Below are positions 1 to 64,000 of a DNA stretch of 64,000 nucleotides, piece by piece. Location of the stretch: NCBI RefSeq assembly GCF_029227915.1, contig NC_079882.1, positions 18,798,501-18,862,500 on the forward strand. Reading direction: 5' to 3'. A program made the translations under genes and the position numbers. Position 1 is the first letter of the stretch; every line of letters starts with the position of its first letter. The stretch comes from Hydractinia symbiolongicarpus. Lineage: Eukaryota; Cnidaria; Hydrozoa; Anthoathecata; Hydractiniidae. The notes beneath the pieces were generated by a model that was not told the DNA's origin, did no database searches, and saw only the letters and a list, made by a program, of their open reading frames with translations.

Positions 1-355
1 ATAGATAGATAGATAGATAGTGTATATTTTAATGGCTAGCCTCACAAATATCGAGGGACATACCCTGTCTATTATTTCCAGGAGGGGCTATGGCTTAGAT
101 GGAGAGTCCTAGGGTACTTAATGGTCATTTTGAGCTATGCAGACCCAAATAGGGCCCACGTTCTACTAGACAACTCCCAGTAACATCCAACGGCCCACAC
201 AGTGTGTCATCTCCCCAATTTCTCTCACATGGCTTGGGTTAACCGGGGGCTATGGTAACATTCACTCGCCCATGTTGAATCACCATCAAGAGGAATTGAA
301 CTCCGGTCTTCGCACAGAGTACGAGAGCTATAACTATTCTGCCCAGATTGAGAAA
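1..355 (-). mobile_element. tRNA-derived SINE-like element with GATA-repeat tail
   Basis: Read on the minus strand, positions about 355-288 look like a degenerate tRNA head. There is an A-box-like stretch (ATAGCTCTCG) and a B-box-like stretch (GGAGTTCAATTCC) with normal spacing. A 200-250 bp non-coding body follows towards lower coordinates and ends at the simple repeat ATAGATAG at 1-20, which would be the 3' tail. Pol III-type head, body and simple tail is the usual SINE layout. The family is not one I recognise and no target-site duplication was found because the tail runs off the window edge. An alternative is a chance tRNA-like motif in a longer repeat. Confidence 0.45.
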
Positions 356-780
356 ACAGCCTGTTTATAAACAGGACGGCCAAATTATGTACCCATTGCC
401 CTAATATGTTTTTTTCCTGGTTATGTCGTGTTGACCGGATTATAATTGCTGATATAATGGCTGGTTAAGAAGGCTTTTATTGGCATCTTTTTTGACGTAA
501 TTTTTCTCTGCAGGATAAAACACCAATAAAAACTAACAAGGCATAGCGGAAAAATAGTCTCGACATAATTCTTAGTATAAACTAAGAGTACATTTCATCA
601 TAAAATACTTTGTAGTAACTAAATTTCACCGAACTAGATTTTATGGATGGGTGGGCTCATTTGTATTTTCGCGGGAATTGAATTCTGAGAATGACCTTAA
701 ATTATTAAACTTGCGAACCCCAAAATTTAATTTCCACAAAATTTTGTTTCATTTGAGAACAACAACTTTGCAAACAGGGC
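356..780. other. AT-rich intergenic stretch, no feature seen
   Basis: No open frame, exon-like block or clear repeat is visible. A short segment around 670-690 (cgcgggaattgaattc) resembles the CGCG-containing arms of the fold-back element near 59 kb, which suggests old transposon sequence. Confidence 0.4.
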
Positions 781-1116
781 TATTTACTTGTCATGAATGA
801 TATAAAAGCCGGTCGGACCCAATTATGTTCGTTCTATAGGTGAGAAATAATATAAAAGTGTTGTACATAAGCAGGCCTGCCCCGATTATGTTCGTTCTAT
901 ATGTGCCAAATAACATTTTTAACTGTGGTACATAAGTGCCAAATAATATAAAAAGTGTCGTACATAAGCCGGCCTGGCCCGGTTATGTTTGTTGTATAAG
1001 TGCCAAATAATATTTATAAAGCTTGGTTCTCACAATGGGCTAACGATGAGCTAACCATAGTGCGTATGACGCGCTACAACCTTAGCCCATAGTGTGAACG
1101 TAAAAGTACCTGCTTA

Positions 1117-2296
1117 CAGTACAGTCCAGATGTAAGCGTACACGTACGCTCAGCTTGCAAAAATAATTGCTTTCATTAAAAAAACAATAGGATAGTGAGT
1201 TCCTTTTAAAATTGCGCGAAAATAATTGCTTCGTGTTAAAAACAAAAGCATAGCAAGAAACATTGTTTAAAAACAATACTTTGCTTGAGAATAAATTAAA
1301 CACGAAGGCGATTGAATTTTAATTTTTTTTAACAACAAAACTAATTATAGTAACGCGATTTGAATCTCGATTTATTTAAAAAACACAAGCTCTTTTAAAA
1401 AACAACAAATCCAATGATGTAAATATTTAAAAAAAAAACTAATGCTACTTTTAAAACTTTTGGTAATATTTCTTTATCGTCGAAACATACTTTTCTTCTT
1501 TTTATAAAAAGCAACGTTTAGCAACGCAAACGGAAAAACCCTACGTTTGGGACTTTTCCCTTCAAGATAAGATTTTTGAAAACAAATTAAATTTTAATAC
1601 AGAAGAAAGAAAAAATTTAAAAATATAGCTTTTGACGTTTTATAGTATCATGCTACATTTTATTGTTAAAAACATTGTCATTTTTTTTCTAGCGCGCAAC
1701 AGCTCTATCTCTTAAAAGATTTAAACAAAGCATCTAGCTGTCTATTTAGTTTTCACGCAAATCTTTTATTTTATAAAACTATCAAACAATGGCTCACCAT
1801 GTCACATTGATAGAGTTGATAACATTTTAAATACTTAAAACACTATCTAACGAAGCTTTCTTCGTTCTTTAACTTTCTAAAAAATCATTTCTATCGCCGT
1901 TCTTCATTCTTAAACTTTTAAAATGTGATCTAAAAATAACATTTCTGTCGACGTTTTTCGTTTTTAAACTTTTAAAATGCAATCTAAAAACATTTCTATA
2001 GCGGTTTTTCATTTTTAAACTTTCAAAATGCGATCTAAAAAAACATTTCTATCACAGTTTTTCGTTTTTAAACGTTTAAAATGTGATCTAAAAAAACATT
2101 TCTATCGCCACTTTTCGTTCCTAAATTTTGAAAAGGCAATCTAAAAAACATTTCTATCGCCGTTTTTCGTTTTTAAACTTTTAAAATACGATCTAAAAAA
2201 ACATTGCTAATAAGAACAAAAGACAAACAACTACCGCCTCCGAGAAAAAGGTGTGAAACTTAAGCGTACACGTACGCTTACATCTGGACTGTACTG
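1117..2296. mobile_element. Tc1/mariner-like MITE nested in the Harbinger-like element
   Basis: Terminal inverted repeats beginning CAGTACAGTCCAGATGTAAG are identical for 34 bp at both ends (1117-1150 and 2263-2296). A TA dinucleotide lies at 1115-1116 and 2297-2298. CAGT-type termini with a TA target are typical of Tc1/mariner. No transposase is encoded. The interior is very AT-rich and includes a ~55-bp tandem repeat. The identical ends imply a fairly recent insertion, younger than its Harbinger-like host element. Confidence 0.75.
1865..2212. repeat. ~55-bp tandem repeat, about six units, inside the mariner-like MITE
   Basis: A unit with the landmarks 'catttctatcgccg', 'tttttcgtttttaaac' and 'ttttaaaatgcgatct' recurs about six times with small length changes. 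Subterminal tandem repeats are common in MITEs. This array is on the right half only. Confidence 0.75.
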
Positions 2297-2799
2297 TAAT
2301 CGTGCTCGAAGCGATTTGTTTTTGTTAAAATAAGTAGTATCTTTCGTTTTGAATGGTCTTTTTAAAACTAAAATGGCTGACAAAATTAAAAAAAATGATG
2401 CTAGAAGAAGAAGGAGAAAAGTTGGTGTTCAGGGTAAAAGATTTTCCCTGCCTTTTTGACCCAAAGTAGTTTCCTTTTCGTAATTTTGTTAATTCCTCTC
2501 TTTCCAGGCTACATCGTCTTCTCGAAGTAGTAATAATAACAAGACTTTCTTTTTATATTTCTTTCTCATTCTTTCTAACAGTTAATTCGGCTACAAGAGC
2601 TAACGATGCACCGTAGTGTGAACGTGAAAAGAATACATCAGATACCCGCAGCTCAAAAATTGAAATTAGCTAACACATTATGTGCACTATGGTTAGCTCC
2701 TCATTAGCCCATAAGTGAGAACCAAGCTTAACTGTTGTACATAAGCTGGGTCCTGATTATGTATTTTCTTCTATTTACAAGCTGCCGTACATAATTTGG

Positions 2800-3264
2800 G
2801 CAGCGTTCATAACCACTATATATAGCTATAATCTACGGTGCCACAAATAATTAATTTTACTATTAGGAGGTCTCCCTCCATTTGTAAATTTTAGTTAGTT
2901 ATTACCTTGTATATTATCTATATATGGAAAATAAATTCTGCTACTACTACTATAATATCCTCCAGCAGCCTTAGCTAAAATTTAAGTCAACTACTTCACT
3001 GAGCTAGCTAATAAAACGAGTCTGAGATTTAAAATTTGTATCTCATTAATCAGTAAAAGTCTGGTACCGTGAACTGTTTTATTACGCGGATTATCAGTGT
3101 TTCGTTAGCTGTTTAGTTGATTTGATTACATCTTTGATTCGTCATCGCGTTTGCTTGTCACTGCTAAACTGTTATAACTGTGCGGCCAAGTTATGATATT
3201 TTTTTTGTTTGTTGACAAAATTAACCGGATAATCGGGTAAGATTGTTTAGAAACGGATCGCTGG
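2800..3264. other. Intergenic flank immediately left of the giant element
   Basis: No gene or repeat was recognised. If 3271-39717 is one insertion, this stretch was once contiguous with the sequence after 39723 and could contain the original upstream region of GRWD1. Confidence 0.35.
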
Positions 3265-3487
3265 CCGGTACGGGAAGCACTTCATGGAAGGATCCATTTA
3301 GTCTGTGAATATGTCGTATCCGACATTGTCGTATTCTTCCAACGACATCCGACACACGACGTTAAGCAATTTATCAACGTCGTAATGTTGTTAACACATA
3401 ATACTTCCTAGTATACATACTAGTGCCTAGCATAATATCTTTGTAATATACAGTAATACAGTGTAGTACATAGTAATATCCCGTATT

Positions 3488-4985
3488 TTACACTGTATTA
3501 CTTTGTAGTATATTCAGAAATACACTGTAATAGCTTGTAGTATTCAGTAATATACTGTAATACTTTGTAGTATTCGGTAATATACTGTAATACCTTGTAG
3601 TATTCAGTAATACACTGTAATACCTTGTAGTATTCGGTAATACACTGTAATACCTTGTAGTATTCAGTAATACACTGTAATACCTTGTAGTATTCGGTAA
3701 TACACTGTAATACCTTGTAGTATTCAGTAATACACTGTAATGCCTTGTAGTATTCGGTAATACACTGTAATACCTTGTAGTATTCGGTAATATACTGTAA
3801 TGCCTTGTAGTATTCAGTAATACACTGTAATACTTTGTAGTATTCGGTAATATACTGTAATACCTTGTAGTATTCGTTAATATACTGTAATGCCTTGTAG
3901 TATTCAGTAATACACCGTAATACCTTGTAGTATTCGGTAATACACTGTAATACCTTGTAGTATTCAGTAATACACTGTAATACCTTGTAGTATTCGGTAA
4001 TATACTGTAATGCCTTGTAGTATTCAGTAATATACTGTAATACTTTGTAGTATTCGGTAATATACTGTAATACCTTGTAGTATTCGGTAATACACTGTAA
4101 TACCTTGTAGTATTCGGTAATACACTGTAATACCTTGTAGTATTCAGTAATACACTGTAATACCTTGTAGTATTCGGTAATACACTGTAATACCTTGTAG
4201 TATTCAGTAATACACTGTAATACCTTGTAGTACACTGTAATACCTTGTAATATTCGGTAGTATACTGTAATACTTTGTAGTATTCAGTAATACACTGTAG
4301 TACCTTGTAGTATTCAGTAATACACTGTAATACCTTGTAGTATTCGGTAATACACTGTAATACCTTGTAGTACACTGTAATACCTTGTAATATTCGGTAG
4401 TATACTGTAATACCTTGTAGTATTTAGTAATACACTGTAATACCTTGTAGTGTTCAGTAATACACTGTAATACTTTGTAGTATTCAGTAATACACTGTAA
4501 TACTTTGTAGTATTCAGTAATACACTGTAATACCTTGTAGTATTCGGTAATACACTGTAATACCTTGTAGTACACTGTAATACCTTGTAATATTCGGTAG
4601 TATACTGTAATACCTTGTAGTATTTAGTAATACACTGTAATACCTTGTAGTATTCAGTAATACACTGTAATACTTTGTAGTATTCAGTAATACACTGTAA
4701 TACTTTGTAGTATTCAGTAATACACTGTAATACCTTGTAGTATTCAGTAATACACTGTAATACCTTGTAGTATTCAGTAATACACTGTAATACTTTGTAG
4801 TATTCAGTAATACACTGTAGTACTTAGTAATATACTGTAATATTTTGTAGTATTCAGTAATACACTGTAATACCTTGTAGTATTCGGTAATACACTGTAG
4901 TACTTGTAACATCTAACTGTAATATTTTGTAGTATTTGGTAATACACTGTAATACTTGGTAATATACTGTAATACATGTAATAGA
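3488..4985 (-). repeat. Left arm minisatellite, 30-bp unit, ~50 copies
   Basis: About fifty head-to-tail units lie here, in reverse orientation to those at 33.9-39.5 kb. On the plus strand a unit reads tattcggtaa, tacactgtaa, taccttgtag. A few 20-bp units lack one decamer (for example near 4231-4260 and 4371-4400). Because 30 is a multiple of three and the unit lacks stops in several frames, long spurious reading frames appear. They encode only decapeptide repeats and are not genes. Confidence 0.95.
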
Positions 4986-6589
4986 TCTTTGACGGTTGCG
5001 CAAAGCATTCTGGGTATTTTTTCTTCCCAGCTGGTTCACATATCACATGGAACGTTGGCTGCAGATACAGATATAGATACAGATACAGATAATCTTTTCT
5101 GGGAATGAAAGTTTACAAAAATTGAACTGAATAAATACAAGGAAGTATTAACAAACTATCACAACCAGCAGGGGACCTCTCAAAACAGCCCGAAGGCCAG
5201 TTAAAAGATGCGAGTAGGACCCTATGCAAATTTGTACAAACTTCAATACTGCAAGAGCTCTGATTGCTCATGAGCAAAAAGTAAAAGTAAAAGCCACTGC
5301 TGAATATACAATTTGCTTCTGCGTAACATGCAAAAAGACATTTGAATCAGACGATGCGCTGACTTGGAATGTTTGGAAGGGTAAGTCGGTTTAAAATAAA
5401 TGAAACAAATACCCTTATTTGGTTGGTTCGTTTCTTATGTAATTTCGAATGTTTTTTTTCCTTCGAAATTCGAACTGTATATTCTAATTTAAGTAGTTGT
5501 GGAGGGAAATTTGTCATTGGTATTCTATCATGTGCAAAATTTGATTATTGCTTTAAGACGAGAATAGAATCCAGGTAATAAAATGGCTACTGACTGGTTT
5601 TGATCCTGCCCTGTAAAATACAAAGCCATTTGTCAGACCTTGGAGCATGTGCAATAACTTTGACCTCCAAAAGGAGAAAATCCCTCTGACAACTACAACA
5701 AAAAAGCTTAAAAAATGTTCCTTTAAAACAAAACTTTGGCTGCGAGAAAGAGTAAAGCTAGCTAAGTCTGTAACCTTAAATTTTGATAAAGTTGGATTTA
5801 AAAGCAATCCAGTGCAATTCCCTAGAGACAAAATTAGGGGCCGCTAACAGGGCCCCAAAAAATTTTTGAAGGCCCCTTAGGGCTCAATTAGGAAACTCTG
5901 ATTGTATTTCGGCCACAAGAACACAAATATTGCCCTCAACTGTTACTGACACAACTTCAGCTGCCATTCTCCTTTCGGTTTTGCTGTAATGGCAATGTTG
6001 ATGCTTTGCGCACTTTTTTCCCTTTATTCCGCCTACCCATCCTGTGCCCAAAAGGGACGTGAAATAATTAAGAAGTGCTAGTATGTTAACTTTGACCTGC
6101 TTCTTCTCCTATGCTTAATGCTCTTTTAGCCTTGCGTATTTTGATGGATGATATAGGTGAGTATGACCTGAATGTAAAAACAGTGGCAGTGGTCACAATG
6201 TCTCCCTTATAAGAATGACCACAAATAAGTCACACATAAGGGTTAAGTCCTGGTGTGTTGTCTTTTTTCTGCATCTTTGTAAGGAAATGATTACATACAA
6301 CACTTTGTAACTTAGTTTGCCAATCAATATAAGTTTTTTTGCTGTCTACGCATTTGACCAACTCCATTGCTTGCACATGGCTAGTGATCCAGCACGTTGG
6401 TTAATGCATAGATGACCTTTTACAGTACATGCATAGTGCCTCATTGCTTCCTTCAACATTATCCTCGCAATCCTTCTTCATCTCGCGTCCAGGACCATGA
6501 CCTGTTTTTTTTCGTTTCGAGAAAGGGCATTTTGCGTTCACCTCTCCAAATCGGTTGAACAAAGGTTTGTAAATTAGTTGAAGTGGGAT
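4986..6589. other. Non-coding stretch with a short GATACA microsatellite
   Basis: A (GATACA/GATATA) microsatellite lies at about 5062-5092. A GC-richer inverted motif (agggccccaaaaaa ... aaggcccctt) occurs near 5830-5880. Nothing else was recognised. Confidence 0.4.
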
Positions 6590-6695
6590 GTAATAACTAA
6601 AACAGGTAACTACCAGTCTCCACAGAACCAGCAGTCCCTGTAGAACGACCAGAAAACCAACAGCGAACCAGCAGTATCATCACAGAACCACCAAT
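6590..6695 (-). repeat. Inverted-repeat arm rich in GGTTCTG motifs (left)
   Basis: The reverse complement of this segment matches 13024-13172 ('ggttcgctg', 'ggttctctggt', 'cggagactggt', 'ttacctgttttagttatta'). Both arms contain internal variants of 'tggttctg'. They flank the copia element and look like the arms of an older fold-back or palindromic repeat into whose spacer copia inserted. Confidence 0.65.
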
Positions 6696-7206
6696 GAATA
6701 AATAGTTCCAATATGAAACTTCCACGCCAAAGTGAGCGAAACGAAGCTAATTAAATACATAACAGTCGAAGACCCTACTTTCCACTGGCTATTTCGTGTC
6801 CCTCGTACACAAACTAACGGTCCTCATGCAGGTGAATTTTAAAAATGACTCTCAAAGTGTTATAAACTTCATTCTACGTAAAAAAAATAATCACAATACA
6901 AAAAGTCGATCTTTTGTTATTCATTTCATAAAAATTCACGATTTGAATCAGCAAGAAAAGTGTTGTTTTGCTGGAGGTAACATATGTATTTTAGACGCTC
7001 GTTAAAAAAAGATGGTCGTCGTATTACCGAGTTCTATGTTCTAGCTATTGTTGTTATCATGGTAATCATTAGCATTCCTGATTGAAATTACTGAAAAAGA
7101 TTGAAATGTTGGTTTGTTATTTATTGCGTTGAAGAGTAAATTGCAAGGAAACAGAATGAGTCTTGATTTTTTAATCCCAGAACGGTATAATTTGGATAAT
7201 ATAGTG

Positions 7207-7288
7207 TATACTGTGAATAGATCTGTATTCTTTATTATGGCATAAAGCCATACATCTAAACCTAAAAGATATAATGAACATAATGACA
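7207..7288 (-). mobile_element. 3' LTR of copia element with target duplication TATAC
   Basis: The LTR is 7212-7288 (77 bp, TG...CA). It differs from the 5' LTR at 12779-12855 at four positions. The outer 5 bp, TATAC (7207-7211), is repeated exactly outside the other LTR at 12856-12860. Just inside (7289-7311, read on the minus strand) is the purine-rich run GAGAGAGAATG, a possible polypurine tract. An LTR this short is unusual. Confidence 0.85.
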
Positions 7289-7396
7289 ATCTTGCCACTA
7301 CATTCTCTCTCAATAAAACAAAATCATAAAAAGAAAGAAAGGAACACAATGTAAGAATGCTTTTAAAGTGTCATTTGGCATACTGTTATATTTGTT

Positions 7397-8599
7397 TTAA
7401 TTAAAACGGTATTTCAACTGTTCTCTACCGGATAGTATACGTAGCAGGTTTTCAGCTGAAGCAGTGCCTTTTGTAAGACAGTCAGCAATCTGATCACTTG
7501 ATTTCGTAAGAATGAGTTCCCCCATTTCTCCTTTTTCGACCATCTCACGAAGTGCACAAATATCAATATACAATCGTTTATCTTCTATGACGTTGGTATT
7601 TTTGACTGCTTCCGCAAGTGATTTATTTTCTGATATACAGATAATTGGTATATCAACTGAAAAAATCTCTTTAATTAGGGATCTGATCAACATAGCATGT
7701 TCCGCACCTTCTAAGAGAGCCATGGTTTCCGCACCCATGGCGCTTTTAACAGCCCATTTTAACTTGTGAGATCTCCAAATAATTGGCGGAATTTTGCTTT
7801 CACCATGCAGTAGCAGAACAAATCCACCTTGTGAGCCGCCATTAATTAAATTTCCATGTGATGCATCACTGAAAAGTATGAGCGATGATGCTTTAACATC
7901 TCCAGTGTTTGAAATAACAATCTTTACTTCAGTTTGCTGCAGATGTTTCAGCTGCTTGTTAGCTCTACGAGCATCAGCAACTGTTCCATATCTTATGCGA
8001 GTGCTTAAATCACAGGCAACGTAAGCAGCATCAGGTCTAGTTTGTTTTGCTGCCCATTGAATTTGACGTGCTTCATATTTTGTAAGTGGAATTGTAGACG
8101 TACTATTGGTCAAATTAATTGGTGAAATGTTACTAATGTAATTATGCTGATGAATAATTACTGCACCACACTCTTGTTCAATTTCTAATCCCAAAAAGTT
8201 AAACGACTTTGAATTCTCTTTACTAAGTGAGAATGTCTTACGTAAATGTGCAATGATAGTGTCATGAAACAAATCACTTCCAACGAAGAAGCAATCGTCA
8301 ACATGACAGCAAATTACACCTTTGAGAGTTTCTTTTCTCCAGAAAAATAATGCATTGTCATAAATGCTTCTTGTAGCTCCAACTTTATCGAATTCGTTAG
8401 ATAATGTCTCATACCAAGCGCGTGAAGCGTCGCACAAGCCATAAACAGGTGTTTTTAGTTTCCACAACTTGTCTGTGTTAGCTTCTGGTGGTGGAAGAAG
8501 ATGTACGACTCTATCAATCTTGGCACCTTGAAGAAACCCAGCTTTAATATCAAGATTGTAAAATTTTCCATCCATGGGTTGCACCAATATTACACACAA
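7397..8599 (-). pseudogene. Copia pol: reverse transcriptase C-part and RNase H
   Basis: A 400-codon open stretch encodes the RT palm and RNase H. It starts in the fingers/palm region (NLDIKAGFLQG, which carries the first catalytic Asp), then 'PVYGLCDASRAWYE' and the catalytic box HVDD (usual form YVDD) within 'GVICCHVDDCFFVG'. RNase H follows with 'LILFSDASHG' (catalytic Asp) and 'GAETMALLEGAEHA' (Glu), and the typical C-terminal 'ADCLTKGTASAENL'. The polypeptide is interrupted upstream by a frameshift at about 8570-8600, where the same protein continues in another frame. The product would be reverse transcription of the element's RNA in virus-like particles; the copy is dead. Confidence 0.9.
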
Positions 8600-9440
8600 G
8601 ACGAAAGTTCTCCTTGTTTACAGTTGGCGAGTCTGTTCGTATACCAATAGTGTCCTCCTCAAAACCTTGTGCCACTAATCGTGCTTTAATTTCTGTTTTA
8701 CCATCATGACTTTTCTCAGATATCGCCCAGTGGGTTGTGGTTATGTCTTGCCCTTTGTCTTCAACTTCATCATAAACATTGTAATCACGCCATTTAGTTA
8801 ATTCTTTATGTTGAGCTTCACTAACATCACATGACGTTTCTACATTATATACTGACTCTGTGTTTACCTTTTCCCAATCCAAAATGTTTTCAAAGTCAAT
8901 TGATTTCATGGCTTTGGTTTTACCATCTTTGACATTCAACCAATTCTTATATGCTCCAACTCCAGATTTTCCTACTTTACCAGCACGACTAACAACCATA
9001 AATTCAGCAAGTTTATTAGTATCAGGATCAATAAACCTAACCCTCTCCCTGACTTTTGGAAGGGTCACTGTCAATGACTGTTCATTGCGAGGTGTGTTAG
9101 AAACTTCTTGCTCAATGCTTGATTGATGTGTTGTTTCAACCTGAGCATGGGAAATAGCAGGGATCTCATTTGTATTTACGGTATGATCACTAGGAATGTC
9201 ATCAAGTACAACTTCTGACGATGTGTTGATATCAAAATCGTTTACGCTTTCAAGCAACCCATTCGCTACGCTGTTTGAAATCTCATCAAAGCAATCTTCT
9301 TCTTTGGTTGTAGTTTTCTTCACTTGAGGGTTTCCACTTGTGCTTTCCTGACAACTACGGTGTCCCTTCACTGATTGCAAGTGACACTCGAACGTAAGTT
9401 CCTCCATGTTTAACAAGGACCTGTTTTCCATCAATGCCAA
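8550..9440 (-). pseudogene. Copia pol: integrase/RT linker and RT N-terminus
   Basis: This frame covers the poorly conserved linker after integrase and the beginning of RT, recognisable by 'TEIKARLVAQGFEED', 'DSPTVNKENFRLV' and 'IGATHGWKI'. It runs into the next pol segment through a one-base frame change near 8580. Its first ~30 residues are out of frame with integrase. Confidence 0.8.
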
Positions 9441-9600
9441 GGACTACACCAGGTCCTCTCCACTCTTTCTCTCCACGTCGCTTATAGTATACCAATTCAC
9501 CATTATAAAAATCTTTGCTGGTAGATGTCCGTGTTTGATGACTGAGTGCTGTTTTAAGATTCACTTTCAATGAATGCTTTGCGAGCAACATGCAGGGCAT
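9355..9600 (-). pseudogene. Copia integrase C-terminal domain fragment
   Basis: The segment 'YYKRRGEKEWRGPGVVLGID' followed by 'GKQVLVKHGGTYVRV' is the typical C-terminal DNA-binding segment of copia integrases. It is in a different frame from both neighbouring pieces, so frameshifts lie near 9400 and 9580. Confidence 0.8.
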
Positions 9601-9912
9601 TCAGATGATTCGCAATTAATTGACTGGGTGTAACTGTTCGAAGAACAGGAGGCTTGGCTGTAAGCACAGATGGGAGATTTGGATTGCGTCCAAATACAAG
9701 CTGATTGAGACTGAATCCACGGTTATTATGCAACGCATTCTTGGCACAATTGGCCCATGTAAGTGCATTTTCAACAGAACAACTAGTGTTGTCAACAATT
9801 TTCATAATCATATTTTCCAGGATGAAATTATGATGCTCACATACACCATTTGACCATGGAGCTTCTGCTGCTGTTGTATACACTCTTGTGTTTAACAGTT
9901 CTGCTATATCTC
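9554..9912 (-). pseudogene. Copia integrase core, 3' portion
   Basis: This carries the third acidic residue of the DDE triad in 'APWSNGVCEHHNFILENM' and continues to 'NALHNNRGFSLNQLVFGRNP'. The first two acidic residues are encoded on the other side of the 1.1-kb TTAA insertion (11025-11261), so the insertion splits the catalytic core. Confidence 0.85.
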
Positions 9913-9916
9913 TTAA

Positions 9917-11020
9917 AGGGGAACTCCAGTAAAAATCACTTTTTTCTTTTTTGCTATATACGTACTCAGAAAGTAGTTACACATCTTTCGTAGCGATCAA
10001 GTTTCTATTCTTTGTTTTTCAAAAAAGAAGCTTTTTTTATGGAAGGACATGCCGAATATTTTCGGCATGTACTCATTTTCTTCAATCTTTGTAATGTTTA
10101 AGGCTGCATGTGATGCTGATAATGCAGTTTCTAAAACAGCTTTGTCAAAACAACTACTTATAAGTCAGTAGCTTCTGCAACGCATTTATGACCTACCATA
10201 ATCATAAGAATGATTTTTATTTGTACAATATTAATACTCATGTTTTACCAACTTATCACGACCCGAACATTATTCGATCTTTCGATCACGCATTTGAATG
10301 GTCCTCCATCATGGTGAAAATTTCAACGTTACATAAAATTTGTTTGCATTTGTGTGCAAAAAAGCACGTGCGGATGAAAAATATTGCTGAATTGTGAAAT
10401 AAAAATAAATTGCCTTGTAAAGTAAGAAAGTTTTTTTACTGAAACAAATGATAAAGTTTTTGTGATGAAAAGAATGTTAGAAAAAAGCCAATTAAATATA
10501 TTTTCTATTTCTTTAAAAAATATTTTGCTCAGAACGTTGTTTTGAGTTAGTAGAAGACACCTCGTCACTTTGCATCATTATTAATTTCTCCCTTGTGAGA
10601 CACAAGAGGTTCGAAGTCGTGTGGCTGTAGCTTTGTAAAGTCTTTTTCATGAAGAGATTATCCTATTCTATGTTTATCCTAATTATCCTATTCTATGTTT
10701 TTTAAGTTAAAATCTTCGTCATTACTACAAGACGTTTTATCAACGAACAATGTAAACACTGAGTAAACAAACTTTTAGAAGGTGTGCTGCTGAGCTCACG
10801 GACTGTCTGCACGATGTGACGTATGCCTATTTATTCGGACCTAGTCCTCTCAACTTTACGCAACCTTGCAAATTTATTTAAAATTGAAGATGTTTACAGA
10901 CCCCATTAAGGTATAAATAAAGATTTTTAACGATTGTAAAAGGTTTATTCTGACATATTTATGTATTGTCTTCTTAAAATAACATTTTTTTCAAATATTT
11001 TTTTTCACTGGAGTGCCCCT
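9917..11020. mobile_element. TTAA-type DNA element (piggyBac- or Kolobok-like MITE) inside copia integrase
   Basis: The ends are inverted: AGGGGAACTCCAGT at 9917 and ACTGGAGTGCCCCT ending at 11020 (one mismatch in 14). TTAA lies at both sides (9913-9916 and 11021-11024). A TTAA target is used by piggyBac and Kolobok. Removing the element and one TTAA restores the copia integrase sequence around the junction. No transposase is encoded. A short perfect palindrome (CATGCCGAATA ... TCGGCATG) lies at about 10048-10070. It is younger than the copia insertion. Confidence 0.88.
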
Positions 11021-11024
11021 TTAA

Positions 11025-11981
11025 GAGCTCATTGTTGAACTCCCCTCCGTTGTCTGAAAAAATCGAGTTTGGTGTGCCAAAAATAGCAACCCAGTGCTTG
11101 AGAATTGTGTCTACGATAATTTCCTTATTCTTGGATTTGATAATTGTTGATGCACTGTATCTACAGAACACATCAATCATATGAAGTATGGTTAACTTTT
11201 TATGATTAACTGTCAGGAATTTTAGGTCCATGGCAAGGCATTCATTGACATCTGAGGCCATTGGTAGTGAGACAATTGGCCCTTGATCGAGCCTTCATAT
11301 ATATCTACTGCATGTGTCACAAGAGTTTGTAACATTGTCAATTTGCTGAAATAACTCTTTATCTTCAACATTTTCATCTTGGAGAAGAGTTTTCAGTTTG
11401 CTGCTGTCTATGGGATGTCCAAACTGTTTGTGAAGCTTTGTAGCTATTTTGCCTTTTTCTTCAGGTGATTTTACAGTGAGATCGTTGACTGTGAATATAA
11501 CTCTGGTGGCATTTACACCCGGAGATGTTTTGTTAACAGCAACTTGCTTAGGTGTAAGAGGTATACAGTAATGGCCATTTGACGTGTGTTGTAAAGGAAT
11601 GTCTCTTCCAAACATAGTGATTTTATCATTAACAAAATCAAGTTGGCTATTAGCTGCTTTCAGACTCTTTTTTGATAACAATAATGGTAATTCACAATCG
11701 ACAACATCAGTAAGAATATGGGCTTGCATTCCAGCCATATTAACAGGGATGTTAACTTTTTTAACTGAGGGGAAGCTTCCACCTGGCCCAAATTTAAAGG
11801 ACTTGTTACTCTTACTTTCAGCTAAAGCTGTCCCTTCTGGCATAGTGTCTATGTAACAGTCAAGCCAATTTTTACCACAAACTGTCGATGAACATCCTGA
11901 GTTTAGTAAAGCACAATTCAAAGACTCAGACACAACTTGCTCCATAAAGCATTGTTCCACACCCTTTGCGAAAAACTGCAC
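11025..11981 (-). pseudogene. Copia protease and integrase N-terminus/core, one TGA
   Basis: On the minus strand the aspartic protease region is 'CALLNSGCSSTVCGKNW'. The expected catalytic motif D-S/T-G reads N-S-G, so the catalytic Asp is lost. The integrase HHCC zinc domain follows ('KLHKQFGHP' ... 'CDTCSRYI'). A TGA near 11292-11294 comes next, and in the same frame the core begins with the first Asp in 'ECLAMDLKFLTVNHKK' and the second in 'NSIFSDNGGEFNNE'. The core is then cut by the TTAA element. Confidence 0.87.
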
Positions 11982-12751
11982 ATGTACTTTATCCTGCCCT
12001 TTGCTTCCTTTATTCTTATCAGGACACAGTCATTCATGAAATGCATTATAGATTTGCAATGGTGACATTGCAATGGATGTCCATCAGGACCATTAGGGTT
12101 GTACTGGCTTCTTTTAGCACTGAAATATTTACCACCTCTGCCACGTCCACGAGTGTTCCAATTGTTAAAACGTCGTCTGTCAAACTTTTGACCATATAAT
12201 ACTTCTTGCTCAACACCAATATCATTACTGTCTCTACTACTTTCACTTTGAGCACATTGATCATAAATGGCTTTTATCTGTTTTTTCATAGAGTCGTATG
12301 TGAGGGAAGGAACCGTAGCACGTGTTAGTTCACATGTAGCTTTCGGTACATGTGCATTTTTTAGTAGTTGATATGCAAGAACTGCAGTTGGTAACTCAAT
12401 TTTAAAACTCTTAAGTTTTTGATTCAACTGTTCAAATTCATTTACATAATCACCAATCGACATTGTCTTGGAACGGTGAAAGGTCTCAAATTTTTCGTAA
12501 GCATTGAACATTGCTTGATCTTCAGTAATGCCATATAGTTCTTTTATTTTATTAACAAGTTTATTTAAACCATCTTCTTCATTCAATTCTTCTTTCGTTA
12601 AGGCTGACGTACTTCTGAATTTAAACTCAAATAAACAACTGGTCCTTGTTTCTTCTTTGGAAGTTCTGTAACTACTTCCCATAAAATCCCCATCTTCAGA
12701 AAATTGGGGCAATCCATACTTTTGTGCCATCATGATTGTTCCAGTTGCCAT
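11918..12751 (-). pseudogene. Copia gag with CCHC zinc knuckle
   Basis: This 277-codon frame starts 13 bp after the primer site. The region 'MSIGDYVNEFEQLNQKLKSF' is typical of the copia gag (UBN2-like) fold. An arginine/glycine-rich stretch (about residues 200-206) precedes an intact zinc knuckle CHHCKSIMHFMNDC (C-X2-C-X4-H-X4-C, at about 12026-12067). The frame shifts soon after the knuckle and the protease continues in another frame. The product would package element RNA. The gag part itself is open. Confidence 0.85.
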
Positions 12752-12763
12752 CTTCTTAACTAG

Positions 12764-12775
12764 CCTCTGCTACCA
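12764..12775 (-). promoter_or_regulatory. Primer binding site for initiator tRNA-Met
   Basis: The plus strand reads CCTCTGCTACCA, the 3' end of metazoan initiator tRNA-Met including CCA, so the minus-strand RNA would pair with it. It lies 3 nt inside the 5' LTR, as expected for a copia primer site, and fixes the LTR boundary. Confidence 0.85.
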
Positions 12776-12778
12776 GAA

Positions 12779-12860
12779 TGTGAATAGATCTTTATTCTTA
12801 ATTATGGCATAAAGCCGTACATATAAACCTAAAAGATATAATGAACATAATGACATATAC
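12779..12860 (-). mobile_element. 5' LTR of copia element with target duplication TATAC
   Basis: The LTR is 12779-12855 (77 bp) and about 95% identical to the 3' LTR. TATAC follows at 12856-12860. The matching duplication shows that the copia element was inserted as a unit and that both ends are intact. Confidence 0.85.
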
Positions 12861-13023
12861 TACTAATTTATTCTCAATATTCCCGGAAATAAGGGGCGGG
12901 ATAGTAAATTCTACCGAAATTTTGCAGTTTTTTTTTTTTTTTTTTTTTTTTATAAGGCATGGAGCATTTACAGCGATCGCTATTCTGATGATTCCGTCAA
13001 CTATTGTTTTTTCTCATCAACAT

Positions 13024-13172
13024 TTTCTGGTGGTTCTCAACCAAGACTACTCGTTCTGTCATAGTACTGCCGGTTCGCTGCTGGTTCTCTGGTTGTTCTA
13101 CGGAGACTGGTGGTTCGCTGCTTGTTCTGTGGTGGTTCTGCGGAGACTAGTTGTTACCTGTTTTAGTTATTA
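13024..13172 (+). repeat. Inverted-repeat arm rich in GGTTCTG motifs (right)
   Basis: This is the partner of 6590-6695 in opposite orientation. A 24-nt T run lies nearby (about 12927-12950). An open frame crosses this region but consists of the repeat and shows no domain. Confidence 0.65.
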
Positions 13173-16100
13173 CGGAAGTGGGAGCATTGTCCATATTTTT
13201 ACAACATTTGTATCTGAGGAATAAAAAAAGGGCATGGCATGATTTACATAACTTAGGCATAGCCAAGGATCATTGGACCTTGTTTAATGAAATAGGTATT
13301 CAAAAGTATAGATTTCATTGCAATTACAGTGGGACCACTTATCACAATAATTGCTTAAAATTGCATGTCTGTTGTTTTTAACTGGTTTTCCACACACACT
13401 ACAGGGAAACTGTATCATTTACACTTTAAACAGAAAAAGTAACAAATAATAAATCGACAAAAAATCGAAAGTAAAAGCGATCACAGAAAATGAGAAAAAA
13501 AGAGAAGATAAAAAACATCTACTTACAAGAATTACTCCTGGAACCATTTTAAACTGGAGTTATTACGATAGCAGAGAAGCAGTGATGGGGCCGTTAAGAT
13601 TGTACCCTTGGAACATCTCATTTAACTGGGATTTATTAAAGATCAAAACTAAAGAGGCGTCTAGGGCCTCAATCTTGACAGTCCCACCAGTGAATCAGAA
13701 CTAGAGATAAGACTGTCACTGTATAACATATGCACATTGTACCAGGAATTCCATGAAAAAAACAACACGAATGAACCTATATTTGTTAATTTGCGCATGC
13801 AATTTTTTATTTTTTATTATTCACTTATGGAGTGGTTTAAAAGTGTTAATATATTAACGAAACACATTGCTTTGTCGTTAGAAGTAACCTATAGCAAATA
13901 TATACTGCAGGAATACATGACAAAGGGAGGGCTATGTCATACCATGTTGTATTCACTGCGATCATCTACTATTTTGTTTGCTATGTCCATCCGCCCCTCC
14001 ACATGGCCGCAGACTATATTTTTACGGCAAGTGATATTTTCTCCGTAACGATTGTGTTTTTTACTAAAAGACATTTTTTTTTAAACTTCAGTTCCATTTC
14101 GATCTTTTGCTCCATAAAATTCTTTTTTTTTGTACGCAGCGTGTCCATAGATGTTTTAAAAAAGATGATATTTCCAATTACTTTTAATTTTTTTTTATAA
14201 TTTTTTAGAATTTGTGCATATAATGTTTACAAAATCAAGATTTTTAATTTTAAAAATGTTACCACAAGATTTTTAGTTGTGTAAATTCTCAGTGATCTGC
14301 TGTTATAAGACCAAAAAGTAACTTTTTGAGGAAAATTATGATTATTGGTATAATTTTCATATAAAAATTGATTCTTCCAGGATACAATTTCTGGCAACAA
14401 TAAATTTTTAACTGTTAAACGTCATAATACGTAATAAAGCCATGCTATTAATAGTATACATTAACTCTGGAAATTTGCTATTAAAAAGTTTAAATTGATA
14501 TGTTTTTTTCGGTTATCTGTTGAATAATAATTTTATAAAAAAATTAAAATATTTTTTTGAGAAAAACGTTAGTTTTTAAAATCTGATGTGGTGAAAAGTA
14601 GGCCAGAGTTGATTTTTTATATAAACAGAATACTTTTTTTAAATATATTTTCTATCAACATGAAAGGTAGCTAATTCCATACTGAATACATGTTCCAAAA
14701 GAGCTAGTGCATTTGCATTTATTGTTGAAAAAAGAGGCAGTGTATGGCATCTTTTCAAAGATATCTGAGTTAAGCATATAATTAACTTTTTGTAGCCTGA
14801 GCTAGATTGAATTTTGTTAACGAATTATTTTAATCTTATTTTTTAAAGCAAGAAGAATAGTGTTGTGTGCTCACTTAGTAGTAAGAATGCTTTGTCTTAA
14901 AAAGTTGTTTTTTACATTTATGATACATTTATCTTTGATGTTAACATGCTTTATTAAATAAAATACCAGTTATGCCAATTGAAATACAATTGCTCAGAAG
15001 ATATTTTTTGTCTTGTATGAAAGAAATTTGTTTGTCAAATTTTTATTTAGTATATTGACTTTCAGGAGGGTCACATTATATGTACAGGTAATATTGCCAG
15101 TTGAAATACCCCTCTCTCTTCAGTGAGCTAATTTCCTACCTTTTTTATTATTGACTTGTGTTGAAAAATTGAACAAGCAACACCAAATTTCGAAAAATTT
15201 TATGACCCATTTCAATTTATTACCACCCCTCATATTAATAATTAATAGCTTTTTCTGCTATGGAACTTATTATGCCAATAATTCAAACAAGCTTCACAGA
15301 GTAATTTATTTATTTATCATAAAGATTTACACTTTAGTAATAAAGTTACTGCTATAATTGCGTGTTCTGATAAAGAAACCGACAAAGACATACGTATATA
15401 TAACAAAAAATCATGTAAAATATACATTGTGACTGAAACAAATAACATAGAAAAACAAAAAATTGAATAACACTTTAGTCTGTAAACTAAACTCATTTCT
15501 CCCTTTTTGATATTTTTCAATAAGAGAAGCGTACAAAAAAATTATAGGGCAATAGCGAAAGCAGGGAAGAAAGACAGGTATTCTTTCTAATACCACTCTT
15601 GAAAGACTCAAAGATAGGAGTGTTTAAGTAGACGAATCAAGGGTCAAACATACACCGAGAAACAAAATTATAAAAATATCAAAATAATAAAAATTATTTG
15701 CAATTAAAATGACTCATGACTCTATTCCTAAAATCTGCGACTGAACCTGTTACCGTATCTCTATGGGCAGTGTATTGAAAATTTTCACATCCGTTATAGA
15801 AAAGAAGCCAGATTATTTTGTTTCACTTTAGGAATAAATAACACTATAGAGTTTTGACAAGTATTTTGACAATGGATTATAACTCTCTAGATCTTTACAA
15901 ATATTACAACCTAAACATTTCTTTACAAATCCAAAAACATAGTTCAAGTCCAAATCCAGTAAGGTATTTCCAAAATGAAAAATTTCTCTCTAAAGTAAAG
16001 TATAATCCAAGTTTAAAATCCAATGCCAATATGTTTATAATGCACAAAGTAGCTACACAATTTTAAATATCTAAATATAAAATGAAGTTACCTTTAACCA

Positions 16101-17099
16101 AGCATTAATTACTAATTACAGCCTTATAGCTAGCTACAGTACAGTGTCCTAAAAGCATTTTTGGGAGACCTCTAGCTAGCTAGCTAGTTTAAAGGCTTTT
16201 AGGATATATTAAGTTGCCTTTATTGTACAAAAAGAAATTAAAAGTACAAATAAGTGCCTAATAAAAGTTTTTTTCAAAATATATATCATAAAATTAGTAT
16301 CACAAAGATAAAAACAGATATCAAAAATCAAAACTGTCCTGCCGCCAGCAGTTTCGCAAGGCAAATGACTGAATAAACGTGAAGTCCAAAGTTCAACTTG
16401 CACCACCGAGTTCCGCAAATTCATAATGGCGCATAATCTCCGAAATGGTCTATTCAGAGCTATACGCTATCTTGTGAACTGCCTTGGTCAATTAGTGTTA
16501 CTAAAAAACCTTTTAGAAATAACTCAACAAATTTTCCTGTTTTGCAAAAAAAATGCTACAGTACTATTTCTTTTTAGGAGTCGAAATACACGCAATATTA
16601 GCTAAATCAAATTCTATTTACCCTATTATTAACTAATAGCTATTTTCAACCGGTTATGAGAAAGTCGTAGCGTTCAATGGCTAGAGAGCTTTAAGAACGG
16701 GCCTTGTACAGCGCAATATAACTTAACTTCGTAGCAACCATATCGTCGTTATAAATGTAGACAATTAACATTGCCGGTAAAACGTGAAAGATGCAGTCAT
16801 AACTCAATTTTATATAGCTAGTTACACTATATTAATAACTATGTTCCTCCGAATAGTTTATTTATTCATTTTTTATTCATTCATTTATTTATAATGAATA
16901 TTTATACAGTATAAAACATCGTCTGCTATTAAAATGTGTCCTATAAATATTAGCAATATTAGTTTTTCTAACAGCTACGAACAAAAAAAGTCCATATACT
17001 TTTTTATCATTGTTGTCATGAGGTTTTAGTTTTAAAAATATTAAAAGTTCAAAATCAAATTACACTGCTTCCTATAAACAGCAAAAAAAACATGACACA
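13173..17099. other. AT-rich non-coding region
   Basis: Only short frames are present and they show no domain or splice-bounded exon. (CTAG)n is seen at about 16170-16190. I see nothing else to annotate. Confidence 0.4.
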
Positions 17100-18420
17100 C
17101 AATTATTTTTCTAAAATATCGTTTTTATTTGTGTATGGATAGTTATCCAAATCTACTGTTTGTTTTAATATCTCTCCTTTGATAAATGTATGTATAGGTG
17201 TCCCACATTCCAGCAAACTTACTGTGTTAAGATAAAAAATAAAGTATTCCATGAATTGAGCTGTTAGAACATCTAATTTATTATTTCGTACAAGCGTATT
17301 TGCGACTTTTTTCCAAAATCTCCTTCTTAGTGGTGTATGGATGGGCATCAAACATCACTCCTTGTTTAGTGTCTAGCATAAAGTTTTCTACCAGGTTGGC
17401 GTGCTGAATATTTTAATTCGCGAGAAGGGTAAATTAAAAAAATGCGTTTTTTAAATGATGCATGTATATCGATAGAATCTCTATTTTTATAAGGTATGGA
17501 TGGATCTCTCATTTTCTTGGTTGTTTACTGAGGAGAACTAATGTTGTATACACAGGTCTGCTACGACATGCTGTATGTTTTTTCCGCCTGAAGGAAGGTT
17601 TTGCAAAATATCCTTTTAATATTGTATGGTGGTATGAATCAGTCTCCCCCGTTCCTGCTTCTTACTGAGTGGGATAAAGTCTTCCTGTGAATTCACATGT
17701 TAGGACATCTGATATTATCTAAATCTCCTTTTTAGTAGTGTATGGTTGGATATCTAACTTTTTATTCAGCGTAAAAAGCAACTTCCAAAATTCTCATTTT
17801 AAATGATGTATGGATGGGTCTCACACTCTCGTGCCTGTTTTCTGAGTGAAATAAAGTCTCGAATTGGCCGACCAAGAGATTTAATACTTCACCTTTCGCG
17901 ATGTCGTTTTTATCAGATCTCTTTGTTAGGTTGTATTGCAGGATCTTTTGCTCCCTTGCCTGTTTACAGAGTAGAAGAAAGGTTTTTTTATTTGCTTACT
18001 AGAACATTGAACATTTCATTTGGTGCGAGAGAGCTTTAACAAAATCTTTGATGTATGCACATGCAATGATATACGCACGCGTGTGCTACTCGCCCTTTCG
18101 ATTTTTGAATAGAAAAAAGTGATCGTTTGACGTTTTTTTATTCTATTCTTTTTTTATATTGCGTAAGGGTATTCCCTAAAATACTTTTTTAATGATGAAT
18201 TGATAGGTTTCGCTACTTGTCTAATTGTTTTTTAATCAGAATAAGCTTTTCCTTGTTTAGCTTCACAATACATTCAATATCGTATTTATTGCGGGAATAG
18301 TTTCCTAAATTTTGTTTTTAGTATTGTATGTGTAGGTATGGATGGGCCTGGCTACTTGCCTAAATATTTACCCTAATAGGACATCTTCCCCTATTACTTA
18401 ATTCAGTTCGCTTGCTTGTG
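17100..18420. repeat. Highly diverged tandem repeat with 'tgtatggatgggt' landmark
   Basis: The motif 'gtatggatgggtctc' and variants recur at roughly 100-170 bp spacing (near 17130, 17190, 17333, 17490, 17625, 17735, 17808, 18330). Each is often followed by a pyrimidine-rich stretch and 'ctgagt/cagagt'. The copies are strongly diverged, so this looks like an old tandem array. It shares 'tgtatggatt' with the younger 82-bp array at 23.3 kb. Confidence 0.45.
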
Positions 18421-19080
18421 TATTGACTAGAATGAAGTTTCCCCTTGCTTTTTTGTACAGCATGCGTTTTCGAACAAGCTCGTTAAAATTTAGAACAGTT
18501 GTACACGTTTCATGTGATCAAAATCGACCTTAAATGTTAATTCAAGATATTTAGTAGGCCTAAAATTTTAAATTTTGTTCAAGGATGAATTTCACGTTGC
18601 AAAATATTAAATGCGTACGATCATGGATGGAGGCGTTGTTTTATAAATGGCAAGCATATGCTATAACCCATTGGGTAATTCATTACTCTGCAAGTAATAA
18701 AAGAGAAACAGTTACATTAATACATGTAGTCATGCTGTCGAGCATGGTGATACATACTAACTTTTTGTTGCCCTTCCCTGACCTCTTCCCAGGTTAACTT
18801 GTATTATGTTTCATAAGTACAACGTCGTCCCGGGTCTAGGTTGTATTTAAATTAACGTGAATTTTTTAAAAAATTTGCCTAAAAAGCAAAAATAGCCGAA
18901 TACCAGTTGGCTGCAACAAAAGTTTTCAAATAGCTGGCTACACCCTTTACTTTAATAAAAACTTTGGCGAAGTCTAAAGTTTGTTAATTCAAGGAGACAA
19001 CAGTTTCAATAAACCTGTAATACTTAGCTAGGGTTTTTAACTCACAATTAATTTTGTAACAACAAGCTTTATGATGTGTT
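18421..19080. other. Non-coding stretch
   Basis: No recognisable gene or repeat. Confidence 0.35.
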
Positions 19081-19084
19081 TTTA

Positions 19085-19390
19085 TTTGAAGTGACATTGA
19101 ATTTTGTGAATTCCAAGCAAATGTCTATTGTTGTAAAACCATGAAAGTTATTGGTTCGAATCCAATCCATCTTTGAAGGTGGTAGTTCAAATGGAAGAAC
19201 AACATGGTGTGCAGTAATTAGTTTCATACTGCAACAAACAATAATCCAAATCAATTCAAAATTTAAAATTCATACAGTTATACCCTTTTTCCGTCTCTTT
19301 GTGTGCAAAATTGCGGTGAACAGAATAAGCTCCATTAATCTACAAAAAAATCGAAGGTTCAATTCGATATCGGGGTATTTTAATTATTTT
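19085..19390 (+). other. Cluster of decayed tRNA-like motifs
   Basis: A good T-arm (ATTGGTTCGAATCCAAT, perfect 5-bp stem) lies at about 19150-19166, and a canonical TTGTAAA anticodon-like loop lies about 20 nt upstream of it. A D-arm-like AGTTCAAATGGAAGAAC follows at about 19184-19200. A second T-arm (TCGAAGGTTCAATTCGA) lies near 19351-19367. No complete cloverleaf can be folded by eye. It could be tRNA-derived SINE pieces or nuclear copies of organellar tRNA sequence. Confidence 0.3.
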
Positions 19391-19849
19391 TAATTGCCAT
19401 TAATAATAAGAACCGCCGTACGCTTTGTTACGCAATCTTTTGTAACCACATCATCAAGTTCTATCCATGCCAGTACCGATAAGTAACGATATGGATGAAA
19501 TTCTTATTTATCTTTTGCAGCTTTTTTAAAATGGAAACAAATCAGAAATTTAAGCTCTTCGAATTTTCTATCGTGATTAATCAAAAGTTAATGGTTCGAC
19601 AACGAAGATTTGAACAGTCAGATTTAAATAGTAAAGTTGTTGGGTTGGGTTTTGACAAGGTTTAAAATGTCCTCGTTATGACTTTTTTGACTTCTAAGGG
19701 CTTTGTTTTTACAACATCCTCACTATAAAAAACGGACAATATATCGATAATGTAGAATGGATATTATGTCCATATGCACTGGAATGAACGGGCTTCTAAA
19801 TATTGATATATTGACCATATGTATAAAAAATAGATATAATGATGATTTT

Positions 19850-20410
19850 TTCAGGAGATCCAAGAATCCATATAATGTAGAGACCTGGTGACCATGTCAG
19901 GGCGGAGCGCATCGCTTCTGCGTCTATCCGCTGCACTGCAGGGCGCTCCGCGGTTTACGGACTACTGCATCCTTGTTCCCCACCCTCTACCCTGTTTTCA
20001 GACAAGGAAATATAACACTAAGATTTATTTATATACGCCATCATCGGTATCTACAAACTTGAGAAGCCGCCACTTACACTAGACAGCAGAGGCTGTAGCC
20101 AGGATACCCAGCTCAACCTTCCACAACATTTCATATTATAATTTATGGCTGGCCTAGTTATTTAAGCTTTCTTTTATAGAGAAAGAAAAAATGATTATAA
20201 GGGTGGTTTGAAGGGACAACGCTGGGTCTCCTGGCCAAATTTATGGCTAGACAGACTGAAAGCCTTTGGAGATGGCCAGCCAGTTAGGCGTGTACAAGAG
20301 TTATCTCACCTTCTTTTTTGCCTCCAGCGGTGAGTTAAGGGGCCATTAATTCATACTGTATATTTTACCGTGGTCACTCACAAACAGAGTTGTTTGCCAT
20401 GGTATAGACA
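19850..20410. repeat. GC-richer interspersed repeat with internal inverted segments
   Basis: A GC-rich block (about 19886-19995) with 'gcggagcgc' and 'gcgctccgcgg' is followed by inverted copies of 'gctgggt-tcctggc' (20088-20113 against 20220-20237). The same 'gctgggtctcctggc' string recurs at about 41843, outside the giant element. This marks an interspersed repeat of unknown class. Confidence 0.4.
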
Positions 20411-21540
20411 ACCGCACCAAACTAAATTGCTTAAAAAGGATAACTATCATAACACAGGAACTCACAGTAGAGTACTAAACACAAAGTAAAAGGCTAAGAG
20501 TATAAAATATCAATTGTTTAATAACAATCTATGAAAGTTCCTATAATGGAGGATCATTTGAGACTTAATTAATCAGCATCAGATAGTTTGTTGGGAAAGG
20601 TTGCTGAATATTGTTTCATTATTTAAAAAAATGAACGCCGAGCGAATGTAGATTGAAGGTGGTTGTATATCTAGGTAGCTTGTGAGTGAAGTGCAAAAAA
20701 ATTATATTTCGAGCTAAAAATGATTCCTTCCTGACCAATATAGTGAATTTCAAAAGGAATAATTGAAACAAGAACGTGTTGAAATTTCAATAAACACATT
20801 AAAAATGTGTATGTACTTTTCATGAAACAATCGCATAATGGTGCCATGGCGAAAATTTATCTCACGAAATTTAATTTCACTTTTCGAAATTCTTCTTCAA
20901 TTCAATTCAATCTTGCAAAATTTCTATGATTAAAGTAGGTAAGATATATTCTATCATCTGAATATATCTTCTCTCTGAAAAAGATCTAGCAAAATGGGAA
21001 AGTTGCTCCGTGAAAAATTTAAAAATAACAACAGCTAGCGAAAAGGACAACGACACCTTATTTCATGGGCAGAAGCAATGCATATAAGGACAAACTAGAA
21101 ACAAAGAAGGCAGATAATAAAAGGAGAATTGAATTACATAGTATGTAAATCTGTAGAGACTCTGATAAAAATTATAAATGTTGAAAATTATATTGTATGG
21201 TAGTAAAACTTGAGAGCCAATACTGTTTATGTATAAAATAGAAGTAGAGGGTTTAAATTTTACAATTTTTAAAGTTTTTAAATTTTACAACGAATGCTTG
21301 ATGCTGAAATATTTTGCTCAATGTGTTTTTATTTCTAAATATATACAGTATTAGGATATGGTTATTAGAATTAGGGAACATACTATATTTTTATCTCAAA
21401 ATATACAGATTTTTTGGCTTGATATTCAAAAACATTTTGTCTGTTGTTTTGAATTTTGGATAGTGAAACAAACTCCAATACATTTTTGTTGATACATGTT
21501 GTGTCATCATACTTTATTTTCCACTTTTTCATATTTGAAG
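20411..21540. other. AT-rich non-coding stretch
   Basis: No gene or repeat was recognised up to the exon-like block at 21541. Confidence 0.35.
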
Positions 21541-21660
21541 GAACACATTCAATTAGCATTGGATTTATTGGCTACAATGCCGCCATCACAAAACAGTTCT
21601 CAACTATGGGTAGACTTCATAAAGTGTCATCCCAATGGATGGAAAATACCGGAATTGATG
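21541..21660 (+). CDS. Orphan exon-like block, 40 codons, unknown protein
   Basis: Exactly 120 bp open in one frame lie between an AG acceptor (21539-21540, after a T-rich tract) and a strong GTAAGT donor at 21661. The peptide includes 'LALDLLATMPPSQNS' and 'WVDFIKCHPNGWKIPEL', which looks like ordinary protein rather than translated AT-rich noise. No neighbouring exon was identified on either side, so it is either one exon of a gene with distant exons, or a stranded or captured exon inside the giant element. No family was recognised. Confidence 0.4.
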
Positions 21661-23255
21661 GTAAGTAGAATTGTTGTTACATTTCTTGACACTTCGTATA
21701 TCACGATTTTACATTTATTGTGAAAACATTCGGATAGAGGTACTGTAGGGCTCAAAAAATAGTGGCAACAACGAAAATATTGTTACACAAAAATATCTCC
21801 CAATATATACTACATCGTATTTTTTAAAGGATTGTCGATGAAATTTAAAAGAGTTGTTCTGATTGAATTAGAGCTGTTGAAAAGATGTGAAGAAAAAGTC
21901 GGCATACTCAAAAAAGAAATGTCTAGCTACTTGCTTCCTTTTTGCTGCTTGAAGAAACTCTTTACGTTAAGATTTCAATCAAGAACTACGATATTCTCGA
22001 TTCTCACTTTTACCACACGCTTGTCCTATTCGTACGGAGATTAGAAGACAATGTGAAAGTGCGCGAAAAAACTATAAAAACCCAATTAAAATTAATGTGA
22101 CGTGACGGGTCTCCATCTCCGAGACGGATCTTCATCGTTTATGTTCAAAACAGTTTTCTTCTTCTCCTCCTCACTCACTCCACGCAGCATATTCTATTGT
22201 TTGTAATCAATTTATATTATCAACTTGTGTCAAGTCATTAAAATATGTTTCTGAACTATAAAGGGAATAAAGAAATTGAGTTTGTTCCAAAGTCTTTTAG
22301 CCCGCATTCATTTCATTCTACTTCAATCAAAACTATTAGCTGTATACTATTTCAACTATTTGTAGAATATTTTTTTTTAACAAGTACTTATTTGCTTCTT
22401 ATAATAATACAAGATGTATAGTATACGTAAAACTAGCTCACCTCATACGTGGCACTGTATTATATATATTCATTTGTGAAAATAAATTGAAATCAATCAC
22501 AATGGGCTATCAAACAGAAAGTGAATGTTTCAAAATATCATTCCGGGCATGCTATGTAATATATTAAAAAGGATGGCCACAAGCTTGATCATATTTTTTT
22601 GAAGTAATCACATAAAAAACTTTCTATATTAACAAAAAGCAATATATAAAGAAGTAGTAATCTTCTTGTGAAACATTCTGTGATGCCACAGATGCTAATG
22701 GTTTTGACTTTCGTAGTGCATGAGCATATTTTTTGAAAAAAATAATTATTTGAGGAAACTACAAAGAAAAATTGAATTACTGTCAGTACATTTATATACA
22801 TTATGAGAACCATCATAAAACCATTCAATAAACCTGAAAGTATAATTCATAACTTCAGTCTATGAAATACACAAACACATTTCATCAAGAAACTACAACT
22901 ACAAACTACAATCGTTCAATATATATTAACAATTGTTTCACAAAAAAAACGGATTCTTCTATATTCGAAAGCATAACAGATTAATCCTTAACGAAGACGA
23001 CGTGATACACGTTTGCCTAAAGTTCATTCCAGTATATGTTAACAAGTTTTAATGTTGTGAAACAAAAAAAGGTTTCGTTCAACCAAGAGATAATCGCTAT
23101 ATACAAAAGTATTCAGGCCTCAATTCATCGAAACAAGACAAGTAGAGTTCGTATATGTGATAATACATTAGACACAATTCATTTCCGGCCAAAATTAAGC
23201 GAAACGAGAGAAATCTGCAGGGCTTAACTGATAATGCCATAGACAAGTGCCGACT
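21661..23255. other. AT-rich non-coding stretch
   Basis: Only short frames without domains. One symmetrical frame near 21832-22044 is not bounded by convincing splice sites. Confidence 0.35.
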
Positions 23256-23261
23256 TCGGTG

Positions 23262-23790
23262 TTATGAAAGGCCCAATTCACCAAAACAACGGAACCTGCT
23301 ATGTATGGATTGCTTCTAGAAACAGGACCATTTTCCTAAATTTTTTTTCAACGACCTAGCTCACCGAAACAATCAAATCTATTATGTACGGATTCCTTTT
23401 AGAAACAGGATCCTTTTTCTGAATGTTTACCAATGGCTCAATTTACCGAAATAACCGAATCTGTGATGTATGAATTGCTTCTAGAAACAGAAGCTTTTTC
23501 GTGAATGCTTAACAATGGGCCAATCCACCGAAACAACTGAATCTGTGATGTATGGATTGCTTCTAGAAACAGGAGCTCTTTCCTGAATGATTATCAAAGG
23601 TCTAATTTGCGGAAATAACTGTATCTCTTACTTATCAGAGGCTCGATTTACCAACATAACCGAATGTGTTATGTATGGATTGCTTTTGAAATCGGGAATT
23701 CTTACCTGAATATTTTGTGAAGGCAATTTCGCAAATGTTAGCCAACTTTATGTGTATGGATTGCTCCTGACTTGCCAATTCTTTCCTAAC
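23262..23790. repeat. 82-bp tandem repeat, about six units
   Basis: The landmark 'atgtatggattgcttctag' recurs at about 23297, 23377, 23459, 23541, 23664 and 23747, giving 80-83 bp spacing except for one 123-bp interval that includes a damaged unit. Each unit also contains 'ccgaaacaac-gaatct' and 'cctgaatg-tt'. The central pair is most alike. Confidence 0.85.
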
Positions 23791-24065
23791 TTTTTTGTTA
23801 AAGCCTTACAGATGTAAATTTCTTCCGCCCTTTAAGGAAATAAAAATCTGATATTAAAGTACCACATCAAATGCGGTTGATTAATAATTAATATTAAAAA
23901 TCAAATAGAAGAATAATTTTAACAAAAGAGCTTTGGCTCTTTTGGGATAAGGCAGTTTAGAAGGGGATTAAACACAAGACGACGATAAACATTTGCGTAG
24001 ATATTTACGCTCCATCTTATAATACAACCACTATGTATATAACACCAAATGTCAATAAGAAAACA

Positions 24066-25597
24066 AATTAATCAAGTTCAGAGAGCACAGAAAACGAATA
24101 CAAAAAGTTGTATCCACAAGGTTCCAGCCCTGTTCAGTTTTATGGTACCGCCAAGGTTCACAAGATACCACCTAATTCTACAGTAGCTGACGATTTACCA
24201 TCACGACCCATCATATCGAATATCGGATCTGCTACTTACAACACATCAAACTACCTCGCGAAATCTTTAACACCGCTGACAAAGTCAACATATACTACTG
24301 AAAGCTCTTTAGATTTTATATTATCATTGAAAGGAGAAAAGATACCTCATAATTACAAACTAGTACCTTTTGACGTCACTAGTTTATTCACCAACGTTCC
24401 GTTGGAACAAAAGATAGACATAATATTGCAAAAGATATATGCTGAAAAAGTTATAGAAACAAAAATTAAGCGAGAGGAAATGAAACATCTATTAATCTCA
24501 TGTACAAAACATGTACATTTCAGTTTTAGCAACCAACTTATATTCAGGTAGATGGTGTAGCAATGGGCTCGCCTCTAGGACCAGTCCTAGCATATCTTCA
24601 TGGTTGAGTTGGAGAATGAAATAGTCCCAAAATTAGAAAAATTCAGTAAAATTTTGGAAGAAATATGTAGATGACACTGTTAATGAAAACCAGATAAACA
24701 ATGTGCTGATCACACTTAATAGTTACCATTCGAATATCCAGTGAACATATGAAGTTAAAAACGATAACTACATAGCCTTTCTTGATGTAAAAACACATCT
24801 ATTTATCGAAAAGACACGAACACTGACATATAAATGCACTAGAATTCATCTGCATCACGCCCATGGAAAGTTGAAACGGTTAAATGGTTGGTGTTAAGAG
24901 CGTTTAATATATGTTCTTAATCACAAGATCTGAAATACGAACTAAATCACTTAAAAAATGTGTTTATAAAAAACATATCCCGAAGCAGTTGTATCTAATG
25001 TAATTAATAACACACAGCGAAATTTCAACATTCAAAATGCCGACACTGTTTCTGAAGAAGACACCAATGAATCTCCAATAACACCTTTCATGGTTTTTAT
25101 TCTGTCAAGTCTGGCTACGGGAAAATAAATAAGGTTAATTTCGTTTAAGAAAAGCGAATTAGAAAATAATGGTAACTGCTTAGTAAAGCGTCTAACACTT
25201 TTAAACAGTTTCTATCAGCCAATGTCAAGCCACGCATTGCTGATCAATGTAAAATGTTATGTTTGCTATTTTCTGTGAAATAGAACCAAGGATGAACACA
25301 ACATGGTGTTGTGTACAAATATACTTGTCCGGTGGAATAGTGCGATGCTACATACATTGGTGAAACAGCCAGGAGGCTTAATGAAAGATAGACCACCAAA
25401 AACGCGATAAGAACTCTCACATCCTAAAACATTCAGTCATTGAGAATTACCAACTTGGTGAACAAAAGAACTTCAGTATTTTGATAGATAATGCTCACCA
25501 CTTTAAAAAGAAAAAAATAGCTGAGGCCATGTATATTTGTGATAACAGTCCCACGCTTAATGTACAGGGATTATCTGTTCCATTAAAATTGTTTTAA
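24066..25597 (+). pseudogene. Penelope-like retroelement remnant: RT plus GIY-YIG endonuclease
   Basis: The open part (24066-24551) carries 'PVQFYGTAKVHKIP', 'RPIISNIGSATYN' and 'LVPFDVTSLFTNVPLEQK', which are landmarks of Penelope-like reverse transcriptases. After a frameshift come 'DGVAMGSPLGP' (about 24552-24585) and a KYVDDT catalytic box (about 24662-24680). Near 25312-25390 the sequence reads 'YTCPVE-stop-CDATYIGETARRLNER', a GIY-YIG endonuclease with its preceding cysteine pair. It continues to a natural stop after 'LSVPLKLF' at 25597. RT followed by GIY-YIG is diagnostic for Penelope-like elements. Several stops and frameshifts make it dead, and the N-terminus is missing. Confidence 0.88.
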
Positions 25598-26480
25598 GAT
25601 AAATATTATTATAGTCAACAAGGGGAGGAGTGCATTTGTGCACCGCGCGGTGGACGTTACCCTCACCAACGGTATATAGTTTATATACCTTTGGGTATGC
25701 CGTTATGTGTTATATGTTTCGTTAAGTATTGTTTTATACGTCCTCTGTGTATTGCGTAGTTGTTGAAAATTATATTTAAAAAACTTTTGAGATAATTGTA
25801 ACAATTTACGTTGATAATTGTCTTGTAGTAACAAGACGAAATATCCGTTAAAATAAAATAAAAAATGTCATCATCAATCAAACTTCTCGTATTTATTTTT
25901 ATTGTGAAGTTATATACCGAATTAATATATAAGACTAATTAAGCAAGAACATATTTTTTAATATCGATCTGCTTGTGCTAAGGCACTTGCCATTGTATAA
26001 CTGGATGTCAGTTGAGCTTGCTGCAATTTTTGGTTATATAAATTGGCAAAACAGTAACAGCTAGTGGATTTCAATAATCAGTTTCTTCACTAAAAAACAA
26101 TTAATCTTTAAGAATCTTGCTATTAGATCACAGAAATGTTACACGAAAAAACTTTGGAAATGAATACAATTAATTTGGAAACTATGAATTTTAGGAAAAG
26201 TAATAGCAAACAGAAAAATATATCACCTAGCAGTCATAATATGTATTGTAAAGAAACAAATAACAACAACATGATCAACACTAACATTTTATTCCAATAC
26301 ATGGAAAAAGAGTTTGGCAGTACTTTTAAGCTCTATCATGTGTACAGGTAGTGGCATAAAAAGACACCTTAGTCATTAAAGTTACTGCAAAAAAACTTTC
26401 ATAACAAAAGAACCATCCAGTATGTAAATTCTCTTACAATTCTGCCTCAAACCACTGATGGTGATTTATATTTAATGTGG
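25598..26480. other. 3' flank of the Penelope-like remnant, non-coding
   Basis: This may contain the element's 3' end. I could not identify a terminal repeat or a hammerhead-type motif by eye. Confidence 0.3.
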
Positions 26481-26489
26481 TCTGTGCTC

Positions 26490-26650
26490 AATGGATTTCA
26501 GGATGGACCAGGTTTCCAGTGTTTAGCTCCCATTGCTACAAAAATCTTTATGAAATGACAAACTAACTAGACAATGGGGGGACATTGAACTTATAATCTC
26601 AAGTAGAGGAGATGATTCAAACGCTCTACCGACAGAGCTGCACTAAATCC
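26490..26650 (-). mobile_element. tRNA-related SINE fragment
   Basis: On the minus strand, 26648-26574 begins GGATTTAGTGCAGCTC and shows a D-arm (GCTC TGTCGGTA GAGC) and a T-arm-like 'aagttcaatgtccc' near the 3' end. The layout is that of a tRNA head. About 80 bp of non-tRNA sequence continues beyond. No confident anticodon stem forms, so it is a tRNA-derived repeat or pseudogene rather than a working tRNA gene. Confidence 0.45.
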
Positions 26651-29160
26651 ATCATCTTTTTAAGAACTTATGGGAACACGACCTTATATTTGCTGCAATG
26701 ATTTCCACAACATAGCTTAGTACACCTTTTTTGCTTGACATGACATTCATACTCTTTTTAGAAAGATTGCAGTTCCCGAGCATTAACAAATGTAAAAATA
26801 ACATTTTGCATTGATTATAATGTTTTGTTAGAAACAGCATCCATACTTTTACTAACAGCGCGTGAAACCGCCACAGCATTGACGCAATTCTTATATTGAT
26901 TTTCACCACACAGTGTTCTGTTAAAGGCACATAAGACGTATATTGGTTCCATGGTTACAGAACTCTTATGCACACATTCGCTAAAATTTTCAAGAGGGGA
27001 AAGCAAATACACAGTTTGTGCTTGCTATCAACGACACAGTATCCATAAATTCGGCAGATTTTTTTAAAAAAATTATATTCGGCGCACTTTTTTACATGTG
27101 TTGTAAACGACTCAGCATCCATACATTTCTTAGATTGTATTTCACTGATCATTCACTCGTTCGTTGTAATGTAATCAGTTTCTCCACTAAAAAACAAAAC
27201 ACAAAACAATAAAATATTGAAGCAATTCTCCGGAATTTGCAGACAATACATAGAGGTCTAATAGTACTCTAAAAGATGTGTTCACATATTTCTATTTGAG
27301 GAGTCTAAAGCAATAAAAAAGCAAGGACTTACATTTACATTGTATGGATCTTCGTTTAATATTATTCTTACGATTTTTCATATCAGTAATTGGCTGTCTG
27401 TTCTATATTACCAAAAATACAATTTAGCAAAGCAAAAAAATGAATGCCAAGATTTAACTTAAATATAACGTAAATATTTCTTAATAACCCTAGAAGGACA
27501 CTGGTCTCTGCTTCATGTACAATAAAAATATAAAGTAAAAGAACGTTTTAGTCCAAAGTAAAAGTCTGCATAACTTTTTAAACAGTTGTGTGAAAGTTTA
27601 ACAAACATTTAAGAAGTTTCCTCAAATAATTATTTTTTAATGCTGGAAATATATAAATAAAAAAACCCATCTATTCATGCATGCAGATAGTAATGAATGG
27701 AAACTCGTTGGTCTTAATTGAAAAAAAATTTTTATATAGAAAAATCCTAGTTGGTACACATTGCATTTTTGCTGTTTTTCAGGCTGAATCAAAAAGAAAA
27801 ACATTTATGTGGAGTATTTGTTCCACTAGCGCTATTGGCTTTATACCATAGGTTATAACTGTGTGCCGTTTTCATGAATACAAATAGGTCCAGAATCAAT
27901 TTTTAAAAGCCAATTGCTCTTTTCAAGTACAAGTTTCAGGAATTTCATAAAGTTTCTTCATTGACGGTATTTTTTGGGCTTGGTGACTTGTTGATTATAT
28001 TTTCAGCCTGAACACATATGTATTGGTTTTGACGCACAATCAAATACTTGCAACACTGACACCGGTCCATTGTGGCCAAAAAGTAGCGATGTATGTCACT
28101 AACTGCAATGCTTGTTGATTCTTTTTTCCTTATTGCTTTATAAAAATCCAAACAATGTTTTCAATTCTGTTGACATGGTCACAAAAAGACAAATAGAAAT
28201 AACAGACTTCGTAGACTACACATTCATTGAGAAAATTGTATTACATCCAGACTATTAGAGAACTCTATTTCAATTAAATTTTAACAAAGTTTTGTGATAT
28301 ATAGTATGATTTTCATTAAGTATATGCGGGAATATTGGAATACCATGCTTGACTCTGTACAGTTAATCAGTTAAAGCTAAGATGTTAATGGATAACAATA
28401 TAGAACCACTGAATTATGTTTCACATGAATTAAATTCCATGTGGACTATTTTTTTTTGTGGATGCCACATCGTCTGTAATTAGTTTGCAGATATTTTTTG
28501 AGCTGATTAATTAATGTGAATAACTGTTTTTTGTAGACAGACTTAGTTCAAATATCTCAAGTGGACTTAATTTGACAATTTTTTTAAACAACAATACCAT
28601 GAATTTTACCCATGCTAAACATAATTCACGGAATACAAACACTGTGATCAGTAGGAAACGCATGTTTGGCCAATGTAGCTTTGATACACAAAGAAATATT
28701 GACATAAATTCTGTATTTTTTCTTAAAAAAAACAAAAAAATGTTCCCTGATTTTTAAAATGTATGTTGGGTTTATAGTTAACGGACTAGTTTTTATGTGT
28801 CTTGAGCCATCGTGACAACGTTTTGCAAAATAGAAAATGTTTGGTGGCTAATCCTGCTGGAAAAGGTTTTAATATGGTGTAGTTATTTCGTGCTTTTTTC
28901 ACCGCTACTTGTGAGATTTTAAAATATATGTTCAGGTAGGGGGTACAGTACATCTGAATAAAGCACTCCGCCATGATGTGTGACGGTTTAAGTGATCCAA
29001 CTGGCATTCAATGTCTTATAAATAACTCAATTTTATTTGAATTGCACTTGCAGAAAACTTCTTTCTATAACAACTCAACAGAGTTTTAGTATAACGTATA
29101 TCTGCACTAATCACTAGATGAATGGCAGGGTTTAACTGCATTTAACGCTTAAACTGTCGT
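26651..29160. other. AT-rich non-coding stretch
   Basis: Several short frames on both strands overlap each other without domains or splice-bounded exons. No repeat was recognised. Confidence 0.35.
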
Positions 29161-29162
29161 TT

Positions 29163-29560
29163 AACATAGATATTGAGGTCAACATACCCATACTCATCGA
29201 AAAGGATTGGAATGAGTACTATTACAGGGAGCTGTTACAATTCAGGCATGAGCCATCTAACGAAGTGGACGGAAATGCAATAGCAATAAAAAGAACTGAT
29301 TCTTTACAAAACGAAAGCATTGTTGTACACATGCCACAAAACATATCAAAAATATTTTTCATGTTCTTGAAAGTCTCGAACACTTCGATTACAGCTTAGG
29401 TTTGTGGAAAGAGAGTTAATCGTGGAGGTGGATATGGTCTGGAAATACCAGTTGTGTATAAGTTTTATGGACAAGAAAAATTGATTGACTGGTTTGCGAA
29501 GAAGATTGAGACTGTAAAAGCAGACATTTCCTGTAAAGTTTTAAAGTGTTTAAAATAGAT
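29163..29560 (+). pseudogene. HIRAN-like domain fragment of a mobile-element ORF
   Basis: One frame reads through about 390 bp with a single TAG near the middle. Landmarks are 'YYRELLQFRHEPSNEVDGNA' followed by 'IAIKR', then 'VVHMPQNISKIFFMFL', then after the stop 'CGKRVNRGGG' and 'LEIPVVYKFYGQEKLI'. The order (R-E...N/D-A-I-A-I-K, ...H-M-P...I-S-K, ...G-K-R) matches HIRAN-type domains, as found in many repetitive ORFs of cnidarians and other invertebrates. No linked helicase or transposase was found. The assignment is by motif order only. Confidence 0.55.
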
Positions 29561-30415
29561 ATTTTAAAATTAAATGCTTATCTCTAATTTTTTGGATTGT
29601 ACGCTAATTGGAGAGAAAAAAAGCCTATAGTTGCCATTTCGTGCAAAAAAATTTGTCCGCTCGAGTGTCCGTTAATTAAGTGTCCGCTAATTGAAGAGAA
29701 TACTGTATAAATTTATTTTCAGCAGCGTTTTAAGCTCTACTCAATAAAGGCGACGGGGAAACATGGGGAAAATTTTTTTTTTGTGTATATACTAAGTAGA
29801 TTTTTCTGCGGGCCTTATCGACTAGTGTAGGTGCTTACACGATTTCAACTGAGTTAACTATTTTTACTCGCTAAACGACAAAATTACAAGACGAAATTTA
29901 AGCAACAAATTACACATGTAAGATGACATAAAATATAATAAGAAATAAACACTTACTAGATATATAGTGGCGTAAGCCAAGCCAACTACATGTAAGAGAA
30001 AACAACTAAAACCTGAGATACAGGACAACTCCTGTGATGTATGAAAGAAAAATTTCACTCAACAGCAAATTTTATACAAAAATGTATGTTCGACTCTGTT
30101 ATTACATGTTGAAGACTGAATGCGCAGAAAAAAGATGTGCAAGACGTGCAGAAAATTTAACTAAAAATAGTACCAAAATTACAATTATTCTCTTTACATA
30201 ATTAACACGGGACAATACATCACAACACAAAACTAACAAAATGCATCTTGTTCTCCACCGCAGAGCGAACTCTACAGCAGAGCACATACGCGACACCACA
30301 AGGACAATACAAATGACGTATCAAAATAAATGTCAATACGGCCGGAAATTCATGTAGGCTGTTGTTTTGTGAGCTACTTTACGTATCCGCACCCTAAGCA
30401 ACGTTCATTTACACA
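29561..30415. other. Non-coding stretch with old DNA-transposon end motif
   Basis: 'gtccgctcgagtgtccgttaa' and 'gtgtccgctaattgaagaga' near 29656-29700 are repeated 'gtccg-taat' motifs resembling the subterminal sequence of an old DNA transposon. Nothing else was seen. Confidence 0.35.
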
Positions 30416-30424
30416 TATGCGCAT

Positions 30425-30595
30425 TAGAAAAGATAGAATTATCACATTTATGTTATCTTAAAATAACTCGAGTTATCTTACAATCAAGACATTTATGTGA
30501 ATATACACGCATTCCGAAATCACATTAATAGAGTTATCTTAAGATAGCACTTGTTATCTTAAAATAACTTTATTAATGTGACTTTTGAATGCCGT
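30425..30595. mobile_element. Two adjacent palindromic stem-loop MITE-like units
   Basis: 30507-30593 folds back on itself: 'cattccgaaatcacattaat' pairs with 'attaatgtgacttttgaatg', with 'ttatcttaagata' near the centre. A shorter palindrome built from the same words (cacatttatgttatctt ... agttatctta ... atttatgtg) lies immediately left at about 30437-30500. The shared words suggest two copies or a partial duplication of one hairpin MITE. Confidence 0.6.
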
Positions 30596-33500
30596 AGGGC
30601 TGAGCCGAAACCAAACCATCGCGCTATCGCAATTAAAAAAGGTATTAAAATTAAAAACTTAAATTTAGAGTTAAAAACTCTAATTTAGTATTTTTAGAAA
30701 AAACAACTTTTCTTTTTTATTTCCAGATCTCCTTCCTGGTTATTTCTTGAAGTTGGATATGTCAGGTTAACAATAACAAATTTTGAAGAGGTTTTTCTGT
30801 TTGTGTAAAATCTTTCTGACGCTATACGTTAATTATTTACTAAGGGTAATCAATTTCATTGTAGCGCGCTCTCAAAATGAGCCCTAAAAGAAAGCCAGCC
30901 CTTAGCAAAAAATGGCTATAAATATTTCATAAGTTATTAAATGTTTCAATCCAAATATTAAATTATTACGGTTCTTGACATTCCTTTACATTTCGGGGAT
31001 CGTGTGCGCGGGGTTGATGATGGGCTATGTTACGGTAATCCCCTAAAAATAAGTTAATAAAAAGGGAGAAGAAAAACGCGAATGGTCTGAAAAAGATCCT
31101 GAATCTAAACATAGATCTTGATAAACGTAGGTCTCTTTTAATGTGTTTCTTTGTGAACTAAAAAATCTCACTATAGGAGTCTCAAAGGCTCTTTATAGGA
31201 GAACAGAGGTTTCTACTGTTACATGTATGTTAGCAATTTATTATGTATAAATATGCCTCAGGGTAAGATATCAAAGTTTCCAATAATCTGTTAGGTTTAC
31301 TGAATTTTGTTTGATCTGACCTACATACTAACTATGAGTATAGCCTAACGCAACTATGACATCATAACCATTGAAACTTTAAATTGCTTCTAGTCAACAT
31401 TAGAGTAAAAATAAATAATAAAAACATGTCTGTCATGTCACATCATACTTCATTTTAAGTGAAGAAAATAAAAAAAAAAGTTTGACCTTTGTTTCCCATT
31501 ACCGCGAACGTTTGTCTGTTTTATATAATAATGTTTTGAGTAAAAAATTTTGGAATGAATTTCTCTACAAATTGTCATTTTGCTCGATATTCAGCAAATT
31601 ATAAAGTGTAACCTTTCTGGAGTATGGCATTGAAAAATAGGTGCAACTTACACTCGTTTTTCCGTAGTATATTTCGTGCACATTAACCAATCACAGAAAA
31701 ACTTAACCACATAAGAATATAAAAACCATTTCCGTTAAGGTGGATTTCCACTTAAAATCAAACAAATCGGAAAAAAGCAATAAAAATACTGAAATTTGAT
31801 TAAATATCTGCTAATTATTTTGTTTTTAAAATTTTTTGTTCCTGAAAGTTGACTGGCTTTAAAACTTTCTGCTTTCTTAGCATTGAAATAATCCACTCCG
31901 CCGCTATTCCTTTGCAGGCTTAATTTTGTTTTAAAAAGATTTAATCTTTGACGTCAGTTAACTAGAGAATTGATATTAAAACTGGCTGAACTGACTTGAA
32001 CAACGCTCAATCAATAGTCATGATAATGCCAAACCTACAATCTTGGGCGACGTTTTTGGTTATAAAATATGGTGTAGGTAGGACCAGCTCATACACGTTG
32101 TTAACATTTCTGAAAGTACTGAGAGAAAAAGATATTTTTATTTTCCCATTTTTTGCTAAAATTGACCCAGTCCCAAGTCATTTAACGTACAAAACGCCTC
32201 AGATTATTCTGGGGCCTGTTAACAATACAGTTGATAACTCCAGCATTCATTTTATCAAATCACTTTCTCGAGTCTCTTGAACTTTCGTTAATACTTCATG
32301 GAGAAAGACATAAACAGAAAAATAACTGATACAAATATAATCTGATTTCTAACATATATACATTGTGCTTTTAAACAATTTTGGCAGAGCTACATATCAG
32401 TCCAGAACCTTTAGGACTGTGAAATATTTCTGCCAAGTAATTGTAAAAAATATTTAGTAAAATAAAAAAAATAATAAACCTTTGTAAATAAGCAAAATAG
32501 AAAGAAAATAAAACACTTCAACACTACAAAACAAAAGTAAGTTCAAATAAAAAAGATATCGTTCTAAATTTTAAACACTTTCTAGACAAAACAGTGATTT
32601 TATATATGTCCTTTTTGTTTTTCGACCAATAACAAATTGTGCACTTAATAAGGTTCAGCATAATTAACGTAATATATATCTACGATATCTCCAAAATTAC
32701 ATAAGATGTAAACTACATTTATTAAAACGCTTAACGTATTTGTCCGAATCATGCTACTAGACACAAAAAGTTATTAAACAAAACAAAGAAGCACGACATT
32801 TTATAGTTTGTTACCACTTGCTATTTTAATATAACGCAGTAAAAAAAAGGAGGTAATTCAGCACGTCTTTTATCTCATTTTCTTTTCCGCTTCCCTTCCA
32901 CCCTTTCATTAGCGCTCAGGCTGTCAAATAGTATAACGCTTTCTAAACGTAAGTGTAATACAGCTAGTTATTTATATACTAGTTTATACTTCATGCATTT
33001 TTAGCACAAAGTGTAGATTATGAACGATTAGTTAGTGCAACACTCCAGTTCTATAAAACATCGCCTAAAAATTTTCTAAAGAGATTCTATTTCGTCGGAA
33101 TTTTTTTTTATACGCCGGTTTTTACAACGGGAAATGTAATTGTTTTGTTATGAATTGGTGTATTGGTATTATTTTGTTTTAATCTGCAACATTTTTTAAA
33201 AAATTAGGGTGATAAGAATGCACGAAAAAAACTTCGATATTTCGACTTACAAGAACACCGTCAAGGAATATTAGAGCCAGTATTAAACACTGCAGGACCT
33301 CTGAAGCAAGTTATATATATCCTAACATGGGGAGCAATGATTAGTGCATATTATAGTATCAGGATACGAAATTGTAGGAATCCCGCAACCCCCCCTTGCC
33401 TTTGCATTCCACCACGCCACACGCATATCGATGTTAAAAATTCCCAATTAGAAATATTGTCGTCCCAAAGTTTACAAAATTAAAGATAATCTTTGAAGCT

Positions 33501-33930
33501 CAAAAATAAACAACTTAGCTTTGGTCTAATTTAGGTAACGCAGTAGTGTTCATCTTATTGGCGTATAGATATTTGAAAATCAAACAAAAACAATAGGGAT
33601 AATACTAATGATTTGTCAAACTACAGAGTACCACTGTTTATTCAACATGCTGTCGTCGAGTGTTTATTGTAGCCTCTTTGCAACGGTTGTTGGTTTTCGA
33701 CTAGTGACTTACACGAAAGTCAAGCTAATGGCGGGGGAAAATGTATGATCACTGAGGACAAAAACAACAAACTTAAATCATCTTAAATATCACACTGGAC
33801 ATCCAAATACAAATGACAGAAAAGTCCCATATATAGCTTTATTACCCAGGTAAAGGGCGGCATGTCATTGGTTACAACTTACGTCATAGCGGGCAATAGC
33901 AACCGTGTTTAAAGTTTTAATAATCCATAT
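30596..33930. other. AT-rich non-coding stretch up to the right minisatellite arm
   Basis: A 94-codon frame at 31996-32280 lacks any recognised domain and has no convincing flanking signals. A short repeat at about 33686-33735 (ttggttttcgact...acttacacgaaagtc) recurs at 54772-54820, outside the giant element. Confidence 0.35.
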
Positions 33931-33944
33931 AACAACGTATTACT

Positions 33945-36900
33945 ATTATTGTATTACCGAATACTACAAGGTATTACAGTATATTACTAAATACTACAAG
34001 GTATTACAGTGTATTACCGAATACTACAAGGCATTGCAGTATATTACTGAATACTACAAGGTATTACAGTGTATTACTGAATACTACAAGGTATTACAGT
34101 GTATCACCGAATACTACAAGGCATTACAGTATATTACCGAATACTACAAGGTATTACAGTGTATTACTAAATACTACAAAGTATTACCGAATACTACAAG
34201 GTATTACAGTATATTACTGAATACTACAAGGTATTACAGTGTATTACCGAATACTACAAGGCATTACAGTATATTACTGAATACTACAAGGTATTACAGT
34301 GTACTACTGAATACTACAAAGTATTACAGTGTATTACCGAATACTACAAGGTATTACAGTGTATTACTGAATACTACAAAGTATTACAGTGTATTACCGA
34401 ATACTACAAGGTATTACAGTATATTACTGAATACTACAAGGTATTACAGTGTATTACCGAATACTACAAGGCATTACAGTATATTACTGAATACTACAAG
34501 GTATTACAGTGTATTACTGAATACTACAAGGTATTACAGTGTATTACCGAATACTACAAGGCATTACAGTATATTACCGAATACTACAAGGTATTACAGT
34601 ATATTACTGAATACTACAAGGTATTACAGTGTATTACCGAATACTACAAGACATTACAGTATATTACTGAATACTACAATGTATTACAGTGTATTACTGA
34701 ATACTACAAGGTATTACAGTGTATTACCGAATACTACAAGGCATTACAGTATATTACCGAATACTACAAGGTATTACAGTGTATTACTAAATACTACAAA
34801 GTATTACAGTGTATTACTAAATACTACAAAGTATTACTGAATACTACAAAGTATTACAGTGTATTACTGAATACTACAAGGTATTACAGTGTAATACTGA
34901 ATACTACAAAGTATTACAGTGTATTACCAAATACTACAAGGTATTACAGTATATTACTGAATACTACAAGGTATTACAGTGTATTACCGAATACTACAAG
35001 GCATTACAGTGTATTACTGAATACTACAAGGTATTACAGTGTATTACCGAATACTACAAGGCATTACAGTATATTACTGAATACTACAAGGTATTACAGT
35101 GTATTACTAAATACTACAAAGTATTACTGAATACTACAAAGTATTACAGTGTATTACTGAATACTACAAGGTATTACAGTGTATTACCGAATACTACAAG
35201 GTATTACAGTATATTACTGAATACTACAAGGTATTACAGTGTATCACCGAATACTACAAGGCATTACAGTGCATTACCGAATACTACAAGGTATTACAGT
35301 GTATTACTAAATACTACAAAGTATTACCGAATACTACAAGGTATTACAGTACATTACTGAATACTACAAGGTATTACAGTGTATTACCGAATACTACAAG
35401 GCATTACAGTATATTACTGAATACTACAAGGTATTACAGTGTACTACTGAATACTACAAAGTATTACAGTGTATTACCGAATACTACAAGGTATTACAGT
35501 GTATTACTGAATACTACAAAGTATTACAGTGTATTACCGAATACTACAAGGTATTACAGTATATTACTGAATACTACAAGGTATTACAGTGTATTACCGA
35601 ATACTACAAGGCATTACAGTATATTACTGAATACTACAAGGTATTACAGTGTATTACTGAATACTACAAGGTATTACAGTGTATTACCGAATACTACAAG
35701 GCATTACAGTATATTACCGAATACTACAAGGTATTACAGTATATTACTGAATACTACAAGGTATTACAGTGTATTACCGAATACTACAAGGTATTACAGT
35801 GTATTACCGAATACTACAAGGCATTACAGTATATTACTGAATACTACAAGGTATTACAGTGTATTACTGAATACTACAAGGTATTACAGTGTATTACCGA
35901 ATACTACAAGGCATTACAGTATATTACCGAATACTACAAGGTATTACAGTATATTACTGAATACTACAAGGTATTACAGTGTATTACCGAATACTACAAG
36001 ACATTACAGTATATTACTGAATACTACAATGTATTACAGTGTATTACTGAATACTACAAGGTATTACAGTGTATTACCGAATACTACAAGGCATTACAGT
36101 ATATTACCGAATACTACAAGGTATTACAGTGTATTACTAAATACTACAAAGTATTACCGAATACTACAAGGTATTACAGTATATTACTGAATACTACAAG
36201 GTATTACAGTGTATTACCGAATACTACAAGGCATTACAGTATATTACTGAATACTACAAGGTATTACAGTGTACTACTGAATACTACAAAGTATTACAGT
36301 GTATTACCGAATACTACAAGGTATTACAGTGTATTACTGAATACTACAAAGTATTACAGTGTATTACCGAATACTACAAGGTATTACAGTGTATTACTAA
36401 ATACTACAAAGTATTACTGAATACTACAAAGTATTACAGTGTATTACTGAATACTACAAGGTATTACAGTATATTACTGAATACTACAAGGTATTACAGT
36501 GTATTACCGAATACTACAAGGCATTACAGTATATTACTGAATACTACAAGGTATTACAGTGCATTACTGAATACTACAAGGTATTACAGTGTATTACCGA
36601 ATACTACAAGGTATTACAGTATATTACCGAATACTACAAGGTATTACAGTGTATTACTAAATACTACATAGTATTACTGAATACTACAAAGTATTACAGT
36701 GTATTACTGAATACTACAAGGTATTACAGTGTATTACCGAATACTACAAGGCATTACAGTATATTACCGAATACTACAAGGTATTACAGTGTATTACTAA
36801 ATACTACAAAGTATTACAGTGTATTACTAAATACTACAAAGTATTACTGAATACTACAAAGTATTACAGTGTATTACTGAATACTACAAGGTATTACAGT

Positions 36901-39530
36901 GTATTACCGAATACTACAAGGCATTACAGTATATTACTGAATACTACAAGGTATTACAGTGTACTACTGAATACTACAAAGTATTACAGTGTATTACCGA
37001 ATACTACAAGGTATTACAGTATATTACTGAATACTACAAGGTATTACAGTGTATTACTAAATACTACAGAGTATTACCGAATACTACAAGGTATTACAGT
37101 GTATTACTAAATACTACAAAGTATTACTGAATACTACAAAGTATTACAGTGTATTACTGAATACTACAAGGTATTACAGTGTATTACCGAATACTACAAG
37201 GTATTACAGTATATTACTGAATACTACAAGGTATTACAGTGTATTACCGAATACTACAAGGTATTACAGTGTATTACTGAATACTACAAGGTATTACAGT
37301 GTATTACCGAATACTACAAGGCATTACAGTATATTACTGAATACTACAAGGTATTACAGTATATTACTGAATACTACAAGGTATTACAGTGTATTACCGA
37401 ATACTACAAGGTATTACAGTGTATTACTGAATACTACAAGGTATTACAGTGTATTGCTGAATACTACAAGGTATTACAGTGTATTACCGAATACTACAAG
37501 GTATTACAGTATATTACCGAATACTACAAGGCATTACAGTATATTACTGAATACAACAAGGCATTACAGTATATTACTGAATACTACAAGGTATTACAGT
37601 ATATTACTGAATACTACAAGGTATTACAGTGTATTACCGAATACTACAAGGCATTACAGTATATTACTGAATACTACAAGGTATTACAGTGTATTACTGA
37701 ATACTACAAGGTATTACAGTGTATTACCGAATACTACAAGGTATTACAGTATATTACCGAATACTACAAGGCATTACAGTATATTACTGAATACTACAAG
37801 GCATTACAGTATATTACTGAATACTACAAAATATTACAGTGTATTACTAAATACTACAAGGTATTACAGTGTATTACCGAATACTACAAGGCATTACAGT
37901 ATATTACCGAATACTACAAGGTATTACAGTGTATTACTAAATACTACAAAGTATTACAGTGTATTACCGAATACTACAAGGTATTACGGTATATTACTGA
38001 ATACTACAAGGTATTACAGTGTATTACCGAATACTACAAGGCATTACAGTGTATTACTGAATACTACAAGGTATTACAGTGTATTACCGAATACTACAAG
38101 GCATTACAGTATATTACCGAATACTACAAGGTATTACAGTGTATTACTAAATACTACAAAGTATTACTGAATACTACAAAATATTACAGTGTATTACTGA
38201 ATACTACAAGGTATTACAGTGTATTACCGAATACTACAAGGTATTACAGTATATTACTGAATACTACAAGGTATTACAGTGTATTACCGAATACTACAAG
38301 GCATTACAGTATATTACTGAATACTACAAGGTATTACAGTGTATTACTGAATACTACAAGGTATTACAGTGTATTACCGAATACTACAAGGTATTACAGT
38401 ATATTACCGAATACTACAAGGTATTACAGTGTATTACTAAATACTACATAGTATTACTGAATACTACAAAGTATTACAGTGTATTACTGAATACTACAAG
38501 GTATTACAGTATATTACTGAATACTACAAGGTATTACAGTGTATTACTGAATACTACAAAGTATTACAGTGTATTACCGAATACTACAAGGTATTACAGT
38601 ATATTACTGAATACTACAAGGTATTACAGTGTATTACCGAATACTACAAGGCATTACAGTATATTACTGAATACTACAAGGTATTACAGTGTACTACTGA
38701 ATACTACAAAGTATTACAGTGTATTACCGAATACTACAAGGTATTACAGTATATTACTGAATACTACAAGGTATTACAGTGTATTACTAAATACTACAGA
38801 GTATTACCGAATACTACAAGGTATTACAGTGTATTACTAAATACTACAAAGTATTACTGAATACTACAAAGTATTACAGTGTATTACTGAATACTACAAG
38901 GTATTACAGTGTATTACCGAATACTACAAGGTATTACAGTATATTACTGAATACTACAAGGTATTACAGTGTATTACCGAATACTACAAGGTATTACAGT
39001 GTATTACCGAATACTACAAGGCATTACAGTATATTACTGAATACTACAAGGTATTACAGTGTACTACTGAATACTACAAAGTATTACAGTGTATTACCGA
39101 ATACTACAAGGTATTACAGTGTATTACTGAATACTACAAAGTATTACAGTGTATTACCGAATACTACAAGGTATTACAGTATATTACTGAATACTACTAG
39201 GTATTACAGTGTATTACCGAATACTACAAGGCATTACAGTATATTACTGAATACTACTAGGTATTACAGTGTATTACCGAATACTACAAGGCATTACAGT
39301 ATATTACTGAATACTACTAGGTATTACAGTGTATTACCGAATACTACAAGGCATTACAGTATATTACTGAATACTACAAGGTATTACAGGGTATTACTGA
39401 ATACTACAAGGTTTTACAGTGTATTACTGGATACTACAAAGTAATACGGCATATTACTAAGTACTACAGTATACAATACGGCATATTACTAAGTACTACA
39501 GTGTATTACTGTATATTACAAAGATATTAC
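33945..39530 (+). repeat. Right arm minisatellite, 30-bp unit, ~185 copies
   Basis: Head-to-tail units are made of three related decamers: GTATTACAGT, GTATTACCGA (or GTATTACTGA) and ATACTACAAG. Occasional 20-bp units lack one decamer. Variant units recur in the same order at long distance, showing higher-order duplication of about 1.1-1.35 kb blocks. The variant 'gtatcaccga' occurs near 34104 and 35243, and 'atactacaatgtatt' near 34671 and 36021. Copies degrade towards 39,420-39,530. The orientation is opposite to the left arm. Long reading frames across it are a by-product of the 30-bp period. Confidence 0.95.
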
Positions 39531-39717
39531 ATTAGGCAGTAGTATGTATTAACAACATCACGACGTTGATAAATTGTTTAACGTCGCGTGTCGAATGCAG
39601 TTGAGCTGTCGTGAGGAAAGGAATACGACAATGTCGGGTAAAGGTGAGGTTGTGTTAGAGGTTCAAGTATACGACATATTCACAGACTATATGGATCCTT
39701 CCATGAAGTGCTTCCCG

Positions 39718-39798
39718 CCGGTACTCTAGACATGCGTTTACTTTGCTGGAGGACAAATCTACTTTGGCCCATCGTCACTTTAAACCTTCAATATGGCT
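39718..39798 (+). promoter_or_regulatory. Residual GRWD1 5' flank between two insertions
   Basis: These 81 bp lie between the giant element (target copy CCGGTA 39718-39723) and the MULE-like element. They end with AATATGGCT (39790-39798), the first copy of the start-codon region. This is probably the original 5' UTR or proximal promoter of GRWD1. The ATG at 39793 now opens into the inserted element. Confidence 0.55.
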
Positions 39799-40629
39799 GG
39801 AAGATGCTTTATCCAAAATGCCATTCCGTGGTTTAAAATTTTATTTAAAATTTGTTGTTTGTTTGTTCTAATCGCTGGCACACATTAGGCATCAAGTCCC
39901 CAACAGTCCTCTCTTTTTTCGTTCTCGCAGCTATCTCCTTCTCGAATCTTTTTAGTCTACATCATCTTCACGAAAAATTTTTAACTAGTTTTTATATAAT
40001 ATATAAATAATTTTATTTACCACCTGTAATTAAAGTTTAAAAATATATATATATATATATTTTTTTTAAATTTTAAAATTAACTCTTATTTAAAATACTT
40101 CGGCATTAAATATGGCTTCCTTAAGACGCACTTATTACCCAGATCCCCGATTTACCCAGATTTTATTGGTAGTTGAGCAGCAGCGTCATTAAACTGCTCC
40201 TGCTCCATTGGTACATCATAAATGACAGAAGGATCGTATTCAGGGAACTCTTCAACCACAGATGTCGCATGATTTTCTTCTTTTTTAGAGACAATGTTGA
40301 TTATGGATGAAAACTTTTTTTTTCAGCAGCCAAGCCGACTCTTCCCGAAAACGCCGATTTTTTTGGTTTTGGTTTTATGAGAGGTTGGAATTTTTTACTT
40401 AAATATGTTGATCCTATAACTTTTGGTCTTTCCACAACCAAATTGTCTTCCTAGAGATAGTAAAATGTATGTTCTGTGACAGTCGCGCACGCACATCATA
40501 CAGCAAATGAGTAAACTGCTCTAGAAATGGCGCCACGCTTCATTGCACAATAAAGGGAAAATCCCCTAGTCGAAGTCTGTCCCAGAAATGTTGTTGGTTG
40601 AGCTCTAACATTCATATAATAAAGAGGAT

Positions 40630-40735
40630 ATGAATGCATATACCGTGAAACAATTAAGAGATGAGGCAAAGGCCCGCGGGCTCAAGGGATGTTACAGGCT
40701 ACACAAGATCGTTCTACATTTGGTTATCTTCCAAA
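40630..40735 (+). pseudogene. SAP-like helix-extended-helix fragment
   Basis: One frame starting at an ATG (40630) reads 'MNAYTVKQLRDEAKARGLKG' then 'CYRLHKIVL'. The pattern leucine-basic helix, R-G-L-K-G, then L-x-K resembles SAP DNA-binding motifs found in invertebrate repetitive ORFs. It is too short to assign firmly. It overlaps the opposite-strand SWIM fragment at its right side. Confidence 0.45.
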
Positions 40736-40908
40736 GTAACCTCCTTGCTAACAACTTCATGTTCCAAAATGAAAAAAGGAGATAAAGTGTATCGCGACGA
40801 TAAAGATTTCCAGGATACATCTGCGACATTGCCACTAATAACGGATGGCAACAAGGTTTTACGCCAATCCAAGCAAGTACATGACGGATAGTTGTTTTCG
40901 TCACCCAA
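40714..40908 (-). pseudogene. SWIM zinc-finger fragment of a transposase
   Basis: The minus-strand frame contains 'ENNYPSCTCLDWRKTLLPS', then 'WKSLSSRYTLSPFFILEHEV'. The C-x-C followed by D-W and L-P, then W...L...Y...S-P, follows the SWIM domain and its downstream extension. The second half of the zinc site (C-x-H) is replaced at the expected place, so the finger is damaged. It supports the Mutator-like nature of the host element. Confidence 0.6.
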
Positions 40909-41407
40909 ACAAACCGTTTAGTTATCAGCTGGGACAAAACTTCGTACCAAAAAGATATTTTTCCAAAAAACACAAAAGGAGTTCCGGACCAAAGGATTTG
41001 TTGGGGACTCCTTGTTCTTGATTTATTCGAAGAGAATCTTGTGATTTTTTAAATTAATATCTAAAAAATTAAGTTGGTAAAACACACAAAGATTTTCTTT
41101 TTTAAAGAAGACTACTGCTTTTTGTTTTTCTTGGTCAAAAGATCAATTTTTTTATTATAACTGAAAACTCACCAGCAACTCCGAATGATTTATCTTTTTG
41201 ATAAACAGGGAAATGATAATGATTTTATCTCGAGATATCTAACTTTTACATTGACATCTTTCATGGATTCGAATATATATTTCTGTTTTTCTTTACAATC
41301 TACAAAAGTATCCAGTGGAAAAAATACGTCATAATGAATGACGTAATTCTAATAATAATTTAAATTTAAAACCACGGAATCGCATTTTGGATAAAGCATC
41401 TTCCAAT

Positions 41408-44400
41408 ATGGCTACTGGGAAGAAGAAGAAGAAATCCCACGAGGTTAATACAAGCGACAATAACAAAGAAGGTAGCTTAGCTAAACCTATTAAAATTAAT
41501 TTTTTAAGCTTAACTACATAAAATGTTATGCTACTGAACTCGGTGTATACTATTATTTCTCTGAAGTGCTGTACAGCTGATTGATACAGACAGTTTTTCG
41601 TGTTTTAAAGAACCACCTCACAAATAGATTTTGGATTCCAGCGTGTTTCAAATGCATAATAGGTGTTTCAAGTGTATTTATGTGTTTCAAGAAAAATGCA
41701 TATATACAAGAATATTATTTAAATTTCAAAAACGTAATGTTTGTTTTTAAAACAACATGCTCACAGTGAGGTGATAATTAGTATTGCGCAGTTGGCATGC
41801 TATTTTTTCCACCTTAACTATTATGACTTCATAGTGATAAATGCTGGGTCTCCTGGCTAGTGTTGTATTTGTGAAAAAATAAACTCGCTCAACAAAAATC
41901 AAAAACATGCCCAATCAAAAATCAAGTTTGAAATGGACTGGTCTATGGAATACTGTCTATCTATATGTTTATGGGTTTACTTTAAACCATTTTAAATTCT
42001 CATTTTAGTACATGATATTATTACAACCAGTTTTAATAGCGTGTATTATTTAAGAATATTTATATACATAAATAAACTCTAAAAACACATGTAAATTGGT
42101 AGAAGGTACTTAAAGTTAGAATGCAAATATTTGTAAAAGGATACACTGTCATAAAAAAGAATATATACTATTCCCCATGAGCTGGCAAACAAATACAAAA
42201 TTTTAGCAAAAAAGGTTCAAAATTGACTTAACCACTCATGCAAATCAACAGGCAGAAAAATGTAAGCAGTATCCCATAGACCAGCTATTTCAACCTTTAT
42301 TTTGGAGTGGAGTCATTTTTTCTTCAAATAAAATATATAGTTTGCATTTAGTTGAGGTTTAGAGAATTATCAAATTATGTTACTAGAGGCAGGGGAGAAG
42401 TTTTTTATCATGCCCTGAAGATGCATAATCACCCTGTTAGCAAATTTTTTTGAGGTCCCTATTTTATTTTAAAAACTGAAGGATATACGTAAGAAAATGT
42501 TATCCTGAAAATGCTGTTGAAAACTGAAAATTACAGCATAGCAAACGTACTCAATTTCTCTTCACCTGGAGAGCCTCTATTGTAATTCATTGCACAATAG
42601 GCCTCTTTCCATATCCGTTTTCATTCCGCAAAATATGTCTTAAAATAAAGAATGACATGAAACAAAGATTTAGTTATAAGCGAATTTCGGCATTCTGGTT
42701 GTTTACATGCAAGTTTAAAGATTTCATCAATAAATTGTTGACTTTTGCAGCTTGTAACTTGTTTCACAAAATAGTTATTAGCACAGTTTTATAAAGAGGG
42801 TATTGTTAGTGGTGGTGTGACAAAAAAAGGTTATAATATTGTGGATTTTAAGTTAGTTTTGGTGTAGGCTGGGTAGCTAGCTGGATCTAACCTACCAATG
42901 GTTGCAGTTTACTAATGGTCAGTGTCACTTCATATTACTTTGATCAGTTCAGAAAATTAAACCTAATCATACATTTGTATCAAGCATTGTGATTGTTAAC
43001 ATTACAGTTTGTAAGTAATGAGTTAATAATTCCCTACATATTTGAAAAATAAGATTACACTCAATAACTTGGACATAAAATATTTGCCAACAACACCACC
43101 ACTTGAAATTTTACATTTGTGACAAATAAGATAGCTACTGCTACATCATATTCAAAGCTAGCTAGTATACCTAGCTCATTTTACACCTAGAATAAAAACA
43201 AACTATGAGTGTCTGGCAGATGCTATACCAAATTTAAATAACTAGATTTTATGACAAACTAATTTTGTAAATATTGCAAGTAAAATAAAAGTTTGCTTAT
43301 AACTATTCTCGTTTTCATATTATTTAATAGTTTTGGTACGTATATTTTGCAAAACGAAATGGAAATGGAAATTAGTCTATTTACACGATCAGAAAAATAC
43401 AGAGCAAAATTAACTACGTGGTTGCTGAATACTGTATTGCTATATTTTCATCATATTGCTTTTAATAAATACCATGTTGGCCCTTATTACACTGGCCCTT
43501 GTTATGCCAGCCCTTATAACGCCAGCCCTTTAAAGCTTAAGTTTGCACCCTTTGACCTAGTTGACGTAATAAAAGCCAGTGTTAAAATGGCTCTGACGGG
43601 CATTATTGTTAAATTTTCTCACAAGGTATTTTACTACTCTATTTCACAAATTTTGATAAATTATGTGAAATTTATCTTATTTAGAACCTTTTTATGAACT
43701 TTAAGACACAAAATGTTAACAAATATAGTAATAAGATAAAATAAGATAAAATATAACAGTAAAAAATAATACTTTCAAACTTACAACAGTAAAACTGTTA
43801 ACTATTACATTAAAGTCTTGACCTCTGCCACCTATTGCCTTTAACCTGAGGCAATACTTTGATGTCCATCAATATTCTTTGGTCTTGTTCTCTTAAACAG
43901 CTGTTATACAGTTAAGTAACTTATGAAAGCTTATGTAGTATGTGTTGTTCTGTTTTTAGTTATTAATGATTTTTTTAGATGAATGTATGGAAGAATTAGA
44001 AAGTGCAGAAGATGACGACAATGCTGTAGATGACACAATGGAAGATGGTATATATATATTTTGGCATATACAAATAATATTATGATCTCTCAGCTCGGTT
44101 GTTTACTTTGTTTATAGCAAAAAGTTTTTGTTGTTGTTGTTCTCATTGTTTTCTCGTTTATTCTGGTGATTTATTCTTTTAGTATTTAAAAACGGTTCTC
44201 GGTTAATGTCCTAGCTTTGAATTTATTTTATTGTTCGAAATAGTGTTACTTATAGTGTGTTTTTTTATATGACAATTTCTTTTATTTACAGACGATGAAG
44301 GAAAAACCGAAGTGGCGGAAGAGGTATGGTTGTACTCATTGAAACAGTCATTCTGCCAGTTTGAATGTTTTTTGTAGAATGTTGATAAGGACTCACTAGG

Positions 44401-47400
44401 CTCATCTCTTTTAAAGGCAGTTGCTATTTAGAACTGTATACTTCCTCCTCGTTGATAATTATCATCAATATTGATATTATAATAACTTTTTTATTCAAAT
44501 ATAACATTTTCCCAGACTGTGCTGTTTTATATTTACAGTCATGGACAAAATACAATGAAACAGCACAGCTATTTTGGAATGTGGCCGCTGCAAGTGATCA
44601 CTTATATTGTTTCTCTATTAGAGTTGTGCATTTTGAATTACGTTAACTTGTTGAATTTTACAGCGTACTTGGATTTCAGACTTTAGGTTATTTGGCTAAA
44701 TCCATTTTTTTGAAACATGCAAATTGTTACTGACGTCAGCACGACCGTTTTTCCCGAATTTCGCAACCTTCATCGTTCGCGACATGGATTATTTCCTTGT
44801 GAGGGCGCGCGAACAAATGCTATTCTCATGCCCTCTACCTAACCTACTTGTGCGCAAAGGTGGCGACTCTGCAGACTGCCGGCTCCAGGCTGCCGGCTCC
44901 AGAAAAACTGTCGTTGTTTTATTTTGTTCATGTTTAAAAGAACAAAAAACTGCCTTTGTTTCATTATTTTGTTCGTGTTTAATAACATAAAACTGTCTAT
45001 TTTTCATTTTTTTGTCTATGGTTGTAGCTGTTTCTTCGACTGATTTAAAGATATGCTTAGTATTTCTGTTATTTTGAAACCAGTTGTTTGATTTTAGAAA
45101 GTGTACCTGCCTGGACAGACAATGGGTGACGATGAAGAGCTAACTTTTGACAAAAGTGCCTATCAAATGTACCATGCTGTAAGTTAAATATCTGGTGTTT
45201 ACAATTGCTATCACACCTGTGTCTTTCGTTTTCTTCTTTCCTCTTCTTTAGGTCAGTTTTTTTTATAAATCAACAACATGTTATGGAGGACAGATCTTCC
45301 AAATTTTTAATTTTATGAACCATTACTACATTCAATCATTTCGAAAAAAATTAACACCGTAAATGAAAAACTTATTCCGAACATAATGGCGACATAATGG
45401 CGAACACATGACACAAAATGAAAATTTTAATGTGTTCGCACGTAGTATTCCTTTGGGTCCAAATTGATCTCAAAATGTACAATGCTTCCGTTTTAACAAA
45501 ACTTAGACCTTGAGCAGAATACCATACTAAATATAATTTTTAGAATAAGCGATGGCTTCTCACCTATCCAATAAGACTATTTTATGAATACTATATCCAG
45601 CATCCACGAGCCTTCATCATTTTATTTTGATTGTTGACAAAGCCACATTGCATGTTCTTATTTATTTTTAATTAAATGGTTCAACATTAAGTCGAAAAAT
45701 CTGTATAAATGTTTTTATTTAGGATATATTTTACAGTGTCGGTTGCATGCCTTAATAAGTTTAAAAATCGATGATATTTCAGGAAATTTGAAAAATAGGC
45801 TAAAAATTTAGATGTAAATCTTTTTTTTTGAGTATACATATTTGTTGCCTTATATAGAATCTACAAATAAAAATGCCATTTTAATCTGCATGTACTGTTA
45901 ACCATGTTAAAAAATGTTTTAGGGAAAATAAAACTGATTTGAGAAGTTATTTATGAAAAAGTCTGTCAGGTATTTTTTGAGAACATCTTATTTATTAAGT
46001 TGGAAAAGTGAAGAAAAGCAGAATTGTTAAATTAAGTTGAGAATTAAAATTTTGTTCGGAAACGTCCTATAATTTCCGAAAATCGCAAAGGTTTCTCAGG
46101 ATAAAACATATGGCAATAATTTTTAAACTTTAATTACATAGGCACAGACTGGAGCACCATGTCTAAGTTTTGATATTATCCCAGATGAACTTGGAGACAA
46201 CAGAACTGAAGTATGTCACAATTTGTTTTTTATAAGTTAATTTTTCTACTTTTTATTCATATCAGGACTAAACAATATAACAGAACATTATACTTTCACC
46301 ACAATGTAGCAACTATTTTCCTATTTTTATAATAATTTTTGTAGTTTCCCATGACGTCATATATGGTGTGTGGGACGCAAACGGATGGGAAGCCTAATCA
46401 TTTGATTGTGATGAAAATGGTTGATCTTGTCAAAATAACCGACGATGAAAGTAGGAAAGCTTCTTCGTTTATTTTATACGGATATATCGTTGTGAGAATT
46501 GGATATTTGTTTATGTCCATTCTTAAAAGCTCCCTCCTCCATATGGTCATTTTCTTTGTTTTTTAAGTCGTCGTGATTTAATTACTCACTTTTTAAAGGT
46601 GATTCCGAAGATAGCTACATAGAGGATGAAGAGGATGGACCAAAGTTGAAAACTGTTAGTCTCACTCATGTCGGAGGTGTGAACAGAGTTAGGGTAACTA
46701 TTTGGTTATGTAAATTTTTTTACTTACTTTTTTTTAACAACACTTAACGACAAAGGCGTCCATAGAAAAAAGATAAAATCGGTATAGTTTACCACAGTAA
46801 TAAAATCTTTTTTTCCCTCAGTATGCACAGGTCGCCAATAAAAAATTAGCTGCATCGTGGTCAGAGACTGGAAATGTTTTTCTGTGGGACGTTACGAAAC
46901 AGTTGGAAAGTCTAGACCTTCCCGGAGTACCTCAACATCAAACAGCAGTAGATGGTGTCAAACCGATATTTTCTTTTTCTGGACACCAGGTGATAATCTA
47001 TAATATTATCTCATACTTGCTTTAAAATGTTGTAATCCTCTTTCTGCGTTAAGGAAAATACCGATTTTTTCATAAAATCATCCGTAATTTAGTTTATAAT
47101 TAGTTATAATAATATACTTTCCAGGCTGAAGGCTTTGCATTGGATTGGTCTCCAACAATTCCTGGAAGGTGAGGTTTTCCATCAATATGATGTCGTAGCC
47201 GTTGAAGTTTCGGAACTAATTATGAGATCACATATCAAATATGGCGGATAAATTTTATTTTCACTGAATAATTTTGTTGTCATGCTTCTAGCCTAATCTC
47301 ATTCAGTACACCTTTCTTTTATAATATTTAGATTAGCGACTGGCTCTTGCAATAAGAATATTCACTTGTGGCAAGCTAGAGACGACGGTAGCTGGCACGT

Positions 47401-49301
47401 CGATCAACGACCTTTGAATGCACACACGGATTCAGTTGAAGATATACAGTGGAGTCCGAACGAAAGCAATGTTAGTTTTCTTTGAACTAAAGCAGGCTAT
47501 TTGTTTTGAACAAAAAATGGGATTTGTGTGTTAAAGCTTCTTCTCTTGTTTGAGTTAATCCCGCAGCGTTTTGTGCGTCAAACGCAAGTTATTATTAACT
47601 TCTCCACGATCTGGTTTTGTTCTAGGTTTTTTCGTCTTGTTCTGTTGATCAGACGGTTCGAATTTGGGATGCGAGGGCGGTTGGGAATAAAGCATGCATG
47701 CTTACTGTACAAGCACACGACGCTGATGTGAACGTAATATCGTGGAATAGGTAAGATAGTTGTTGATTGTGTTTACTTAAATAAGTACCCAGGGCCCTCT
47801 TTAATTTAGAGGATGACGCGCTTAACTTTTTGACAAATCTCAGCCTCAAATATTGTTAAAAATATTCTTAACATGGCCACAGCCGGAAAGCATGTAATTA
47901 CCCTTAATATGCCCAAAGATGGTTAAAAGATAGTGGAAAGTAATTAAGGAAATTGTAAAAGACAGGTGATCTGACAAGAAAATAAACATACAGTATAAGA
48001 AATTAAACTTCTAATCAAAATTTGTGCATCATAAAAATTTTCATATCTAAAACGAAAGGTCGAGCCTGGGTATATTCTTAGGATATTCTTAATTTTTAAC
48101 CCATTTCTCGGCCTCGATATTCTTATAGTATATATTCTTATAAAAAGCGTGTAAGGCATTCTTGATGATTTTTTCATTTACGAAAAGTTTGGAATTGTTT
48201 TTCAATGTTGTTTTACTTTCCTGAAACAAAAACCCAGTCATTTTTTCAGTAACTATCACAAATTATTAGATCGATGGCCACGCAGTTTTTTCTATCTTAT
48301 TTGTACTTTTATGAAGGCTTTTGCGTGACTGGGTATCGTCATGCGTACACGAAGGATCTTCCAGCAATGAAGCGTAAACCTCATTTTCAGACAGCCTTAA
48401 TTAAAAAAATTTAGAAATGATCCATTCATACTATCTGGAGGTGACGATGGCATCATTAAGGTGTGGGACTTACGCCAATTTCAAAGTGGTTGTCCGGTTG
48501 CTACGTTTAAACACCACAGCGCCTACGTAACGTCAGTGGAATGGCATCCAACAGACGCTACAGTGTTTGCTGCGTCCGGTGCTGACAACCAGGTTACCAT
48601 CTGGGATTTGGCTGTAGAGAAAGATGATGAAAACGAAGAAATGTCGATGGATGCAAACCAGTTACCACCCCAGTTGTTGTTTATACATATGGTAAGTAGG
48701 TGCAGCAGAGCAAAGTAGATATTTGTTGGTGAGGTCATTTTATTGATTCACACGTGTTCTGTTAAGTTCACATATTTGTTGTTTATCGTGATTTAAAAAG
48801 AAAGGAAAAAATATAAACAAAGACGCACTTTTTATATGGATATATATATTTTTATATTTTATATTATATTTGTATTATTTATATCGATATTTCATATAGC
48901 AGAACTTGTGTTAATCGGCCATTTTAAAACAAAGCATGCGTAATAACGGCTGTGATATCAAACGGTAAACGAAATGTGAGAGATACAACTTCATCGAAAT
49001 GTTGAGAATAATCATTGGTGATAAGAAACGAACAAATAAATAATTAATATTAGTGATTAAAATACATACAAAATCATCCAAGCGAAAAGTTTTGTCTCAC
49101 CATTTTTTAAATATATATTCAGACAAATAATGTTTCTGACAATTTTTTTTTTTTATCAAAATAAGTCACGCGGATACGTTTTTTGTACGTTTTTAGGGTC
49201 AAACAGACGTGAAGGAGATACATTGGCATCGTCAGTTACCAGGTGTTTTAGCCAGTACAGCTGTCAGCGGATTTAATATATTCAAGACAATTAGTGTATA
49301 A
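41408..49301 (+). CDS. GRWD1: GRWD1 orthologue, glutamate-rich WD repeat protein, 13 exons
   Basis: Exons: 41408-41471, 43979-44047, 44292-44323, 45098-45178, 46142-46210, 46345-46450, 46599-46693, 46822-46989, 47125-47168, 47332-47470, 47626-47750, 48415-48691, 49197-49301. All introns are GT-AG and phases agree throughout, giving 457 codons (human GRWD1 is similar, ~446). A lysine-rich start (MATGKKKKK) and acidic exons 2-3 precede the family signature 'VYLPGQ' (about residues 57-62), 'AYQMYH' and '[20 protein letters not shown]'. WD40 blades follow: 'GNVFLWDV', 'NKNIHLWQA', '[10 protein letters not shown]', '[10 protein letters not shown]', 'NQVTIWDLA'. The acidic insert '[12 protein letters not shown]' and C-terminal '[20 protein letters not shown]' are also conserved. 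The family acts in the nucleus/nucleolus in ribosome biogenesis and as a histone-binding chaperone. The start is fixed by the 9-bp target duplication that contains this ATG. Introns hold small repeats only. Confidence 0.95.
43475..43530. repeat. 15-bp minisatellite in GRWD1 intron 1
   Basis: About 3.5 units of ggcccttattacact, ggcccttgttatgcc and agcccttataacgcc lie within a longer intronic open frame that is not otherwise gene-like. Confidence 0.75.
44735..45030. repeat. Small GC-rich/tandem repeat insertion in GRWD1 intron 3
   Basis: A GC-richer block ends in a direct repeat of 'ctgccggctccag' (about 44877-44902). It is followed by two to three diverged ~60-bp units with 'aactgtc-ttgttttattt' and 'tgttcatgttta-aa'. 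The composition differs from the surrounding intron, so this looks inserted. Confidence 0.5.
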
Positions 49302-51895
49302 TCTGGAGTTTGAACTAAAATCTTTGCTAACTGATTCGCACAATTTTCAAGAACGGTGCAGCTTCAAAGATTGTAATATGAAGATAACAACCTATTCTCA
49401 TCTGGCACACATCTCAGACGCGAGTACAGATAATCAACTAAATCATTTAATTCCTGCTAAATAACTTATCAAAAGCGCTCTAGATGCACACAAAGGGAAG
49501 ACAGGTTAGATTTGGTGCTTCTAAAATTTATTAGAACACCTATGTATATATTCGTTTGAATGCCAATGTAAACGCGACAATTTGTCTTGTACGACGATGG
49601 AGCATGCTAAGAAGGAAACACTTAATACTTCGTGTTTTTCATTTATCTCTTCTTTTTTTTTTGCTTCAATCTTATTAAGCCCGAAAAAATGGTAAAAACT
49701 AATTACATTACAGACTTACAATTGATCATTGGCTAGAAATATAAAAAGGCGTTAATAAGCTCCAACACTTGGGGTAGGCTGCCATACTGCAAGTCTTCTC
49801 TGAGTTTTAAAGTTTGAAAATTCCCCTCAATTCTTAATTTTCCTTTTTTTCTTCTCTCCTCACACTATATCTTATGGTGGCTTAAGTATGTTAAAGTTTG
49901 GTTAATTAGAAACATATTATACACATAATTGGAAAAATGATCATTGAAAAACGATAGTGTATTTCAGTCTTAAGATTGTCTGCTTTGGAGAGGTTTAATT
50001 AAGAGTATATTAAGAAATGTATGATGTATGCTTAATTAGGGTCGCACTGTATTTATTCAGGCTTTTTAAAGAAATTCATTTGACAGTTTATCTATTAAAA
50101 TCTTTTCATGATTTCCGCTTTGTCTGTACAATGGTAGTCATTCTAAAAAAATGAATTAGTACGTTTTGTTAAACACAAATCTCGTGGTTTATTGGTTCAA
50201 TTTATCATAACATTGTTTTCCGCAAAAAAAGGTATGGTAAGTTAGTAACTGAGCAGCCGTATGCTAAGCGTACAATTTTTGATCGTACAAACTTATCAAT
50301 ATAGAATTGAATATTACCATTGTTTACGAGAGACTGTGATTACTAAAGTTGTATCACCTAGCAATTCAATACAGCTGTGTATATTATGCTCGCCTTCACT
50401 ACCAAGGTGTGATCACATCACGTTTTCTTATTTTATAAGAACAAATCAGATAAGTACGTAATCTCCATATATTTTCTCTTTTGTTATTGGTGAGAACTTT
50501 CAAACGTCCCAACTTTTGGGAGATAAAAATATAAAATTCTGGTAAAAGAAGGTACAGGACAACACATGCGCTTTGTATAGAATTAGAGACTTACAAAAAT
50601 TAACATAAGGGCAAGTTTTGAAGACAACATTAACTTGAAAACACAATAATAAGGAGACTATAATATAACTAGTTTGCAAAAGAAGTCTGTATGAATTTTG
50701 CTTTAATGTAACGGCATACAAGCTCGCTAAGGTTCTTAAACCTATTTTTTTAAAAATTTAAAACCCTGCCTGGTCATGCCCCGAACTTGAAGAGAGACTG
50801 ATTGTCAGACTACATACGAACAAATAATATTTTTTGAAAAAGAAACCTTGCGAAAAATTTAAGTGTAGATTCATTCATATTCCTTCGCCAAAAAACACAA
50901 CAAAGCAGGTCACACAAAAAATTACGGGCATGATCGACATCGGGCCCAGGGATTATCGGAAATGAATTTGTTGACAATTTGTGTATTCGTATAAAGAAAA
51001 CATCAAGAGACCTAGTGACGAATTTAGATGTGTCAACCCAGGCAGGTGAGCAATTTGCTTAAAACTTTTTATACTGCAGCGATGTGTTGGCAAAAAAATA
51101 AAATCAGAAAAGCTTATACTTCAACAAATGTTCCTGTTCATATTCTCCCGGTCGGAATGTCGCGTGGTACAACTTTCAGTTGAGGGAAAACATGGACGTT
51201 TCATGGTCAAACTCTAACAATAGAAGCTTCGATTAAACAAGAACTACAAGTATCTAAATTAAGTTATAGCTAAACTAGCAAAAACTCATCTAAAACTACA
51301 CAATATGACAGGTTTGAAGTTAGAAAATAAAGATTCTACGAAAAATTCAGCCCTTAATTATGAAAAGGTGACTGCGTGAACGGCGTGTTTTCCCTCAAAT
51401 CATTATGGCTACCATGAAAAGTACGGACCTGTCATTAATTTAAAGGTATCACGTGAAATTTGCCGACTGGGAAAATTATGCCAGCATCGGGTTAGCATAA
51501 TTTGCATCCCGCGCACTTGATCGCATTATTGTTTGTGAGGAATTTTCTACACTTCTAAATTCGAGAAAGTATAGACTTTATCAATCAACTAAAATATTTG
51601 CTCCACAAGCATAAATAATGGTTAATATGATACATGAGGGATAGTGACTTCAAAAATGTCCAAAAGGACAAAGATAGTCACTTACGTCTCTTTTTTAATA
51701 CTAGCCCTGTAAGCTAGTAACAACTGCCGTGGTTAGGGCTCTTGAACTTTATTTCGAATGGCCTCTGAACTTCAAAATAGCTTCGCCGGTTTTGTTTATT
51801 GTATCCATGAAAAATAAACCTTCTTTGGCAGTTATGTTAACAATTATTATTATACGCATCAAAATTATAAGATGCGCGTCCAAAGATTTTCGTAA
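49302..51895. other. GRWD1 3' region and intergenic DNA
   Basis: The 3' UTR presumably occupies the first part. I did not find a canonical AATAAA close to the stop. Nothing else was recognised before the Helitron at 51896. Confidence 0.4.
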
Positions 51896-51994
51896 CTAGT
51901 CGTTAGCCCGTGGAATAATCCACGGGTTCACCGTCCTTTTTATACCGCATTGCGAGCTTCTCGCTACTTGCGCAGCTAAGCTACCATTTTGCGT

Positions 51995-52025
<31 letters not shown>

Positions 52026-52048
52026 GTATATGGGCATTATAATATAGA
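51896..52048 (-). mobile_element. Short non-autonomous Helitron, copy 1 (153 bp)
   Basis: Read on the minus strand the element starts TCTATATTATAATGCCC (5' end at 52048, preceded by A). It contains a (GTCT)n tract and the segment 'acgcaaaatggtagcttag', then near the 3' end a hairpin CCCGTGGATTATTCCACGGG, and finishes CTAACGACTAG followed by T. A TC start, a subterminal hairpin and a CTAG end inserted between A and T with no duplication are the defining Helitron signals. It is far too small to code for anything. Confidence 0.85.
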
Positions 52049-52545
52049 TTCAAAAGACCCTTTTAAAAATTAACGTCTTTGTCCATACGTTATATATAGT
52101 TCCATCCATCTGTTTTATTAGATTTTATATTTCGGACATAGCAAACAAGTTATAATAGGCATGGAAATTTAATTAGTAAGTTAATAATGCAAGTTTTAAC
52201 AAGCTTTTTTTTAACCAACGAAGCATTTTGAAGGGGGATATTTTAGAGCATCTCGATATTTAGTCCGAGAATAATATTTTTTTTATAACAAGTATTTTTA
52301 TTTGTCTATTGTTCTAAACAATAAACCCATTGCTTTAAACCTGAAATCCCAGCCTGATATGCTTATAAAAAAGAGTGGAACTGCACTGCACTAACAATCC
52401 GCATTTAGTCTAGATTTATAAACTTTGTTTTATGCGCTTTGTAAGTCCATAGACATAATAAAAAGATATTATTTTATCTCTGTACGTTTAATACATAGTC
52501 ATACAATTTTTTTTGGCGAGGACACATAAAAGCAAAAAAGCATTA
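52049..52545. other. AT-rich intergenic stretch
   Basis: Nothing recognised. Confidence 0.35.
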
Positions 52546-52546
52546 C

Positions 52547-53661
52547 CTGGCACAACACATTTCACACGCATTCGTTTTTTCTGAATTTCCAACATGAAAA
52601 AAGTAGCAAATAATGAAGTAAGGAAGTGGACCCAACGACACCTATAGCCAAAGGTGTGGAAAAAGGGCGTCACATTTCAACTAGTCCTTAATCACTATTC
52701 TTTGGAAACGGTCGATTAGTTTCTGTGATGATTAATTTTCGTTACTCTGATCTGGGAAATACACACTCAAGAAAATTCATGATGATAAATAATTTTTTCC
52801 AGACATTAACATTCATCCCGTAACTGTCGAAGTTGAGTCCTGAGATCCTAGAATATGGCTTAAATGCCTTACCAGCATTTATATCTGCCAATGATTCAAA
52901 TACACAGTGTGCTAAAAACAAGAGATGCAAATAATAGCGATAACTTATAAAAAACTAACAAATGCTAGTAATAGCAACTGACTTGGTGTTAAGATCTTCA
53001 TACCATACGTTGGACCAGTAGGTGATGCTGTCAATCTGGTAACTTTGATGCTGAAGGTAAAGAATCTTCATAAAATCTTTCTCCTGAAAAAATGTAATTT
53101 TAGATATCAAATTTTAAATTATGTCACGCTGCTTTCCACTACAACAAAGAGCTGCAAAGAACGTTATTGTTTCAGTAAAACCAATGGTTCATCTTTATAA
53201 CCATACAGACAAAAAAAACCTTTTCTCAAACATCATGTCTAAGTTATTGACTTTCCGGGAGCCACCCCAGGACATTAAGAGCAGCTAAAAGGTATGGATT
53301 TGATAGGATGAAACATCATTCATATTAAAAGAAATTCACTTCAGGGTTAAGGAAGACTTACCATGTTTTGAAAGTTAAAATAGACATTGTTTACTTGCGT
53401 ATTATCAGACCATTGCAGTGCAAAACCCCAGCAATCTAAAGTGAGATAAAATATAAAATTATAATTAAGAGAAGGTTGGTTTTAATTTTTTAATTACAAG
53501 ACTGAAACATACGTTTTGCTATTATATTCTCAAATTAATTATTAAGGCGAGTCTTTCTTTTGAATCAGCTGCATATGTCCCGCTAAAAATCAGTGTACAG
53601 TTCTGACATGCTGAGGATGCTCGATAGCATCATTTTATTCGATTTATGCCATTAGCTCTAT
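52547..53661 (-). pseudogene. Decayed tandem duplicate of the 61.6-63.1 kb gene
   Basis: The five exon blocks match the functional-looking copy in order: 53513-53661, 53362-53435, about 53009-53083, 52873-52911 and 52547-52588. The second, fourth and fifth have the same lengths (74, 39, 42 bp), and part of the first intron is also alike. The second block keeps 'DCWGFALQWSDNTQVNNVYF' exactly. The first block has an in-frame TGA and a one-base deletion near its end, the third has lost the matching donor position, and the acceptor before the fifth reads GG instead of AG. It therefore looks like a pseudogene. Confidence 0.7.
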
Positions 53662-55700
53662 CTAGATAATATTTCAAATAAAAATGGGATATCTTTAACC
53701 GAGTCTTCGTGGCACAATAGGTTTGCCTTTACTAAAAGAAACCTTATCTCTTCAAAGTGTGACGTTTAGTAGGGACACAGAAAATGAAAAAATGCGCCAA
53801 TTTAAGGTTAGCCACACTTTATGTAGACTGGTGATTGTAAGATACCACGTTGCTAGTGCACGCAAAGAAATGTCTTCCTAAAGCATGCTTAAGAAATTTA
53901 ATTGTAAAACTATCCTACAACGATATTTTGTTTCGAAAGTATCATTTCCGCTATGCATATTACTTGATTTGTTGACAAGTATTTGGCGGAAAAAGCAAAA
54001 CTTTATTTCACATTGAGATTGATTATATATTGTATAAAGCCGAATAAAAAACTACAGAACAACCCCGAGAAAACGTATTTCCAGAGCATATAACTGTCAA
54101 ACTGTTTCTTCATGTCGTTTTGTTAGTCACAATGTAAGATTCGACGGTATTATGTATACTAACAAAAGAAAGAAAGAAAAAACAAGCAAAAATACTTACT
54201 AGTTTATACATAGTGCGTGATAAAATGTTTCTTTTTACAAATCTTTCTGACATATGTAACACAACGTTTCTACGGTGAAATATTAACATGCATTTTTTAA
54301 CAAGTAAACAAATAATTGTTCTACTCACCATTCCCCAGCTTCCTTCCCGCTATCAAATCAGTCTAAAATAACAAATAAATCTATACTAATACTAAAATAC
54401 CAAGTATTTGTTTTATGAGTAATATTTTTAAACCAGACCCACCATAAACAAAATGAGTAGCACGATTCTTATTAAACTTTGTAACAATTTTTCTGCGTAC
54501 TTCCCAACTTCTCAATCCAATGCAGTGAATCTTACTGGACTAGCCTTTTATACTTCTGTGTGGTGTCATTAAAAAAATTATGACATATCCTAAAAATCCA
54601 AACAGGCGCTGGTATTTTAATGTGTCCGTGATTGCGTAAAAGTTGTTATTGCAGCCAGTTTCCACAAATGTTCGGTCACTGAATTGGACATAATTGCGGG
54701 AAAAATTTTAATGCGATGTTTAATTATCCATGGAACAAAGTAAGATCTGATTAAAGGGGCTACGAAATGGCTGTTGGTTTTCGACTTTAATGACTTACAC
54801 GAAAGTCGAGCTGATGACGCCGAAAAACAAACCACTTTACCGGCATGTATGTAATTTACAGACTCGAACATATATCTAGAATTTTTATCTTCTCCAGCCT
54901 TGGTCATGTTTTCATGCAGAATGAGTCTCGCTGAAATATTTTTTTGTAATTGTATTATACTTTTCGAAAAATAATATTGAACCAGCAAGCAAAGTGCGCT
55001 AGTCTGTTTATTGCGCAAAACGGGTTTGCCGGATTTTTAATATGTGCGCGAGATATACGGAATGTGAGCATTTTAACCGGTTCGTAGCCTCTTTAATAAT
55101 ATGGCTTAAAAAATGGCTATTTTAAGGTTGAGGTTGAACCGAAATTAAAGTGTTTCATGGATCGTAATTTTCCGGAGATCAAATTCGCGAGATTTATTAC
55201 CTGGGAATTTTTATTATCTTGTTGATAATCTCATAATACTCCGCAAGTTTGTAGCGGAGCAGGGCGTCGAATTAAATTAAGTGAGCAGTGCGAGAAACCA
55301 TTTAAATTCATACTACCAGGACGAAGAAACATATAGTTCAGTATTTTTGTTCACACAATCCGCAGGAATATGTGTGTTTGGTTTAGCCTTTCTTCGTCTC
55401 GGAATAAAAAATGAACACATTGATGAATATTTTACGCGGAGCCAATTCATGTACGAGATTACATGAGAAAGTTGCCGAATCGGTAAAAAATTTTTTTATA
55501 AAGTGGGTTGACATTGATTTTTAAAAGAATATCTTAAGATCTAGTGCTCATATAGTTGTATTTATTATAGTGTAGTTAAGTCTAGCTAAATATAAACGTA
55601 TTTCATATTTCTGTACAAGTTACCGACTCACGCCTTAGGTGGCTAGTGTTTGGAAACGAAACTTCAGGAACGAAAAGTTGTTCAATGGCGCACCGTTTAT
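53662..55700. other. Non-coding stretch
   Basis: It contains the repeat at 54772-54820 (cgactttaatgacttacacg, a 7-bp stem-loop), also found at 33686-33735. A 133-codon minus-strand frame (54617-55018) crosses this repeat and shows no domain. Confidence 0.35.
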
Positions 55701-55739
55701 TCATTTTTGTGGAAAAGGCGCATATTTCGCTTTCCGTAC

Positions 55740-56375
55740 TTTTGTGACGTACGGAGTGTGGTTTCTATACGGAGTAATACTCCGTATAGCTGCATACGGA
55801 GTTTGGTTTAGCTATACGGAGTCTGCCAACGAATGTTCTTAAAGTGGAAATATTGCAATATATGACTGTTTAAAACTATTTTCGAAAAAAAATAAAAAAT
55901 AATCACCATTAGAAACAAGTTAAAAAGACAAGCACGTCATTTTCCTACTTTTTATCCATCGTAAACATACGAGATATATTGTAGTTATACGGAGTGTGGG
56001 AACATTAGTTTGATTGCAAAAAAAGGATTATGGCATACAGATTGTGAGATACCAAGAGTATGTTATGCAGAATTCGCTATGGGGAGTATGCAGAATTTGC
56101 TATAAGGGGTATGCCATACGGAGTATGCTATACGGACTATGCCATACGGAGTATTCTATACGGAGTATGCCATACGGACTGTGACATGCTTCATATACGA
56201 AGTATTCTATACGGAGTGTGACATGCTCAGTATATGGAATGCGAGATGCTTAGTATACGGAGTGTGACATGCTTTGTATACGGAGTATGACATGCTTAAT
56301 ATACGAAGTATGCTATACGGAGTGTGCAGGCTTAGTATATGGAGTGTGCCATGCTAAGTATGCGGAGTGTGACAT
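55740..56375. repeat. Degenerate 'tacggagtatgc' minisatellite
   Basis: A cluster of 'tatacggagt' units lies at 55745-55825, including an inverted copy (gtaatactccgtatagctgc). A longer run of about twenty units follows at 56050-56375, alternating 'atacggagtatgc', 'catacggactgtgacatgc' and 'tatacgaagtattc' with ~14-28 bp spacing. Outlying inverted units appear at 56925-56970. Small frames crossing it are by-products. Confidence 0.8.
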
Positions 56376-56603
56376 GTTTGGTAGGAACAGAATTCGATGT
56401 ATTGGTAATGAGTTAAGGCTTACAATGGCTGGTATAAAAGTACACAATTTTAAAGTTACATAATAAAAAGTCATTGATTGTATGGTTAGTTTTATTGCAT
56501 ACAGAAACATACAAAACAAAGTTATGAAGCTTAGAATGAATATAATGGAAGCCATAAAAATAAACTTCATACAAAACGCAAATAGTAAACTACATCATAC
56601 AGT

Positions 56604-56680
56604 TGGACTGCCGGTAACTCGAACACCGGTTAACTCGAACTTTTATTAGCTGGAACTGTTATCCACGGTAATTGGTACTC
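56604..56680. mobile_element. Possible pogo/Tigger-type transposon end
   Basis: 'ccggtaactcgaacaccgg' followed by 'ttaactcgaacttttatt' repeats the word 'taactcgaac', as in subterminal binding sites of pogo-like elements. The partner end was not found. Confidence 0.3.
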
Positions 56681-57203
56681 CTCATGCTTGTCTCATATTT
56701 TATACGTTTTTCTTCTTACACAAATTATTTGCTTGTTTTAGGCACAATTTCTAAACTGGAATAGCTCAGAGTAAATTTTTAATAAGAATGCTTAGTTTAG
56801 ACGTCGACGCTCATGCTGCATTCGCTAATGTCTATCCAAACCAGTCTCGGCATTACTCTCAAAGCTATCTGCGCCGCTCGCGGCTTTGAGATATTTAAAT
56901 ATTTCCGTCTATACGAAGTAAACATGTTGCTATACGAAGTTATACTCCGTATAGCTGCACACTCCGAATGAACACTTTGACTGATTTTTTCTGCCATTAT
57001 GAGTCTTATCCCACATGTGTTAGATGTTGGATGGTTACTGTTTACTTGTCGTGGATTTTAATGTATGTATTTATTCCTTATCTTAGTCTTTCAACTATGG
57101 TTTTACATTGATTTAATATCATTTTGGAGGTTAAAACATATTGATTGAATCAATTATAAGGAACTTTTAGCTAGCTAGCTAAATTAGGTGCATTTTGGAA
57201 ATA

Positions 57204-57917
57204 CACCTCTTCACAGTGTCGTTTGGCCATGCGCAAACTCACGTTGTTATAGTATCCAAATTCAATATGGCTACCTATGGTAGGTAAACAAAGCTGGCCA
57301 CAGTCTAGAGTACTGAATAAGTTAGTAGATTTGATGCGATTTTACTTGTAAATACCATGTTAATTAATCGCTGTTCATTACGCTCCCGTTCTACCATTTA
57401 TGTCAATGTTTGTTTTTATTATACACCTTAATGCGCAATGTTGGTGATGCTTATTATCTCCTTGAGAATTAATTGTTTTTCAGCATTAATTTACCGAACT
57501 GTATTGGCTCGTATTGCGGGGAAAAACTAGTTCTCAGTGCATGTTCCACAAAATAAAATTCCCTGGGAAGTAAGTACTAGGCTTATCGAATCTACCAATC
57601 AGATGTTTTCTACTCAAAAGGGGAGCGCAAAAGTGAAAGGAAAACACTCCACATGGTCACATTTGCTGAGCACGTGTTTTTTAAAAAATATGAATAAAAA
57701 TATTAGCTCTGATCATTTCCGTTTGTGGTCTGTAAACTGCTTAAAAAACTTTAAAAAATATTTACAACTATTTTGTTTTTTCAAAAGTTACTGACTGCTA
57801 TCGCCCTTTGAAACCAAAAGTTTACCTACCAAAGCTATTTAATCACGTGATATTTTAAGCGATGATTGATATTTTGCGGAACGGAATAGCGCGGAATATC
57901 GACACTGTGAAGAGGTG
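57204..57917. mobile_element. TA-flanked 714-bp non-autonomous DNA element
   Basis: Perfect 18-bp inverted ends CACCTCTTCACAGTGTCG lie at 57204-57221 and 57900-57917. TA lies at 57202-57203 and 57918-57919. A TA target and short TIRs suggest a Tc1/mariner-like MITE. An internal 85-codon frame has no recognised domain. Confidence 0.8.
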
Positions 57918-58891
57918 TATTTATTCTGCAGACTTTGATTCTATTTTTTATTCCATTTTATTCTATTTCTAAAGTTTTTTCCAGTGTTGCTAATGATTTG
58001 TATCTCCATTATGATGATCGATCATCTTGAAATTTGCCTTTTCAGATGATGCTTCACCCAAAAGTCTTGACATCAATCAAATATAATTGTAAACACAAGG
58101 TTTCACTTTATTATAGACAACAACATCATTGGTTACATCACAAATTTATTGCCAAGGAAGTACAGAATTTTGGATTTGTTATGTTGTTGAGATTTTTCAA
58201 ATCAAATGTATATATATGTAGAGCCTAGCCTATCTCACATTGGAAAAAAAGTAAAATAGTAAAAGTTCTTTATATACAGTGTTTTTTTAATCGACATCAC
58301 CTTCTATATGCAAGTACTGCCGCTACCCCTTATATGTGAGTGTTTAAGCCGTCCCACTTTTGCATAGGCAGGTTTTAACCATGTTCTAATTGATTTATTA
58401 GGATTGGATTTTGTGTTCAAACCGACAGGTTTTCTTGTTTAATTATACAATACATGGTATAATTTATCCAATTTTCCCCAATTAATTGCAAGCTTTTTTA
58501 ATCGTGAATTCCTTATTCTTACATGTTTGTGTTTTAAGTTGATTTTTGTTGATCGTCTAATTTCTTAGCTAGGGTCAATATTATTCTAGTCTAATATTTT
58601 GTCTAAGTTACCATGGAAACACAAAGAATAAGTTCGAAACACCTTGTTGCATTATGATTATTCGATCAGACTTCACGAGGTTATGTTTTAAGCTGCTTAA
58701 CTATGATATGTGCTATTAAATGTCTTCTAGCAAATTGGATTAGTGTTTTCAGTTTTACCGCTCGTCCCTCTGTGTTACTCGTCGAAATAATTAAAATTAA
58801 TAAAGTGGCTCCTGCGATCTACCAAACAAAGCATAAAGCTGGCGAAAAATTTTGTGAATATAAATTTAATTTTTGCAAGAACCTAGTTGGT

Positions 58892-59973
58892 AAGTTGAAC
58901 TTTACATATATTTTATGTAGTTCTAGACGAGTCAGAATTTTTTTTAGGGTAAATCGTTTTTTAAAATGCAAAAAATCCAAATTTCGCGGGAATTAATTTT
59001 TCGCGAATTTCGCCAATAGCAAGTTTCTCAATAGTTATCACCGGAACTAATTCTCGTTAAATTAATTTCCATAAATTACGTAAAATGTATTTAAGAGAAT
59101 TAAGGAAATGGCGATTACAAAATTCACGTTGCATTCACCAAGATTGATATCTGTCAATATCTAGATTTATCGCGCCTAAAATTCTCGCAATCAATTCTTT
59201 TTTATTTCCGCCGGTCAGGGCGGAATCTCTAAAATCGCCTTGGGAGCCAGAGATACACCGCCTGAAGTCTGGATACGCAGGTGAATGGCGTATCCGCGAC
59301 AAAGTCTGGCTTACACAGGAATTGATTGAAAATTCATCCCGACGTCTGAAAACATACTAGTCTCTAATCGACCTAAGGGTTCTCAGCCGCCGAAATTTAT
59401 CAGAGGTGTTTCCCCGCATGAGGCTCGTCACCACAGTGGAGAAAATTCTCCTGATGGCTAATATCTTAATGAACATGCAGACATATGCGGAGGACCAGGA
59501 TGACAAGGTTGATGAGAGCATCAGGAAGTCTGGTCCAATCTGCAGCAGGAGTAAACTCTAAAAAAGCAGTGGGCCAGAATTATTTCCACTCTGGCTCTAT
59601 AGCAAAGCTGAAACAAATTCCTGTCAAATAAAAAAGAAACAAAGAGCTCATCCAACAGTCATTTTTTAACAGTAGAGTAACGTTAAGGTGCCACCAATTG
59701 CTGATTTATTAAACCATTTTTACTTCTAGAATAAATAGATCATGGTGAGCTTCTTACTCCTGCTATCTTGCTGCTTATTATTCCCCTTAAATACCTTTTG
59801 ATTTTTAATTTAACGAGAATCAGTTCCGGTGAAAACTATTGAGAAACTCCCAAGTCGCGAAAATTGATTCCCGTGAAGCTTAGATTTTTTGCATTTTGAA
59901 AAGCAATTTACCCCAGTTTTTTTTTTCTGATTTGCCAAGAACTGCATATAATATATCTGTGAAGTTCAACTTC
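58892..59973. mobile_element. Fold-back element with ~180-bp arms and a coding-like core
   Basis: The arms 58892-59075 and 59805-59973 are inverted and diverged copies of each other. Landmarks are 'aagttgaactt', 'atgtagttct', 'tcagaa', 'gggtaaat', 'aaaatgcaaaaaatc', 'gggaat', 'agtttctcaatagtt' and 'accggaactaattctcgtta'. No confident target duplication was seen. The spacer is more GC-rich than the arms and includes the coding-like fragment at 59250-59561. Confidence 0.7.
59250..59561 (+). pseudogene. Unidentified coding fragment inside the fold-back element
   Basis: One frame ends '...FPRMRLVTTVEKILLMANIL', then 'MNMQTYAEDQDDKVDESIRK' and 'SGPICSRSKL' followed by TAA at about 59559-59561. 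Just upstream, another block reads 'EWRIRDKVWLTQELIENSSR' before a stop. The composition and base usage look like real protein-coding sequence, unlike the surroundings. I do not recognise the family. It may come from the same kind of mobile element as the nearby ATPase relic. Confidence 0.45.
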
Positions 59974-60262
59974 AGCAATCTTCATGTAATGATTCGTACA
60001 TAAAAACCCTTTTAAAAAACGGTAAAATCTTATTAACACTACAGCTCTCGGCGCTCTGGATTAATAAGTAATCTCTAAGACACTATTCAGTGTCGCGAAA
60101 GCACTATGTCAAGTTTGACCTTTCCTAAGCCTTGTTACTAAGACAAGACGCTTATGTGAGCAAGTTTGAACGTTTCTGTACGTTGTCAAAGATTCTTAAC
60201 CATACAGGCAGGCATATTTTGACTTTTTGGCTAATTATTGATGGTATTTTCAGCGATCAGCT

Positions 60263-60700
60263 TCATTTCCTGTCTCTTGTGAGGATACCACAGGAACAAC
60301 TGTTTTTTTTTTGCCTTTGAAGGTTCTTGGACAAAACCGTATAAGACTGCGTTAAGAGCCATATACTTTGTTTTCGATGCGTCCCTGAGATGGCTAGCTC
60401 GAGCAGAGACTTTCTTCGCTTGTCGAGGTTCTTGGGTGAGATCATGTGATCGACTATGATGAAGGGTGTCTCCTCACCAGCTAGGGGCGCCAACAATTTC
60501 TCAATCCAGTGGAACAGTCGATCCTTTGGGTCTATCAAACGCACGCAGTCATCTTTTAAAAGTGAGGCTTTCTCGATGATGTCCGTAGAGTTTCATCTGA
60601 TCGTTGGACGGAGGATCACATCATTGTGAAAGTGCTGGTTGTATTCAGCTTCGAGGAGGCCTATAACACTCTCGGTTTTTCCACACAAGATACTAAAGAG
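60263..60700 (-). pseudogene. Relic of a virus-like (Polinton/adintovirus-type) packaging ATPase
   Basis: The minus-strand frame at 60263-60544 contains an Asp after a hydrophobic strand ('FIIVDH', Walker B position), a basic segment, and 'LWLLTQSY'-like residues (here WLLTQSY). This order is characteristic of FtsK/HerA-type DNA-packaging ATPases of A32 type. Upstream, after a stop near 60595, a degenerate Walker A region ('CGKTES') is visible. Glycines and the terminal arginine-finger region are altered, and frameshifts follow. The protein would pump DNA into capsids; this copy is broken. No capsid, polymerase or integrase gene was found next to it. Confidence 0.6.
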
Positions 60701-60960
60701 TGCCGTGTGAGGCTGTTTTTGATGCTATACTCATGGTCATTTATTCTGTGAGACACCAGGCTTACGGAACGCTTTAATATTCTGTGCAGCGAGTACATCT
60801 TTTATGTTCCACGCAGTCTAATATTCTGGAGAGTGGAAGCGCCCCCCAAGGATGTTAAGTTGAGCGTCGGAAAAGAGGTAAAAGTTACAGAGGATATTGC
60901 CGCCACCATCGGCCTTCTTAATGGTGTGCAGAGTGATTACTAAATTATTACTTAGACAGG
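60701..60960 (-). pseudogene. Coding-like sequence upstream of the ATPase relic
   Basis: The minus strand at about 60935-60770 reads 'IKKADGGGNILCNFYLFSDA' and 'QLNILGGRF' before stops. The base composition is like the ATPase relic and unlike the AT-rich flank after 60,960. It may belong to the same element. Family not recognised. Confidence 0.3.
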
Positions 60961-61590
60961 ACTTATTTTACTTACTTAATTTAAAATAATTTTTTAAACT
61001 ATAAAAAAAAAATTCGCAAAACACTATGCGGGAGTAAAACGGCAACGAAAACATACAGATTGTAAAAGTGGATTTAGCACTACATTTCTGATTAGATGGC
61101 TAAACAACTATCACAACTAACATATCACCCCTACTCCACCCCCCACCTTAACTCCCTTCATCTCCCCCCCCCCATTTTTTATGTGAGACTTGGGATGTCA
61201 TTTTGGCTCTGAGACAACAGCAAAAGTATTGTAATTTGGATACGCAGTTATACTATCAATAACTATTAATTTAACAGTCTTAGAAGTTTTATCATCCATT
61301 TTGTTAGCTTTTTTTTCAAAAGGAGACGACAATTTTCTACTTTCAAGTCTTTACCAATCATCTTTCTTCGCTTTTCTTGACTGTACGGATAAATTCTGCA
61401 AAGCTCTGATGCCACATGTAGTAGGTTGGTGTAATCTTAATAAATTAGTAGGGTTTATGAGGCATGGTTGATATTAGAATTAGCTGTAGACTATCCACTG
61501 GTAAATACATCATGCCGTAATAGTAGTCATACTCTCTCTTAAATCCATTTAGATATTATGCATATATTAAATTAAGGCAATTAGTATTTA
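60961..61590. other. AT-rich non-coding stretch
   Basis: A C-rich run lies at about 61139-61176. Later exons of the 61.6-63.1 kb gene may lie here or further left, but none could be identified. Confidence 0.35.
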
Positions 61591-61591
61591 C

Positions 61592-63111
61592 CTGGTCCAC
61601 TGCACGTCTCAAACATTTTCTTCTTCTGGATTTCTGATAAAAAAGAAAGAGAATAGTTGTTCTTGTTGCTTTTTTTTTTAGACAGAATTATAAAAACTTC
61701 CTACCAAGAATTTATTGACTGAGTGGCCTTACCAGCATTTATATGCGCCAATGTTTCAAATTCACAACGAGCTAAATGCAAGGATTACTTTTAATTTCAC
61801 TTGTTAATACCATATTGCAAACAACAAACCAGGAAAACATGAAGAATTATTTTCACAATTGTAAACCACCAAATAGAAGCTCTTGTATAAGTCTGTTGTG
61901 TAGGTCATTGCTTACGTTTTCCATGTATGTTTATGTTTACAAATGCAGAATGCTGTTGTTTTGTATTAATTGACTAAAAAAGCTTATTAAGAAATTTTAT
62001 TAACCTAGGGCTTATATTTTAAGGTTTGAGGTAACAAAAACGCACCAATTGTGTAATGAGAAAGGTGTTCTTTTAAGACTTGACGACGGTATGTAGTAAA
62101 AACGTATAATAACAATAAACGTGTTAACTAAAGCTAACCCCACATCAGCGCAACATCCTTCTACCCGGAATACCAATTTGATACATATTAAAAATAGCGT
62201 TACTCTGACATTTCTTACCTGGAGAAAAAATATTTAGATTATAAGTTACTCCATTAGGAAGAGCCGTTACTTCAAATCCATAGCTTTGATTATATTTGAG
62301 ATAAACAATCTTTATAAAATCTTTTTCCTGTTAAATATAATAACATTTCTTACAGGAGTCTATCACCTATGTGGCAGTAATTGCAGGGTAAGTAAGTTAG
62401 GACTCTCTTTGTGCAAATAATGATTTTTGTTAATATGCAAAAGCTGTAAAAATGTAATAGGAAATAAGAAGGCAGCAAAATGTGTAACAGGTGTTACAGA
62501 CCTTAGCTTAACGGTTAACTTTTTATTAACTTCTCAATTTTAGGATTGGAAACATGAGCTAGAAAATTAAGATTAGTCAAATCAAGATCAGAGATATGGA
62601 TTTGGAAAAATCCGAAATCTAAAAGTTCATTGTTTTTCGCTGACAATAACATTTTTGATAGCCTTTTGCTCAACGGTTATAATGTCCGAAATTTTCAAGA
62701 TATTTTACATTCTATCCATAATCATGTCAATATAAAATTAAATTAGGTTGGCTAACCGAAGCAATAATATCTCTAAATATTATTTCATAAAAGCCACCCA
62801 CCAAGTTTTGAAAGTTGAAATAGACATTGTTTACTTGCGTATTATCAGACCATTGCAATGCAAAACCCCAGCAATCTAAAATGAGATAAAATCTAAAGCT
62901 ATAACCAAGAGAATGTTGATTTTAATATTTTAATTACAAGACTGAAACATACCTTTTGCTTTTATATTCTCAAATTTAAGTATCAAGGCGAGTCTTCCTT
63001 TTGAATCAGCTGCATATGTTCCGACGAATGTTAATGTAGAGTTTGGACATAATGGAGCTGTTTGGTGACAGGATTGTAAACGATTTAAGTCATCAGTACC
63101 TACAACTCTAT
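61592..63111 (-). CDS. Uncharacterised multi-exon gene (partial), cysteine-containing protein
   Basis: Five minus-strand exons have GT-AG borders and agreeing phases: 62953-63111, 62802-62875, 62219-62327, 61733-61771, 61592-61633. They encode about 141 residues, including 'CHQTAPLCPNSTLTFVGTYA', 'DSKGRLALILKFENI', 'DCWGFALQWSDNTQVNNVYF', 'EKDFIKIVYLKYNQSYGFEV' and 'RCEFETLAHINA'. The first exon has an incoming phase, so the 5' end lies upstream of 63118, and the last ends in phase 1, so more exons follow to the left. Regular cysteines and beta-strand-like patterns suggest an extracellular domain, but no family is recognised. A frameshifted duplicate lies at 52.5-53.7 kb. Confidence 0.7.
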
Positions 63112-63749
63112 CTAGAATATAGACAAGTTAATTTCAACATAAATTTCTATTTTTAATACTTAGTCTTGTTACCACGAGCAACATATTGCAAAATAATTTA
63201 TATTCTTAAACTAATAAGGAATATGTTAAAGCTTAGCATACTTTGAAATACTTTGAACCCAGGAGAAAATGAATTGATTTCTTTAAGCATTATGAACATT
63301 GTAGGAGATTTTTGATGAAAATCCCAACAAAACTTTTATTAACCCCGGTTCATGTTTTGCGGTTAATACTCCACACTAACCCGGTTGATTAGCGGTTATA
63401 CGGCTAAACAACGTTGAAAGGGAACTATACACAAAAATTATTTTTTGATATATGGTTACTACTACTACCATAAGACAACGAATTCAAGTAGTCTTACTGT
63501 TTCATATTACTCCAAAGTGGCCTAACCACAAGCTTCGTCGTCACAAAATATGGCTACCAATCCCGACCCTTAATTCTGCAAAAAAAGACTGGGCTGAGCG
63601 TGGTTTGTGACGTTTTAAAGTACAGAAAATTGCTTTTTTATGCAACGGGTGGTTTGTTTGAGCTACAAATTTTTGTAATCGTTGATAATTTTGATAAAAT
63701 ATAACTTATGTAGTAGCAATTTAATTTATTAAAAAAAGTTTTCTTTGTG
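63112..63749. other. Upstream intron or intergenic DNA of the minus-strand gene
   Basis: No further exon with matching phase was recognised. 'accccggttcatgttttgcggtta' near 63345 and 'acccggttgattagcggtta' near 63379 form a short direct repeat. Confidence 0.3.
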
Positions 63750-63890
63750 TCTATATTTAAATACCCATATACGTCTGTCTGTCTGTCTGTCACGCAAAAT
63801 GGTAGCTTAGCTGTGCGAGTAGCGAGACGCACGCAATGCGGTATAAAAAGGACGGGCGAACCCGTGGATTTTCCACGGGCGAGCGACTAG
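63750..63890 (+). mobile_element. Short non-autonomous Helitron, copy 2 (141 bp)
   Basis: It starts TCTATATTTAAATACCC at 63750 and contains (GTCT)n and 'cacgcaaaatggtagcttag'. It has the hairpin CCCGTGGATTTTCCACGGG at 63861-63879, and ends CGAGCGACTAG at 63890 before T. It is homologous to 51896-52048 in the opposite orientation, with different GTCT repeat number. Confidence 0.85.
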
Positions 63891-64000
63891 TTTGCGTATA
63901 TTTACGGGGCCAATAAATCCATGACATTTTATAATTTATTTTCGCTTTTATTGATGTTATTTTACTCATTTTTAAATTTATAGTTTTTTCGATTTTCATC

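Follow-up and report, generated by a model that had tools for sequence, protein, structure and literature searches.

The question raised by this locus is whether two minisatellite arrays, which face each other in inverted orientation in a 64,000-nucleotide stretch of Hydractinia symbiolongicarpus DNA (the window), are the arms of one mobile element and, if so, which enzyme moves it. The original prediction was of a single transposition unit, 36.4 kb long, whose unequal, Foldback-like arms are made of a 30-bp repeat. The unit is borne out by its inverted ends, the direct repeat that borders them and paired copies elsewhere in the genome, and both arrays are confirmed. The ends and arms are arranged as follows, in window positions.

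3264..3271, unstranded: left copy of the 8-bp target site duplication GCCGGTAC
3272..39716, plus strand: whole element, a giant non-autonomous transposon of lineage A, 36,445 bp
3272..3432, plus strand: left terminal sequence (L-type end), beginning GGGAAGCACTTCATGGAAGGATCC, with matches in the genome
3433..4983, plus strand: left arm array, 30-bp unit, about 53 copies
33950..39468, minus strand: right arm array, 30-bp unit, about 189 copies
39469..39716, minus strand: right terminal sequence (R-type end), with matches in the genome
39717..39724, unstranded: right copy of the 8-bp target site duplication GCCGGTAC

The outer flanks are identical at 48 of 49 positions, as had been claimed (3271-3319 against the reverse complement of 39669-39717), and the inverted homology runs on, with gaps, up to both arrays, while the first 17 bases of the terminus have two matches within the window against 0.01 expected. 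With the terminal sequence included the arms measure about 1.7 kb (left) and 5.8 kb (right), and the 30-bp arrays, which occupy 1.55 and 5.5 kb inward of the homologous ends, represent the long terminal inverted repeats of tandem repeats that define Foldback elements. The hexamer CCGGTA, originally read as a 6-bp target duplication, is present at both ends, but the true duplication is the 8-mer GCCGGTAC. Matches to the left end in the genome start at 3272 in 28 of 41 cases, at 3271 in 12 and at 3275 in one, and because most start at 3272, the target repeat, not the element, includes base 3271 and its partner; the 6-bp reading was therefore rejected. A duplication of 8 bp rather than 6 fits a known superfamily, and thus the view that size and duplication fit no standard family was wrong. 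What had been put forward as an undescribed system shrinks to an undescribed variant of the KDZ (Kyakuja-Dileera-Zisupton) superfamily, as an older copy with like termini encodes a KDZ transposase.

The 36-kb stretch belongs to a young transposon family with over 30 members, most of these very large elements being 31-69 kb long. The left end has at least 41 matches in the genome, 37 of them 96-100% identical, and the right end at least 40 full-length matches at 95-100%; both counts, and hence the copy number, are lower bounds, with 40 of 108 candidates scored for the left end and 40 of 258 for the right, where 14 of 54 rows (short array matches) were left out. A genome search with a 24-mer terminus pattern gave 110 copies and its reversed control none, and the 100 of these termini that were listed comprise 41 pairs and 18 single ends. 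Correctly oriented inverted end pairs number 36 (median 36.5 kb) and were picked blind to their flanks before duplications were checked. An exact 8-bp duplication borders 32 of the 36, compared with 0 of 1190 mismatched pairings, and the 32 duplications are 32 different 8-mers at different sites. The inverted pairs that the original prediction proposed to look for therefore exist, but they are bounded by 8 bp and not by 6. Of the 32 pairs that reach 30 kb or more, 30 carry the exact duplication, with sizes of 31-69 kb and one of 172 kb. The four of all 36 pairs that lack it are two small copies matching at 6 of 8 positions, a 44-kb pair matching at 4 of 8, and a 55.5-kb pair whose diverged ends could not be parsed by the script. 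Extra copies, a further 40-kb pair among them, add three more exact 8-bp duplications to the 32. Initial pairing left five of the 41 left-end and four of the 40 right-end matches unpartnered; the partner of the left end at C2:28315908 was found by the terminus pattern search, with an exact duplication, and the right end at C13:9261769 is part of a 4.2-kb copy that consists of arms only and has its own exact 8-bp duplication.

End homology of the young pairs stops precisely at GGG...CCC. Joined flanks of 32 copies were searched for unoccupied target sites, and those of the 39.2-kb and 55.7-kb copies occur elsewhere in the genome at 100% identity, with 209 and 168 bp, respectively, spanning the junction. 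The proposed empty-site check thus succeeded for two other copies, but an empty site for the window copy itself was not found in the sequence searched. In 27 lineage-A copies the sequence corresponding to window position 5060 lies 1.3-3.9 kb from the left end.

Whether such a unit carries its own transposase can be judged from its interior, in which the following features were recognized.

4984..33949, unstranded: interior
6589..13174, unstranded: smaller inverted-repeat element nested in the interior, its arms themselves repetitive, flanked by the 9-bp duplication GAAGTGGGA (6580-6588 and 13175-13183)
7212..12855, minus strand: copia retrotransposon inside the nested 9-bp-duplication element; 77-bp LTRs 94.8% identical, 5-bp duplication TATAC
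15239..20003, unstranded: place at which the older copy has a KDZ transposase, chromodomain and kinase stretch (about 14 kb there)
23267..23716, plus strand: 82-bp minisatellite
24072..24548, plus strand: fragment of 159 aa that we take to be reverse-transcriptase-like; also in the 55-kb copy, no Pfam match

The interior, nested elements included, moved as one unit, because most of it, copia included, is common to a 55-kb copy on another contig at 96-99%. Window positions 7050-32023 match that copy at 95.6-98.9% with small gaps, while 32024-33949 were not found in the tiles read of it. A 51.9-kb copy is 99.9% identical to the window over 1901 bp, and window 5060-5760 is present at 40 or more places in the genome, a lower bound with 40 of 165 candidates scored. 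The nested copia has RVT_2 and gag domains, and its insertion site is unoccupied in the older KDZ-bearing copy. None of 10 interior fragments gave a Pfam match above cut-off, the copia domains alone exceeded it in another 10 frames, 9 of which are interior, and Rfam at gathering scores gave no matches.

The older relative (C2:6510946-6568650) is 57.7 kb long with an exact 8-bp duplication and the same kind of termini. Its left arm has the same 30-bp array (90.5% over 401 bp), and the interior segments that it has in common with the window are 87-93% identical. It encodes four collinear KDZ transposase pieces (PF18758), consecutive in profile order, of which two are above and two below the Pfam cut-off, the single matches being modest (best E 2.3e-9). 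A cysteine cluster (CxC) lies upstream on the same strand (PF18803, E 3.6e-11; PF18802, 2.9e-6). Segments that are also present in the window lie on both sides of the KDZ exons, and the 20 kb examined around the gene showed neither inner ends nor long inverted repeats. There are three such older copies on C2, and because their flanks are the same, the KDZ-bearing locus is one insertion, later triplicated, so that the KDZ link rests on one event. Within 15239..20003 only window 19121-19265 matches the older copy (20 kb of which were compared), and the KDZ, chromodomain and kinase frames of that copy all lack a match in the window. Its six transposase frames likewise gave no match in 50 kb of tiles of the 55-kb copy, in 1.9 kb of the 51.9-kb copy or in five small copies. 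With no match to the KDZ transposase, the window copy is therefore a non-autonomous derivative. That longer young copies retain the KDZ stretch was not borne out at the one place checked in the 51.9-kb copy.

We propose, with considerable confidence, that this is a giant non-autonomous KDZ family with Foldback-style minisatellite arms, for which a KDZ transposase acting in trans is the probable mover. The young copies were presumably moved by the enzyme of the KDZ lineage seen in the older relative. Supplied in trans, it would recognize the GGGAAGC... ends and perhaps also the 30-bp arm repeats, the arrays then being putative transposase binding sites; both ends would be brought together across 31-69 kb (172 kb once), and the whole segment would be inserted via an 8-bp staggered cut. 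The lineage of the window appears to have lost the transposase stretch, and its interior to have been turned round with respect to the ends, most simply through recombination of one inverted array with the other. A more speculative suggestion is that the arrays are long landing pads that let the KDZ transposase synapse ends tens of kilobases apart. If so, size would set no practical bound on animal cut-and-paste up to about 170 kb, and whole gene blocks could be carried, as an animal counterpart of Starships, which are cargo-carrying elements.

The main competing explanation accepts the family as real but makes the KDZ gene a mere passenger, the mover being another transposase that gives 8 bp (MULE/Foldback, hAT or P-like). 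Duplications of 8-11 bp are given for MULEs in the relevant part of PMC6446971, and retroelements certainly ride as passengers here. Against this, the KDZ exons are flanked by window-shared segments with neither inner ends nor long inverted repeats in the surrounding 20 kb, 8 bp is the length described for Zisupton, and the pieces scanned contained no other transposase, the MULE domain PF10551 included, so that we consider a different mover unlikely. A Polinton/Maverick or other virus-like giant element would suit the size range, and the 6-bp duplication as first read would have fitted it, since 6 bp is the Polinton length in the section of PMC10045372 concerned. The duplication here is 8 bp, however, and no such polymerase, capsid or integrase was found in the 19 interior frames scanned, where the Pfam matches above cut-off are those of copia; this reading has a negligible probability.

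A small foldback might instead have inserted and grown to 36 kb in place by nested insertions, without ever moving as a unit. Nested insertions are indeed present (the 9-bp-duplication element and copia), as are small whole copies of 3.6-7.6 kb. However, those of 3.6, 5.2 and 7.6 kb contain pieces of the same interior and are read as internal deletions because these fragments remain in them. Growth in place is already refuted for the window copy by the interior shared with the 55-kb copy at another site and by the duplications of the large pairs, and we regard it as very improbable. The same grade applies to segmental duplication or assembly artefact in place of transposition, although the three older copies with the same flanks show that such duplication occurs at that locus and a 4.6-kb copy (L087) has inverted flanks: for the young copies it is refuted by the 32 different 8-mers, the stop of homology at GGG...CCC and the two empty sites.

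As a KDZ family these elements resemble Zisupton in the catalytic domain and associated cysteine cluster of the older copy, in their terminal inverted repeats and in the 8-bp duplication, which the Zisupton account in PMC12730594 gives and which also occurs in one Dileera family, two Kyakuja families making 7 bp in the families listed. They differ in that the young copies read are without transposase and in their arms of a 30-bp repeat. The giant KDZ elements of Ectocarpus, as portrayed in sections of PMC12477816, are likewise very large cut-and-paste elements in which nested unrelated elements are generally fixed among copies and some families are presumably wholly non-autonomous. Their maximum there is 30.3 kb, versus 31-69 kb and one of 172 kb here, those sections report no minisatellite Foldback arms, and the host is a brown alga and not an animal. 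Drosophila Foldback, Galileo and Tetris share long tandem-repeat inverted termini, non-autonomous forms and rearranged copies, but Tetris is a Mutator element with 8-10 bp duplications, Galileo belongs to the P superfamily, and the present elements are assigned to KDZ and have tens of kilobases of interior. In Ising's composite TE of Drosophila (excerpted in PMC6431247) large DNA between foldback sequences also moves as a unit, as a cytologically visible segment, whereas the present family has over 30 related copies that share a single interior. Brown algae have already yielded published giant KDZ elements in which nested elements are fixed; the apparent novelties are the minisatellite arms, an animal as host and sizes in this range.

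Passages of a 2019 review (PMC6431247) state that DNA transposition efficiency falls significantly once the cargo exceeds 6 kb and that one large survey of Pack-MULEs had none above 7 kb, and also that artificial constructs of 100-200 kb have been moved. The 30 separate insertions of at least 31 kb, each with a precise target duplication, indicate repeated natural DNA transposition in an animal at 5-11 times the 6-kb figure, with dead retroelements travelling aboard the transposed segments. The combination of KDZ ends and Foldback arms offers a testable idea of how this is done, namely by comparing repeat count with transposition.

The terminus gave no matches in the viral contigs searched, and a 20-mer in a bacterial contig was discarded as a chance match (54% G+C, flanks without further likeness). 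A GRWD1-like gene adjoins the element and points to a cnidarian, probably medusozoan, host: among the best 120 of its 813 matches there is one at 97%, and the highest with an organism name are Hydra vulgaris at 67% and the jellyfish Rhopilema at 65%.

The giant element at window positions 3272-39716 is real and striking, and its ends have the architecture of the original prediction. The inverted outer flanks of its minisatellites, claimed to be identical at 48 of 49 bp, gave the same identity when measured (3271-3319 against the complement of 39669-39717), their gapped homology extends up to both arrays, and the arms are, as described, unequal and made of a 30-bp repeat. The first 17 bases of the terminus occur twice in the window, compared with 0.01 occurrences expected (up to three mismatches).

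Arms and internal features of the giant element
3433-4983: minisatellite of the left arm, 30-bp unit
33950-39468: minisatellite of the right arm, 30-bp unit
6589-13174 (6580-13183 with duplication): smaller inverted-repeat element flanked by a 9-bp duplication, GAAGTGGGA; its arms are internally repetitive, with a GAACCAGCAG-like motif
7212-12855, minus strand: copia element with RVT_2 and gag matches, 77-bp LTRs and a 5-bp duplication, TATAC

We located the window on contig C8 of a 481-Mb assembly (G000), in which the left terminus (170 bases) matches at least 41 places, with 96-100% identity at 37 and 69-92% at the rest, and the right terminus (237 bases) has at least 40 full-length matches at 95-100%. 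When these were paired solely by contig and orientation, a right partner was present for 36 of the 41 left matches, which bears out the expectation that the terminal sequences occur as inverted pairs. The paired copies measure 3.6, 5.2, 7.6 and 14.2 kb, 31.3-68.7 kb and, in one case, 172 kb, with a median of 36.5 kb. The 24-base terminus pattern (up to three mismatches) is found 110 times in the genome versus 0 for the reversed control, and the 100 of these termini that were listed gave 41 pairs totalling 1.67 Mb and 18 single ends. The 172-kb pair of ends (G000:C4:12432842-12604779) has an exact 8-bp duplication, and its unread interior may include later insertions.

The left matches begin at base 3272 in 28 of 41 cases, at 3271 in 12 and at 3275 in one; hence the element begins GGGAAGC, and the direct repeat flanking it in the window is the 8-bp GCCGGTAC rather than the 6-bp CCGGTA first proposed. 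Exact 8-bp direct repeats bound 32 of the 36 pairs (30 of the 32 pairs of at least 30 kb) and every one is a different 8-mer, compared with 0 of 1190 exact 8-mers, the best being 6/8, in a mismatched control of left flanks against the right flanks of other copies. The pairs are thus bounded by duplications as predicted, but of 8 bp and not 6. Those lacking an exact repeat are two small copies (6/8), a 44-kb pair (4/8) and a 55.5-kb pair whose diverged ends were not parsed by the script; a further 40-kb pair and a 4.2-kb arms-only copy have exact 8-bp duplications. In the 4.6-kb palindromic copy L087 (G000:C5:16146250-16151030) the flanks are inverted rather than direct and the symmetry continues past the ends into them, so it is an inverted duplication of one end, or an assembly artefact, and not an insertion.

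Both flanks of 32 copies were also joined and compared with a small part of the genome, where two of the 32 joins were found intact, that of a 39.2-kb copy on C9 (209 bp, 100%, spanning the junction) and that of a 55.7-kb copy on C8 (168 bp, 100%). This is most naturally read as two insertions into repeats, sister copies of which preserve the pre-insertion site. The empty site predicted for the window copy had no match in the part compared, and its join is among the 30 of 32 that were negative.

An older relative (C2:6510946-6568650, 57.7 kb), of which two 10-kb stretches were read, points to the transposase. It has two mismatches in each 24-base terminus and an exact 8-bp duplication, and it aligns with the window interior in segments at 87-93%. 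Its counterparts of window 19265 and 20004 are separated by about 14 kb that is absent from the window. This stretch contains, collinear on the same strand, a CxC2 cysteine cluster (E 3.6e-11 to PF18803) and then a Kyakuja-Dileera-Zisupton (KDZ) domain in four pieces, which cover profile positions 2-47, 53-105, 102-135 and 166-214 (E 0.0058, 2.9e-7, 0.0071 and 2.3e-9, the first and third under Pfam's cut-off). No inner transposon ends were found around the KDZ gene in 20 kb of the older copy. Farther along are a chromodomain frame (PF00385, E 7.2e-8) and a protein kinase frame (PF00069, E 2.6e-20), possibly cargo genes; they stand next to the KDZ gene at 2310-2837 and 3492-4508 of L090, a stretch read from this copy. 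A tblastn search (E up to 1) with the cysteine-cluster, KDZ, chromodomain and kinase frames gave no match in the window, the tiles of a 55-kb copy, the piece read of a 51.9-kb copy or any of five small copies. This older copy and two more in G000:C2:6288373-6686499 share identical flanking sequence and hence are apparently one insertion carried along by segmental duplication.

In the mechanism that we consider most likely, the terminal sequence is recognized by a KDZ transposase supplied by a source elsewhere, which moves the entire segment into a target site cut with an 8-bp stagger; those young copies, of the window's own family, that were read lack a KDZ gene and would rely on such a source. 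Zisupton duplications are reported to be 8 bp (PMC12730594). Our guess that the 30-bp arrays assist synapsis of the distant ends is suggested by Galileo, whose long terminal repeats reportedly offer its transposase several sites to bind (PMC3688188). The closest case in the open-access literature searched is that of the giant KDZ elements of Ectocarpus (up to 30.3 kb), which are described alongside giant EnSpm and Sola-1 elements; nested elements there are as a rule fixed from copy to copy, and some of the families presumably consist of non-autonomous copies alone. The same source also refers to a 31.7-kb KDZ element of Chlamydomonas that transposes actively (PMC12477816). Most known Foldback arms belong to Mutator-like elements, Galileo being one of the exceptions (PMC4079207). 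Neither a KDZ element with minisatellite arms nor a giant KDZ element from a cnidarian turned up in the literature searched.

The interior is shared among copies and travels with the ends. The segment next to the inner end of the left arm (window 5060-5760) has at least 40 genomic copies, 33 of them at 97-100% and seven at 87-94%. Arm length varies: in the 27 copies whose interior is oriented as in the window, 1.3 to 3.9 kb separate the left end from the start of this segment. Over the five tiles (50 kb) read from the 55-kb C10 copy, window 7050-32023, copia included, is common to both at 95.6-98.9% with small gaps, 32024-33949 has no counterpart, and the additional 20 kb holds further reverse transcriptase and endonuclease frames. 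Window 17031-18931 is 99.9% identical to a 1.9-kb piece of the 51.9-kb C7 copy, and the 3.6-, 5.2- and 7.6-kb copies, which hold pieces of this interior, are read as internal deletions. The copia element is nested within the smaller inverted-repeat element, and its insertion site is empty in the older copy. Its LTRs have diverged by about 5%, further than the 1-3% by which most young copies differ from the window at 5060-5760, in keeping with an entry that preceded amplification of the family.

Relative to the left- and right-type ends, the interior is oriented as in the window in 27 of 37 pairs (7.6-52 kb) and inverted in eight (14 kb, 55-69 kb and the 172-kb copy), the marker segment being absent from two. 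In the older copy the right-type arm adjoins the inner-left segment (401 bp, 90.5%), which is the inverted arrangement, and on this one copy the window lineage is probably the flipped configuration, recombination between the inverted arrays being the simplest route.

Neighbors elsewhere in the window
39798-41405: 1.6-kb element lying about 75 bp beyond the right end of the giant element; its 55-bp inverted ends match at 89%
46345-48715, plus strand: GRWD1-like host gene, about 7 kb from the giant element
51894-52095 and 63699-63892: two inverted copies (80%) of a short dispersed repeat that contains a GACA run
57199-57922: 724-bp MITE-like stretch with perfect 23-bp inverted ends

No duplication was recognized around the MITE-like stretch, the appearance of the dispersed repeat by eye suggests a SINE-like sequence, and a flanking repeat of up to 10 bp is possible for the 1.6-kb element.
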